Assembly: GCA_902762355.1 (NCBI GenBank)
Contig: CACWNR010000015.1
Span: forward strand, 1-45,221
Reading direction: 5' to 3'
Length of the DNA stretch: 45,221 bases
Source of the DNA: an uncultured Bacteroidales bacterium
GTDB lineage: Bacteria; Bacteroidota; Bacteroidia; Bacteroidales; Paludibacteraceae
Each line of letters begins with the position of its first letter. Position 1 is the first letter of the stretch. The position numbers were made by a program, and so were the translations under genes. Shown in pieces: positions 1-45,221 of this stretch. Under the pieces are notes generated by a model. The model saw only the letters and a program-made list of their open reading frames with translations. It was not told the DNA's origin and ran no database searches.

Positions 1-900
1 AACGCAACCCGGGTGAGTCAATACCATACCACGCTTAACCTCATCTTTGTCGATACCACGGAGGAGCAGACCTACGTTATCACCAGCCTCACCTTGATCG
101 AGGAGCTTACGGAACATCTCAACGCCGGTAACAACGCTCTTCTTGCCCTCTGCACCGAGACCGATCAGTTGAACCTCGTCACCAACTTTGACAACACCGG
201 TCTCGATACGACCAGTAGCAACTGTACCACGACCGGTGATCGAGAATACGTCCTCAACCGGCATCAGGAACGGTTTATCAACGGCACGTACCGGCAACTG
301 GATCCAGTTGTCGCAAGCGTCCATCAACTCAAGAATTTTCTCCTCCCACTCAGGAACACCGTTCAGTGCGCCAAGAGCAGAACCGCGGATAACCGGAGTG
401 TTGTCACCGTCGAAATCATAGAAGTTCAACAACTCACGCATTTCCATCTCAACGAGGTCGAGCATCTCAGGATCGTCAACCATATCGCACTTGTTCATGA
501 ATACAACCAGGCGCGGTACGTTTACTTGGCGAGCGAGCAGGATGTGCTCACGAGTCTGAGGCATCGGACCATCAGTAGCAGCAACAACGATGATAGCACC
601 GTCCATCTGAGCAGCACCAGTAACCATGTTCTTTACATAGTCGGCGTGACCCGGACAGTCAACGTGAGCATAGTGACGGTTAGCCGTCTGATACTCTACG
701 TGAGCGGTGTTAATGGTAATACCACGCTCCTTCTCTTCCGGAGCATTGTCGATAGAGTCGAACGAACGGAGCTCAGACAGACCTTTCTTTGCCAAAACGG
801 TAGTGATGGCTGCGGTCAGAGTGGTTTTTCCGTGATCAACGTGACCGATGGTACCGATGTTAACGTGCGGTTTCGAACGGTCAAATTTTTCTTTTGCCAT
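1..900 (-). CDS. tuf: Elongation factor Tu, 3' end beyond the window
   Basis: EF-Tu is the GTPase that brings aminoacyl-tRNA to the ribosome A site. The reverse strand reads [14 protein letters not shown] from position 900 and stays open to position 1, giving 300 of the usual ~395 residues; the C-terminal part lies outside the window. Visible GTPase motifs are GHVDHGKT (about residues 19-26), RGITIN (about 59), DCPGH (about 81) and NKCD (about 136). The ATG follows an A/T-rich leader without a clear Shine-Dalgarno sequence, as is normal in Bacteroidota. Four tRNA genes sit directly upstream on the same strand and probably share its transcript. Identification is certain; only the missing end is unknown. 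Confidence 0.98.
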
Positions 901-975
901 AGTAATTCTTTAATTTTTTATTAACGTTAATAAACAAAAAATGTTTTTGTTCTTTCCTTTTTAACACAATAAAAG

Positions 976-1047
<72 letters not shown>

Positions 1048-1052
1048 ATAAG

Positions 1053-1125
1053 AGCGAAAGACGGGACTCAAACCCGCGACCCCCAGCTTGGAAGGCTAGT
1101 GCTCTATCGACTGAGCTACTTTCGC
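1053..1125 (-). tRNA. tRNA-Gly (anticodon TCC)
   Basis: Minus-strand cloverleaf with acceptor arms GCGAAAG and CTTTCGC, D arm AGCTCAGTCGATAGAGC, anticodon loop CTTCCAA (anticodon TCC) and T loop GGTTTGAGTCC. The CCA end is not encoded. Only 5 bases separate it from the downstream tRNA-Thr. Confidence 0.95.
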
Positions 1126-1154
1126 GCAAGACGAGAGATAGCCTCTCGATTGTG

Positions 1155-1236
1155 TGGGTGCGGATGGATTCGAACCACCGAAGTCGAAGACAGCAGATTT
1201 ACAGTCTGCCCCATTTGGCCACTCTGGAACACACCC
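1155..1236 (-). tRNA. tRNA-Tyr (anticodon GTA)
   Basis: Minus-strand cloverleaf with acceptor arms GGGTGTG and CGCACCC (one G-U pair), a long variable arm typical of class II tRNAs, anticodon stem-loop CAGACTGTAAATCTG (anticodon GTA) and T loop GGTTCGAATCC. The 82-base length fits bacterial tRNA-Tyr. CCA is not encoded. Confidence 0.95.
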
Positions 1237-1255
1237 GGATTTCAAAGAACTTTTG

Positions 1256-1328
1256 AGCCTCTAGTCGGACTCGAACCAACGACCGCTGGATTACAAATCT
1301 AGTGCTCTACCAACTGAGCTATAGAGGC
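1256..1328 (-). tRNA. tRNA-Thr (anticodon TGT)
   Basis: Minus-strand cloverleaf with acceptor arms GCCTCTA and TAGAGGC, D arm AGCTCAGTTGGTAGAGC, anticodon loop TTTGTAA (anticodon TGT) and T loop GGTTCGAGTCC. The anticodon stem CTAGA/TCCAG contains one A-C mismatch in the middle. It is the first gene after the promoter of the tRNA-tuf transcript. Confidence 0.93.
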
Positions 1329-1359
1329 ATTTATTTGGCCCTTCCGACGAAAAAGCGTG

Positions 1360-1390
1360 CAAAAGTACTGCTTTTTTTTGAATTGACCAA
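1360..1390 (-). promoter_or_regulatory. Promoter of the tRNA-tuf operon
   Basis: On the minus strand TTG (1388-1390) is followed after 20 bases by TACTTTTG (1360-1367). This matches the Bacteroidota primary sigma consensus of a -33 TTG and a -7 TAnnTTTG. The sequence around it is almost identical to the promoters of tRNA-Phe (13053-13083) and rpsP (27454-27484). Confidence 0.85.
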
Positions 1391-1451
1391 ATAATTTTGC
1401 AAAAAAAATGCAAATTTAGGTCATTTTTCTTGATTTTGCACCCTTAATGCC

Positions 1452-2375
1452 TTACTTTTTCTCTTTCTTTGCCCTCGGATGCGTCTGATTATATACTCGT
1501 TTGATCTGTTCAAAGGTCGTGTGCGTATAGACTTGTGTTGTACTGAGCGAAGCGTGTCCGAGCAGTTCCTGAATCGTTCGTATGTCTGCGCCGTTGTCCA
1601 ACATCGCCGTCGCAAACGTGTGGCGCAGCACGTGCGGAGAGTGCTTCTTTAAGGTACTCACCTCACCCATACGCGTGCGCACGATATTATATAAGGTGTT
1701 CTTCGTCAGCGGCACAATCTCGCCTCCTCTCGATCTCTTTACGAAGAAAACAGCAGGAGTGGTGGAACACAATGCATCCCGAGCCTCCATATATTCCTTA
1801 ATCTGCTCTGCTAATGCAGAACCAAAAGGTACTATCCGCTCTTTCCGCCGCTTACCGAAGATACGTACCTGCCCTTGCTGCAAGTCCAAATCCTGATCCT
1901 GCAATCCCAACATCTCCGCCTGACGCATCCCCGTCTGATAGAGCATCTCGATAATCAAAGCGTCGCGGATGTCCTCAAACGAGTTGCCGCGCATCGCTAA
2001 TCGCTCATCACTCAACCGTTCCTCTTCCGCCATCTCTGCAGGACGGAAGAAGACCGGAAGCGGTTTATCCGCCTTCGGAGGAACAACGCGCGCGGTTATA
2101 TCACGAGTCACCTTACCCGTACGAAGCAGAAAACGATAGAAACTTCGCAATGCCGACAGCTTGCGCTTGACAGAACGAGGAGACTGTTTTTCTTTCTCTA
2201 ATAACTCCAACATCCAAGTCTTGACATCGTCTTCACCAATACTTTTAGGATCCAACGTCTCTTCCTCCACAGACAAGAATCGGCAAAAATCCCGCAGGTC
2301 ATCGCGGTATGCCTCCACGGTGCGCTGCGAGTACTTTCGCTCGATGGCAATATAATCGAGAAAATGCCGGATCAA
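1452..2375 (-). CDS. Tyrosine recombinase of the XerC/XerD type
   Basis: A site-specific recombinase, probably one half of the XerCD pair that resolves chromosome dimers at dif. With the proposed start it is 307 residues, the usual Xer length. The N-terminal SAM-like core-binding domain spans about residues 1-100. All catalytic residues are visible: Arg151 (TGMRQAEM), Lys175, His248 and Arg251 (HVLRHTFA), His274 (LLGHASL) and Tyr283 (TTQVYTH). The frame stays open up to 2453, but upstream codons overlap the kinase gene and do not look like Xer. A TTG at 2375 overlapping the upstream TGA gives a start at LIRHFLDY, the expected Xer beginning. It is the last gene of the long starch-kinase operon. 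Whether it is XerC, XerD or a related recombinase cannot be told from sequence alone. Confidence 0.9.
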   Translation of the reverse strand: MIRHFLDYIAIERKYSQRTVEAYRDDLRDFCRFLSVEEETLDPKSIGEDDVKTWMLELLEKEKQSPRSVKRKLSALRSFYRFLLRTGKVTRDITARVVPPKADKPLPVFFRPAEMAEEERLSDERLAMRGNSFEDIRDALIIEMLYQTGMRQAEMLGLQDQDLDLQQGQVRIFGKRRKERIVPFGSALAEQIKEYMEARDALCSTTPAVFFVKRSRGGEIVPLTKNTLYNIVRTRMGEVSTLKKHSPHVLRHTFATAMLDNGADIRTIQELLGHASLSTTQVYTHTTFEQIKRVYNQTHPRAKKEKK

Positions 2376-3019
2376 ATCTCTTTGCCTTTTTTCTCTTCGG
2401 TTTCGAACGGGAAGAGACCAAATAGTTCCGCATCGATGCGGTCGGTAACCCAACGGAAATCCTCGGGGTTATCGCCGAACTTAATACGGTCGCCTTCGAC
2501 GATGAGCAGTTTGCCCTTATAGTCCTTGATCCAATTCTCGTACTTATCGTTTAGACCCTGGAGGTAGTCGAGTTTGATCTGCTGCTCGTAACCGCGGGCA
2601 CGCTTCTGGATCTGCGACACGAGTGTCGGCACGGATGCACGCACATAGATCAGCAGGTCAGGCATCTTGACCAGCGTCGTCATCAAGTCGAACAAGTCCT
2701 CGTAGTTCTCAAAATCGCGGTCGGACATGAAGCCCTGGTCATGCAGGTTAGGTGCAAAGATACGCGCGTCCTCATAGATCGTACGATCCTGGATGATATA
2801 CTTATCCGACTTACCTATCTCCACCACGTCCTTGAAACGCTTATTGAGGAAATAGACCTGCAGATTAAACGACCACCGCGCCATATCGGCATAGAAATCC
2901 GACAGATACGGGTTATACTCCACGCTCTCGAAACGCGGTTCCCAGCCGTAATGTTTGGCTAACATGTTTGTCAGGGTCGTCTTACCGCACCCGATGTTAC
3001 CTGCTATAGCAATGTGCAT
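2372..3019 (-). CDS. Deoxynucleoside kinase family protein (copy 1)
   Basis: A P-loop kinase of the dNK/dGK/dCK family, which phosphorylates deoxynucleosides in nucleotide salvage. It has 215 residues, typical for the family. The Walker A loop GNIGCGKT is at residues 7-14, a DRT/S motif (IQDRTIYED) sits near residue 78, and an Arg-rich lid (KRARGYEQQ) near 140. The neighbouring gene 3038-3685 is a clear paralogue of the same length. Tandem deoxyadenosine/deoxyguanosine kinase pairs that form heterodimers are known in Lactobacillus, so these two could be partners (inference). The stop codon overlaps the TTG start proposed for the xer gene. Substrate preference is not predictable here. Confidence 0.92.
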   Translation of the reverse strand: MHIAIAGNIGCGKTTLTNMLAKHYGWEPRFESVEYNPYLSDFYADMARWSFNLQVYFLNKRFKDVVEIGKSDKYIIQDRTIYEDARIFAPNLHDQGFMSDRDFENYEDLFDLMTTLVKMPDLLIYVRASVPTLVSQIQKRARGYEQQIKLDYLQGLNDKYENWIKDYKGKLLIVEGDRIKFGDNPEDFRWVTDRIDAELFGLFPFETEEKKGKEI

Positions 3020-3029
3020 ATTAGTAATA

Positions 3030-3057
3030 TTGAATGTTTAATGTTGAATGTTTAATG
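3030..3057. repeat. Heptamer repeat tract (2 x 14 bases)
   Basis: The 14-mer TTGAATGTTTAATG occurs twice in direct succession, which equals four alternating heptamers TTGAATG/TTTAATG. It lies between the two kinase genes and also supplies the last codons of the upstream kinase (tail SLNIQH). Confidence 0.85.
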
Positions 3058-3685
3058 ACCAGTTATTCTCGCTGAAGAGTCCGAAGAGCTCGGCGTCCAC
3101 GCGGTCGATGACCTTTCGGAAGTCCTCGGGGTTGTTCTCAAAATCCATTCCGTCGGACTCGATGACCAGCACACGACCTTCGTACTTATGGAAGATGAAG
3201 TCTTCGTATTTCTCGTTGAGGTCTTTGAGATAATCGATCTGCATGGTCTGCTCGTAGTCTCGACCGCGTTTCTGAATCTGGTTGATGAGTGCCGGAACAG
3301 ACTTACGCAGATAGATCATCATGTCGGGCATCTTCATCTGCGATTTCATGAGGTCGAACAGTTCCATGAAGGTTGTGAAGTCCCGTTCGGAAAGGTCGCC
3401 GCGCTCGTAGTTATTACGCACGAACACATAGACGCCCTCGAAGATCGAACGATCTTGCACAATGGTATGACTCGCCCTCTGAACGGCCAGCATGTCTTTG
3501 AACCGTTCCTTAAGGAAATAGGTCTCCAAACAGAACGCCCAACGCTGGATGTCTCCGTAGTAGTCCTCCAGGTACGGGTTGAAGCTCACGCTCTCAAAGC
3601 GTGGCTCCCACCCATAGTACTTTGCCAACATCTTGGTCAGCGTCGTCTTTCCTGCTCCGATATTTCCGGCAATCGCTATATACAT
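3038..3685 (-). CDS. Deoxynucleoside kinase family protein (copy 2)
   Basis: Second kinase of the tandem pair, also 215 residues, with Walker A GNIGAGKT at residues 7-14, a DRS motif (VQDRSIFEG) and lid region KRGRDYEQT. It shares with copy 1 a start of the form M(Y/H)IAIAGNIG, the phrase YYGWEPRFESV and most of the C-terminal region, so the two arose by duplication. Its ATG follows the TAA of the upstream amylase with no base between (TAAATG), which suggests coupled translation. The last six residues (SLNIQH) are encoded by the heptamer repeat at 3030-3057 and have no counterpart in copy 1. Confidence 0.92.
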   Translation of the reverse strand: MYIAIAGNIGAGKTTLTKMLAKYYGWEPRFESVSFNPYLEDYYGDIQRWAFCLETYFLKERFKDMLAVQRASHTIVQDRSIFEGVYVFVRNNYERGDLSERDFTTFMELFDLMKSQMKMPDMMIYLRKSVPALINQIQKRGRDYEQTMQIDYLKDLNEKYEDFIFHKYEGRVLVIESDGMDFENNPEDFRKVIDRVDAELFGLFSENNWSLNIQH

Positions 3686-6145
3686 TTATTGAACGCGCGC
3701 GCCTGTGATCGTATATACTTTATTATCGCGAACTATCAGCACTTGACCGTTACGGACCACTTTATAAGCCGATCCGGAGGTATCCTCCCAAATGATATCA
3801 TCGATATCCTCGGAGTAGTCGTACGAAGCCGGGATAACCGGCGGTGTGATCTTACTTCCGGTGAACACCTTGATCTCACCCGGCTGGAGAGTATAGGTAG
3901 CGGCTGCATTCGTGCCTCCTGCCAGATAGTCATACCACGTGCCGGAAGGCAGCGATACATTTTGTGTCGTTGTGGCGGATATATTTCCGCAAACGAACAC
4001 ATCACTACCCCATTGGATGGTCCGCAGGTTCGTCGCTCCGACGGATGAGTTCGTCGGATTACCTTCGAACACTTCCTTCTTCAAACGCGTGCGGAGTTGG
4101 AGTATCTGCGCTACTTTCTGGTATGCCTGCATACGCGCGCCACCTTTCATCCAACCTTCCGGACGTTTCTTCGGGTACATCTTTACTTCTTCGTTGATAT
4201 ATTCCGGTACGTTGTCTGCGCCGTAAGCCTGATAGCCGTCTTTGCCCCAAACGCCATCCGCTGTCATGAATTTCGAGTTGTCGAAGCCCAATTCTGCGAA
4301 GTGATAGAACATCGTCGGTCCATCAAGCAGGCAAGTCAAAGCTAACACCATTGGTACGCGGTTCAGGCGCACGTCTTCGTCGGTAGCAACACTACCACTC
4401 CCCCACTTACGTGCCTTAAAGAAGCAACGCTCCTCGTCATGGCTCTCGCAGTATGAAACGTACTTATCTCTATTAGCGTTTACCAACGAAGAGTTGGAGG
4501 AGTATCCCATTGCTATCTGTTGGTATGCCTCGCCGGTGTTCTCCCAGCACATCATACCGGCATCGGTCAGTTCTTTCTGTTGCGCACGGTCCAGATCTCC
4601 GGTTGAAGTCTTACCCCAGTGCTCCAGAATCATATATGCGTCCGGAGACACAGCCTTAACACCGTTATTATAATAGTCTTTCAAATTGTCCACCGCATTG
4701 TAAGTCGGACCGCAGATACCATGGCTCAGATCGAGACGGAAACCATCCACTTTATACTCGCGCAACCAGTATTGTAGCGCGCGGGTGAACATCTCATGAG
4801 CGGGTTCGAAATCGTGGTTCCAATCTTCAAAGACGTTATCGCCGTGCGGCGGATTAACGTTAAACCACGGATTCTGCGCCAGCGGATAGAGCTTGTTCAT
4901 CGGGTTAAGACCCGTAGCGTGGTTAAATACCATATCGATAATCACCGCAATACCGCGTTTGTGGCACTCGTCGATGAAGGTCTTCAGTTGTTCCGATGAC
5001 CCGCATGCTTTATGCGAAGCGAAATAATGCGTCGGCGCATATCCCCAACCGTCCGGGTACTCAAACTCGCACATCGGCATCAACTCGACTGCATTTACAC
5101 CTAAGTTCTCGATATAATCGAGGCGACCGGTCAGCGCCGTCAGCGTACGCTCCGCAGTATGGTCATACGGCCACACCTCATAGATAACGAGGTTATCCTT
5201 ATTCGGGCGCTGGAAACTGAGTGTCGCTTGAGACCATTGGAAAGCGGGCTTGCCCGGTTGGATAACCGTCACGTAACCGCCATCTGCACCTCGCAACGGA
5301 TAACCGATAAGGGTAGGATCTGCTTTGCGGGCCAGTTGGTCATTTTGGCTAATCACTTTCTCCGAATACAAATCAGAGATCTGCACATGCTCGCCGTCTG
5401 CGCGCTCAATAGCATATTGGAAGCGATACTCCTGCCCAGCCGTCAAACCCGTCAACTTAAGCCAAAAATAATTACCATCTTTCTTCATCTGATAGGCGTT
5501 ATCCAACCGCCAATTGGTCATGTCGCCGAGGACGAACACATGACTTGCCGCTGCCGTTTTGTTAGCCGCATAAGTACAGAGTGTCACTACCGTCGGGTCA
5601 TTCGGGTCATAATAGATACCGTTGCTGATGCCGCTCGGGCGAGTCTCATTCACTACTGCCGCCGGGGTAAAGTCCGCCCATATATCAGTAGGAATATTCT
5701 CCTCATCTAAGAAAAGGATGATATTATTGCCATTAACGTCCTTACCCTCCTTCGAAGACGAACCATTACCGTTATGGAACACCATAGCAATAGCGATAAT
5801 TTCCTCGGTCGTCGGGCAACCAAAGAAAGAATAGATACTCGGAATGGTTAACTCCCAGTTGGAACCCACTTTGGTCCATTGGGGTTCTTTCTTGGTGCCC
5901 CAATCGTTCGCTCCGCTTTGGATATATTTCCAATCGCCGTTGTCTTTGGAATCCGCGGTGATCAAGCCCATGTGTGAGTAGCACTCAGTTGCATTAACCA
6001 TAGCTTTTCCTTTACTCAGACTCGGGTCATATGTAAACTTGATCTGACCGTCATAGCCCTTCTCAATAATAGCGGGGTCGGTTGTTACCTGCGCGCTGGC
6101 ACAGGCAGCCACAAGGACGAATATACTGAGAAAAATCTTGCGCAT
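3686..6145 (-). CDS. Secreted GH13 alpha-amylase family enzyme with C-terminal tag
   Basis: An exported alpha-glucan hydrolase of 819 residues. It opens with a signal peptide (MRKIFLSIFVLVAACASA); VAAC also fits a lipobox, so it may be a lipoprotein. Two beta-rich modules follow, one unassigned (about 20-165) and one resembling CBM48 (about 175-270). The GH13 barrel starts near 320. Its catalytic residues are the nucleophile Asp472 (GFRLDLSHG), acid/base Glu508 (MILEHWG) and Asp570 (CESHDEER); the first conserved region is DMVFNH near 404. The protein ends with the shared tag (VRNGQVLIVRDNKVYTITG). It is the last starch gene in the operon, 20 bases after 6166-7059. Amylase, pullulanase or related specificity cannot be fixed from the sequence. 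Confidence 0.9.
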   Translation of the reverse strand: MRKIFLSIFVLVAACASAQVTTDPAIIEKGYDGQIKFTYDPSLSKGKAMVNATECYSHMGLITADSKDNGDWKYIQSGANDWGTKKEPQWTKVGSNWELTIPSIYSFFGCPTTEEIIAIAMVFHNGNGSSSKEGKDVNGNNIILFLDEENIPTDIWADFTPAAVVNETRPSGISNGIYYDPNDPTVVTLCTYAANKTAAASHVFVLGDMTNWRLDNAYQMKKDGNYFWLKLTGLTAGQEYRFQYAIERADGEHVQISDLYSEKVISQNDQLARKADPTLIGYPLRGADGGYVTVIQPGKPAFQWSQATLSFQRPNKDNLVIYEVWPYDHTAERTLTALTGRLDYIENLGVNAVELMPMCEFEYPDGWGYAPTHYFASHKACGSSEQLKTFIDECHKRGIAVIIDMVFNHATGLNPMNKLYPLAQNPWFNVNPPHGDNVFEDWNHDFEPAHEMFTRALQYWLREYKVDGFRLDLSHGICGPTYNAVDNLKDYYNNGVKAVSPDAYMILEHWGKTSTGDLDRAQQKELTDAGMMCWENTGEAYQQIAMGYSSNSSLVNANRDKYVSYCESHDEERCFFKARKWGSGSVATDEDVRLNRVPMVLALTCLLDGPTMFYHFAELGFDNSKFMTADGVWGKDGYQAYGADNVPEYINEEVKMYPKKRPEGWMKGGARMQAYQKVAQILQLRTRLKKEVFEGNPTNSSVGATNLRTIQWGSDVFVCGNISATTTQNVSLPSGTWYDYLAGGTNAAATYTLQPGEIKVFTGSKITPPVIPASYDYSEDIDDIIWEDTSGSAYKVVRNGQVLIVRDNKVYTITGARVQ

Positions 6146-6165
6146 AATTGTGCGTATTTAAGGAT

Positions 6166-7059
6166 TTATAATGCTTTACCGGTTGCGTCATACATCTTGT
6201 CGCCGCGGATGATACGCAGCTGACCGTCGATGATCTGCTTGTGTGCTTTCTCGGTTACAACAGTATTCTCAATAGCTTGATTCTCGCTTCCCCAATCAAT
6301 CGTATATGCATCATAGGTAGCTTGATCTACCTTCTCTACCTCGATAGAGCCCTTGAAGGTGCACTTACGCATAATAAGATAGATGGTTTCACCTGCCGGT
6401 AATTGCCATACGTTGCTATTTTCGAAACCATTTGCCCAATACAAAGTAACACTGGTAGCATTCTCTCCAGCCCAACCTTTGGTCTTATATTGGTTGCCTT
6501 CCTCGTCAATAATTACTACGTACGAGATATTTTGTTTATCCGGATGGGAAGCAAGTACACCTGACCAACGGCCGCGAGCATCAAACATGTACTCCGGCAA
6601 TTGTTCTTGAATGTTCCAATCACCGCCAATCGAGCCCATCAACGCAAAGTCATGATCCTCTCCTGATTCTTCGAGACCTTCTTCACTGGGGGTCTCTCCT
6701 CCACCATTATAAACAGACCATGATCCTGCATTGTCCCATCCGTTGATAACACAAAGGTTTTTATCAGACTCAATAGTCATGTCCTGCGTCTGATTCCATT
6801 TGTTGAGCCAATCATTGTCAGATACGCTACCATTCATACGGCAGAAAATAACCGTCGGGTACTTGTCGTCAACTGTAGCTTGATAATATCCTTCCGATGC
6901 AGAAGTCATGTCATACCACGCGTCGCCATTACCGAAAGCATAGATAGCAAAACGGGCACCATCCTTCTTCCAATCATCATTAGGTTGCAGATACAATGTC
7001 TTGGCGTTCATTGCCAAACCGCAAACAACTGCGGCAAATAAAGTAAAAATCTTTTTCAT
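6166..7059 (-). CDS. Secreted starch-binding protein without catalytic domain
   Basis: A 297-residue exported protein. After the signal peptide (MKKIFTLFAAVVCGLAMNA), residues about 20-120 form a module closely similar to the N-terminus of the amylase at 7078-8895, with shared phrases such as ARFAIYAFG, YYQATVDDKYP, VIFCRMNGS and KWNQTQDM. I read it as a CBM26-like starch-binding module. A second beta-rich region (about 130-255) is not recognised. No GH13 motif is present. It ends in the common C-terminal tag (IDGQLRIIRGDKMYDATG). By position and module it probably holds starch at the cell surface for its enzyme neighbours. That role is inferred; the binding-module family is moderately sure. 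Confidence 0.75.
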   Translation of the reverse strand: MKKIFTLFAAVVCGLAMNAKTLYLQPNDDWKKDGARFAIYAFGNGDAWYDMTSASEGYYQATVDDKYPTVIFCRMNGSVSDNDWLNKWNQTQDMTIESDKNLCVINGWDNAGSWSVYNGGGETPSEEGLEESGEDHDFALMGSIGGDWNIQEQLPEYMFDARGRWSGVLASHPDKQNISYVVIIDEEGNQYKTKGWAGENATSVTLYWANGFENSNVWQLPAGETIYLIMRKCTFKGSIEVEKVDQATYDAYTIDWGSENQAIENTVVTEKAHKQIIDGQLRIIRGDKMYDATGKAL

Positions 7060-7077
7060 AATATTAAAATTTAAAAA

Positions 7078-8895
7078 TTAGTAAATTTTTCTTCCTTGTG
7101 CATCGAACACATGCTCGCCACAACGAATATAAAGTTGTCCGTTCTCAATATACTTCTCGCCTTTCTGTTCGGATTGCACGTTCTCAATGCCCTGAGGGCC
7201 TGTGCCGGTATAGTACATTGCATAGTCCGTACCCTTGACTGCCTGCGTATAACCGACGGGAGCCGCATCATTAGCCGCTGTACCGAGCATCAGTTTGACG
7301 CTACCGTACTTACCCTGCACCGTCGCGCGGTAGTATCCGCTACCGGACTCCTCCTGCACAGAACTCTCCGAATGAATACCTGCCATCCGGCGGGCATTGA
7401 TCATCGCTTTGATCTCGCTCTTGTACTTCACCCAATGCGGATAGAACACACACGGCACACCAGGCATGGAGAGCAGATACGCGTTACAACGCATCATCAG
7501 ACTCTTGTCATTGATACTCGATCCGTCACGCTTATTCGCCACGTCATCATTATCGCTACGGTTGAACGTATCATGGTTATCGATAAACGTTACGGCATAT
7601 TTGCTATAACCTTTTCCACGCAGACCTCCGTTCTTACATTTATCGTAACTCTTATAGAAGATACCATCGCGGTACACGCTGTATTTGGCAGCGAAGTCAA
7701 ACGCCAAATTATTCTTGCCCGCCTCGTCAATACGCGTCTTCAGTTCATTCGCATCACCTTTCCAATACTCCATGACGGAGAAATAGGGTTTGGCATTCGT
7801 GACATAATCATTGATATGGCTTACATGATAACCGCCCGCTACATCAAAGCGGAAGCCATCATAGTTCATCGTGTACTTAAGGAACTTCAGATAGGCGCGG
7901 CACATTTTCTGTACCGAATCATTCTTATGGTCAAAATCACGCGCACCGACGAAATTGGCATCCGTACCATTCTGACCATCGTCATAATTGGGACCTAACT
8001 TACTTGCATATTTACCACCTTCTGCGGTGCTGGCTTCATCATCCTTGGTAATCCATTTGCTGTTCGGTTTAAAATAACCATATGTACCAAAGTCCTGATC
8101 AAAGAAATCGATCCAATTACTCTTGTTTCCCGCATGGTTAATCACCACATCTGCCAACACACGCGTACCGCCGTCATGGAGCGAACTAATCAAAGAGCGC
8201 AAGTCTTCTTCACGTCCCATACTATTGCGCTGATAGTAGTATTTGGTAGGAAGATATCCCATACTGCTCGTCTTTGAGTTACACGAAGGCGCCAACCATA
8301 CCAGTTGAAAATACTGCGAGATCTCCGATGCTTGAGACAATAATACAGTCCACTTAGTCGTACCATACGTATTGTCAACATCCGAATTCCAGTAGAAAGC
8401 CTGTAGCATCACATCTGTACACTGACTCGGTACGGCAGTAGCATAGTCGCCTGGAGTCACCGGATCCGGCTCCGGTTCGGGGTCCTCCTGACCGTAGACA
8501 GACCATGTGCCATTATTATCCCACACACCATCTGTGATAAGACATAGGTTCTTATCGGATTCAACAGGCATGTCCTGCGTCTGATTCCACTTATTATTCC
8601 AGTTGTTTTCAGACGTACTACCGTTCATACGGCAGAAAATCACCTGCGGATATTTGTCATCCACCGTAGCCTGATAATAACCGGCATCACCCGATACAAC
8701 ACTCATGCTGTACCATGCTTCACCGCTACCAAACGCATAAATAGCGAAACGGGCATTATCAGTCTTCCAATCACTGCTTGGTTTTAAATACAAGGTCTTG
8801 GCGCTCGCATTAGAGGCGGCGGCCAAGAACATCGTACATAACGCCGTTATGGACAATAACGAGGCGACCGTTGATGATAATTTTGTATACTTCAT
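7078..8895 (-). CDS. Secreted GH13 alpha-amylase with N-terminal starch-binding module
   Basis: A 605-residue exported alpha-amylase. The signal peptide covers about residues 1-32, with cleavage near ASA/KTL. A CBM26-like module (about 33-135) and a Pro/Glu/Asp linker (DPEPEPDP) lead to the GH13 barrel from about 160. Catalytic residues are Asp351 (GFRFDVAGG), Glu376 (SVMEYW) and Asp442 (FIDNHDTF); DVVINH marks the first conserved region. The wording (LQAFYW, GYLPTKYY, NHDTFNR) resembles the small plant/archaeal-like amylase subfamilies. The start at 8895 lies inside the preceding gene: the first 28 codons overlap its last 28 codons in another frame. A start further in (Met22) would leave almost no signal peptide. 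It ends with the common tag. Confidence 0.9.
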   Translation of the reverse strand: MKYTKLSSTVASLLSITALCTMFLAAASNASAKTLYLKPSSDWKTDNARFAIYAFGSGEAWYSMSVVSGDAGYYQATVDDKYPQVIFCRMNGSTSENNWNNKWNQTQDMPVESDKNLCLITDGVWDNNGTWSVYGQEDPEPEPDPVTPGDYATAVPSQCTDVMLQAFYWNSDVDNTYGTTKWTVLLSQASEISQYFQLVWLAPSCNSKTSSMGYLPTKYYYQRNSMGREEDLRSLISSLHDGGTRVLADVVINHAGNKSNWIDFFDQDFGTYGYFKPNSKWITKDDEASTAEGGKYASKLGPNYDDGQNGTDANFVGARDFDHKNDSVQKMCRAYLKFLKYTMNYDGFRFDVAGGYHVSHINDYVTNAKPYFSVMEYWKGDANELKTRIDEAGKNNLAFDFAAKYSVYRDGIFYKSYDKCKNGGLRGKGYSKYAVTFIDNHDTFNRSDNDDVANKRDGSSINDKSLMMRCNAYLLSMPGVPCVFYPHWVKYKSEIKAMINARRMAGIHSESSVQEESGSGYYRATVQGKYGSVKLMLGTAANDAAPVGYTQAVKGTDYAMYYTGTGPQGIENVQSEQKGEKYIENGQLYIRCGEHVFDAQGRKIY

Positions 8896-11800
8896 GGTTC
8901 TTAATCGAATTATCTACTATTTCTTCTAATCCTTCGTCGATCACGCCGTCGCAGTTAGCATCTACAACAGCCTTACCGCAGTTCGGATTCCACAGATAAC
9001 AGGTATTCTCCGTTAGATAGATATCCTGCGTCTGCGGTTTCTTGTTGCCTTCCGTGAAGATGACGTAAATCTCTTTCAACTCCGGATTCATGGTGTGCAC
9101 ATACCATTGACCCTCCATTGTGGTCCATTTCATACCGGGCCATTTAGGACTCTTGCCATCTAACGAGTACGGAGTATCTTTGTACTTACCGTCCACTTTA
9201 ACGCGCGTGAACGCATATAAATAGAGGTCTGTCCACTCTTCCGGTTTGATGAACTTAACCGTCAACGGACCCGATTGCGGTGCTTTATAGGTGTATGTAG
9301 CCGTGCGCGTTGCTGTCTGCTGTTTTCCCGACAACGCAAACGCTTTCACCGTCGTTGTCTGTGTCACCTTAAAGGTGATCGGGCTCAAACCGTTCTGCGA
9401 TGCAGTCGTCGGCTCACTACCATCCGTCGTGTAGTAAATCATTGCTCCCTCTTTACCAATGGCATTGATCGTTACATTAACGCCTTCTACCTGGTCGTTG
9501 AAATAACCGCTCTCCGGGCCTACAGCAATGTCAAACGCGGGATGCAACTCCGTTTCGCAGTCCACCAGAACCTCCTGGTTAGATGTCGTATCCTTACCCG
9601 CCATCCAGCCGTAGCAAACGTCATAGTCGGTAACCAAATCATTCGAACGTACGTTGATACCGCCACAGTCGTCGCCCGAGTTGATACAGAAGTTAACCGA
9701 GTCCATCGAAGCGTCGAACTCATACGCGTACCATCCTTCTACATCTTGATAGATGCGTTGACCCGGGTAAGCACCCATGATATTCTCCGATGCATCTTCA
9801 CCCTGCTCATCTTTGTATGGTCTCCATGCGTATATATACACTTTATTCCAACTCTCCGGCTTGTTGAAGCGAACGATAATACCGCGTTGCAATGGCTCAC
9901 GATAGGTGTACGTATACGTCTGCACTTTCGATTTTGCAGTACCGCAAACGGCCATGATCTTCAGCGTCGTTGTCTGCTTGAAGTTCAGCGGTTCTGTATA
10001 TGTTTGCTTGGTCGAACTGGTTGCCGGATCCGTACCATCGGTAGTGTAGTAGATGGTCGGAGTCGCGCAACTGCCACCTACAGCCTCTGCTGTCACGTCA
10101 ATACCCGCCTGCAGATCCTCAAAGTATGCGCTCGGCGTCACAATCAGACCCGGCGCAGCGTCACCGGTATTCTTCACCCACATCTCGTAACTTTCGTTGA
10201 TCTGATTGCCATGATCATTAAAGGTACTGTACAGGCTGGCCACCTTGGTGTAGCCGGCGAAGTTACCTCCGGTCTTGGTGCCCAAGCATAAGATCAGATA
10301 ACCGTTCTTACCCACAATAGTAGCTTGGTAACCCGTAGCACGCGAGCCGTCGCTATCCCAGAACTCGTCCTTCACTTCACTTTCACTGTGCACACCCGCC
10401 AAGTGACGCGCATTGATCATATCCTTGATCTCGTCTTTGTACTTCACCCAGTGCGGATAGAACACACACGGTACACCCGGCATCGCGAGGATGAACGCGT
10501 TAGCGCCCAACAGACGAGCCTTGATCTCCGGCTTCATCGAGTTGCCGCGACCGCAGAACTCGAGGTCGTTATCCTCACGCAGGAACATATCGTGGTTATC
10601 CACCCAAGTTACGGAATGTTTCTTCCAGTAGTCACTGCCCGTGTCGTCTTTACCGATCAGACCGCGACGACCTACGTAGTTCCATCCCTGCATTGCATTG
10701 ATACCATCGAACTTCAACGCGAAATCCAACGCCATCATATTCATCTGTGCGGCACGGATAGAGTTTTTCAGCGTCTCTACATTTCCGTCATAATACTCCT
10801 CAAAAGCAATATACGGCTCCGAAGCCTGGTTGTAGTTGCTCATGTGCCAGTTGTTATATCCGTCACCCTTGTCATAACGCCAACCGTCATACTTCATCAC
10901 GTTCTTCATCCACTTCAGATATGCCTTAAACATCTCCTGAACCTCCGGATTGTCATGCGCCCAGTCACGAGCAGCATCCCAGTTGGCACCATCGTCTGCA
11001 CGTGAGTTTTTCGAGTAACCATAACAATCTCCGGCCAAGGTATCTACATTGTTCTTCGGATCATTCACCTCATCGTTGCTGGTGATAAAACTCGGCCCCG
11101 GTTCAAACAATCCATACTCATCGAAGTCCTCTACCGCCATATCGCACCAACCCGTCATAGCCTCAGCGTGGTTGATCACAATATCAGCAACCACTTTCGT
11201 ACCACTATTATGGAAGGTAGCAATCAGTTTCTCCAACTCTGCACGGGTACCCCATGCTGAGTTCTGGTTACAGTATTGTTTCGGGTGATAACCTACACCA
11301 CTGGCAAATCCACTGGGCGGCAACCATACCAAATCAAAATACGCACCGATCTCACCCGCTTGTTTTTGCAAGGTTTTCCATTTCGTATCGCCGTAAGTCT
11401 GCGTACCGGCATGGGTCGAGTCCACCTCATACGAGTCATAGAAGAAAGCCTGCAGCAACACGTCCGGACACTCGCTCGGAACACCCGTACCGCTCACAAT
11501 TTCCTCCGTTTCACCAACGATAGTAACACACAGATGACCATCCACGACGCTCACCGTTATACTACCCGTGCTCACCAACCGAATCGACACATTACCGTCA
11601 CTATCCGCACTATATCCCTGCGTACTACATCCCGCACTAACAGCATCAGCACCAAGGATTACACCTTCCCAGTTTCCCGTCGTCACCTTGAACTTATATG
11701 TTCCGGCCGGCAGATCCGAGAAAGTAATGGTACGATCCGGCATCAGCAAGTGCTCTCCCCAGCTCACACCAGGCAGACCCTCACCCGCAATATAATACTC

Positions 11801-12199
11801 AGCCGTAGCAGGATCCACATACACGCCCCACTGACCGTTACTGTACTTCGTGTTGTCCACCCAACCGGTAATCGTATAGCAGTCCTTACCCGACGGGATT
11901 TCCAGATCATACGTCTGATTCCAATACGTATTCCAATCCAACGATGCACTACCTCCCGGCATACGAACAAAGATAATTTTATTATTCTCGTCAGGAACAA
12001 CCACCGAATACACACCGGCGTCAATCGAACTCATTTTCAGGTCCTGAACATTCGAACTTTCCCCTGTCCAAGAATGAACAAAAAACACAGCTCCGCCTTG
12101 ATCCCACAGATCTCCTCCGCCGGCATTAAGGTAAATTGTCTTGGCCTGTATACTCATTGCACATACAAAGGCCGCAAAAATCAAAAAGAATCTCTTCAT
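8810..12199 (-). CDS. Large secreted multi-domain GH13 alpha-amylase
   Basis: An exported 1129-residue amylase and the first gene of the starch operon. I start it at 12199, where a signal peptide begins (MKRFFLIFAAFVCAMSIQA); the frame is open further upstream but those codons cross the promoter. Domains in order: CBM26-like module (20-128); a second beta module (about 133-232); GH13 barrel (about 245-680) with Asp443 (GWRYDKGDG), Glu468 (IAFEEYY) and Asp537 (WVDNHDMF); a chitobiase-like Ig repeat (about 685-767, IYYTTDGTDP); CBM26-like (about 772-865); a second chitobiase-like repeat (about 888-972, IYYTTDGSEP); CBM26-like (about 976-1072); and the C-terminal tag. Several binding modules suggest action on granular or insoluble starch. 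The last 86 bases also encode the signal peptide of the next gene. Confidence 0.9.
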   Translation of the reverse strand: MKRFFLIFAAFVCAMSIQAKTIYLNAGGGDLWDQGGAVFFVHSWTGESSNVQDLKMSSIDAGVYSVVVPDENNKIIFVRMPGGSASLDWNTYWNQTYDLEIPSGKDCYTITGWVDNTKYSNGQWGVYVDPATAEYYIAGEGLPGVSWGEHLLMPDRTITFSDLPAGTYKFKVTTGNWEGVILGADAVSAGCSTQGYSADSDGNVSIRLVSTGSITVSVVDGHLCVTIVGETEEIVSGTGVPSECPDVLLQAFFYDSYEVDSTHAGTQTYGDTKWKTLQKQAGEIGAYFDLVWLPPSGFASGVGYHPKQYCNQNSAWGTRAELEKLIATFHNSGTKVVADIVINHAEAMTGWCDMAVEDFDEYGLFEPGPSFITSNDEVNDPKNNVDTLAGDCYGYSKNSRADDGANWDAARDWAHDNPEVQEMFKAYLKWMKNVMKYDGWRYDKGDGYNNWHMSNYNQASEPYIAFEEYYDGNVETLKNSIRAAQMNMMALDFALKFDGINAMQGWNYVGRRGLIGKDDTGSDYWKKHSVTWVDNHDMFLREDNDLEFCGRGNSMKPEIKARLLGANAFILAMPGVPCVFYPHWVKYKDEIKDMINARHLAGVHSESEVKDEFWDSDGSRATGYQATIVGKNGYLILCLGTKTGGNFAGYTKVASLYSTFNDHGNQINESYEMWVKNTGDAAPGLIVTPSAYFEDLQAGIDVTAEAVGGSCATPTIYYTTDGTDPATSSTKQTYTEPLNFKQTTTLKIMAVCGTAKSKVQTYTYTYREPLQRGIIVRFNKPESWNKVYIYAWRPYKDEQGEDASENIMGAYPGQRIYQDVEGWYAYEFDASMDSVNFCINSGDDCGGINVRSNDLVTDYDVCYGWMAGKDTTSNQEVLVDCETELHPAFDIAVGPESGYFNDQVEGVNVTINAIGKEGAMIYYTTDGSEPTTASQNGLSPITFKVTQTTTVKAFALSGKQQTATRTATYTYKAPQSGPLTVKFIKPEEWTDLYLYAFTRVKVDGKYKDTPYSLDGKSPKWPGMKWTTMEGQWYVHTMNPELKEIYVIFTEGNKKPQTQDIYLTENTCYLWNPNCGKAVVDANCDGVIDEGLEEIVDNSIKNHEVYKIIINGRLVIVHNGVMYDVLGRRL

Positions 12200-12270
12200 T
12201 GTATTAGTTATTTTACTTATAATTAGCATGTTAAGTCTCTGCGTAACAGACATACGCCCATTTTGCTCCG

Positions 12271-12301
12271 CAAAATTACAAAAAAAATCCGATATACGCA
12301 A
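12271..12301 (-). promoter_or_regulatory. Promoter of the starch/kinase/xer operon
   Basis: Minus strand: TTG (12299-12301), 20 bases, TAATTTTG (12271-12278), a full match to the Bacteroidota consensus. It lies 71 bases upstream of the 12199 start and supports that start over the upstream ATG at 12334. No operator-like repeat is evident beside it. Confidence 0.8.
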
Positions 12302-12337
12302 GTATTTCGGACAAAAAATGTTATTTTTGTGCAAATT

Positions 12338-12985
12338 TTATGAATTTTTCTCTATTTTACGAACAATCACCTTCCGGCCTTCCACCACAAAAGTAACCGT
12401 CCACCCCGCATAGTCCAGTTTATATTCGCGCGCAGGGTCATCCTGATAGCCCGGACGCGGATCTTGACTCAAGATATACTCGATATCGCGCCATATCGAT
12501 TCCGGCACGGAATCCCTATCGCCCGTAACCTCTAACCGATAACCTTTACTCTCCTCCGCAAAGCCGTTTCGGGCATCTTCATGACTATCCGAAAAACTCA
12601 AATACGGCTTGATATCGTATATCGGCGTTCCATCCAACACATCTGCTCCGCTCACAATCAAATCGCCGTTCTCGATTCCCACCAATCTCACACTACTTAA
12701 TCCAATAGGATTAGGTCGAAACGGACTCCGTGTTGCAAACACGCCCATCCGCTTGTTGCCGCCCAACCGAGGCGGACGTACCGTCGGCGACCAATCGGTC
12801 GTATTGAAGCCCCAGATGAGCCATAGATGGCTATAGCCCTCAATGCCGCGCAGTGCTTCCGCCACCCGATATTCCGGTTCAAAAACGATACGTGTCAAGA
12901 TCGGGCTTCCCTCACGACTCTGCCGCGGAATGCCAAACTTATCCGTATGCCCGTTTCGGGCGTATGCAATCACTTTTAGTTCCAT
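12338..12985 (-). CDS. trmO: tRNA (adenine(37)-N6)-methyltransferase TrmO
   Basis: A protein of the UPF0066/TsaA (YaeB) family, which methylates N6-threonylcarbamoyladenosine at position 37 of tRNA-Thr using S-adenosylmethionine. The chosen start gives 215 residues, beginning MELKVIAYARNG; a Met three codons earlier (12994) is possible but would leave almost no leader behind the promoter. Family motifs are present: YSHLWLIWGF near residue 60, FATRSPFRPNPIGLS near 95 and DVLDGTPIYDIKPY near 125. It is a single-gene transcript, back to back with the tRNA-Phe promoter. Two of the five tRNAs in this window are tRNA-Thr, its known substrate. Confidence 0.93.
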   Translation of the reverse strand: MELKVIAYARNGHTDKFGIPRQSREGSPILTRIVFEPEYRVAEALRGIEGYSHLWLIWGFNTTDWSPTVRPPRLGGNKRMGVFATRSPFRPNPIGLSSVRLVGIENGDLIVSGADVLDGTPIYDIKPYLSFSDSHEDARNGFAEESKGYRLEVTGDRDSVPESIWRDIEYILSQDPRPGYQDDPAREYKLDYAGWTVTFVVEGRKVIVRKIEKNS

Positions 12986-13004
12986 TTTCTGCACAAATTC
13001 GGCA

Positions 13005-13035
13005 CAAAATTACTACTTTTTTGGCAAAAATGCAA
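13005..13035 (-). promoter_or_regulatory. Promoter of trmO
   Basis: Minus strand: TTG (13033-13035), 20 bases, TAATTTTG (13005-13012). The inferred leader to the ATG at 12985 is about 15 bases. The stretch upstream carries repeated TTTTTGCA words. Confidence 0.78.
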
Positions 13036-13052
13036 AAAAAATGCAAAAAAAT

Positions 13053-13083
13053 TTGGTCAATTCAAAAAAAAGCAGTACTTTTG
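13053..13083 (+). promoter_or_regulatory. Promoter of tRNA-Phe
   Basis: Plus strand: TTG (13053-13055), 20 bases, TACTTTTG (13076-13083). The block from TTTGGTCA to TTTTGCAC is nearly identical to the tRNA-tuf promoter. About 70 bases lie between the expected transcript start and the tRNA, so the precursor has a 5' leader. Confidence 0.82.
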
Positions 13084-13162
13084 CACCCGCTTTCGACAAG
13101 AGCGACATATTTTGCCCTCTTAGGCGGAAGCCGCTTCTCCCGATTAACGGGAGAACGCTCCG

Positions 13163-13235
13163 GGTGCCATAGCTCAGTTGGTAGAGCAAAGGACTGAAAA
13201 TCCTTGTGTCCCTAGTTCGATTCTCGGTGGCACCA
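13163..13235 (+). tRNA. tRNA-Phe (anticodon GAA)
   Basis: Plus-strand cloverleaf with acceptor arms GGTGCCA and TGGCACC, D arm AGCTCAGTTGGTAGAGC, anticodon stem-loop AGGACTGAAAATCCT (anticodon GAA), T loop AGTTCGATTCT and discriminator A at 13235. CCA is not encoded. Its last 20 bases recur 135 bases downstream. Confidence 0.95.
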
Positions 13236-13266
13236 CGAAAAACGACCTGATGAGGGTCGTTTTTTG
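13216..13266 (+). repeat. Direct repeat, copy 1: tRNA-Phe 3' end plus terminator
   Basis: Positions 13216-13266 (the last 20 bases of tRNA-Phe plus the terminator) recur at 13351-13401 with one mismatch (G13219 against A13354). The offset is exactly 135 bases. Confidence 0.92.
13238..13265 (+). terminator. Rho-independent terminator after tRNA-Phe
   Basis: Stem AAAAACGACC (13238-13247) pairs with GGTCGTTTTT after a 7-base loop and ends in a T run. It starts two bases after the tRNA. A second identical copy is at 13373-13400. Confidence 0.88.
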
Positions 13267-13350
13267 ATGCCAAGGAACGAGAATCTCACTAGAGTTCTTA
13301 TCTCGCTTCGCTCGAACGATTATTGCGAGCAATATACTCCGCCCGCAATT

Positions 13351-13401
13351 TTCAATTCTCGGTGGCACCACGAAAAACGACCTGATGAGGGTCGTTTTTT
13401 G
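13351..13401 (+). repeat. Direct repeat, copy 2: tRNA-Phe 3' end plus terminator
   Basis: A 51-base copy of 13216-13266 that lacks the 5' three quarters of the tRNA, so it cannot make a tRNA. It holds a second complete terminator hairpin (13373-13400). The 84 bases between the copies (13267-13350) hold no gene that I can see. The arrangement resembles the att scar left by elements that integrate into tRNA 3' ends, or a local duplication. Confidence 0.9.
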
Positions 13402-13442
13402 GTATTCCTATGTAAAAAAACGCGCATATATCGCGCGAAGTC

Positions 13443-13473
13443 TTGCATAATTCAAAAAAAAGTAGTACTTTTG
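13443..13473 (+). promoter_or_regulatory. Promoter of ychF and downstream genes
   Basis: Plus strand: TTG (13443-13445), 20 bases, TACTTTTG (13466-13473). The inferred transcript start is about 20 bases before the ychF ATG at 13501. The spacer shares AAAAAAAAGTAG with the flippase promoter at 26705-26735. Confidence 0.82.
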
Positions 13474-13500
13474 CAGCGCAAAAGTTTTTGAAAAAAAGAT

Positions 13501-14607
13501 ATGAGTTTACAATGTGGAATAGTAGGCTTGCCTAATGTGGGCAAGAGTACGCTGTTTAATTGTTTGAGTAACGCCAAGGCGCAGAGCGCCAATTTTCCCT
13601 TCTGTACGATCGAGCCGAACGTGGGTGTGATCACCGTTCCGGACGAGCGTCTGATCAAACTCGGGGAGCTTTGCAAGCCGGAGCGCGGTGTAATCCCGAC
13701 GACGGTGGAGATCGTGGACATAGCAGGTCTGGTGAAGGGCGCGAGCAAAGGCGAAGGCCTCGGTAATAAGTTCCTCGCCAACATCCGCGAAACGGACGCC
13801 ATCATTCACGTGCTCCGTTGTTTCGACGACGAGAACGTGGTACATGTGGACGGTTCAGTCAACCCCGTTCGCGACAAAGAGATCATCGATGCGGAATTGC
13901 AATTGAAAGACCTCGAGACGGTCGAGAGCCGCATCGCCAAATGTGAGAAAGCGGCTAAAGCCGGTGGAGATAAGAACGCAAAGTTACAACTCGAGGTGCT
14001 CGTTAAGTACCGCGAGGCGCTGTCGCAAGGCAAGAACGCCCGGACGGTAGAGCTGGAGAACAAAGACCAGGAAGCTGCAGCGCGGGATTTGTTCCTGCTG
14101 ACCAACAAGCCTGTGATGTACGTTTGCAACGTGGATGAAGCCGCAGCGGTGACAGGTAATGCGTATGTAGAGCAGGTCAAAGAGGCAGTAAAGGACGAAG
14201 ACGCGCAAGTATTGGTTCTCGCCGCAAAGATCGAGAGCGAGATAGCCGAGCTGGAGACCTACGAGGAGCGGCAGATGTTCCTCGAGGAGATAGGCCTCAA
14301 AGAGTCCGGTGTCAACCGGCTCATCAAAGCCGCATACGCCCTCTTGAACCTCCGTACCTTCCTCACGGCGGGTAGTGACGAGGTACGCGCATGGACGTTC
14401 AAGGCGGGATCGAAAGCACCGCAATGCGCAGGTGTGATCCATACGGATTTCGAGCGCGGGTTCATACGCGCGGAGGTCATCAAATACGACGATTTCATTG
14501 CCCTCGGCGGCGAAGCAGCTTGCCGCGCGGCGGGCAAACTCGGCATCGAAGGCAAGGACTATATCGTGCAAGACGGCGATATTATGCATTTTCTCTTTAA
14601 CGTATGA
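13501..14607 (+). CDS. ychF: Ribosome-associated ATPase YchF (OLA1 family)
   Basis: A P-loop NTPase of the Obg/HflX class that prefers ATP and binds ribosomes; in other bacteria it has been linked to translation and the oxidative stress response. The 368 residues are standard. Motifs: G1 loop GLPNVGKST (residues 9-17), G3 DIAGLVKGA (about 74), a coiled region (about 125-175), a degenerate NKPV (about 202) and a C-terminal TGS domain (about 280-365) ending in the usual [11 protein letters not shown]. The start follows a purine-rich AAAAAAAGAT. Its TGA overlaps the start of the exchanger gene (ATGATAG), so the two are translationally coupled. Confidence 0.96.
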
Positions 14608-15614
14608 TAGAGCAGTTATTAGCATATGGTTGGTGGGTCGGCGCGATCTTCATCGTGGTCGGCTTTGTAGCGTTGGTCAAAGGCGCGGACTACCTCGTGG
14701 ACGGAGCGTCGGCGATCGCGAAGCGCTTCGGCATCAGCGATCTGGTTATCGGTCTGACGGTAGTGGCGTTCGGTACCTCGATGCCGGAGTTTGTGGTGAA
14801 TATGGTTTCCGTAGCGGAAGGGTCGACAGACTTGGCCATCACTAACATCTTAGGCTCCAACATCATCAACACCTTCGTCATCCTCGGTCTCACGGCCTTA
14901 GTCTATCCTATCGTTTCGCAAAAACGCAGCCGTGATTTCGACATCCCGCTGTCGATCATCGCAGGGGTGCTGGTGCTGATCTTCGTGAGCCTTCAGTTGC
15001 CCTTCGGCGAGAGCGGAAAAGGCATCGGACGTATGGGTGGCATTATCCTGTTGTTGCTGTTCTGCTATTTCCTCTATAACACTTTCCGTCATGCGAAAGA
15101 GCATCCGGAGGAGAGTGAATTAACGAATGAAGGAGAGAATGAATTAAGGACGAGCGCACTGCCGGTATGGCGGGCTATATTGCTAATGCTCGTAGGGTTC
15201 TTGGGACTGGTGATCGGCGGTGAGTTGATCGTGAAGAGTGCGGTGGACATCGCTATGCGCTGCGGGGTCAGCGAAGCGATCATCGGTCTGACGATCGTAG
15301 CTTTAGGCACGTCCTTACCTGAACTCGCGACCTCGGTGATAGCGGCGGCCAAGCACAACAGCGACATCGCCTTGGGAAACGTGTTCGGCAGTAATATTTT
15401 CAATGTGTTCTTCGTGCTGGCAACGAGTGCAACCATTCGTCCGCTGCCCGCATATGATGGCATTGAACTCGACGCAGTGATGGCAGCTTTAGGTAGCATC
15501 ATCGTGTGGCTGGCGGTGAAGACCAACCACGAACGCAAGATCCAGCGTTGGGCAGGAGCGTTGCTGCTGCTCGTATATGGCGCGTATTTAACTTACAGAT
15601 TATTAAACATATGA
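14604..15614 (+). CDS. Na+/Ca2+ exchanger family antiporter (CaCA, YrbG-like)
   Basis: An inner-membrane cation/Ca2+ antiporter of 336 residues with about ten membrane segments in two inverted halves. Both alpha repeats are present: AFGTSMPEFVVN (about 56-67) and ALGTSLPELATS (about 233-244), each with the ion-binding Glu, followed by NILGSNIINT and NVFGSNIFNV. The central loop (about 163-187) contains SELTNEGENELR, encoded by an octamer repeat tract (15117-15150) that probably entered the loop without harming the fold. It overlaps ychF by 4 bases and the C10 protease start by 4 bases. The exact counter-ion is not predictable. Confidence 0.92.
   Translation: MIEQLLAYGWWVGAIFIVVGFVALVKGADYLVDGASAIAKRFGISDLVIGLTVVAFGTSMPEFVVNMVSVAEGSTDLAITNILGSNIINTFVILGLTALVYPIVSQKRSRDFDIPLSIIAGVLVLIFVSLQLPFGESGKGIGRMGGIILLLLFCYFLYNTFRHAKEHPEESELTNEGENELRTSALPVWRAILLMLVGFLGLVIGGELIVKSAVDIAMRCGVSEAIIGLTIVALGTSLPELATSVIAAAKHNSDIALGNVFGSNIFNVFFVLATSATIRPLPAYDGIELDAVMAALGSIIVWLAVKTNHERKIQRWAGALLLLVYGAYLTYRLLNI
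15117..15150 (+). repeat. Octamer repeat tract inside the exchanger gene
   Basis: Units GAATTAAC, GAATGAAG, GAGAGAAT and GAATTAAG follow each other in register, read in frame as ELTNEGENELR in the central loop between the two membrane halves. Confidence 0.75.
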
Positions 15615-17227
15615 AAAAGATTTTCTTACTCACCTTGGTTGCTCTGATGAGCACGATGGTATGGGCGGCTCCCCGCAGTATGCAACAAGCACGCAGTATG
15701 GCACCGGGTTTGCGTCATGTCCGTACGGCCTTGACGACGAACGGTCAGCCTGCGTTCTACATCTTCAACCGCGACAACGACGAAGGTTTCGTGATCATCT
15801 CTGCCGACGACCGTGCCCACACGGTGCTGGCTTATTCGGACAAGGGTCATTGGGATGAGAACGACCTGCCGGAGAACCTGCGCGTATGGTTAGAGGGTTA
15901 TGCAGAACAGATAGGCAGTCAGGACGCTTTCTATGCGCCGAGCATGGAGACAGCCTCGTATACGCCGGTCGGACAGTTGTGTCAGACCACCTGGGGGCAA
16001 AATGATCCGTACAACCGCTTATGCCCGATGTGGCAGAGCAGTCGCACTGTGACCGGTTGTGTAGCAACGGCTGCGTCGCAGATCATGAAGAAGCATAACT
16101 ACCCCGAGCACGGTATCGGTTCGCACAGTTATAAATGGGCGAATGCAAACGGCGACAGCATTGTGCTGAGTGCCGACTTCGAGAACACGACCTACGATTG
16201 GTCGAATATGCTCAACAGTTATACGAGCAGCGCCACGGATGTGCAGAAGGATGCCGTAGCGACCTTGATCTATCACTGCGGCGTAGCCAACGAAATGAGA
16301 TACGGCAAGAGTGCCTCCACCGGTGACTCGCCGGATATGCTCGGACAGATGATTGACTATTTCGGCTATGACAAGGGTATCCGCACGTACCGCAAAGGGT
16401 ATGCGCCGGACTCCGTCATTATGGAGAACATATACAACAACCTGCGTATGGGGCAACCGGTTTATATCAGCGCCAAGACGATCGATAGCATCGGTCACGC
16501 TTTCGTTTGCGACGGTATCGATGCAGACGGACTGCTGCATATCAACTGGGGCTGGAACGGCAAGGCGGACGGTTACTATCAACTTTCTGCTTTCGCTCCG
16601 AAAGAGCAAGGCACAGGCGGTTCGTCCAGCGGCAAAGCCTTCACCGAGCGCATCAAGGTCTTCACTCATATCCGTCCGAATGCCGACGGCGACTATTACT
16701 ACTCGTTCTGCTGCGAGAACATCCAATCCCTCCAGCCGGCTTATCACCGCGATTCGCTGGTACGTTTCCGTGTGGACTCATTCTATAACGATAGTTACAA
16801 CGCATGGCAAGGTCACCTGCGTCTCCTGATCTATCAGGACGGCGAGAAATATGGCAGTCGTTCTACCTCCACCGACATGAAACCGCTGCAACCTGGCAAG
16901 CGCCGCAATATAATCACCTACAGCGCTGATTTCTCCAACCGCACGAAGTACCCGGACGGAGAGTATGAATTAGTGATCGCTGCCCGTGCCACGGACCAGG
17001 GCTCCAGCTCTGTCATTCCTGTTTGGTGCAAAGGTTATGGCGAATGGCGATGCAAGATGACTTTTGAAGGGGACTCGATCTATATCGATGCGCCTCAACG
17101 CCCCGAAGGCATCCTCAATACCTCGGAAGAGACCATAGAGAAAGCGCAAAAGATCCTTCGTGACGGCGTACTGTACATCCGTCGCAACGGCGTGACGTAC
17201 AACGTACAAGGCATCAAAGTAAAGTAA
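15611..17227 (+). CDS. Secreted C10 family cysteine protease (streptopain-like)
   Basis: An exported papain-fold protease of the SpeB/PrtT/interpain family, 538 residues. The start at 15611 overlaps the exchanger stop (ATGA) and gives a clear signal peptide (MKKIFLLTLVALMSTMVWA); upstream in-frame codons belong to the exchanger. A Spi-type propeptide spans about 20-115 (FNRDNDEGFVIISADDR). The mature domain has the catalytic Cys150 (VTGCVATAASQIM), His296 (IGHAFVCDG) and the HINWGWNG stretch. A beta-rich region follows, and the protein ends with the shared tag (LRDGVLYIRRNGVTYNVQG). Known relatives cleave host or dietary proteins outside the cell. A second C10 gene follows 19 bases later. Confidence 0.93.
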   Translation: MKKIFLLTLVALMSTMVWAAPRSMQQARSMAPGLRHVRTALTTNGQPAFYIFNRDNDEGFVIISADDRAHTVLAYSDKGHWDENDLPENLRVWLEGYAEQIGSQDAFYAPSMETASYTPVGQLCQTTWGQNDPYNRLCPMWQSSRTVTGCVATAASQIMKKHNYPEHGIGSHSYKWANANGDSIVLSADFENTTYDWSNMLNSYTSSATDVQKDAVATLIYHCGVANEMRYGKSASTGDSPDMLGQMIDYFGYDKGIRTYRKGYAPDSVIMENIYNNLRMGQPVYISAKTIDSIGHAFVCDGIDADGLLHINWGWNGKADGYYQLSAFAPKEQGTGGSSSGKAFTERIKVFTHIRPNADGDYYYSFCCENIQSLQPAYHRDSLVRFRVDSFYNDSYNAWQGHLRLLIYQDGEKYGSRSTSTDMKPLQPGKRRNIITYSADFSNRTKYPDGEYELVIAARATDQGSSSVIPVWCKGYGEWRCKMTFEGDSIYIDAPQRPEGILNTSEETIEKAQKILRDGVLYIRRNGVTYNVQGIKVK

Positions 17228-17246
17228 ATCAAACGCATTTAATAGC

Positions 17247-19787
17247 ATGAAAAAACTTCTCACTCTTTTTACAGGCCTGTTGCTCTGTTTGCACATGACA
17301 GCAGCGCAACGTAGTTTGGAGGAAGCCCAGCAGGCTGCTTCTATGTATTTCACCTCGCATTCGAATGTGCTCCGTGCGCCGGCGCGCACCGCTACAATGA
17401 AGCATAGTTGGACGGAGTTGACCGACCAAGGCACACCGGCTTTCTATGTGTTCAACCGCGGCACAGATGACGGTTTCGTCATTGTGTCTGCCGAGAGCCG
17501 CACCCGCACCATCATCGGTTATTCGGACAAAGGGCACTTGGATCAAAACAACATGCCGGTTAACATGCGCGCATGGATGGAGGGCTATAAGCCGTTTATC
17601 CAACATGTGGCTGCATTACCGGAGATGCCTACTCCCGTTTTAAAAGCGCCAGTTCGTCGTACCGTAAAAAACTACACACCGGTCAGTCCGATCTGTGCAA
17701 CTACCTGGGGACAAGGATGGCCGTATAACATCAACTGCCCGCTAGACAGTGACGGCGAGAGATGCGTAACGGGTTGCGTGGCAACAGCCGCAGCACAGAT
17801 CATGAAGGCACATAACTACCCTACGCAAGGCATCGGTTCATCCTCCTATGAGTGGACTCGTTCGGATTATTCGACTGAGATCCTGTCGTCTGATTACTCC
17901 AGCCACACCTACGACTGGGCGAACATGAAAGACGATTATCTATACTCTACCTCCACCGAGACCGAGCAAAACGCTGTTGCCTTGCTGATGAGCGATTGCG
18001 GTATCGCCTGCGAAATGGGTTATACCAGCCATGAGAGCGGGGCAATATTCAGTTACATGCTGCGTGCCATGATTGAGCATTTCGGTTACGACCCGTCGAT
18101 CCGCTTGATCTCAATGAATTACATGACCGAAGAAGCGTTTGTGGACGCTATATACGTTGATCTGCAAGCCGGTCGTCCGGTATATTTCAGCGGTCGTACC
18201 ATCAACGATGAGGGTCATGCTTTCGTAGGTGACGGTCTCGATGCGGACGGTCTGGTTCATATTAACTGGGGTTGGAACGGCAGCAGTGACGGTTATTTCC
18301 GTGTCTCACTGCTGGATCCCGAGGATCAAGGAACAGGCGGTTCGTCCGGTAACTACGCTTATACCGAAAACGTAGCGGCTTATACAAATATCAAGCCGAA
18401 TGAGAACGGTACCCCCGGTTACTGCTACACGTCGGAGAATATCATGGTAGGCGAGACCCGCATCGCGAAGGACGAGTATTTCTTCTTCCAGATTGACACC
18501 TTATACAACCAGAGTCTCTATGACTTGGAGACCGGTTATGTAGGCTTCTTAGTCTATCAGAACGGTGTACCGGTGGACATGGTGATTGATACCAATTGCC
18601 CGGCCAATCTATACTTCTATTACTACTATTTCCACCGCTATGCCTATCCATCCTTCTCTTCGTTGTCCGCAGGAGAATACGAGATCGCTCCCATCGTTAC
18701 GCTCAACGAAGCAGGGACTCTATATACACCGGTTATGCAGAAATGGGTAGGTGAGTTCCGTTGCCCCATGACCGTAACGAATGACTCCGTCTTCCTGACA
18801 GTGCCTGTAATCGTAGAACCGGAGAAACCGGAAATCACCTACGCCGATCCGGCTCAGTACACATACGATCATGTCATGGGCGATTACTATCCGGAGCGTT
18901 CCAGTGAGAATACATTCTGGTGGCAAATACAAATTGAGACGGCAGGATTCTGGGATGATGAATCAGAACAGAGCGAGGAAGGAATGTTGATGTTCTACCT
19001 CAATTCGTCGGCCGATAACTCATTCCTAGGTTCGTTTGTGGCAGATCAACAGATAACCTATAACTGCGCCAACGCATACCTGTTAAACGGCACGGTGTCT
19101 GCATATAGTTATGTGGCGCTGGCCAATCCGGAACTGACGGTTATTTATAACCCCACCACCAACAAGTACCGGTTCATGTACTACGTGACCGTAGGCAATA
19201 AGATCTGCACCGATACGCTTGAGTTCGATGCAACGCAAGTAGTAGGCGAATTAGCGACTACCGATCCGGAGACCGGAGACAGGTGGTATGATGTCATTAC
19301 GATGGCTACCAATGTCTATACCACCGTTACGCCGACTTGGGCTTCCGCTGAGTTAGACGAGCACGAAAGCAGATGGGCATCTCCGATTCCGTATGTAGTA
19401 GGAGGTACCTTGAGTCAATTGGCGAATACACCGCAGCAGATCCAGCAATTTAAGAACTGCCGCTTGTATATCTCCGATGGTGTGACGGAACTCTATTCGC
19501 ACAACACCAAATGGCTCAACAACACCGACTTCACAACCGGTAACGAGATCGAGCAAGGTGGTACGGCCGTGCTTGTAGGTACGTTAAAAAACTACGAAAA
19601 CAATAATTCGATCACAAAGGAGTTGGTATCCGGCTATTTCCTGCAGTACGAGTCACCCAGCGGTATGGGTGTTGAGCAGACGGCAGACGAGAAGACGGCT
19701 GCACAGAAAATCGTTCGCGACGGACAAATCCTCATCCTGCGAAACGGTAAGACCTACACCATGCAGGGCGCTATAGTGAACGATTAA
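17247..19787 (+). CDS. Secreted C10 family cysteine protease, longer paralogue
   Basis: An 846-residue paralogue of the preceding protease. Signal peptide MKKLLTLFTGLLLCLHMTAA, Spi-type propeptide (FNRGTDDGFVIVSAESR, about 70-86), catalytic Cys177 (VTGCVATAAAQIM) and His324 (EGHAFVGDG), then HINWGWNG. The C-terminal ~450 residues are beta-rich repeats without a recognised family, longer than in the first copy. It ends with the common tag (VRDGQILILRNGKTYTMQG). It is probably cotranscribed with the first copy; its 3' end overlaps the convergent glycosyltransferase gene by 17 bases. Two tandem copies with different tails suggest different substrates or surface positions (inference). Confidence 0.93.
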   Translation: MKKLLTLFTGLLLCLHMTAAQRSLEEAQQAASMYFTSHSNVLRAPARTATMKHSWTELTDQGTPAFYVFNRGTDDGFVIVSAESRTRTIIGYSDKGHLDQNNMPVNMRAWMEGYKPFIQHVAALPEMPTPVLKAPVRRTVKNYTPVSPICATTWGQGWPYNINCPLDSDGERCVTGCVATAAAQIMKAHNYPTQGIGSSSYEWTRSDYSTEILSSDYSSHTYDWANMKDDYLYSTSTETEQNAVALLMSDCGIACEMGYTSHESGAIFSYMLRAMIEHFGYDPSIRLISMNYMTEEAFVDAIYVDLQAGRPVYFSGRTINDEGHAFVGDGLDADGLVHINWGWNGSSDGYFRVSLLDPEDQGTGGSSGNYAYTENVAAYTNIKPNENGTPGYCYTSENIMVGETRIAKDEYFFFQIDTLYNQSLYDLETGYVGFLVYQNGVPVDMVIDTNCPANLYFYYYYFHRYAYPSFSSLSAGEYEIAPIVTLNEAGTLYTPVMQKWVGEFRCPMTVTNDSVFLTVPVIVEPEKPEITYADPAQYTYDHVMGDYYPERSSENTFWWQIQIETAGFWDDESEQSEEGMLMFYLNSSADNSFLGSFVADQQITYNCANAYLLNGTVSAYSYVALANPELTVIYNPTTNKYRFMYYVTVGNKICTDTLEFDATQVVGELATTDPETGDRWYDVITMATNVYTTVTPTWASAELDEHESRWASPIPYVVGGTLSQLANTPQQIQQFKNCRLYISDGVTELYSHNTKWLNNTDFTTGNEIEQGGTAVLVGTLKNYENNNSITKELVSGYFLQYESPSGMGVEQTADEKTAAQKIVRDGQILILRNGKTYTMQGAIVND

Positions 19788-20505
19788 AACGGCGGCGTTC
19801 GGCATCAAAGAGCCAACCCCACTTGTTGAAATAACGGCACATGTTTTGGATATGAATCCTGAGCATGTGCTTATTTTTATAGGAAGCGTGCGCGTGCGCA
19901 TGCACGATCGTCCACGCGGGATAATATAAGGTGAGGTAGTTCCGATGAATCGTACGCGTAAGGTCGATATCTTCCGGATACATGAAATAGCGCTCATCGA
20001 ACAATCCGGCCTCCACCGCCGCCTTCGTGCGCAGCAGCATGAAACACCCGCTCAGGTACGGTGCATTGACAGGCCGCGTCAGATCGAGGTCGCGTAACTC
20101 ATAGCGTTTATTCCTTCGCGCCATCAACCATGCCGGCAGGAAGCGACGCCCGAACACATCAAGCGGACTCGGCAGACGCTTGGCGAGGTATTGCTGCGTG
20201 CCGTCCGGGTTGAGCACCTTCGGCATCAACTGTCCCACCTCCGGATGGGCAAGCATAAAATCATGCATCGCATCGATATCCTCTGCTTTGACACGGATGT
20301 CGCTGTTCATCACGAGGTGAAACTCCGTTTGCTCATACGCGCTCTTACGCAGCTCTATATTATGCGCCCGCCCGTAGCCGATGTTGTCGTTCGTATTATC
20401 GCGCAAGTAAAGATGTCGAAGACATTTAACCTTCTTCAACTCTTCTACCAGCGGGTTTACTTCTTCCCACTTCGGCTGATATAACACGATGGATATGTTA
20501 AGCAT
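19771..20505 (-). CDS. Glycosyltransferase family 2 (rhamnosyltransferase-like)
   Basis: A cytoplasmic sugar transferase of 244 residues, last gene of the polysaccharide block. It has the GT-A pattern: short N-terminal strand ISIVLYQ, DNTNDNIGYGRAHN (the NxGxGxAxN signature of WbbL-like rhamnosyltransferases), the metal site NSDIRV, and the acceptor motif LSGCFMLLR followed by FDERYFMYPEDIDL. It overlaps the upstream gene by 8 bases. The sugar donor cannot be stated from sequence alone. Confidence 0.87.
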   Translation of the reverse strand: MLNISIVLYQPKWEEVNPLVEELKKVKCLRHLYLRDNTNDNIGYGRAHNIELRKSAYEQTEFHLVMNSDIRVKAEDIDAMHDFMLAHPEVGQLMPKVLNPDGTQQYLAKRLPSPLDVFGRRFLPAWLMARRNKRYELRDLDLTRPVNAPYLSGCFMLLRTKAAVEAGLFDERYFMYPEDIDLTRTIHRNYLTLYYPAWTIVHAHAHASYKNKHMLRIHIQNMCRYFNKWGWLFDAERRRFNRSL

Positions 20506-21604
20506 AGGTGTTCAATGCTCTTTTATACTCGTCAATGATGATCTTCTCGTCGAACTTACGGAGCATCAGTTCGCGTCCTTTCTTACCCATACAACGCAGT
20601 TTGTCTGCGGGCAAATCCAGTATCTTACGCATCGCCGCCACCAGACTGTCCACACTGCGTTTCTCGCATAGCAAGCCATTGATACCGTCCAACACCACGT
20701 CCTTGCATCCCACGGAGTCGGTCGCGATAATCGTTCGTTCCATAGATGCCGCTTCCATTAAGGAGCGGGGCACACCTTCCATATAATACGACGGGAGAAC
20801 CATACACGAGCAGCGCTCCAGATAGGGTCTCACATCGCTGGTTACACCTAAGTATTCCACCACTCCGCTACGCACCCAGGCCTCCATCTCTGCCGGCCGG
20901 ATTGCATCCGGATTCAGTGCATCCAGCGGTCCCAGAAGCAACCATTGAACGGAAGGATACTCATGTTTGAGCCGCTCTGCCGCTTTCACATACAACTCGA
21001 CGCCTTTGCTGCGTAACATACGTCCGCAATGCAAGAAAGCAAACGGCTCTTCCGGTTCACGCGTTGCATGGAAAAAATCGGTATTCACACCTTCACCATG
21101 AATGACATGTGTCTTACTCGGCGCCACGAGATGCCATTTGACGAAACTGTCGCAGTCATCCTGATTCAGGAACCAAACGGCAGTGGTGTTTCGTAACGCA
21201 TATTTATGCATCCAACACGACAGGTAGAACAACCTGTTCCGCTTGATGAACGAGTAGCCCAAGCCGGTGATGACATCGATATGTTTGATGCCCAGAGACG
21301 AAGCGGCTATCGAGCCGTAGATAATGGGCTTGATGGTATAATGGAAGACAAAATCGAATCCTTCTTGGGTATATATCTGCTTCAACTGGGACAGCAGTCG
21401 CAGATCGCGGATCGGGTTCTGCCCTTTGCAATCCACCTGAATCGGCACAAAGCGGATAGCTGTTCCCTTCAGCGGTTTCAGCTCACAGTCTTCGGGCGTG
21501 ATCATCACCACCTCGTACTGCTTGGTCAACTCCGTCATTAAGCCCAGACGGAAATTCATCATCGTCAGGGCGCTATTCCCGACAAAGGCTATTTTCTTTT
21601 TCAT
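20498..21604 (-). CDS. Glycosyltransferase family 4
   Basis: A GT-B fold transferase of 368 residues. The N-terminal domain begins KIAFVGNSALTMMNFR and includes HYTIKPIIYGS, resembling WbpM-neighbour/PglA-type galactosyl- or N-acetylgalactosaminyltransferases. The C-terminal donor domain shows FLHCGRMLRSKGVELYV and the E-x7-E region EGVPRSLMEAASM (about 280), typical of retaining GT4 enzymes. It overlaps the upstream gene by ATGA. It probably acts on the lipid-linked repeat unit at the inner membrane face. Confidence 0.9.
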   Translation of the reverse strand: MKKKIAFVGNSALTMMNFRLGLMTELTKQYEVVMITPEDCELKPLKGTAIRFVPIQVDCKGQNPIRDLRLLSQLKQIYTQEGFDFVFHYTIKPIIYGSIAASSLGIKHIDVITGLGYSFIKRNRLFYLSCWMHKYALRNTTAVWFLNQDDCDSFVKWHLVAPSKTHVIHGEGVNTDFFHATREPEEPFAFLHCGRMLRSKGVELYVKAAERLKHEYPSVQWLLLGPLDALNPDAIRPAEMEAWVRSGVVEYLGVTSDVRPYLERCSCMVLPSYYMEGVPRSLMEAASMERTIIATDSVGCKDVVLDGINGLLCEKRSVDSLVAAMRKILDLPADKLRCMGKKGRELMLRKFDEKIIIDEYKRALNTYA

Positions 21605-22329
21605 AAATAAAGCACACAGCTTTTAAGTATATTAAACCGTCTTCTCAACTTGACGGCTATCGAATTCGTATTCTTATTCGCCAAAAAAGAGGCGTTTTTC
21701 TCATGGCGTCGGTAGAGGAGCAGCGGCTCTTTGAGGAATCGTACTTCCCCTAAGCTGCGCGCCACGCAGCCCAACCAGGTATCGTACTCCACGCCTTGGG
21801 GCATCGGTAAAGCTTTGTCCGCTACGGCTTTGCGAACGGTCATGCAGCAACCCATATACGGCGATTTCCACAGTACGCCCCAGCGGCTGAAACACGGATG
21901 GAAGAGATCCATGATAGAGGGATGAAGGACATGCAAGCCCTCGTCGGTCACCTTCGCATCATGTACGACACACATCGTGTTTTCATTCATCGCCGCCAGC
22001 ACTTTGTCCACTTTGCCGGGCAACCATTGATCGTCTTGGTCGGATAGAAAAACGATCTCGCCCTTAGCCTGCTGCAGTGCATGCTCAAAATTACGGCGTA
22101 TCAGTTCCACCTGCTTCCATACCCCTTTCTCTCGGGTGGGAGCAGCAGGCATAATGATCCATCGAACACGCGGGTCATGGATCTGCGCGACCTGTTCCGC
22201 CGTCTTATCCGTAGAGCCCCCGTCCGACACAATCACCTCATCTTCCGCAGACAACTGCGCAAGAATACTTTCCAATTGTTCCCGGATATATTCCGCTCCG
22301 TTATATGTCGCTACGCACACCGATATCAT
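21601..22329 (-). CDS. Glycosyltransferase family 2
   Basis: A GT-A transferase of 242 residues. The start at 22329 (MISVCVATYNG) overlaps the upstream stop by ATGA and places the first strand at the expected position; an in-frame upstream codon is less likely. Motifs: VSDGGSTDKT (about 33), the metal-binding FLSDQDDQW (about 90) and the acceptor-side GVEYDTWLGC. It resembles the next gene upstream (22326-23153) in layout, so the two may be old duplicates. Confidence 0.9.
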   Translation of the reverse strand: MISVCVATYNGAEYIREQLESILAQLSAEDEVIVSDGGSTDKTAEQVAQIHDPRVRWIIMPAAPTREKGVWKQVELIRRNFEHALQQAKGEIVFLSDQDDQWLPGKVDKVLAAMNENTMCVVHDAKVTDEGLHVLHPSIMDLFHPCFSRWGVLWKSPYMGCCMTVRKAVADKALPMPQGVEYDTWLGCVARSLGEVRFLKEPLLLYRRHEKNASFLANKNTNSIAVKLRRRFNILKSCVLYL

Positions 22330-23153
22330 CGTTTCCACAAGTAGTTGCACCGGTTATACAGGAAGCCCAAAAGGCTGGTCGGAATGATATCGCGGGCTTG
22401 CCGGTAATTGGCGTACTGCTGCCGGCAGACCGTTCCTATTCCTTTGACCTTCTTCCACCAATAGGCGCCTCCCGACCGCACCTCTATGGCACCGACCGTG
22501 TTATCGCCGTGTTGACGATAGAGGATGTCCGACCGCCCTATGTCTTCAATACGTCCGCCGGCTGCGCAAACAGCCAGACCGATCACCGCGTCGTGTATCA
22601 AAGCATGTTCGCCGAAGGGCAAGGAGACCTCAATCGCCGCCCGGTTAATCATCATCGTACAGCCTGTCACATAGTTATTGACCGCCATCTTCTGCGGGGT
22701 CTGCAACAAGTCCGGACGCAGTCTGACCCATTCTCTGTACGTACCCAAGACTGTCTGGTTCTCATCCGTCACGGTCAAGTCCGAATAGACGATGGTCGGA
22801 TTTTCCTTTCCCGTCTCCGCCTCGCATGCCGTCATACAGGCGCGGGCATGTTTGATCTTGTCTTTCAACCACACGTCATCCTGATCCGCAAACAGACAAT
22901 AGTCCGCTTGGCTGCCCGCCAACAAACGTTCGAAAGAGCGCATACTCCCGAGGTGTTTCTGCCCGTCCTCCACAACACGCATCCGGCCTCCGAACTGCGC
23001 CTGGTACTGCTGCAAGACAGCTAATGTCCCGTCCGTTGATCCGTCATCGCGAACCACCAGTGTCCAATCGCTGTCCGTCTGCTGCAACAACGAATCCAAC
23101 TGTTGCGGCAGGTACTTGGCGCCGTTATATGTCGAGAGCAGTACCTCTGTCAT
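22326..23153 (-). CDS. Glycosyltransferase family 2
   Basis: A GT-A transferase of 275 residues starting MTEVLLSTYNGAKYLPQQ. Motifs: RDDGSTDGT (about 37) and FADQDDVW (about 88), then YVTGCTMMINR and the C-terminal DNTVGA region often seen in rhamnosyltransferase-like GT2 enzymes. The start at 23153 overlaps the upstream TGA by ATGA; the frame is open 21 codons further upstream, but those codons lie in the previous gene. Donor sugar unknown. Confidence 0.9.
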   Translation of the reverse strand: MTEVLLSTYNGAKYLPQQLDSLLQQTDSDWTLVVRDDGSTDGTLAVLQQYQAQFGGRMRVVEDGQKHLGSMRSFERLLAGSQADYCLFADQDDVWLKDKIKHARACMTACEAETGKENPTIVYSDLTVTDENQTVLGTYREWVRLRPDLLQTPQKMAVNNYVTGCTMMINRAAIEVSLPFGEHALIHDAVIGLAVCAAGGRIEDIGRSDILYRQHGDNTVGAIEVRSGGAYWWKKVKGIGTVCRQQYANYRQARDIIPTSLLGFLYNRCNYLWKR

Positions 23154-24244
23154 ATCAGTTTCTGTATTTGTTTCACAAACTGCCCGCTGAAATCGATCTC
23201 TTTCATCCTCTCCCACGCTCTTTGCGCCATATCATTGCGGTAGGTTTCGTCACACAGATCCTTCATGGCGGTCAGCAGCGACTTGCCATCGTACGGATCG
23301 ATATAGCGTATATGGATACCGTCTTCGGCTATCTCCCGCAAGGCCGTTTGCTGCGTGACAATCGTTGCGATGCCTTGCTGCATGGCTTCTACCGCCGCCA
23401 GTCCCCAGGTCTCGCTATAGGACGGCAGAACCAACACATCGATGCGGTCATAGAAAGGCTGCACCTTCTTGACCGGCGTGATCTGTACTGACGAGGCATC
23501 CGGCAGTCCGTTGACCATCTGATAGATAAGTGCTGCATCTTCGCCTATGTTCTCCGCCAGCAGCAGTTCGGTGGACGGGAAAAGCTGATGTACCTGCTCG
23601 AACGCCGTGATTAAAGTCGGTATATTCTTTCGCTTGCTCCAACTGCCCAGATACCCGAACCGGCACACTTTCTCTTTGAGACGATGCCGCTCGTATTGGT
23701 CGGCGGGGGTATAGAGCACCCTACTTCTGCCGCGAAGGGCGGGATACAACTCCTCCCATCGGCTTTGCTGCGTGCGGGTCACGAAGACCACGGTATTCGT
23801 CCCGTACCGGAAGAGTCGCTGATACACGATCTTCAAGGCAGGGACGTAGTCATGTTCTTTTTCTGCCGGTTCATGTATATGCCATACATGCTTGACGCCG
23901 GTCAGCTTCGCCACCACGATACCCAGGCAGCACAGCGAGGTGTTCGACCAGATACAGGTGATACCTTCCCGCTTGACCAAACGGCATAAGCGGATGACCG
24001 CCGGGATGTTGTACAGCAGAACCAACAGGCTCCGTATCAGACTGCCGCCGAGGTTCTTATAGCACAGCCGCAGCAAGGCATATCCGGCCTGATGAACCGC
24101 CGCTCCGAACGCATCCTCTTTGCGATAAGACGGCTCGACCACCAACACGTCCGCAGGACGAAGCCGGCTCGCCTCCATCACTTTCAGCAGCACACGCTCT
24201 GCGCCGAAGAAATCGTTCGTATGGTTAATAAACAGGCACCTCAT
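23150..24244 (-). CDS. Glycosyltransferase family 4
   Basis: A GT-B transferase of 364 residues. The N-terminus MRCLFINHTNDFFGAERVL has the GAER/GGAE-type acceptor loop common in GT4. The C-terminal domain shows FGYLGSWSKRKNIPTLI and the E-x7-E motif SETWGLAAVEAMQQG (about 278). It overlaps both neighbours by 4 bases. It probably adds one sugar to the repeat unit of the surface polysaccharide. Confidence 0.9.
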   Translation of the reverse strand: MRCLFINHTNDFFGAERVLLKVMEASRLRPADVLVVEPSYRKEDAFGAAVHQAGYALLRLCYKNLGGSLIRSLLVLLYNIPAVIRLCRLVKREGITCIWSNTSLCCLGIVVAKLTGVKHVWHIHEPAEKEHDYVPALKIVYQRLFRYGTNTVVFVTRTQQSRWEELYPALRGRSRVLYTPADQYERHRLKEKVCRFGYLGSWSKRKNIPTLITAFEQVHQLFPSTELLLAENIGEDAALIYQMVNGLPDASSVQITPVKKVQPFYDRIDVLVLPSYSETWGLAAVEAMQQGIATIVTQQTALREIAEDGIHIRYIDPYDGKSLLTAMKDLCDETYRNDMAQRAWERMKEIDFSGQFVKQIQKLI

Positions 24245-25392
24245 TGCTTGCGTTCGTTGTTAAATTCGTGCTTCGACTGCTCCAAGCGCTGCTTGCCTGT
24301 ACTCGGCCGCGGGTTGATTTTATACTCGATATAGTTCTGATACGGGTTATACGCCGCTGCACGCGGTTGCTCGAAGAAGATAAAGCGGGAGAAGACAAAA
24401 CAGTACATCGCCACGACGACCAGCGCCGCCAAGCGCTCCATGAAGATAGGCAGCACCTCCAGAATCATCGGCAACAAAGCAATCAGACCGATCAGGAAGA
24501 AGAGCCGGACGCGGTTGCTGACCTCAATCAACTCGTAACCGTAATAATACAGCATCAGACTCGCAGCGAACATATTGAGCATGATCGTGCCGTACGGCTT
24601 TTCGTCTATCTGTTTCTTGAAGAACATGATCACCGCCAGGATCGCCAGGTTCAGCACAAAACCGACACTGATTCCTCGGTTGACATTATAAAACGCATTC
24701 TCCGTATAGCTCTCTGCCTTCTCGGCATAGGCATCCCCGAGCCAACCGGACACCGTAAGGAAGATCGTCTTGATCCAAGGAACACCCGCCCACATAATGA
24801 CCGCTCCAATACCGATCACGGTCAGGTACAGCCAAGCCGGTAACTTGCGATCCATCACAAAATAGAGCGGAATCATCAATACTGCCACGCGGTGGAACGT
24901 ACAAGCCAGAAGGATAAACAGCATATAGGGTACGATCTTCTTCGGCCGGATATATTGCAGGGCAAAGAAACACAACGCCACGGCGGTCGCCTGACGGATA
25001 TAAATCATCTCCAGTTGGAAATAAAGCAGGCAGTAATAGCACAGCAAACCCACCACCGGATATTGGGTATATCTGCGCAGCGCGCAGGTGATAAGCGTGA
25101 TATTGATGAGCGTCACCACAAAGAACAGATGCTGCACCGTGCCGCCCATCGACTTGATCGATTGGCAAAGGAACATAAAACCCTCTTCGATACCGGAGTC
25201 GATACTTTCCAGATTGGCAAAGATATTGGTGTAGGCATCCCAGTCTCCACCGGTCTCGTAACGCAAGCCGGCGATGCCGATCAGCATGATCGCCGCCAAG
25301 CCGCTCAGGATCTGCGTACTGAGTTTGTCATGCATCTGCACGTTCAGTACCGCCAACACGAATAATATGCCGAAACAAATCAGATAGAACAT
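24241..25392 (-). CDS. EpsG-family polysaccharide polymerase (Wzy-like)
   Basis: An integral membrane protein of 383 residues with about ten hydrophobic segments. The N-terminal pattern (GLRYETGGDWDAYTNIF, about 47-63) is the EpsG signature, followed by ROM-like stretches (IYIRQATAVALCFFALQY, FHRVAVLMIPLYF). EpsG proteins polymerise lipid-linked repeat units outside the membrane, the Wzy role. It lies directly after the flippase, with a 13-base overlap, as expected for a Wzx/Wzy pair. The C-terminal tail is charged and cytoplasmic. Confidence 0.88.
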   Translation of the reverse strand: MFYLICFGILFVLAVLNVQMHDKLSTQILSGLAAIMLIGIAGLRYETGGDWDAYTNIFANLESIDSGIEEGFMFLCQSIKSMGGTVQHLFFVVTLINITLITCALRRYTQYPVVGLLCYYCLLYFQLEMIYIRQATAVALCFFALQYIRPKKIVPYMLFILLACTFHRVAVLMIPLYFVMDRKLPAWLYLTVIGIGAVIMWAGVPWIKTIFLTVSGWLGDAYAEKAESYTENAFYNVNRGISVGFVLNLAILAVIMFFKKQIDEKPYGTIMLNMFAASLMLYYYGYELIEVSNRVRLFFLIGLIALLPMILEVLPIFMERLAALVVVAMYCFVFSRFIFFEQPRAAAYNPYQNYIEYKINPRPSTGKQRLEQSKHEFNNERKQ

Positions 25393-26666
25393 GGCTTACG
25401 TCCTTTGGTTAATAAAATGATTCCTACCAGCAAACACTCCATCAGTTCGGCAGCCACCCAACTGATACACACGCCTATCTCGCCTATCCGCGGCAACAAG
25501 ACCAGATTCAGTCCCACGCAGAAGACCGCCAAGACCAGTCCTACCCACGGTGCCCAGCGCTGCAAGCCCAAACCGTATAAACCCTGCACGGTCAGCAAGG
25601 TCGCAACCATCACCAAGACCGGTATCGGCGCCAACCACCGCAAGAAGACCACCGCGGGTGCAAAGCCGGCGCCGTACATGATGCGGATGATCAGCGGGGC
25701 GCAGACAAACGTCAGTAGCGACACCACTGCTGCTGCCGAACCAGCAATCAACAAGACGCGTTTCAGAAAAGCGATGCCCTCTTGCTTCGACTCCACGAAA
25801 CGCCGGCTGATCTCCGGATAGGCCGCCATACTCACCGGCAAGACAACAATCATGATCATCGCTTGTATCAGACGCTGCGCGCCGGAGAAAAAACCGATCA
25901 CGTTATCCGCCGCATAGATGCCGAGAATCGTCATGTTCGCCGTCGTGTAGAGGGCAACAAACACATTATTGAGGAAGATCGGCGCGCCGGCAGAAAGGAC
26001 GTCTCGCATGGTCTGCCGGCTATAACTCGGGCGACCGATATCGAAATGTCGAATGACATAGATCATCGCGCCGATACCCACCGCCACGCTCGCCAGCGAC
26101 ATCAGCAAGGGATAGAGACGGTAGGCCGCGGCTTCGCGAACGAGCGCCAGTACCAGCACCGCGCCCAGCAGCTTCGTAAAGAAATTCGCCCATGCCATCT
26201 TATCCATCCGCTGGACACCCTGCAGGTACCAGGTCGGGAAGAACACGATGCCGATATTCGCCAGCGCTGTATAGAGGTACAGACGCGGATCACACGCCAC
26301 GCGCTCTATGAACAACGGCAGCACCGCCAGGATAGCAAAAGACACCAGAAGCAATACACTCTTCGCCGTGATGACCGACCAGAAGATAGCATCCGTGCGG
26401 GCTTTGTCGTCCCGGGCAATGGAGATCTGGCGGGTCGCGGAATACTCAAAACCGTAATTGACCAAGAGCGTCAGGTACGCAACGATATTCTGCGCATAAC
26501 TGACACTACCGAAAAGCGAAGCCCCGAGAATACGGCTGATGATAGGGAGCACAAGGAAAGGAATCAAATAGTTCGCTATCTGCACAATCCCCAAGGACAC
26601 CATATTTTTATACAAGGTCTTCACTGCTTTTTGGTCATTGCTGCGCACAAAAGTGCATGTTTGCAC
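25380..26666 (-). CDS. Wzx-type polysaccharide flippase
   Basis: A membrane protein of up to 428 residues with 12-14 hydrophobic segments, of the MATE/PST superfamily that moves lipid-linked oligosaccharides across the inner membrane. The first segment carries the family pattern NYLIPFLVLPIISRILG, followed by GSVSYAQNIVAYLTLLVNYGF. The frame opens with GTG at 26666; GTG at 26624 (giving MKTLYKNMVSLG) and ATG at 26603 are alternative starts, and 26624 fits the family beginning best. It is the first gene of the seven-gene block, behind the promoter at 26705-26735. Confidence 0.88.
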   Translation of the reverse strand: MQTCTFVRSNDQKAVKTLYKNMVSLGIVQIANYLIPFLVLPIISRILGASLFGSVSYAQNIVAYLTLLVNYGFEYSATRQISIARDDKARTDAIFWSVITAKSVLLLVSFAILAVLPLFIERVACDPRLYLYTALANIGIVFFPTWYLQGVQRMDKMAWANFFTKLLGAVLVLALVREAAAYRLYPLLMSLASVAVGIGAMIYVIRHFDIGRPSYSRQTMRDVLSAGAPIFLNNVFVALYTTANMTILGIYAADNVIGFFSGAQRLIQAMIMIVVLPVSMAAYPEISRRFVESKQEGIAFLKRVLLIAGSAAAVVSLLTFVCAPLIIRIMYGAGFAPAVVFLRWLAPIPVLVMVATLLTVQGLYGLGLQRWAPWVGLVLAVFCVGLNLVLLPRIGEIGVCISWVAAELMECLLVGIILLTKGRKPCSI

Positions 26667-26704
26667 CTTTTTCTCGTGCCTTTCAGCACTCGATTAAAAG
26701 TGCG

Positions 26705-26735
26705 CAAAGGTACTACTTTTTTTTGATATACACAA
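26705..26735 (-). promoter_or_regulatory. Promoter of the surface polysaccharide block
   Basis: Minus strand: TTG (26733-26735), 20 bases, TACCTTTG (26705-26712). It is the only promoter I see for the seven genes down to 19771. Its TTG lies inside the T run of the rpsP terminator. Confidence 0.78.
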
Positions 26736-26765
26736 AAAAAAAGTCCAAAACTTTTGTTTTGGACT
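26733..26765 (-). terminator. Rho-independent terminator of rpsP
   Basis: On the minus strand AGTCCAAAAC (26756-26765) pairs perfectly with GTTTTGGACT (26742-26751) across a 4-base loop, then a run of nine T follows. It closes the rpsP transcript and shares bases with the -33 element of the flippase promoter. Confidence 0.9.
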
Positions 26766-26790
26766 CATTTTCGCTGTTAAATGGAGCTTT

Positions 26791-27366
26791 TTATGCCTCA
26801 GCCTCAGCAGCGGGTTCCTCTGCGGGAGCCTCGCCGTTAGCCTCTGCTTCTGCAGCAGCGGCCTCTTTGGCAGCCTCTTGAGCGGCAGCAGCCAACTCAG
26901 CGGCAGCGGCAGCACGCTTCTCAGCGATCTTAGCAGCTTTTGCCTTGTTGGTCTCTACCTCTTGTGCGAGGAGAGCCTTCGCAGCAGCACGCTTCTTGTC
27001 TGCTTCAGCAGCGCTGATCTTACCATTCTTAGCATCTTTCTCAGCTTTCCAAGCGTCGAAACGCTTCTGAGCCTCTTCTTGGCTAAATGCGCCTTTTGCG
27101 ACACCACCGTTCAGGTGCTTCATCAGCAGTACGCCCTCGTTGGAGAGGATAGTACGTACGGTGTCAGTCGGTTGTGCACCTACACCTACCCAGTACAGAG
27201 CGCGATCGAAATTAAGGATCACAGCTGCGGGGTTAGTGTTCGGGTTGAACGAACCGATACGTTCGATAATTTTGCCGTCACGCGGCGAGCGGCTGTCTGC
27301 TACTACGATGTGGTAGAAAGCGTAGTCTTTGTGACCATGACGAGCCAAACGAATCTTTGTTGCCAT
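26791..27366 (-). CDS. rpsP: Ribosomal protein S16 with long Ala/Glu tail
   Basis: A 30S subunit protein needed for assembly. Residues 1-85 are the S16 core ([44 protein letters not shown]). The full length of 191 residues is more than twice the ~80 of E. coli S16: residues about 90-191 form a charged, then Ala/Glu-rich extension, probably helical and then disordered. Extended S16 proteins are usual in Bacteroidota. Its promoter belongs to the same near-identical set as tRNA-tuf and tRNA-Phe, and a strong terminator follows 26 bases after the stop. Confidence 0.96.
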
Positions 27367-27453
27367 TTAGTTTTGTTGTTTTATGGGCGTCGAATTACGC
27401 GAATTCATGCCCGGGTTAGTAATAATGACGTGCTTTTTTCACGAAAAAGCGTG

Positions 27454-27484
27454 CAAAAGTACTGCTTTTTTTTGACATGACCAA
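27454..27484 (-). promoter_or_regulatory. Promoter of rpsP
   Basis: Minus strand: TTG (27482-27484), 20 bases, TACTTTTG (27454-27461). From TTTGGTCA to GCACGCTTTTTCG it matches the tRNA-tuf promoter with only two visible changes (ATG for AAT in the spacer region). The leader to the ATG at 27366 is about 80 bases. Confidence 0.85.
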
Positions 27485-27491
27485 ATTTTTC

Positions 27492-27522
27492 TTGCAATTT
27501 TCAATTATTTTTTGTAATTTTG
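27492..27522 (+). promoter_or_regulatory. Promoter of cca-parE
   Basis: Plus strand: TTG (27492-27494), 20 bases, TAATTTTG (27515-27522). The ATG of cca is only 18 bases after the -7 box, so the leader is very short. It stands back to back with the rpsP promoter, 7 bases between the two -33 elements. Confidence 0.82.
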
Positions 27523-27540
27523 CAGTCGATTTTGCAAAAT

Positions 27541-29046
27541 ATGCTTGTAAGCGACCCGAAAATAGAGAATCCTATACTGCATCTGGTGGGTGAAACAGCC
27601 GACCGGATGGGCTTGGAATGTTATGTCATCGGCGGATGGGTGAGGGACTTATTCCTGCATCGTCCTTCGGATGATATCGACGTCGTGGTGGTCGGTTCAG
27701 GAATCGCTTTGGCGGAGGCCGTGGCCAAGAAACTCGGGCGCGGAGCGCATCTGTCGGTTTTTAAGACTTACGGTACGGCGCAAGTAAAGGCGAAAGGGCG
27801 AAAGGTTAATGGCGAATGGTTGGAAGAAACGGAACTCGAGTTCGTGGGTGCACGGCGGGAGAGTTACACGCGTGACAGCCGTAACCCCATCGTCGAAGAT
27901 GGCACCTTGGAGGAGGATCAGAACCGCCGTGATTTCACTATCAACGCCATGGCGATATGTTTGAATAATGGTGGATTGATTAATGGTGAAAATGGTGGAA
28001 GACGTTACGGCGAGCTGCTTGATCCGTTCGACGGCATGGGAGATCTGGAGCGCTGTATCATCAAGACGCCGCTGGATCCGGATATCACTTTCAGCGATGA
28101 CCCGCTGCGTATGATGCGGGCGATTCGTTTTGCGACGCAGTTGGGCTTTAACCTTGACGGCGAAACTTTCGATGCGATCGCGCGTAACAAAGAACGAATA
28201 GGTATCATCACGCGCGAACGTATCGCGGAGGAACTGAACAAGATCATGCTCAGCCGCCGGCCGTCAGAAGGGTTTATCTTATTGGACAAGACCGGACTGC
28301 TGCCCCTTATCTTCCCGGAGTTAGCAGCGTTGAAGGGCATCGAGGTGAAGGAAGGACGCGGGCACAAGGACGTGTTCTACCACACGTTGAAGGTACTGGA
28401 TAATGTAGCGGAGTTAACGAGTGAACGAATGAACGAGTTAACGAATGAACGGAAGGACAAAGTCCTTTGGCTTCGCTGGGCGGCGTTGCTGCACGATATC
28501 GGTAAGCCGAAGAGCAAGGCCTTTGATCCGCATGCAGGATGGACATTTAGAAATCACAATTATATCGGGGCAAAGATGGTGCCGAAGATCTTTGCGAAGA
28601 TGAAACTACCGCTCAACGAGAAGATGGAGTACGTGAAGAAGATGGTGGATCTGCATATGCGTCCGATCAACCTCATCGAAGACACCGTTACGGATAGTGC
28701 GGTAAGACGTTTGCTCTTTGAGGCAGGCGATGACATTGAGGATCTGATGCTGCTCTGCGACGCGGACATAACGAGTCGTAACGAAGAGAAGAAAGCGCGT
28801 TTCCATCAGAACTATCAACTCGTGCGGCAGAAGATGGTAGAACTCGAAGAACGGGATCGTATCCGTAATTTCCAACCGCCGGTAGATGGCATGGAGATCA
28901 TGGAGCTGTTCCATCTTGAACCCTGTTCGCTCGTGGGCGAACTCAAAGCGGCGATCAAGGATGCCATCCTCGACGGAGTCATCCCCAACGACCACGACGC
29001 CGCAAAAGCATTTGTTATAGAATTATGGCAGAAGAAAACGAAATAA
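27541..29046 (+). CDS. cca: tRNA nucleotidyltransferase / poly(A) polymerase with HD domain
   Basis: A class II nucleotidyltransferase of 501 residues. It most likely adds CCA to tRNA 3' ends, which matters here because none of the five tRNA genes in the window encodes CCA. Motifs: GGWVRDLFL (31-39), the metal site DDIDVVVVG (44-52), [15 protein letters not shown] (125-138), neck-region RFATQLGF (197-204) and HD domain [11 protein letters not shown] (317-327). I start at the ATG 27541; an in-frame TTG at 27520 overlaps the -7 promoter box. Three short repeat tracts occur in frame (residues about 84-94, 142-153, 291-306), all in regions of low conservation. Its last 22 bases overlap parE. Confidence 0.93.
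27789..27819 (+). repeat. Octamer-type repeat tract in cca (first)
   Basis: GGCGAAAG occurs twice in direct succession, followed by GTTAATGG and CGAATGG. Read in frame as KGRKVNGEW. The same GGCGAA word is repeated in parE at 29253-29286. Confidence 0.65.
27967..27999 (+). repeat. AATGGTGRA repeat tract in cca (second)
   Basis: The word AATGGTG appears three times within 33 bases, the last two 9 bases apart, encoding [12 protein letters not shown] between the catalytic domain strands. Confidence 0.6.
28411..28450 (+). repeat. Octamer repeat tract in cca (third, five units)
   Basis: Five octamers in perfect register: GAGTTAAC, GAGTGAAC, GAATGAAC, GAGTTAAC, GAATGAAC. They encode [13 protein letters not shown] just before the HD domain. 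The unit is nearly the same as in the exchanger gene at 15117-15150. Confidence 0.85.
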
Positions 29047-30986
29047 ATGTAGCGTCCGTAGCATACGGCGAAGAGAACATTATCCACTTGGATGACATGG
29101 AGCATATCCGGCGTCGTCCGGGTATGTACATCGGTAAGTTAGGCGACGGCAGTCACTCCGACGACGGTATCTATGTGCTCATCAAAGAGAGTATCGATAA
29201 CTCGATCGATGAGTTCCGTATGGGTGAAGGCAAGGTCATCGAGGTAGATATAATGGCGAAAGGCGAAGGGGCGAATGGCGAAAGCGAGAAGCCACGTCAG
29301 ATGGTCCGCGTGCGTGACTACGGCCGCGGTATACCTTTGGGCAAACTGGTTGAAGTGGTCAGTGTGCTTAACACCGGTGGTAAATACGACAGCAAGGCTT
29401 TCCACAAGTCCGTCGGTCTGAACGGTGTGGGTACCAAAGCCGTCAACGCGCTGTCGAGTTTCTTTGCCGTCGAGTCCTACCGCGAGGGTAAGATGCGTCG
29501 GGCAGAGTTCGCACAGGGTAAGCTGACCCACGACACCGATATCGTTGATTATAACGGCAACGAGAAACGCGGTACGATCATTGAGTTCGTGCCCGATGAC
29601 AGCAAGGGACTCTTTGAGAACTACCATTTCCGCGATGACTATATAGAGGAGTTGCTGCGTAACTACGCGTATTTGAACACGGGCCTCACGCTCGTGTATA
29701 ACGGCAAGAAATTTGTGAGCAAGAACGGTCTACTCGATCTCTTGACGGAGAACATGACCGTACCGTCCCTCTACCCGATCATTCACCTCAAGGGCGAAGA
29801 TATCGAGATTGCGCTCACGCACACCGACCAGAACGGCGATGAGTATTTCTCCTTCGTTAACGGTCAGCATACCATCCAAGGCGGTACGCATCAGGCTGCC
29901 TATCGCGAGGCCATCGGACGCACGATCAAGGAGTTCTTCAACAAGAACCAGGAGTTGTCGGACATTCGCAACGGCGTAGTAGGTGCGATCGCTATCAACG
30001 TGGAAGAACCGGTTTTCGAGAGCCAGACCAAAGTGAAACTCGGCTCGAAGGACATGAGTCCTACCGGTGGGGTCGGTATCAATAAGTTCGTCAATGACTT
30101 CGTCAAGCAGCAGTTGGATAACTACCTGCATAAGAACCCGCAGACCGTGGAGATCATGCTGCAGAAGATCCAGGACAGCGAGAAAGAGCGCAAGGCGATT
30201 GCGGCGGTAAGTAAGGTAGCTCGTGAGCGCGCGAAGAAGAACCTCGTCAACAATCCCAAACTGCGTGACTGTCAGATTCACCTTAACGACACCAAGCCCG
30301 TTAAGTCTTCCAAAGATGCGGATGACGATCTGCGTCTGGAGAGCAGTATCTTCATCACCGAGGGTCTGTCTGCATCGGGTTCGATCACCAAGAGCCGTGA
30401 TGTCCGTACGCAAGCCGTCTTCTCGCTGCGCGGCAAACCGCTCAACTGCTACGGTCTGACCAAATCGGTGGTATATGAGAACGAAGAGTTCAACTGCCTG
30501 CAGTCGGCGCTCAATATCGAAGACGGTCTGGATGAGTTGCGGTACAACAAAGTGATCATCGCCACCGATGCCGATGTGGACGGTATGCACATTCGTCTGC
30601 TGATGCTGACTTTCTTCCTGCAGTTCTTCCCCGATCTCGTTAAGAAAGGTCACGTCTATATTCTCCAGACCCCACTCTTCCGCGTGAAGGACAAGAATAA
30701 CATCATCTACTGCTACTCGGAAGAGGAGCGTCAGAAGGCACTCAATAAGATCAAGAACCCCGAGATCACGCGCTTCAAAGGTCTGGGCGAGATCTCACCG
30801 GACGAGTTCAAGGGCTTCATCGGTCAAGGCATCCGTCTGGATCAAGTGACGTTGCGTAAGGAAGACGCGGTGAACGAACTGCTTGCTTACTACATGGGTA
30901 AGAACACGACGGAGCGTCAGCAGTTCATCATCGACAACCTCGTTATCGAAGAAGACAGGGTCGACGATGTCGACATTGTAGATTGA
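29025..30986 (+). CDS. parE: DNA topoisomerase IV subunit B
   Basis: The ATPase subunit of a type IIA topoisomerase that separates linked daughter chromosomes. The 653 residues fit the Bacteroidota ParE-type subunit. Motifs: RRRPGMYIG (29-37), [10 protein letters not shown] (Bergerat N-box, 55-64), [13 protein letters not shown] (95-107), [14 protein letters not shown] (about 130), the Toprim EGLSASGS (about 445) and [12 protein letters not shown]. Residues about 77-90 ([14 protein letters not shown]) are an insertion in a GHKL-domain loop, encoded by a repeat tract. No parA-like partner is in the window. GyrB paralogues exist, but the short Toprim tail and context fit ParE. The last codons and stop lie in a heptamer tract (30975-31002). 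Confidence 0.88.
29253..29286 (+). repeat. GGCGAA repeat tract inside parE
   Basis: GGCGAA begins at 29255, 29262, 29270 and 29277, a spacing of 7, 8 and 7 bases. The tract is read in frame as [12 protein letters not shown] in a loop of the ATPase domain. Confidence 0.7.
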
Positions 30987-31002
30987 AGATTGTAGATTGT
31001 AG
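30975..31002 (+). repeat. Heptamer repeat tract at the parE stop
   Basis: Four heptamers ATTGTAG, ATTGAAG, ATTGTAG, ATTGTAG in register. The parE TGA stop (30984-30986) lies in the second unit, and the small downstream gene starts five bases after the tract. Confidence 0.85.
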
Positions 31003-31006
31003 ATTT

Positions 31007-31195
31007 ATGAAAGCACTCATCGCATTCATAGTCATGGCGGTGTTGATCCTCGCGCTGATCGAGATCAACGAACGCATCAAAGCGAAGCGTCCCAAGCAAG
31101 CCTGTCCTCCTGACAAGTCCGATCAGGCCGACTGCTCGGGCTGCGGATTGATAGAAGTCTGCGAAAAGAAAGAGAAAAGCGCCATTGAAAAATGA
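31007..31195 (+). CDS. Small Cys-rich membrane protein, function unknown
   Basis: A 62-residue protein starting MKALIAFIVMAVLILALIEI, one membrane helix (about 3-20), then a Lys/Arg-rich stretch and a Cys cluster (C-x10-C-x2-C-x6-C in ACPPDKSDQADCSGCGLIEVC). The Cys spacing suggests metal binding or a disulfide-bonded tail. It recalls small Cys-rich membrane proteins found beside iron or redox genes, but I do not recognise a family. It follows parE by 20 bases on the same strand and ends within the stem of a terminator. The in-frame start 24 bases earlier lies in the repeat tract and is unlikely. Confidence 0.65.
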   Translation: MKALIAFIVMAVLILALIEINERIKAKRPKQACPPDKSDQADCSGCGLIEVCEKKEKSAIEK

Positions 31196-31203
31196 CGCTT
31201 TTT
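31176..31203 (+). terminator. Rho-independent terminator of cca-parE transcript
   Basis: AAAGCGCCATT (31176-31186) pairs with AATGACGCTTT (31191-31201) with one mismatch and a 4-base loop, followed by T residues. The stem includes the stop codon of the small membrane protein. Confidence 0.8.
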
Positions 31204-31235
31204 CTCTTTCACTCTTTCATTCCTTCATTCCTTAC
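31204..31235. repeat. Octamer repeat tract between convergent genes
   Basis: Four octamers on the plus strand: CTCTTTCA twice, then TTCCTTCA and TTCCTTAC. The tract reaches into the stop codon of the 2000-residue protein at 31232. Confidence 0.75.
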
Positions 31236-34200
31236 CTAACCTCCTGTCCTGTCAAGGTATATACTTTCTCCCCGCGGAGGATGTAGATAACACCGTTAAT
31301 CAGGAGTTTTCCATCGGACGATTGACTGCTAATGATTTCTTCAAGGCCTTGCATCGTTCTGCGATCCACCACATTCGAGCGACCGGAGAGGTTCGCTTGT
31401 GCGGCATGGTTGGAAGCAGGAGCAGCCGCAGCGCCGGAGAGCTGATACTCAATCGCGTAGTACGGCAGGTTATCATCCGGTGTTTGGTCAGTGTATGAGG
31501 TGTTGGACGAAGCGACTACTGCAATCTGCGACAGGTTCGTCGGTGACGCACCACGGAGGATACGATAAGCACTCACGCTTGCGCCGGCATACTCATTCCA
31601 GATGAGGTTGTATGTGCCGTTCTGTACACCGCGGTTGATGGTCAGATGAACCGTCTTATGGATCGCACTGGTCGGCGACTCATTACCGTCAGCCGTTACA
31701 CCGGTGAGGCGATAACGCTCTGCCTTCTGCGAAGCATCCGATGCATTGTCGGTATAGGTACCGGCGGAAGCGTTAGCAGAGCCGATGAGTTGGAAGTCAT
31801 TGAGGCTGTTACCCTCCTTATAGACATTGACGGAAGCGAAAGCCTCAGCGCCCGTCCACGAGAGGACGTTATGTCCGTTTGCATCGGTGGTGACAAGTGT
31901 CAGCGTCGGGATGTTGGTAGCCGCCATAACGGTGACATTGCTCGTAAAATAGGTCTCGCAACCATTCGCATTCGTGACAAGCAGATAGAGCACTACCTGA
32001 TGTCCGACTAAGGTCTTTTCGGAATAGTTGCTCTTATAGTGCGCCGTTACATTCAGTCCGCTTGCGCTCAGGCGATAGTCATAGGAGACAAAGACGCTGG
32101 TTGAAGGCAATACAACTCCGTATTGGTCTATGCGACAAAGTTCACCGCCATCAATAGATACGTACCATGCATATTCGATACCGTCGGGCACAGAAGCCGA
32201 AGCTGGCGTCTCTTCGTAGAGCACGGTCGGCAGCGATACCTCCAAGGCCTTCGGATCGTCAATGGTGATCGTCTGCGAGTATGTCTGACCATTAACCGTG
32301 AGCGTGATAGTCTTCACACCGCCGGTTCTCCAGGTCACATTATACGGTCCGAAACCATAGCCTTCCGCCATACCGCCGTCGAAAGTCCATGCCGGCGTAC
32401 CCGAGGTCTCTGCCCCACGATAGGAAACGAGCACCTCTTCATCCGCGCAAGCGAAGGACGGCACCTCAATCGGGTTGCGTACCACATTCGCGATGATGGT
32501 CTGCGAGAAGACAGACAGTTTATTCTGGCGGTCGAGCGCCTGAATGGCTATCTCGTAGTTACCGTTAGAAAGATCGGAGGTCGGAATCAGATAACTCGTG
32601 CCTTCCGCATAGTCATAATCCGGAATGAAGGCTGTGTTATCATTGCCGCCGTTCTGCGGGCTGATGAGATAGGTGGTCGCTCCTTGCTGTTTCACACTCA
32701 GGTTATAACGCATATTTGCCGCCGGCGTATGGTCATCAACCGCCGCCGTCCATGTGATAAGCAAACCTTCGTTGGTCATCGAAGCCTGTACATTGGTCGG
32801 TGCAGCCGGACGTACATCGGCTTGCGTTACAATCGGGTAAAGCGTACTGCTGATCCACAGATAGTGGTCATTCGGCGTGAGGTAACAGTCTCTGAGGTAA
32901 CAGCCGTTTGCTTTCGGGAGCAGGAATCCTTCAGCAATCACATTGTCCGCCTCTTTATACCAAGCATATATACCCGAAGCATCTTCACCTTCAGCCGGAT
33001 TGCTAACACATGCCACGGAATCGAGATAACCGTTATTATCAAGATCCGTCAGCACGTATTGGAAGTCATTGAACGGCGCATACTCTTGCAGTCTTTGCGC
33101 AAAGAAACTCTCCAACTCCGGATCATTCACGCGCACGGACAAACTATTATTCACTGCATCGTACGGCAAGTACCCATAGCTGTAATAGGTACTTGTATTG
33201 TGATGGTAATACTCACGGAACAACATATCCATATGGCCGTCTTTGTTCCAATCGTACCAGAAAATATCGTTGAACAAATAGTATGAATTAATAAGATAAC
33301 CTTCGGTTATGATATTGGTATTCCAAAGACCCGCTGCTTTCGCAAAGAGGTTAGCGTTATTCACTCCTTCTTGTACGGTTATGGCATAATAGGATCCGCT
33401 GTAATAATCGGAAGGCAGCACGCCGTCCATGCGACCGTCGTTGTTAAAGTCACCCATCGGCGTGGAGATGGTAAGTTTTTGGTCTTCCGTGAGTTGGATC
33501 GGTTCGCCTAAACCGGCAGGCAGCACAACGATCGTTGCGCTGGCACTCAGCGTACCGCTGTTCGGCGTTGTCACGGTATGAGTGATAGTCTTCGTACCGC
33601 CGGAAGTGAAGGACAGAAGGAGCTTAGCAGCCGACTCCGTGCTTACTTCGTACGAACCGTCTTGTACTGTCCATTGGTGCGTATAACCTTCCGGAAGTGT
33701 CGTATAGGTCAGAACGGCTTTCTCGTTGATCGCGATAGTCGTTTTGTCGAGTGTGAACTCTACCGGTACGATATCATGAACGGCTGTTGCCTCTTGCGAC
33801 CATGCAGAACCGAAATGCTGCGCATCAATCGCTTGTACAGCCACGTAGATAGTAGCGGGACTATACGAACTCAAATCGATGGTATAAGTATGCTCCTTGC
33901 CCATGTTGCCATCGAGGAAGTTACGTCTCGTACCATCTGCATTAGCGTGCGCAGCAAGGATATCGTTTCCACCCGGAGTAGTACCGATCCGCAGCGCGTA
34001 AGTGAGGTCATTAACAGCAGTCTTATCATCTGCGCCATTGCCCCATGTGATGGTCAACAGACCATTGCTATAACTGAGTGTCGGTTGCGCAGGTGCGCTC
34101 GGACGAACATTAGCAACAGCACCTTCGATGGTATATAACTTGGTGGTCTGACTTCCATTATTGGACACCCAGATCTCCATCTTACCGTCGCCGTCGAGGT

Positions 34201-37200
34201 CTTCGGCACTAACGGGATAAGACGTGAAGGGTTCTTTGGAACTATCCCAATAGGTCTGACGCGTGATAATATCGGTAGCCAGAACCTGCGGCGTAGTGTC
34301 GAAGTGCAAACCGCTTTGACCTTTCAACCAAACAAGGTTGTATTTATCGTTGCTTGTCGGATTGTAGGCCAGCAGGTCGTAATAACCATCACCATCCAAA
34401 TCTTGAAGCGCCATGAACGCAAGCTTATTTGCACCGTAGTTCTGATCTTGTTGCTGCGAGAAGACTCCTTGTCCGTTATTGGTAAAGAAGCAGGTGTACG
34501 CATAGCCGGTTGTATTATTCTCTGCTGTGAAAGTAGCTAATATATCCACGTCGCCATCTTTATCGAAGTCATAGCAGTAGACGATATCATCGGAAGCGGC
34601 ATTCTGATAGAGCAAAGTCCGGACGAAGTTCTTCGTTGTTTTATCGTAGATAACGGTGTACAATCGCTCTCCCGGGAAGACGAAGTCCATCACACCGTCG
34701 TTGTTGAGGTCTGCTGGCACAACCGCTCCGTTGGTCGTTGTCCAAACCCACTTACCATTATCCATATTAGTATAGATGATACCGGATTTCTCGTCAATCA
34801 GATCCATCAGATCGTCTTTGTTGAGGTCAATGACCTTAGTCGGAGCACCTATCAGTGTTCCCAAACCAGGTGCCTTCTTCACTTCCGGAGCATTGCGTCT
34901 CGGAGTACGAGCCAGACAAACGGCACCTAAAGTAACCGGATAGGTATAACGTGACACTTCGCCCAGCGAGTATGCTTGCGGGTTGTTGTACTGATCTAAC
35001 TCCTCCGGCGTCATCTGCGCTACGAACTCATCCCATGTGAACACTTGCATCCGTTGCTCTTGGAACGAACCGTCCGCTAACTGATAAGCGATAGCGCCGT
35101 ATTCGGCACTAATTCTATTCGTCAGGGGGATCGATTGGTCAAGTACCAAGTAATCCTTCCGACCGTCGCTGTTGATATCCATATTGGTTACAGCCAAGGC
35201 GTTCTTTTGAGGGAACACGTAGCTGCCGGCGTTACTCATCATTAGTTCTTTGTCGAACGTACTGATCTCCGGTTTGTTGTCCGCATTCAGGTGTTCGAAA
35301 TAAGCTATCGAACTACCCAGGCTCTCGGAAGCTGTATATGTGAAAGTGGCGAGTTCTTCTTGAATACGGAATTGCTCCGTTACATCTTTGGTCAAAATAT
35401 ACGAAGTCGTCCAATCGGACACCATTTGTTGCATCTCATAGTTATAATAGGGTCCTCCATTCGAGTGCTCTACCCTTACCATCTGCTTCAGACCGTTACC
35501 GCTGAAGTCATAGAGTACATCTGCTCGTTGCAGCGGCACATAGATGATATCGTCATCCGGGTTCACGTGACCGATATACGGCGTATAACCGTCCGTGAGA
35601 CCTGTTTCTTCATGACTATCATAACCCGAAACCCATGTGCCTTCTACATACGTTCCTAATACGATAACCGTATCCCCTTTGCTCAGTTGTGCAATGCTGT
35701 AGAACGGCTCGCGATCAACGCCTAACATATGGTATGCTTCCACGTTACAGTCATCCCACTCGCCGGTATCCGTCACGCGGAACGACAATGTACCGCCGGT
35801 CTCCACTGTACTGCCCAGCAACGCATGAACCAAACCCTTAACGGCATAATAGGTCTCACCTTGAGGTGCCTTTATGAACTCATCGGTTTCCTTGAAGGAG
35901 CACCATTGACTTACCGTCATGATATCGGGCGAGTTGGGATTGAAGGTATAGGTCGGTTTGATAGTCACACTTTGTGTGAGATTCGTCAACGCATGATCCC
36001 AACCAGCAAAGGTATGCCCGGGCAACTGCGGAGTATCCGGGGCTACTGCGTTACCGCCAATAAGAACGAATTGCGGATCATCGATCTGTTTACCGGCGAA
36101 ATCAACAAAGACTACTTTCACGTACCCTTCCGGCACGCAGTTATTATCCAACTCCCACAAAGACTGAACCTTTATGTCGTTATGCACGTTCGTGAACTCC
36201 TTGTCCCAGCCGGTGAAGACCATACAACTGTGTTCGCCTGACATGCCTGTCGGCGCAACAGCGTTGCCTCCTATAGCCACCGTCTGCGGTGCACCTACCG
36301 GTTGGCCGTCCCAACCCAAGAACGTCACCGAGCAGGTGTTAGCCGTCGTGTCGGAGATAATGGTAAGTTCCATCAGTCTGAGTCCGAAATAGTGACCGCC
36401 GAGGAAAGTCAACTCTGCCGCACTTCCGGTCCAAATAACCGTTTTGGAATCCACAGCTTCCATCTCACCCGAGGAACAGGTAGAACGATCCATCCACCTC
36501 GTTGCCGGATTACTGGTACTGACATCATTGAAGGTCAGTACCACCTTATGCATCTTATACGGCGCGGTAATAACCAACGTACTGTTCTCCGATAATTCGA
36601 GGTTATTGGAATTCATCCTGATTTTATCGCGCGAATCTTCCGTCTCTTTCCATGCGAACACAGATTTGTCGTCGATGTTAAAGCGCACGGAATCTACATA
36701 TCCGTTCGGCCACGGCTCAAACGGGTTTTCGTCATTCCATGCCGTCACCCAATTGGCGATGTTGAGCGTCGTGGTATCGTTATAGGTGCTCGTCCAATCG
36801 ATAGCCGGCTCTTTATAGTTGACAGCAAACGACACAAATCCTACGGTACCCGTGAAGGTTACCTCAAGACTCTCCGCCTCGCCTGTCCACGTCACTTTCA
36901 CATCGTTCACACTCTTCGAGCCGGTGCTCCAGGTGGCATTGTTGAGGTTACCTGCCATAAGGCTGTTATACATCGTGAACTCCACCTGCGTCAGCAACAT
37001 CCCAGTCGGGGCACTCACGCTCATCGTGTTACCAGACACGGCCTGCAACGCACTATACTGCGTGTTATAACTCGGAGCCTTCGCGCCCGTGCCTTGCGCC
37101 AGAACGATGGTGACACCGTTTTTAGTAGCGCTCGTGCTCGCGTTATTCAACTCGCTGGCAGTGAAGCTCACTGTCTCTGCCTGCATCCCCACCGCCATCA

Positions 37201-37234
37201 GCAGCGTCAATGCGATAAGTAAGTACTTTTTCAT
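31232..37234 (-). CDS. Very large secreted FG-GAP/Fn3/PKD repeat protein
   Basis: An exported 2000-residue protein; start at 37234 with signal peptide MKKYLLIALTLLMAVGMQA. Two beta domains (about 20-295) lead to two InlB B-repeat-like units (about 300-430; TFLGWDGQPVG, VVFVDFAGKQI). From about 685 come Ca2+-binding FG-GAP/VCBS blades (DINSDGRKDYL, DLNNDGVMDFV, DFDKDGDVDIL, DLDGDGYYDLL), then Fn3 and PKD-like domains, a second FG-GAP group (DFNNDGRMDGV, DWNKDGHMDML, DLDNNGYLDSV), and further Fn3/PKD domains. It ends in the common tag (INGVIYILRGEKVYTLTG). No catalytic motif was seen. It stands alone behind its own promoter. An adhesin or glycan-binding surface role is likely but unproven. Confidence 0.82.
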   Translation of the reverse strand: MKKYLLIALTLLMAVGMQAETVSFTASELNNASTSATKNGVTIVLAQGTGAKAPSYNTQYSALQAVSGNTMSVSAPTGMLLTQVEFTMYNSLMAGNLNNATWSTGSKSVNDVKVTWTGEAESLEVTFTGTVGFVSFAVNYKEPAIDWTSTYNDTTTLNIANWVTAWNDENPFEPWPNGYVDSVRFNIDDKSVFAWKETEDSRDKIRMNSNNLELSENSTLVITAPYKMHKVVLTFNDVSTSNPATRWMDRSTCSSGEMEAVDSKTVIWTGSAAELTFLGGHYFGLRLMELTIISDTTANTCSVTFLGWDGQPVGAPQTVAIGGNAVAPTGMSGEHSCMVFTGWDKEFTNVHNDIKVQSLWELDNNCVPEGYVKVVFVDFAGKQIDDPQFVLIGGNAVAPDTPQLPGHTFAGWDHALTNLTQSVTIKPTYTFNPNSPDIMTVSQWCSFKETDEFIKAPQGETYYAVKGLVHALLGSTVETGGTLSFRVTDTGEWDDCNVEAYHMLGVDREPFYSIAQLSKGDTVIVLGTYVEGTWVSGYDSHEETGLTDGYTPYIGHVNPDDDIIYVPLQRADVLYDFSGNGLKQMVRVEHSNGGPYYNYEMQQMVSDWTTSYILTKDVTEQFRIQEELATFTYTASESLGSSIAYFEHLNADNKPEISTFDKELMMSNAGSYVFPQKNALAVTNMDINSDGRKDYLVLDQSIPLTNRISAEYGAIAYQLADGSFQEQRMQVFTWDEFVAQMTPEELDQYNNPQAYSLGEVSRYTYPVTLGAVCLARTPRRNAPEVKKAPGLGTLIGAPTKVIDLNKDDLMDLIDEKSGIIYTNMDNGKWVWTTTNGAVVPADLNNDGVMDFVFPGERLYTVIYDKTTKNFVRTLLYQNAASDDIVYCYDFDKDGDVDILATFTAENNTTGYAYTCFFTNNGQGVFSQQQDQNYGANKLAFMALQDLDGDGYYDLLAYNPTSNDKYNLVWLKGQSGLHFDTTPQVLATDIITRQTYWDSSKEPFTSYPVSAEDLDGDGKMEIWVSNNGSQTTKLYTIEGAVANVRPSAPAQPTLSYSNGLLTITWGNGADDKTAVNDLTYALRIGTTPGGNDILAAHANADGTRRNFLDGNMGKEHTYTIDLSSYSPATIYVAVQAIDAQHFGSAWSQEATAVHDIVPVEFTLDKTTIAINEKAVLTYTTLPEGYTHQWTVQDGSYEVSTESAAKLLLSFTSGGTKTITHTVTTPNSGTLSASATIVVLPAGLGEPIQLTEDQKLTISTPMGDFNNDGRMDGVLPSDYYSGSYYAITVQEGVNNANLFAKAAGLWNTNIITEGYLINSYYLFNDIFWYDWNKDGHMDMLFREYYHHNTSTYYSYGYLPYDAVNNSLSVRVNDPELESFFAQRLQEYAPFNDFQYVLTDLDNNGYLDSVACVSNPAEGEDASGIYAWYKEADNVIAEGFLLPKANGCYLRDCYLTPNDHYLWISSTLYPIVTQADVRPAAPTNVQASMTNEGLLITWTAAVDDHTPAANMRYNLSVKQQGATTYLISPQNGGNDNTAFIPDYDYAEGTSYLIPTSDLSNGNYEIAIQALDRQNKLSVFSQTIIANVVRNPIEVPSFACADEEVLVSYRGAETSGTPAWTFDGGMAEGYGFGPYNVTWRTGGVKTITLTVNGQTYSQTITIDDPKALEVSLPTVLYEETPASASVPDGIEYAWYVSIDGGELCRIDQYGVVLPSTSVFVSYDYRLSASGLNVTAHYKSNYSEKTLVGHQVVLYLLVTNANGCETYFTSNVTVMAATNIPTLTLVTTDANGHNVLSWTGAEAFASVNVYKEGNSLNDFQLIGSANASAGTYTDNASDASQKAERYRLTGVTADGNESPTSAIHKTVHLTINRGVQNGTYNLIWNEYAGASVSAYRILRGASPTNLSQIAVVASSNTSYTDQTPDDNLPYYAIEYQLSGAAAAPASNHAAQANLSGRSNVVDRRTMQGLEEIISSQSSDGKLLINGVIYILRGEKVYTLTGQEVR

Positions 37235-37255
37235 AGATTTATCAACTTTGCGCGG

Positions 37256-37286
37256 CAAAGTTACATAAAATATTTGACATATGCAA
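37256..37286 (-). promoter_or_regulatory. Promoter of the giant secreted protein
   Basis: Minus strand: TTG? read as TTG at 37284-37286, 20 bases, TAACTTTG (37256-37263). The ATG at 37234 is 22 bases after the -7 box. Confidence 0.78.
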
Positions 37287-37305
37287 GAAAAATCAGTGAT
37301 TTTTC

Positions 37306-37333
37306 AGTTTAGCGTTTAAAGTTTAGCGTTTAG
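37306..37333. repeat. Heptamer repeat tract
   Basis: AGTTTAG, CGTTTAA, AGTTTAG, CGTTTAG: two 14-mers that differ in the last base. It lies between the giant protein's promoter and the terminator of the lipoprotein gene. Confidence 0.85.
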
Positions 37334-37337
37334 AGGA

Positions 37338-37364
37338 TAAAAAAAACGCCTCAAAGGACGTTTT
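37338..37364 (-). terminator. Rho-independent terminator of the yhcH-to-lipoprotein operon
   Basis: On the minus strand AAAACGTCCT and AGGCGTTTT form a short hairpin with one bulge, followed by a run of T. It begins at the stop codon of the gene 37363-38088. Confidence 0.7.
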
Positions 37365-38088
37365 ATTGTCTGACGGTGATGTGGAAACAACTCTGTTTCC
37401 ATTCGTATTTTACATAGATTTTCCCTGCTCGCTGATGGTTCAGTAGCACTTGTCCCAAGACCAACTTGAGATTATCTTCGTGCATGTACATATGCGTGCG
37501 CGTTACCTTATCATAACGCATGTACGCGAGGTCGAAGGTGGTGCCGTAACAGTGACAAGACTGCGTGACAGAGTTGATATTACCGCTTCGCTGCAGGTAC
37601 TTGATATCCTCTTGCGTACGGAGCACCGAGGTCACATAGAAGCGATAATGCGGCAGTCCATTGCGTTGTAAGATATCTGCCCACTCTGCTCCGATAGCGT
37701 CCAACTCGCGCTTCGCCGCAGGGATGAGGTAGGGCACGGAATGCGTCAGACTGTCCACGATATAGTTCTCGTTCGTCGTGATCTCCACGAGACTCTTGCG
37801 CATCGAAGCCGCATCGGCTCGGTCTTTGGGCGGATGCGGCAAACCGATTGCAGAGGCCACGGCATGTTGCTTGACCTGCAGGTCGTTGAATTTGAGTTTG
37901 TAATTGAAGGTCCGCCCGGGATACCAAACAAGGCTGTCTTCGACTATTTCTTCCTCAGCCTGCGGCGTTGGAGAGCCGCAGCCGAGGAAGAAGACCGTTA
38001 ACACTGTAAGACCGGCTGCCAGCAGCCTGTAAGACCACTTCGTTGTTAGACCGGCCTTCGGCCTGTTAGATAGACCACTCAAAGCCAT
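37363..38088 (-). CDS. DUF5715-like lipoprotein, possible M15-type peptidase
   Basis: A 241-residue predicted lipoprotein. Lipobox FFLGC places the lipidated Cys at residue 37, after a membrane segment (about 20-36). The C-terminal half has [13 protein letters not shown] (His179, Asp186) and CFHITV (His236). The H-x6-D and distant His pattern is that of M15/LAS metallopeptidases such as D-Ala-D-Ala peptidases, so a role in peptidoglycan is plausible. I recognise the overall layout as the DUF5715 type of Bacteroidales, with moderate certainty. The start overlaps cysS by 23 bases. The leader before the lipobox is unusually long; a TTG at codon 3 is an alternative start. Confidence 0.7.
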
Positions 38089-39541
38089 CCTTGGTATCTT
38101 TGATTTGGAAACCGAGTGCGGTCAACTCGTTACGGATCTTATCGCTGGTAGCCCAGTCTTTGTTCTGCTTGGCTTGGAGACGGATACCGAGGAGCAGATC
38201 GATAGCGCCGTTGAAGGCTTTCTGCTTGCCGGCATCGCCGCCCTGCTCTTCAAGACGCAGACCGAGAATGTCGATGGCGAAGGTCTGCCACACATCCTTT
38301 AGTTCTTTGAGATCCGCTTCGCTGATGGTGCCCTTGCCGTCAAAGACAGTGTTGATAGCACGCGTGCTGTCAAACAAGGCCGCAATGACAAACGGCGTAT
38401 TGAGGTCGTCATCCATCGCCTCTTGGCAACGCTGACGCAGAGCGGCTATCGATCCGCCAAGCGTGGCGGATGTTTCTCCTGCAGGTTGTATCTTCTGTAG
38501 ACGGGCGTAGGCTTCTTGCATACGCTGCAGACCTTTCTCGGCGGCTTCGAGGGCTTCGGAAGAGAAGTCCACCGTCGAACGGTAGTGCGCCTGGAGGATG
38601 AAGAAACGGATGACCATCGGGCCGAAAGGTTTCGACAAAAGCGGGTGGTCGCCCTTGAAGAACTGCTCGAGGGTGATGAAGTTATTATAACTCTTACCCA
38701 TCTTCTTGCCGGCGATGGTGATCATGTTGTTATGCATCCAGTAGTGGACAGTCTCATGACCGAGTGCGGCGCAAGACTGCGCTATCTCCGCCTCATGGTG
38801 CGGGAAGATGAGATCGAGTCCGCCACCGTGGATATCAAACTGCTCACCGAGGTATTTGGTGCCCATCGTGGAGCACTCCATGTGCCATCCGGGGAAACCT
38901 TCGCTCCACGGACTCGGCCAATGCATGATATGTTCGGGTGCGGCTTTCTTCCAGAGGGCGAAATCGTAGGAGTGCTTCTTCTCGTCCTGACCGTCTAACT
39001 CGCGGGTCTCGGTGACGATATCGTTGAGGTTGCGTCCGGAGAGCTTACCATACGGATAGTCCTTGGCGTATTTCTCCACGTCCATATACACGGAACCGTT
39101 GGAGACGTAGGCGTAGCCGCGGTCGAGGATCTTCTGCACGAAGGCGATCTGCTCGATGATATGTCCCGATGCGTGCGGTTCGATGGACGGAGGCAAGACG
39201 TTCAATGCCGCCATGTCACGATGGTAGCGGTTGGTATAGAACTGCACCACTTCCATCGGCTCGAGTTGCTCAAGTCGTGCTTTCTTAGCTATCTTATCTT
39301 CGCCTTCGTCGGCATCATGCTCGAGGTGGCCTACGTCGGTGATGTTGCGCACATAGCGCACCTTATAACCGAGGTATTGCAGATAGCGGTACAGCAGATC
39401 GAAGGTGATGGCCGGTCTTGCATGTCCGAGATGGGCATCGCCATAGACGGTAGGTCCGCAGACATACATGCCTACGTGTCCCTCGTGTAGGGGTTTGAAG
39501 GTCTCTTTGAGTCGAGTTAATGAATTATAAATCTCCAGCAT
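38066..39541 (-). CDS. cysS: Cysteinyl-tRNA synthetase
   Basis: A class I synthetase of 491 residues that charges tRNA-Cys. The HIGH signature is HLGHAR (37-42), preceded by the zinc ligand Cys28 in [20 protein letters not shown] and [14 protein letters not shown] (zinc and substrate site, about 215-250) and KMGKSYNNF (KMSKS loop) complete the set. KMGKS instead of KMSKS is common in this phylum. The start overlaps the nagB stop as TAATG. The order nagB-cysS is an operon accident rather than a pathway. Confidence 0.97.
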
Positions 39542-40350
39542 TATAACAATGTTTTCGGATCTAAGTTATTCTTCTCAATATCCTTGAAATACTTGAAGGT
39601 ACCCAGTTTGAGTTCCTCACACGCTGCCTCGTCGCAAACGATGATTCCGTGCTGGTGCATCTGGAGCATGGAGACGGTCCACATATGGCTGATCGGCTCC
39701 TCGATGGCGTGCTGCAGTGCACGAGCTTTGTTATGTCCGTTCACCATGATAAGTACCTCTTTGGCATCCATGACGGTTCCTACACCGACAGTGAGGGCAG
39801 TCTTGGGCACTTTGTTCACGTCATTATCGAAGAAACGGCTGTTGGCGATGATGGTGTCGGTAGTCAACTCTTTCTTACGCGTACGGCTGGTAAGGGACGA
39901 ACCGGGTTCGTTGAAGGCGATATGTCCGTCGGGGCCAATACCGCCCAAGAACAGGTGAATGCCACCGATATTGCGGATCTTCTCCTCATAACGAGCGCAC
40001 TCAGCAGCGAGGTCATCGGCGTTACCGTTGAGGATATTCACATTCTCCTTGCGGATGTCGATGTGAGAGAAGAAATTATTCCACATGAAGGAGTGGTAGC
40101 TCTCGGGATGATCTTCCGGCAGGTTGACGTACTCATCCATATTGAAGGTTACGACATTGCGGAAAGACACTTTGCCGGCTTTATTCCGTTTAATGAGTGC
40201 TTTGTACATACCCAGGGGCGAAGAGCCGGTCGGCAGACCCAACACAAAGGGTTTGCTCTCCTTGGGATCAAACTCATTGATACGTTTTGCTACGTAATTC
40301 GCAGCCCACTGACTAAGCAGGTCATACGAAGGTTCAATAATTACTCGCAT
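39541..40350 (-). CDS. nagB: Glucosamine-6-phosphate deaminase
   Basis: Converts glucosamine 6-phosphate to fructose 6-phosphate and ammonia, the entry of amino sugars into glycolysis. The 269 residues match the hexameric bacterial enzyme. Motifs: [14 protein letters not shown] (39-52, phosphate loop), FNMDEYVNL (Asp72, catalytic base) and [16 protein letters not shown] (Asp141, His143, Glu148). With yhcH in the same operon it suggests use of amino or acylamino sugars. The 42-base gap to glgB is filled by a heptamer repeat tract. Confidence 0.96.
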
Positions 40351-40355
40351 TCTTT

Positions 40356-40404
40356 ATTTGTGATTTGTGATTTTTGATTTTTGATTTTTGATTTACGATT
40401 TTTT
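40356..40404. repeat. Heptamer repeat tract between nagB and glgB
   Basis: Seven heptamers on the plus strand: ATTTGTG (the first unit complete from 40363), ATTTTTG three times, ATTTACG and ATTTTTT. The glgB stop codon lies in it. The same unit recurs inside glgB and upstream of it. Confidence 0.85.
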
Positions 40405-42474
40405 GAGGACAACCGCGCTCCGAGCCGGCAAGTACATCTTGAGCCAACCCTTCCCGTCCTTGGCATAAAGGTTATCATGCTCGGTGAAGTGCTCTACAGA
40501 GTCGTCGCTCAGGCCGAAACCTGCGAACTCTTTGGCGTCCGTATTCAGCACCACTTTGTACTTGCCTTCCGGTACCAACATGCCATAGTCAGCAAATGAT
40601 TTCTGGCCGTTCCAGTTAAAGATAAACAGCAGGTCGTTGCGGGAGTATGCCACCACTTGGTCACCCTCGTTGTCCCACCATTTCATTACCCACGGTAGGT
40701 GTTTGCCGACGTTGTATTTCTTCTCCTCGGCGGTCGGGTTCTGGATGAGGATATGCTGCTTGAGCAGGTGAATCATCTTCTCATCGAAGCGGTTGAGGTC
40801 GGCGAAGAAATAGTTGGGGTTATCGACGAGGCTCCACTGACGGCGCGCATATTTATAGCTCCAACCGTTGCCCTCGCGCGGGAAATCGATCCATTCCGGA
40901 TGACCGAACTCATTGCCCATGAAGTTGAGGTAGCCCCCATTGATGGTGGATGCCGTCACGAGTCGGATCATCTTATGCAGCGCTATACCACGGTCGGCCA
41001 TATAGGTCGAATGACCATGCTCGAAATGCCAATACATGTCGGCATCGACAAGACGGAAGATGATGGTCTTGTCGCCCACCAATGCCTGGTCATGGCTCTC
41101 GGCGTAAGAGATGGTCTTCTCGTCCTCACGGCGGTTGGTCATCTCAAAGAGGATATGTCCGGCTTTCCAGTCTTCGTCCTTGACTTCTTTGATATACTTG
41201 ATCCAGAAATCAGGGATACCCATGGCCAGACGATAATCGAAACCGACACCGCCATCTTCGATAGCCGCAGCAAGTCCCGGCATTCCGGACATCTCTTCGG
41301 CGATGGTAATGGCCTCGGGTTTTACTTGGTGGATTACTTTGTTAGCCAAGGTGAGGTACATCAGCGCATCGCCGTCTTCGTTGCCGTTGAAGTACGAAGG
41401 ATAGCCGTTGAAGTCTTCGCCCAGACCGTGGCTGCGGTAGATCATCGAGGTGACACCATCGAAACGATAGCCGTCGAAGTCATATTCATCGAGCCAGAAC
41501 TTACAGTTGGAAAGCAGGAAATGGAGCACTTCGTTCTTGCCGTAGTTGAAGCAGAGCGAATCCCACGCCGGGTGCTCACGGCGAGCGCCGTCGTGGAAAT
41601 ACTGATACGGCGTACCGTCGAAATTACCGAGTCCCTCGAGTTCGTTCTTGACAGCGTGGCTGTGCACAAGATCCATGATCACGTGCATGCCGCGTCCGTG
41701 GGCGTCATCAATGAGCGCTTTGAGCTCGTTCGGCGTACCGAAACGACTGGATGCCGCAAAGAAATTCGATACATGGTAACCGAAGGATCCGTAGTACGGG
41801 TGCTCCTGGATGGCCATGATCTGGATGCAGTTATAGCCAAGTTTGTCAATACGCGGCAACACATCGCGGCGGAACTCCTCGTAGGAGTTGACTTTCTCCT
41901 GCTCGGACGACATACCGATATGACACTCGTAGATATAGAGCGCTTCGCGCGATTTTTGATTTGTGATTTTTGATTTGTGATTTCTATTCTTCCACTGATA
42001 TTCAGGCTCGTTCCACACCTGCGCAGAGAAGATCTTGGTCTGCTCATCCTGCACCACGCGGCGTACGTAGGACGGGATACGCTCTCCGTAACCGCCGTTC
42101 CACTCTACGAGCAGCTTGTACATCTGTCCGTGCTGCATCGCTTTCTCCGGCAGTTTAGCTTCCCATACGCCGTTGCCTACGGGTTGCAGACGATAAGCCT
42201 CATCTTTGCTCCAGTTATTGAAATCGCCTTTGATATAGATAGCGGTGGCGTTCGGTGCCCACTCGCGGAGTACCCACCCTTTGTCGGTATGATGCAGACC
42301 GAAATAGAGATAACCGGTTGCCCAGTCGCTGAGCGGTTGTCCGCCTGTGATCTCCGCTTCTTTATTGCGCGCATAGTCAGCGCGTGCCTGAAGGGCACCC
42401 TCGTACGGTTGCAGATACGGATCACGCTCCACGATCTTCAGATGCTTCGGAGCGGTTGCTTTTTTTGTTGCCAT
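40393..42474 (-). CDS. glgB: 1,4-alpha-glucan (glycogen) branching enzyme, GH13_8-like
   Basis: Transfers alpha-1,4 chains to alpha-1,6 positions in glycogen. The start ATG at 42474 (MATKKATAPKHL) gives 693 residues; upstream in-frame codons are the translated repeat tract. CBM48 covers about 55-150. The GH13 barrel begins at IYECHIGMSS (about 181), with Asp339 (GYRFDGVTSM), Glu393 (IAEEMSG) and Asp462 (AESHDQA). The style (ECHIGM, YRFDGVTSMIY, GNEFGHPEWIDFPREGNGWS) is that of eukaryotic-type branching enzymes, usual in Bacteroidales. The linker between CBM48 and the barrel (about 163-176, NRNHKSKITNQKSR) is encoded by a heptamer repeat tract. Other glycogen genes are not in the window. Confidence 0.95.
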   Translation of the reverse strand: MATKKATAPKHLKIVERDPYLQPYEGALQARADYARNKEAEITGGQPLSDWATGYLYFGLHHTDKGWVLREWAPNATAIYIKGDFNNWSKDEAYRLQPVGNGVWEAKLPEKAMQHGQMYKLLVEWNGGYGERIPSYVRRVVQDEQTKIFSAQVWNEPEYQWKNRNHKSKITNQKSREALYIYECHIGMSSEQEKVNSYEEFRRDVLPRIDKLGYNCIQIMAIQEHPYYGSFGYHVSNFFAASSRFGTPNELKALIDDAHGRGMHVIMDLVHSHAVKNELEGLGNFDGTPYQYFHDGARREHPAWDSLCFNYGKNEVLHFLLSNCKFWLDEYDFDGYRFDGVTSMIYRSHGLGEDFNGYPSYFNGNEDGDALMYLTLANKVIHQVKPEAITIAEEMSGMPGLAAAIEDGGVGFDYRLAMGIPDFWIKYIKEVKDEDWKAGHILFEMTNRREDEKTISYAESHDQALVGDKTIIFRLVDADMYWHFEHGHSTYMADRGIALHKMIRLVTASTINGGYLNFMGNEFGHPEWIDFPREGNGWSYKYARRQWSLVDNPNYFFADLNRFDEKMIHLLKQHILIQNPTAEEKKYNVGKHLPWVMKWWDNEGDQVVAYSRNDLLFIFNWNGQKSFADYGMLVPEGKYKVVLNTDAKEFAGFGLSDDSVEHFTEHDNLYAKDGKGWLKMYLPARSAVVLKKS
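41952..41979. repeat. Heptamer repeat tract inside glgB
   Basis: Plus strand: ATTTTTG, ATTTGTG, ATTTTTG, ATTTGTG, then ATTTCTA. In frame it encodes the Lys/Asn-rich linker between CBM48 and the catalytic barrel. Confidence 0.87.
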
Positions 42475-42484
42475 GGTATGTAAA

Positions 42485-42519
42485 ATTTTCGATTTTCGAT
42501 TTTTGATTTTTGATTTAAT
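42485..42519. repeat. Heptamer repeat tract upstream of glgB
   Basis: Plus strand: ATTTTCG twice, ATTTTTG twice, then ATTTAAT. It lies between glgB and yhcH and includes the yhcH stop codon (42515-42517). Confidence 0.85.
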
Positions 42520-42970
42520 TGTTAACTTTAGCCTTAACAATTAACTTCCGGTACTCCTTGCCCGGCGCGATACCCGGTTGGTGGGCATCGGAAGGGAAGA
42601 AGACAGCAAAATGGCCGGCAGGAACGGTGAACTTAGCGGTCGCTTTGTCGCCATAGAACTCGACATCCTTGCCTTCGTCATATTCCTGGGTCACCTCCTG
42701 GCAATCGACTTGTGCCTTCCACCCCATGATCTCATCGTCACCCAGCGGAATCTGGATATCCAGATAGTCCTTGTGCGCCTCCATACGGCATTTGGACTCC
42801 TCTTTGCCCTTGAAATCAAGAATGTTCACGAAGAGGTCTTTGCCGTCCAAGAAAATCTTACATGCCGGAAGTTCCTCTAAATCATTGTCATTGTAGAATT
42901 GCATGAATTCTTTCAAGCCGGGTACACTGTCGTAGTACCAATCAGCATTCTCTAATTTGTCAAGTATCAT
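42515..42970 (-). CDS. YhcH/YjgK/YiaL (NanQ) family protein
   Basis: A 151-residue cupin-like beta-barrel protein. In E. coli the family includes NanQ, linked to sialic acid metabolism as an anomerase-type helper. The start is ATG 42970 (MILDKLENADWYY). Family features: EAHKDYLDIQIPL, GWKAQVDC and FAVFFPSDAHQPGIA, where the His and Glu residues form the putative metal site. It heads the operon yhcH-glgB-nagB-cysS, so a link with nagB in amino-sugar use is plausible. Its promoter at 42993-43023 is interleaved with that of pepO. Confidence 0.9.
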   Translation of the reverse strand: MILDKLENADWYYDSVPGLKEFMQFYNDNDLEELPACKIFLDGKDLFVNILDFKGKEESKCRMEAHKDYLDIQIPLGDDEIMGWKAQVDCQEVTQEYDEGKDVEFYGDKATAKFTVPAGHFAVFFPSDAHQPGIAPGKEYRKLIVKAKVNN

Positions 42971-42992
42971 AATAAAAAACAATTTTGCGGTG

Positions 42993-43023
42993 CAAAATTA
43001 CAAAAATATTTTGATATGTGCAA
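42993..43023 (-). promoter_or_regulatory. Promoter of the yhcH-glgB-nagB-cysS operon
   Basis: Minus strand: TTG (43021-43023), 20 bases, TAATTTTG (42993-43000). The ATG at 42970 is 22 bases downstream of the -7 box. Confidence 0.8.
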
Positions 43024-43040
43024 GATTTTTTGTAATTTTG
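43011..43040 (+). promoter_or_regulatory. Promoter of the M13 peptidase gene
   Basis: Plus strand: TTG (43011-43013), 19 bases, TAATTTTG (43033-43040). The -7 box and what follows are identical over 27 bases to the cca promoter. It overlaps the divergent yhcH promoter. Confidence 0.78.
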
Positions 43041-43074
43041 CAGTCGATTTTACATCAATTAACAATCGTTTTAT

Positions 43075-45093
43075 ATGAGAAAACTAATTTTTACGCTGGC
43101 AGCGTTAGCGCTTATGACAACAGCATGCACAACTAAACAACAAACGACGGGTATCGACCTGGCTAATTTAGACACCACCGCCGTACCTCAGAATGACTTC
43201 TATCAATTCGCCTGTGGCGGATGGATGGCGAACAATCCTTTGACCCCGGAATACAGCCGTTTCGGTTCGTTCGACAAACTCGGATTGCAGAACCTGGAGC
43301 AGGTGAACGGTCTTATTCAGGACATCGCCGCAAAGAACCATTTGCAGGGTTCGATCGAGCAGAAGATCGGCGACATGTATAATATGGCGATGGACACCGC
43401 GCGTCGGGATAAAGAAGGTATCGAACCCGTACAGAAGACGCTGGCGGAGATTGAAGGTATTGCATCTCGCGACGAGCTGTCCAAGGTACTGGGTGCAGCA
43501 ATGGATTTCCAGCTCTGGGCGATGTACGTTGATGCGGATGCGATGAACAGTTCGATGAACATCCTCAACGAGTACCAAGCCGGTTTCTCGTTGGGCGAGA
43601 AAGAGTATTATATAGATGAAGACGAGCACACGCGCTCGATACGCGACGCGTATGTGAAGTACGTAGAGAAAATGTTCGGTCTTTTCGGATTTGAGAACGC
43701 AGCAGACAAGGCACAGACGGTATTGCGTATGGAGACCCGTCTGGCGAAGGCAGCGTACAGCAATGTGGAGTTGCGCGACCCGATTCGCAACTACAACAAG
43801 ATGAGTATTGACGAGCTGCAAGACCTCGTTCCGCAGGTGGATTGGAAGGTATATTTCGCTGCGCTGGGTGTTGAGTTGGACAGCCTCTCTATCGGTCAGA
43901 TCCCGCATCTGCAGGAAGCAGGTAAAATGCTGGAGGACGAGCCGCTCGAAGATCTGAAGACGCTCTTTGCATGGCAGGTGATCGAAGGCGCGGCATCGTA
44001 TCTGACAACCGAGATCTATATGACGAGTTTTGATTTCTACGGCAAAGTGCTGTCGGGTACGGAAGAACCCCGGCCTCTGTGGAAACGCGCCGTGGGTATC
44101 GTGAACGGTACGCTTGGCGAGGCAGTAGGTCAGATGTATGTAAAGAAATACTTCCCGGAGGAGAACAAAGAACGTATGCTGGCGCTGGTGCATAACCTGC
44201 AGAAGGCGCTCGGTATCCGTATCGAGAACCTCGCATGGATGAGTCGCGAGACGAAGGATAAGGCGCTGGAGAAACTGAATGCGATGACCATTAAGATCGG
44301 TTATCCGGATGAATGGCGTGACTACACCAAGTTGGATATCAACGCCGAAGATACCTACTACGCGAATCTGCAACGTGCGGCGAAGTTCGAGCAAGACTAC
44401 AGCCTGAGTTACCTCGGTAAACCGGTGGACAAGAAGAAATGGTACATGACCCCGCAGACGGTCAATGCGTACTATAATCCGTCGAGCAACGAGATCTGTT
44501 TCCCGGCCGGTATCCTGCAATATCCGTTCTTCGACATGAGTGCCGACGATGCGTTCAACTACGGCGCTATCGGTGTGGTGATCGGTCATGAGATGACCCA
44601 CGGCTTCGACGATCAGGGTTGCCAGTTCGACAAGGACGGTAACATGGTTAACTGGTGGACCGAGGAAGACAAAGCGGCATTCGATGCCCGCACGAAAGTG
44701 ATGGAAGAGGCGTTCAACCGCATCGAGGTAGCTCCGGGCGTACATGCCAATGGTGCGTTCACACTCGGCGAGAACATTGCTGACCACGGTGGTCTGCAAG
44801 TGTCGTTCTTGGCGTTCACGCTCAACGAAGAGGCGAAGCCCGAAGCAGAGCGTCTGCAGACACGCGACGGCTTCACCCCGCAGCAACGTTTCTTCTTGGC
44901 ATATGCCAATGTATGGGCAGGCAATATCCGTCCGGAGGAGATTCTCCAACGCACGAAGTCGGATCCCCACTCGCTCGGTCGCTGGCGTGTCAACGGTGCA
45001 CTCCCGCAGATCAACGCATGGTATGAGGCATGGGACGTCACACCGGAGAGCCCGATGTACGTGGAACCAAATGAACGAGTGTCCATTTGGTAG
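43075..45093 (+). CDS. pepO: M13 family metallopeptidase (PepO/neprilysin-like) lipoprotein
   Basis: A zinc endopeptidase of 672 residues that cuts small peptides. The N-terminus MRKLIFTLAALALMTTACTT has a lipobox (MTTAC), so it is probably anchored in the periplasm or outer membrane. The M13 N-terminal domain follows (NDFYQFACGGWMANNP, about 40-55). The catalytic domain has NAYYNPSSNEICFPAGIL, the zinc motif HEMTH (His505, Glu506, His509), GFDDQGCQFDKDG and ENIADHGG (third ligand Glu566, Asp570). It ends with the usual VNGALPQ...W tail, though the final Cys/Trp ending differs (RVSIW). Single-gene transcript; no terminator of its own is seen before the IS end. Confidence 0.95.
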   Translation: MRKLIFTLAALALMTTACTTKQQTTGIDLANLDTTAVPQNDFYQFACGGWMANNPLTPEYSRFGSFDKLGLQNLEQVNGLIQDIAAKNHLQGSIEQKIGDMYNMAMDTARRDKEGIEPVQKTLAEIEGIASRDELSKVLGAAMDFQLWAMYVDADAMNSSMNILNEYQAGFSLGEKEYYIDEDEHTRSIRDAYVKYVEKMFGLFGFENAADKAQTVLRMETRLAKAAYSNVELRDPIRNYNKMSIDELQDLVPQVDWKVYFAALGVELDSLSIGQIPHLQEAGKMLEDEPLEDLKTLFAWQVIEGAASYLTTEIYMTSFDFYGKVLSGTEEPRPLWKRAVGIVNGTLGEAVGQMYVKKYFPEENKERMLALVHNLQKALGIRIENLAWMSRETKDKALEKLNAMTIKIGYPDEWRDYTKLDINAEDTYYANLQRAAKFEQDYSLSYLGKPVDKKKWYMTPQTVNAYYNPSSNEICFPAGILQYPFFDMSADDAFNYGAIGVVIGHEMTHGFDDQGCQFDKDGNMVNWWTEEDKAAFDARTKVMEEAFNRIEVAPGVHANGAFTLGENIADHGGLQVSFLAFTLNEEAKPEAERLQTRDGFTPQQRFFLAYANVWAGNIRPEEILQRTKSDPHSLGRWRVNGALPQINAWYEAWDVTPESPMYVEPNERVSIW

Positions 45094-45129
45094 TTAATGC
45101 ATAAAAGAAAAGTCCGCGAATTTGTAATG

Positions 45130-45163
45130 AACCCCAAAAGTTGAACACAAAACTTTTGGGGTT
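45130..45163 (+). repeat. Perfect 13-bp hairpin at the IS end
   Basis: AACCCCAAAAGTT (45130-45142) and AACTTTTGGGGTT (45151-45163) are exact inverse complements around the 8-base loop GAACACAA. The stem ends seven bases before the transposase ATG. It may stop transcripts that enter from pepO. Confidence 0.85.
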
Positions 45164-45169
45164 TGTTAT

Positions 45170-45221
45170 ATGTATAAGAAACATCCTTATGAAGAGCGGC
45201 TATTAGCTGTACAAAAATGTT
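45170..45221 (+). CDS. IS transposase OrfA, N-terminal fragment
   Basis: ATG at 45170 opens a frame reading MYKKHPYEERLLAVQKC to the window edge (17 codons). The start resembles the helix-turn-helix OrfA of IS3/IS150-type elements, which begin with a short basic stretch and (Y/F)xxExRLxAV. Only the first helix is visible, so the family call rests mainly on this phrase and on the IS-like end in front of it. Confidence 0.6.
   Translation, partial: MYKKHPYEERLLAVQKC

Follow-up and report, generated by a model that had tools for sequence, protein, structure and literature searches.

A short C-terminal tail with reversed motif order, best explained as a minimal T9SS-type sorting signal, on proteins of many families in a Paludibacteraceae genome

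Proteins of many families encoded by an uncultured bacterium of the Paludibacteraceae end in a common tail of about 38 residues, and the best-supported reading of this tail is a minimal sorting signal of the T9SS type. The reading is based on the C-terminal position of the tail, the signal-peptide-like starts of its hosts, the core machinery genes sought in the host genome, a cleavage leader of the PorU type and the alternation of the tail with ordinary CTDs on related C10 peptidases. The sequence-only reading of this DNA had proposed a minimal sorting or anchoring signal, possibly a shortened T9SS domain. A T9SS-type signal is indeed favoured, but the different order of its conserved motifs sets the tail apart from a type A domain that has merely been shortened. 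The tail core differs from the kinds of CTD that we found described.

Seven tails lie in the window, i.e. the whole stretch of DNA that was analysed (45,221 nt, contig CACWNR010000015.1; Table 1). All were present at the positions originally reported for them, each forming the last residues of a long ORF. The core K-x3-[ND]-G-x-[LIV]-x-I-x6-[YF]-x3-G-x2-[LVI] occurs in every one of them, and K, G, I and G are invariant across their alignment. The pattern first drawn up for the tail was too strict in its details: the leader G-(I/L/V)-E-(N/E/Q) is exact in four of the seven, the others having DIDD, AIEN and GILN, a position given as (R/H) is occupied by C in the tail at 7078, and one given as (G/D/E) by N in the tail at 3686. 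The signal peptide of the gene ending in tail D, MKRFFLIF, begins at about position 12199. The hosts had furthermore been taken as unrelated. Within the window this is an overstatement, as three are GH13 proteins, two are C10 peptidases and the 297-aa protein, for which no Pfam match above the cut-off was found, shares 46% identity with the 605-aa amylase over the aligned part. Genome-wide, however, the hosts span many families, and it is on these matches, not on the seven window hosts, that the independence of the tail from host descent rests.

Table 1. The seven C-terminal tails encoded in the window.
Tail	Position	Strand	Leader	Length (aa)	Host protein	Evidence
A	3686..3808	minus	DIDD	40	819-aa GH13 protein, ORF 3686-6145	Pfam PF00128 (GH13); re-found by genome profile
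B	6166..6276	minus	AIEN	36	297-aa exported protein, ORF 6166-7059	re-found by genome profile
C	7078..7191	minus	GIEN	37	605-aa GH13 amylase, ORF 7078-8895	Pfam; genome profile
D	8810..8932	minus	GLEE	40	GH13 amylase with CBM26, ORF 8810-12334	Pfam; genome profile
E	17108..17227	plus	GILN	39	C10 peptidase with Spi inhibitor domain, likely ORF 15611-17227	Pfam; genome profile; structure model
F	19668..19787	plus	GVEQ	39	second C10 peptidase, ORF 17247-19787	Pfam; genome profile
G	31232..31348	minus	GLEE	38	2008-aa FG-GAP repeat protein, ORF 31232-37258	Pfam; genome profile

A profile built from the seven window tails was searched against the host genome at E ≤ 1 and gave 79 matches, 71 of which were at E ≤ 3.1e-5. 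The match ended at most 10 residues from the stop codon in 79/79 cases. A strict rule detected a signal peptide at the start of 63 of the 71 ORFs that carry the tail and are 200 aa or longer, a count that excludes eight shorter tail ORFs. The 58 of the 79 ORFs that were scanned matched 31 Pfam families in total. The recurrence of the tail on independent hosts is far beyond chance. Removal of six matches that are fragments or broken tails (L092, L097, L098, L100, L101 and L102) left a set of 73 tails; L086 was additionally dropped by the core rule, leaving 72 for the analysis of leader and terminus.

The alignment of profiles, a scan for motifs and two AlphaFold models jointly suggest that the motif order of the tail is reversed relative to canonical CTDs, with a hairpin first and motif B at the extreme C-terminus. 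When the tail profile was aligned by hhalign with canonical short CTDs, the best alignment placed the end of the tail on motif B, above all 300 shuffles, and the second-best fell on the D-E turn. Motif B came last in 59 of the 73 tails in the motif scan, compared with B before D in 29/29 canonical CTDs; the latter order is partly given by construction, since the regular expressions had limited search windows, a constraint of which the hhalign result is free. One canonical row (L231) lay outside the first motif-scan matrix and inside the later check of canonical order. Canonical short CTDs from the same family keep the order leader, B, D, E. The tail core has hardly any gaps and motif B as its end, and its terminal G is invariant in a 70-row alignment (profile A6), which consists of 60 tails of the host genome and 10 of relatives and may therefore miss more distant forms of the tail elsewhere. 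Tail E was modelled with three strands (pLDDT 84.8, pTM 0.50), and the predicted strand-loop-strand around Y and G is alike in this model and in that of a canonical CTD. With the eight long CTDs of the host genome the tail profile also aligned end to motif B, but weakly (E 0.014-0.016, probability 3%); an earlier canonical set of 12 rows of mixed types had given E 2.3e-4 and a probability of 45%. Owing to this weak alignment with long CTDs, the claim on motif order rests on the canonical short CTDs instead.

A permissive rule that by its own terms constrains the last three places recognised a leader in 68 of 72 tails, its commonest residues being P, T / G, I, E (the slash marks the predicted cleavage site). 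A stricter rule retained the motif in 55 of 73. The leader is similar to that of canonical CTDs in relatives. From the predicted cleavage site to the end, the 68 tails have a median length of 38 residues (range 34-54).

The tail was compared with TIGR04183 and TIGR04131, as had been recommended. TIGR04183 has eight matches in the host genome (E ≤ 0.001), and none of the 79 tail matches overlaps them. Among the window proteins, TIGR04183 gave no tail match at E ≤ 1 in six of seven, the list for the seventh (ORF 3686-6145) covering 25 of 41 families; PF18962 gave no tail match in 7/7 at E ≤ 1, PF13585 no match in 7/7 at E ≤ 1, and TIGR04131 no match in the six with complete NCBIfam lists. A sub-threshold match of the TIGR04183/PF18962 type in the protein of tail D (88-121) is internal and does not concern the tail. 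Like type A CTDs (TIGR04183/PF18962), the tail is modular, carries YxxxGxxV, occurs on many different secreted hosts in a genome with PorV and PorU, and stands at the extreme C-terminus of Sec-exported proteins, their exported status being that assigned by the signal-peptide rule. Type A CTDs, however, comprise approximately 70-100 residues, begin with a PNP-like stretch absent from the tail, form a seven-stranded Ig-like sandwich instead of the three strands predicted here, and follow the order A/B, D, E, whereas motif B is last in the tail. Near their C-terminus they have a near-invariant lysine; the last residue of the tail is K or R in 38 of 63 cases and L in 13.

The sequence-only reading had rightly noted the greater length of type A domains and the missing PNP start. 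Shortness alone is not new, however, since short T9SS CTDs of about 40-55 residues have already been published for Prevotella intermedia (PMC11969387). These are likewise very short, located at the extreme C-terminus of proteins with a signal peptide, numerous per genome and predicted to form a single three-stranded sheet with motif B and a D/E-like hairpin. Counted from the cleavage site they comprise 43-55 residues (seed set: 40-51), the tail having a median of 38 and a range of 34-54 from its predicted site. They run leader, B, D, E, whereas the tail runs leader, hairpin, B. Their cleavage and glycan anchoring are experimental, those of the tail predicted, and the tail matches their PT/GI cleavage motif as a sequence. 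Type B CTDs (TIGR04131/PF13585) are C-terminal T9SS signals as well, but the literature describes them as larger and PorP/SprF-dependent and as probably not cleaved, and their profiles gave no match in the window proteins (PF13585 7/7, TIGR04131 6/7). Type C CTDs (ChiA type, about 100 residues; PMC10202324), set beside the tail by description, exemplify a sequence-divergent CTD class.

PorU, PorV, PorQ and SprA are all encoded in the host genome. Co-occurrence with porU, put forward earlier as a test of a sorting role, was analysed at order and family level and gave no support: with PorU in 192 of 200 genomes of the family the comparison has no power, and the raw counts (65/70 versus 127/130) lean slightly away from a positive association. 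The tail was present in 35/35 sampled genomes of one genus, is patchy within the family and occurs almost nowhere else at the search sensitivity used; 12 genomes in which matches were counted without a cap contain 42-102 tail-profile matches each. In ten genomes of the genus the tail is scarce where long CTDs abound. On C10 peptidases it alternates with ordinary CTDs on related proteins. Seven of the 80 loci in this comparison gave no ORF by the motif rule; of the 77 labelled C10 rows (73 loci and four own), nine were omitted from the tree (eight open or fragmentary, one without the catalytic motif).

The tail could also be a T9SS signal that represents an ordinary type A CTD cut down to its D-E hairpin, its terminal YxxxGxxV resembling motif B by chance or convergence. 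This would agree with the second-best profile alignment and with the reported ability of the last 22 residues of HBP35, containing motifs D and E, to secrete a reporter (PMC10202324 and PMC11969387). We regard it as unlikely in view of the best alignment, which falls on motif B, the invariant terminal G and the strand-loop-strand shared by the tail and canonical models. A dockerin-like tag for surface attachment or docking, acting after export by another route, would be common to many different proteins of one cell, as the tail is, and would be consistent with the failure of TIGR04183 and PF18962 to recognise it and with the lack of a positive association with PorU. It is nevertheless very improbable, as the tail occupies the position of a CTD, has a leader like the canonical CTDs of relatives, alternates with such CTDs on C10 peptidases and shows an inverse relation to long CTDs across the ten genomes. 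A porin/BAM beta-signal, which ends in an aromatic residue, was considered and rejected: those hosts that could be recognised are soluble enzymes or repeat proteins, and K or R is the usual last residue of the tail. We give hardly any credence to a T9SS signal that depends on PorQ or a PorP/SprF-like shuttle in place of PorV and stays uncleaved in the manner of type B. Type B CTDs do use other shuttles and are probably uncleaved according to PMC10202324, and PorQ is encoded in the host genome, but neither PF13585 (7/7 window proteins) nor TIGR04131 (6/7) gave a match, and both the likeness to motif B and the leader, which looks like a cleavage site, speak for PorV and PorU.

The tail is thus probably a short, reversed-order variant of a type A-like CTD that is handled by PorV and PorU. 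For export, cleavage and anchoring we infer the following course. The protein would cross the inner membrane by means of its Sec signal peptide, and inside the SprA translocon the PorV shuttle would bind the small three-stranded tail. PorV would carry the protein out and hand it over to the PorU sortase, which would cut the flexible leader before G-I-E-N and either release the protein or attach it to a surface polysaccharide. The order in known CTDs is B loop (YxxxGxxV), strand D, then strand E with the C-terminus. In the tail the C-terminus is formed by the B loop, and the two recognition elements would accordingly be fused in sequence. We lean towards the view that this constitutes a distinct class of T9SS signal, with reversed strand order and with B loop and C-terminus fused in a terminal segment of about 10 residues, and that in one lineage most T9SS cargo has gone over to this class, which TIGR04183 does not recognise.

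TIGR04183 is in common use for counting T9SS cargo (e.g. PMC5831590). As this model finds eight places in the host genome and the complete or vestigial tail stands at 79 others, such a count misses most of what is likely to be T9SS cargo in this organism. A naturally re-ordered signal would show what PorV must see, namely a loop and a terminus that share one edge of a small sheet. It would also show what PorV need not see, namely the chain order and a second sheet. With a module of about 38 residues, what a T9SS signal minimally requires could be tested directly, and the module could double as a secretion tag.

All seven tails exist at the coordinates assigned to them by the sequence-only reading, and a profile built from them gave 79 matches at E<=1 in the host genome, a draft assembly of 1.94 Mb in 36 contigs (76% complete) of which the window is contig C15. 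Upon translation of every locus, all 79 matches were found to end at most 10 residues before the stop codon, confirming the proposed extreme C-terminal position. The final ~25 residues of the 73 tails retained for alignment are nearly gap-free, with K-h-h-x-[ND]-[GD]-[QVH]-h-x-I-h-[RK]-x-[GDN]-x-x-[YF]-[TND]-x-x-G-x-x-[VLI]-[KR] as the core in majority letters. The final glycine is invariant in these tails, K and I are nearly so, and the terminal basic residue varies. Open reading frames (ORFs) of at least 200 amino acids carry 71 of the 79 matches. The expectation that tailed proteins are exported agrees with the finding that 63 of these 71 pass a strict ATG-anchored signal-peptide rule, a custom hydropathy heuristic and not SignalP, compared with two of 22 other window ORFs in a hand-picked comparison set. 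In several of the eight failing ORFs a signal-like stretch is present but starts late or at a codon other than ATG; one ORF is truncated at a contig end. Pfam assigned 31 families in total to 58 tail ORFs (up to 1200 amino acids); among the 25 families listed, BspA-type leucine-rich repeats have ten members, C10 peptidases four, and endonuclease I and GH13 three each.

Loci L097, L098, L100, L101 and L102 consist of cores on very short ORFs, with one tail lacking its middle, and are probably remnants of decayed cargo genes. In the window, the +1 frame of the tail of the GH13 amylase gene D encodes most of the signal peptide of the GH13 amylase gene C (MKYTKLSSTVASLLSITALCTMFLAAASNASA), so that a single stretch would code for the secretion tail of one protein and the signal peptide of another; the assembly or a start site may be in error here.

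The host genome encodes type IX secretion system (T9SS) components, listed in the table, and the PorU protein carries at its own end an ordinary long C-terminal T9SS signal (CTD). None of the eight places where the type A model TIGR04183 matched the genome (E<=0.001) overlaps any of the 79 tail matches. In Pfam, where the family lists of all seven window proteins were complete, neither PF18962 nor PF13585 matched their tails at E<=1. The comparison with TIGR04183 and TIGR04131 proposed earlier found the tails of six window proteins absent from both NCBIfam models, the result for the seventh covering the best 25 of 41 families listed.

Coordinates of T9SS components and individual loci in the host genome
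Feature	Location	Remark
PorU sortase	C6:39072-42344	
Long CTD of PorU	C6:39111-39326	
PorV	C6:37820-38881	adjoins PorU
PorQ	C3:60060-61049	
SprA	C4:61071-68336	
L258	C3:264140-264220	canonical short CTD
L097	C2:1835	
L098	C14:47728	
L100	C2:8690	
L101	C27:23329	
L102	C6:7336	
Overlap of genes D and C	C15:8810-8895, minus strand	86 bases

On the evidence of sequence profiles and predicted structures, the tail is likely a short CTD in reversed motif order, in which a leader and a hairpin precede motif B at the extreme C-terminus. The sequence of a canonical short CTD from this genus is ...Y-N-V-L-G-Q-P-V...K-G-V-V-I-Q-N-G-N-K-Y-L-L-R, and the congener tail consensus, drawn by eye, K-V-I-E-N-G-Q-L-Y-I-I-R-N-G-V-K-Y-N-A-Q-G-Q-x-V-K. 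The best profile alignment placed the tail end onto canonical motif B over 16 columns (probability 86%, E 5e-6; 83% and E 9e-6 in the tool's own comparison). A second alignment (nine columns, probability 16%, E 0.0016) placed the tail's YIxRNGxxY onto the D-E turn, which in the canonical CTD stands C-terminal to motif B. The best score of 25.0 was reached by none of 300 column-shuffled canonical profiles (maximum 18.4), the second by two of 300. A motif-B matrix made from canonical tails scored highest exactly 10 residues before the C-terminus in 45 of the 73 tails, and mean scores lay 22.9 standard deviations over residue-shuffled tails for this matrix and 13.3 for the D-E matrix. The order is not uniform: D preceded B in 59 of the 73 tails and B preceded D in 14.

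AlphaFold2 models, small and single-chain, gave the tail three strands (QKILR, VLYIRR and VTY) followed by the NVQGI loop and a bridge at residue K, and the canonical short CTD the order MY, loop NVLGQ, PV, then GVVIQ and NKYLL. The predicted Y-loop-strand element is alike in both models and occupies opposite chain positions. Since a three-stranded meander in the order E-D-B keeps the strand directions of B-D-E, one edge would still hold the B loop together with the beginning of strand D. L258, the sole canonical short CTD found in the host genome, has a doubled strand (IRYNLLIRYNLLGQPV), which hints at how duplication and loss could alter the order of the motifs.

The tail also alternates with ordinary CTDs on C10 peptidases, of which we took the best 80 of 302 relatives of the window's two enzymes from a scan of named genomes. 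According to local profiles made in this analysis, the C-termini of the 77 rows with an ORF (73 loci and four from the host genome) comprised 23 new tails, seven canonical short or medium CTDs, 24 long CTDs and 23 belonging to none of the three. In a tree built from 68 catalytic domains, the distribution of the new tail requires seven changes, at least five of them across well-supported branches (shuffled mean 19.2). In the clear cases, tail-bearing L124 clusters with L121-L123, which have canonical CTDs (support 100/99), and four new-tail proteins, including one of the host genome, form the sister group of four long-CTD proteins (98/90). The tail therefore occupies the place of true CTDs on related enzymes. 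Of the proteins with C-termini outside the three CTD profiles, L138 is sister to a host-genome protein with the tail, and L126, L149 and L156 are sister to canonical-CTD proteins.

By majority at each place the leader reads P-T|G-I-E. It was found in 68 of 72 tails under a permissive rule that itself constrains the last three places, and in 55 of 73 under a stricter rule. Canonical short CTDs of the same family have it too (TAIDN, TAIEN and TGINT, for example), with T-x-[ILV] seen by eye in 13 of 19. For Prevotella intermedia, stated there to be the sole species reported with both long and short CTDs, Ye et al. (2025, PMC11969387) predicted 48 short CTDs with lengths of 43-55 residues. PT/GI is their preferred cleavage site, and behind it come motif B (Y and G), motif D (GxY, then Ile) and the basic motif E. 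The authors predicted a three-stranded sheet, modelled the binding of PorV and detected C-terminal glycan linkage by mass spectrometry for six cargo proteins. Compared with these CTDs, the tail has a similar leader and is slightly shorter than the published range; the lesser length, the variable terminal basic residue and the mixed motif order count against the reading as a reversed-order CTD. Elsewhere, excerpts of a review recognise CTD types A, B and C (PMC10202324), and type A CTDs are described as held by PorV loops and SprA (excerpt of PMC10994853). A further excerpt gives the strand order 4-3-6-7 for the main CTD sheet and two function-relevant motifs, the strand 3-4 loop (~region B) and the C-terminus (~region E) (PMC11285876). 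No CTD with re-ordered motifs was found in titles, abstract beginnings and passages of the open-access literature.

The tail was present in two of 296 genomes of the phylum sample (the host genome and one at E 9.6e-4), in five of 198 of the order sample (the host genome and four with one match each), in 70 of 200 of the family sample and in all 35 sampled genomes of the genus, 28 of which had at least 36 matches. Of 14 genomes reached via named loci, 11 picked for the new tail and three without it, 13 carry the tail, 12 of them with 42-102 matches each (Candidatus Colicola equi 74); one of the 14, L112, has contig places identical to those of congener G362. PorU occurs in 182 of the 198 order genomes, and the proposed co-occurrence with porU did not separate tail-bearing from tail-free genomes (65/70 versus 127/130). 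Among 120 genomes of the family, 49 contain canonical short CTDs, and long CTDs number 2-41 per genome in the genus (41/41 genomes). Across the ten genomes of the genus covered by both counts, the numbers of tail candidates and of long CTDs are inversely related, with a correlation of -0.89 (p 0.0006, too optimistic because the ten are related) for loose first-pass candidate counts and of -0.79 for counts limited to the best 36 per genome. Long CTDs outnumber tails in G296 (39 versus 11) and G306 (41 versus nine); the tail is the commoner signal in the remaining eight.

Single matches in two other families (L262 in G108 and L263 in G068) extend 7-8 residues beyond the core and lie on similar host proteins, starting SLNWGQVCSG and SLTWSQVCSG; cargo may move between families together with the tag. 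The best reading of the tail is that it is a T9SS signal, with export of the proteins bearing it predicted.
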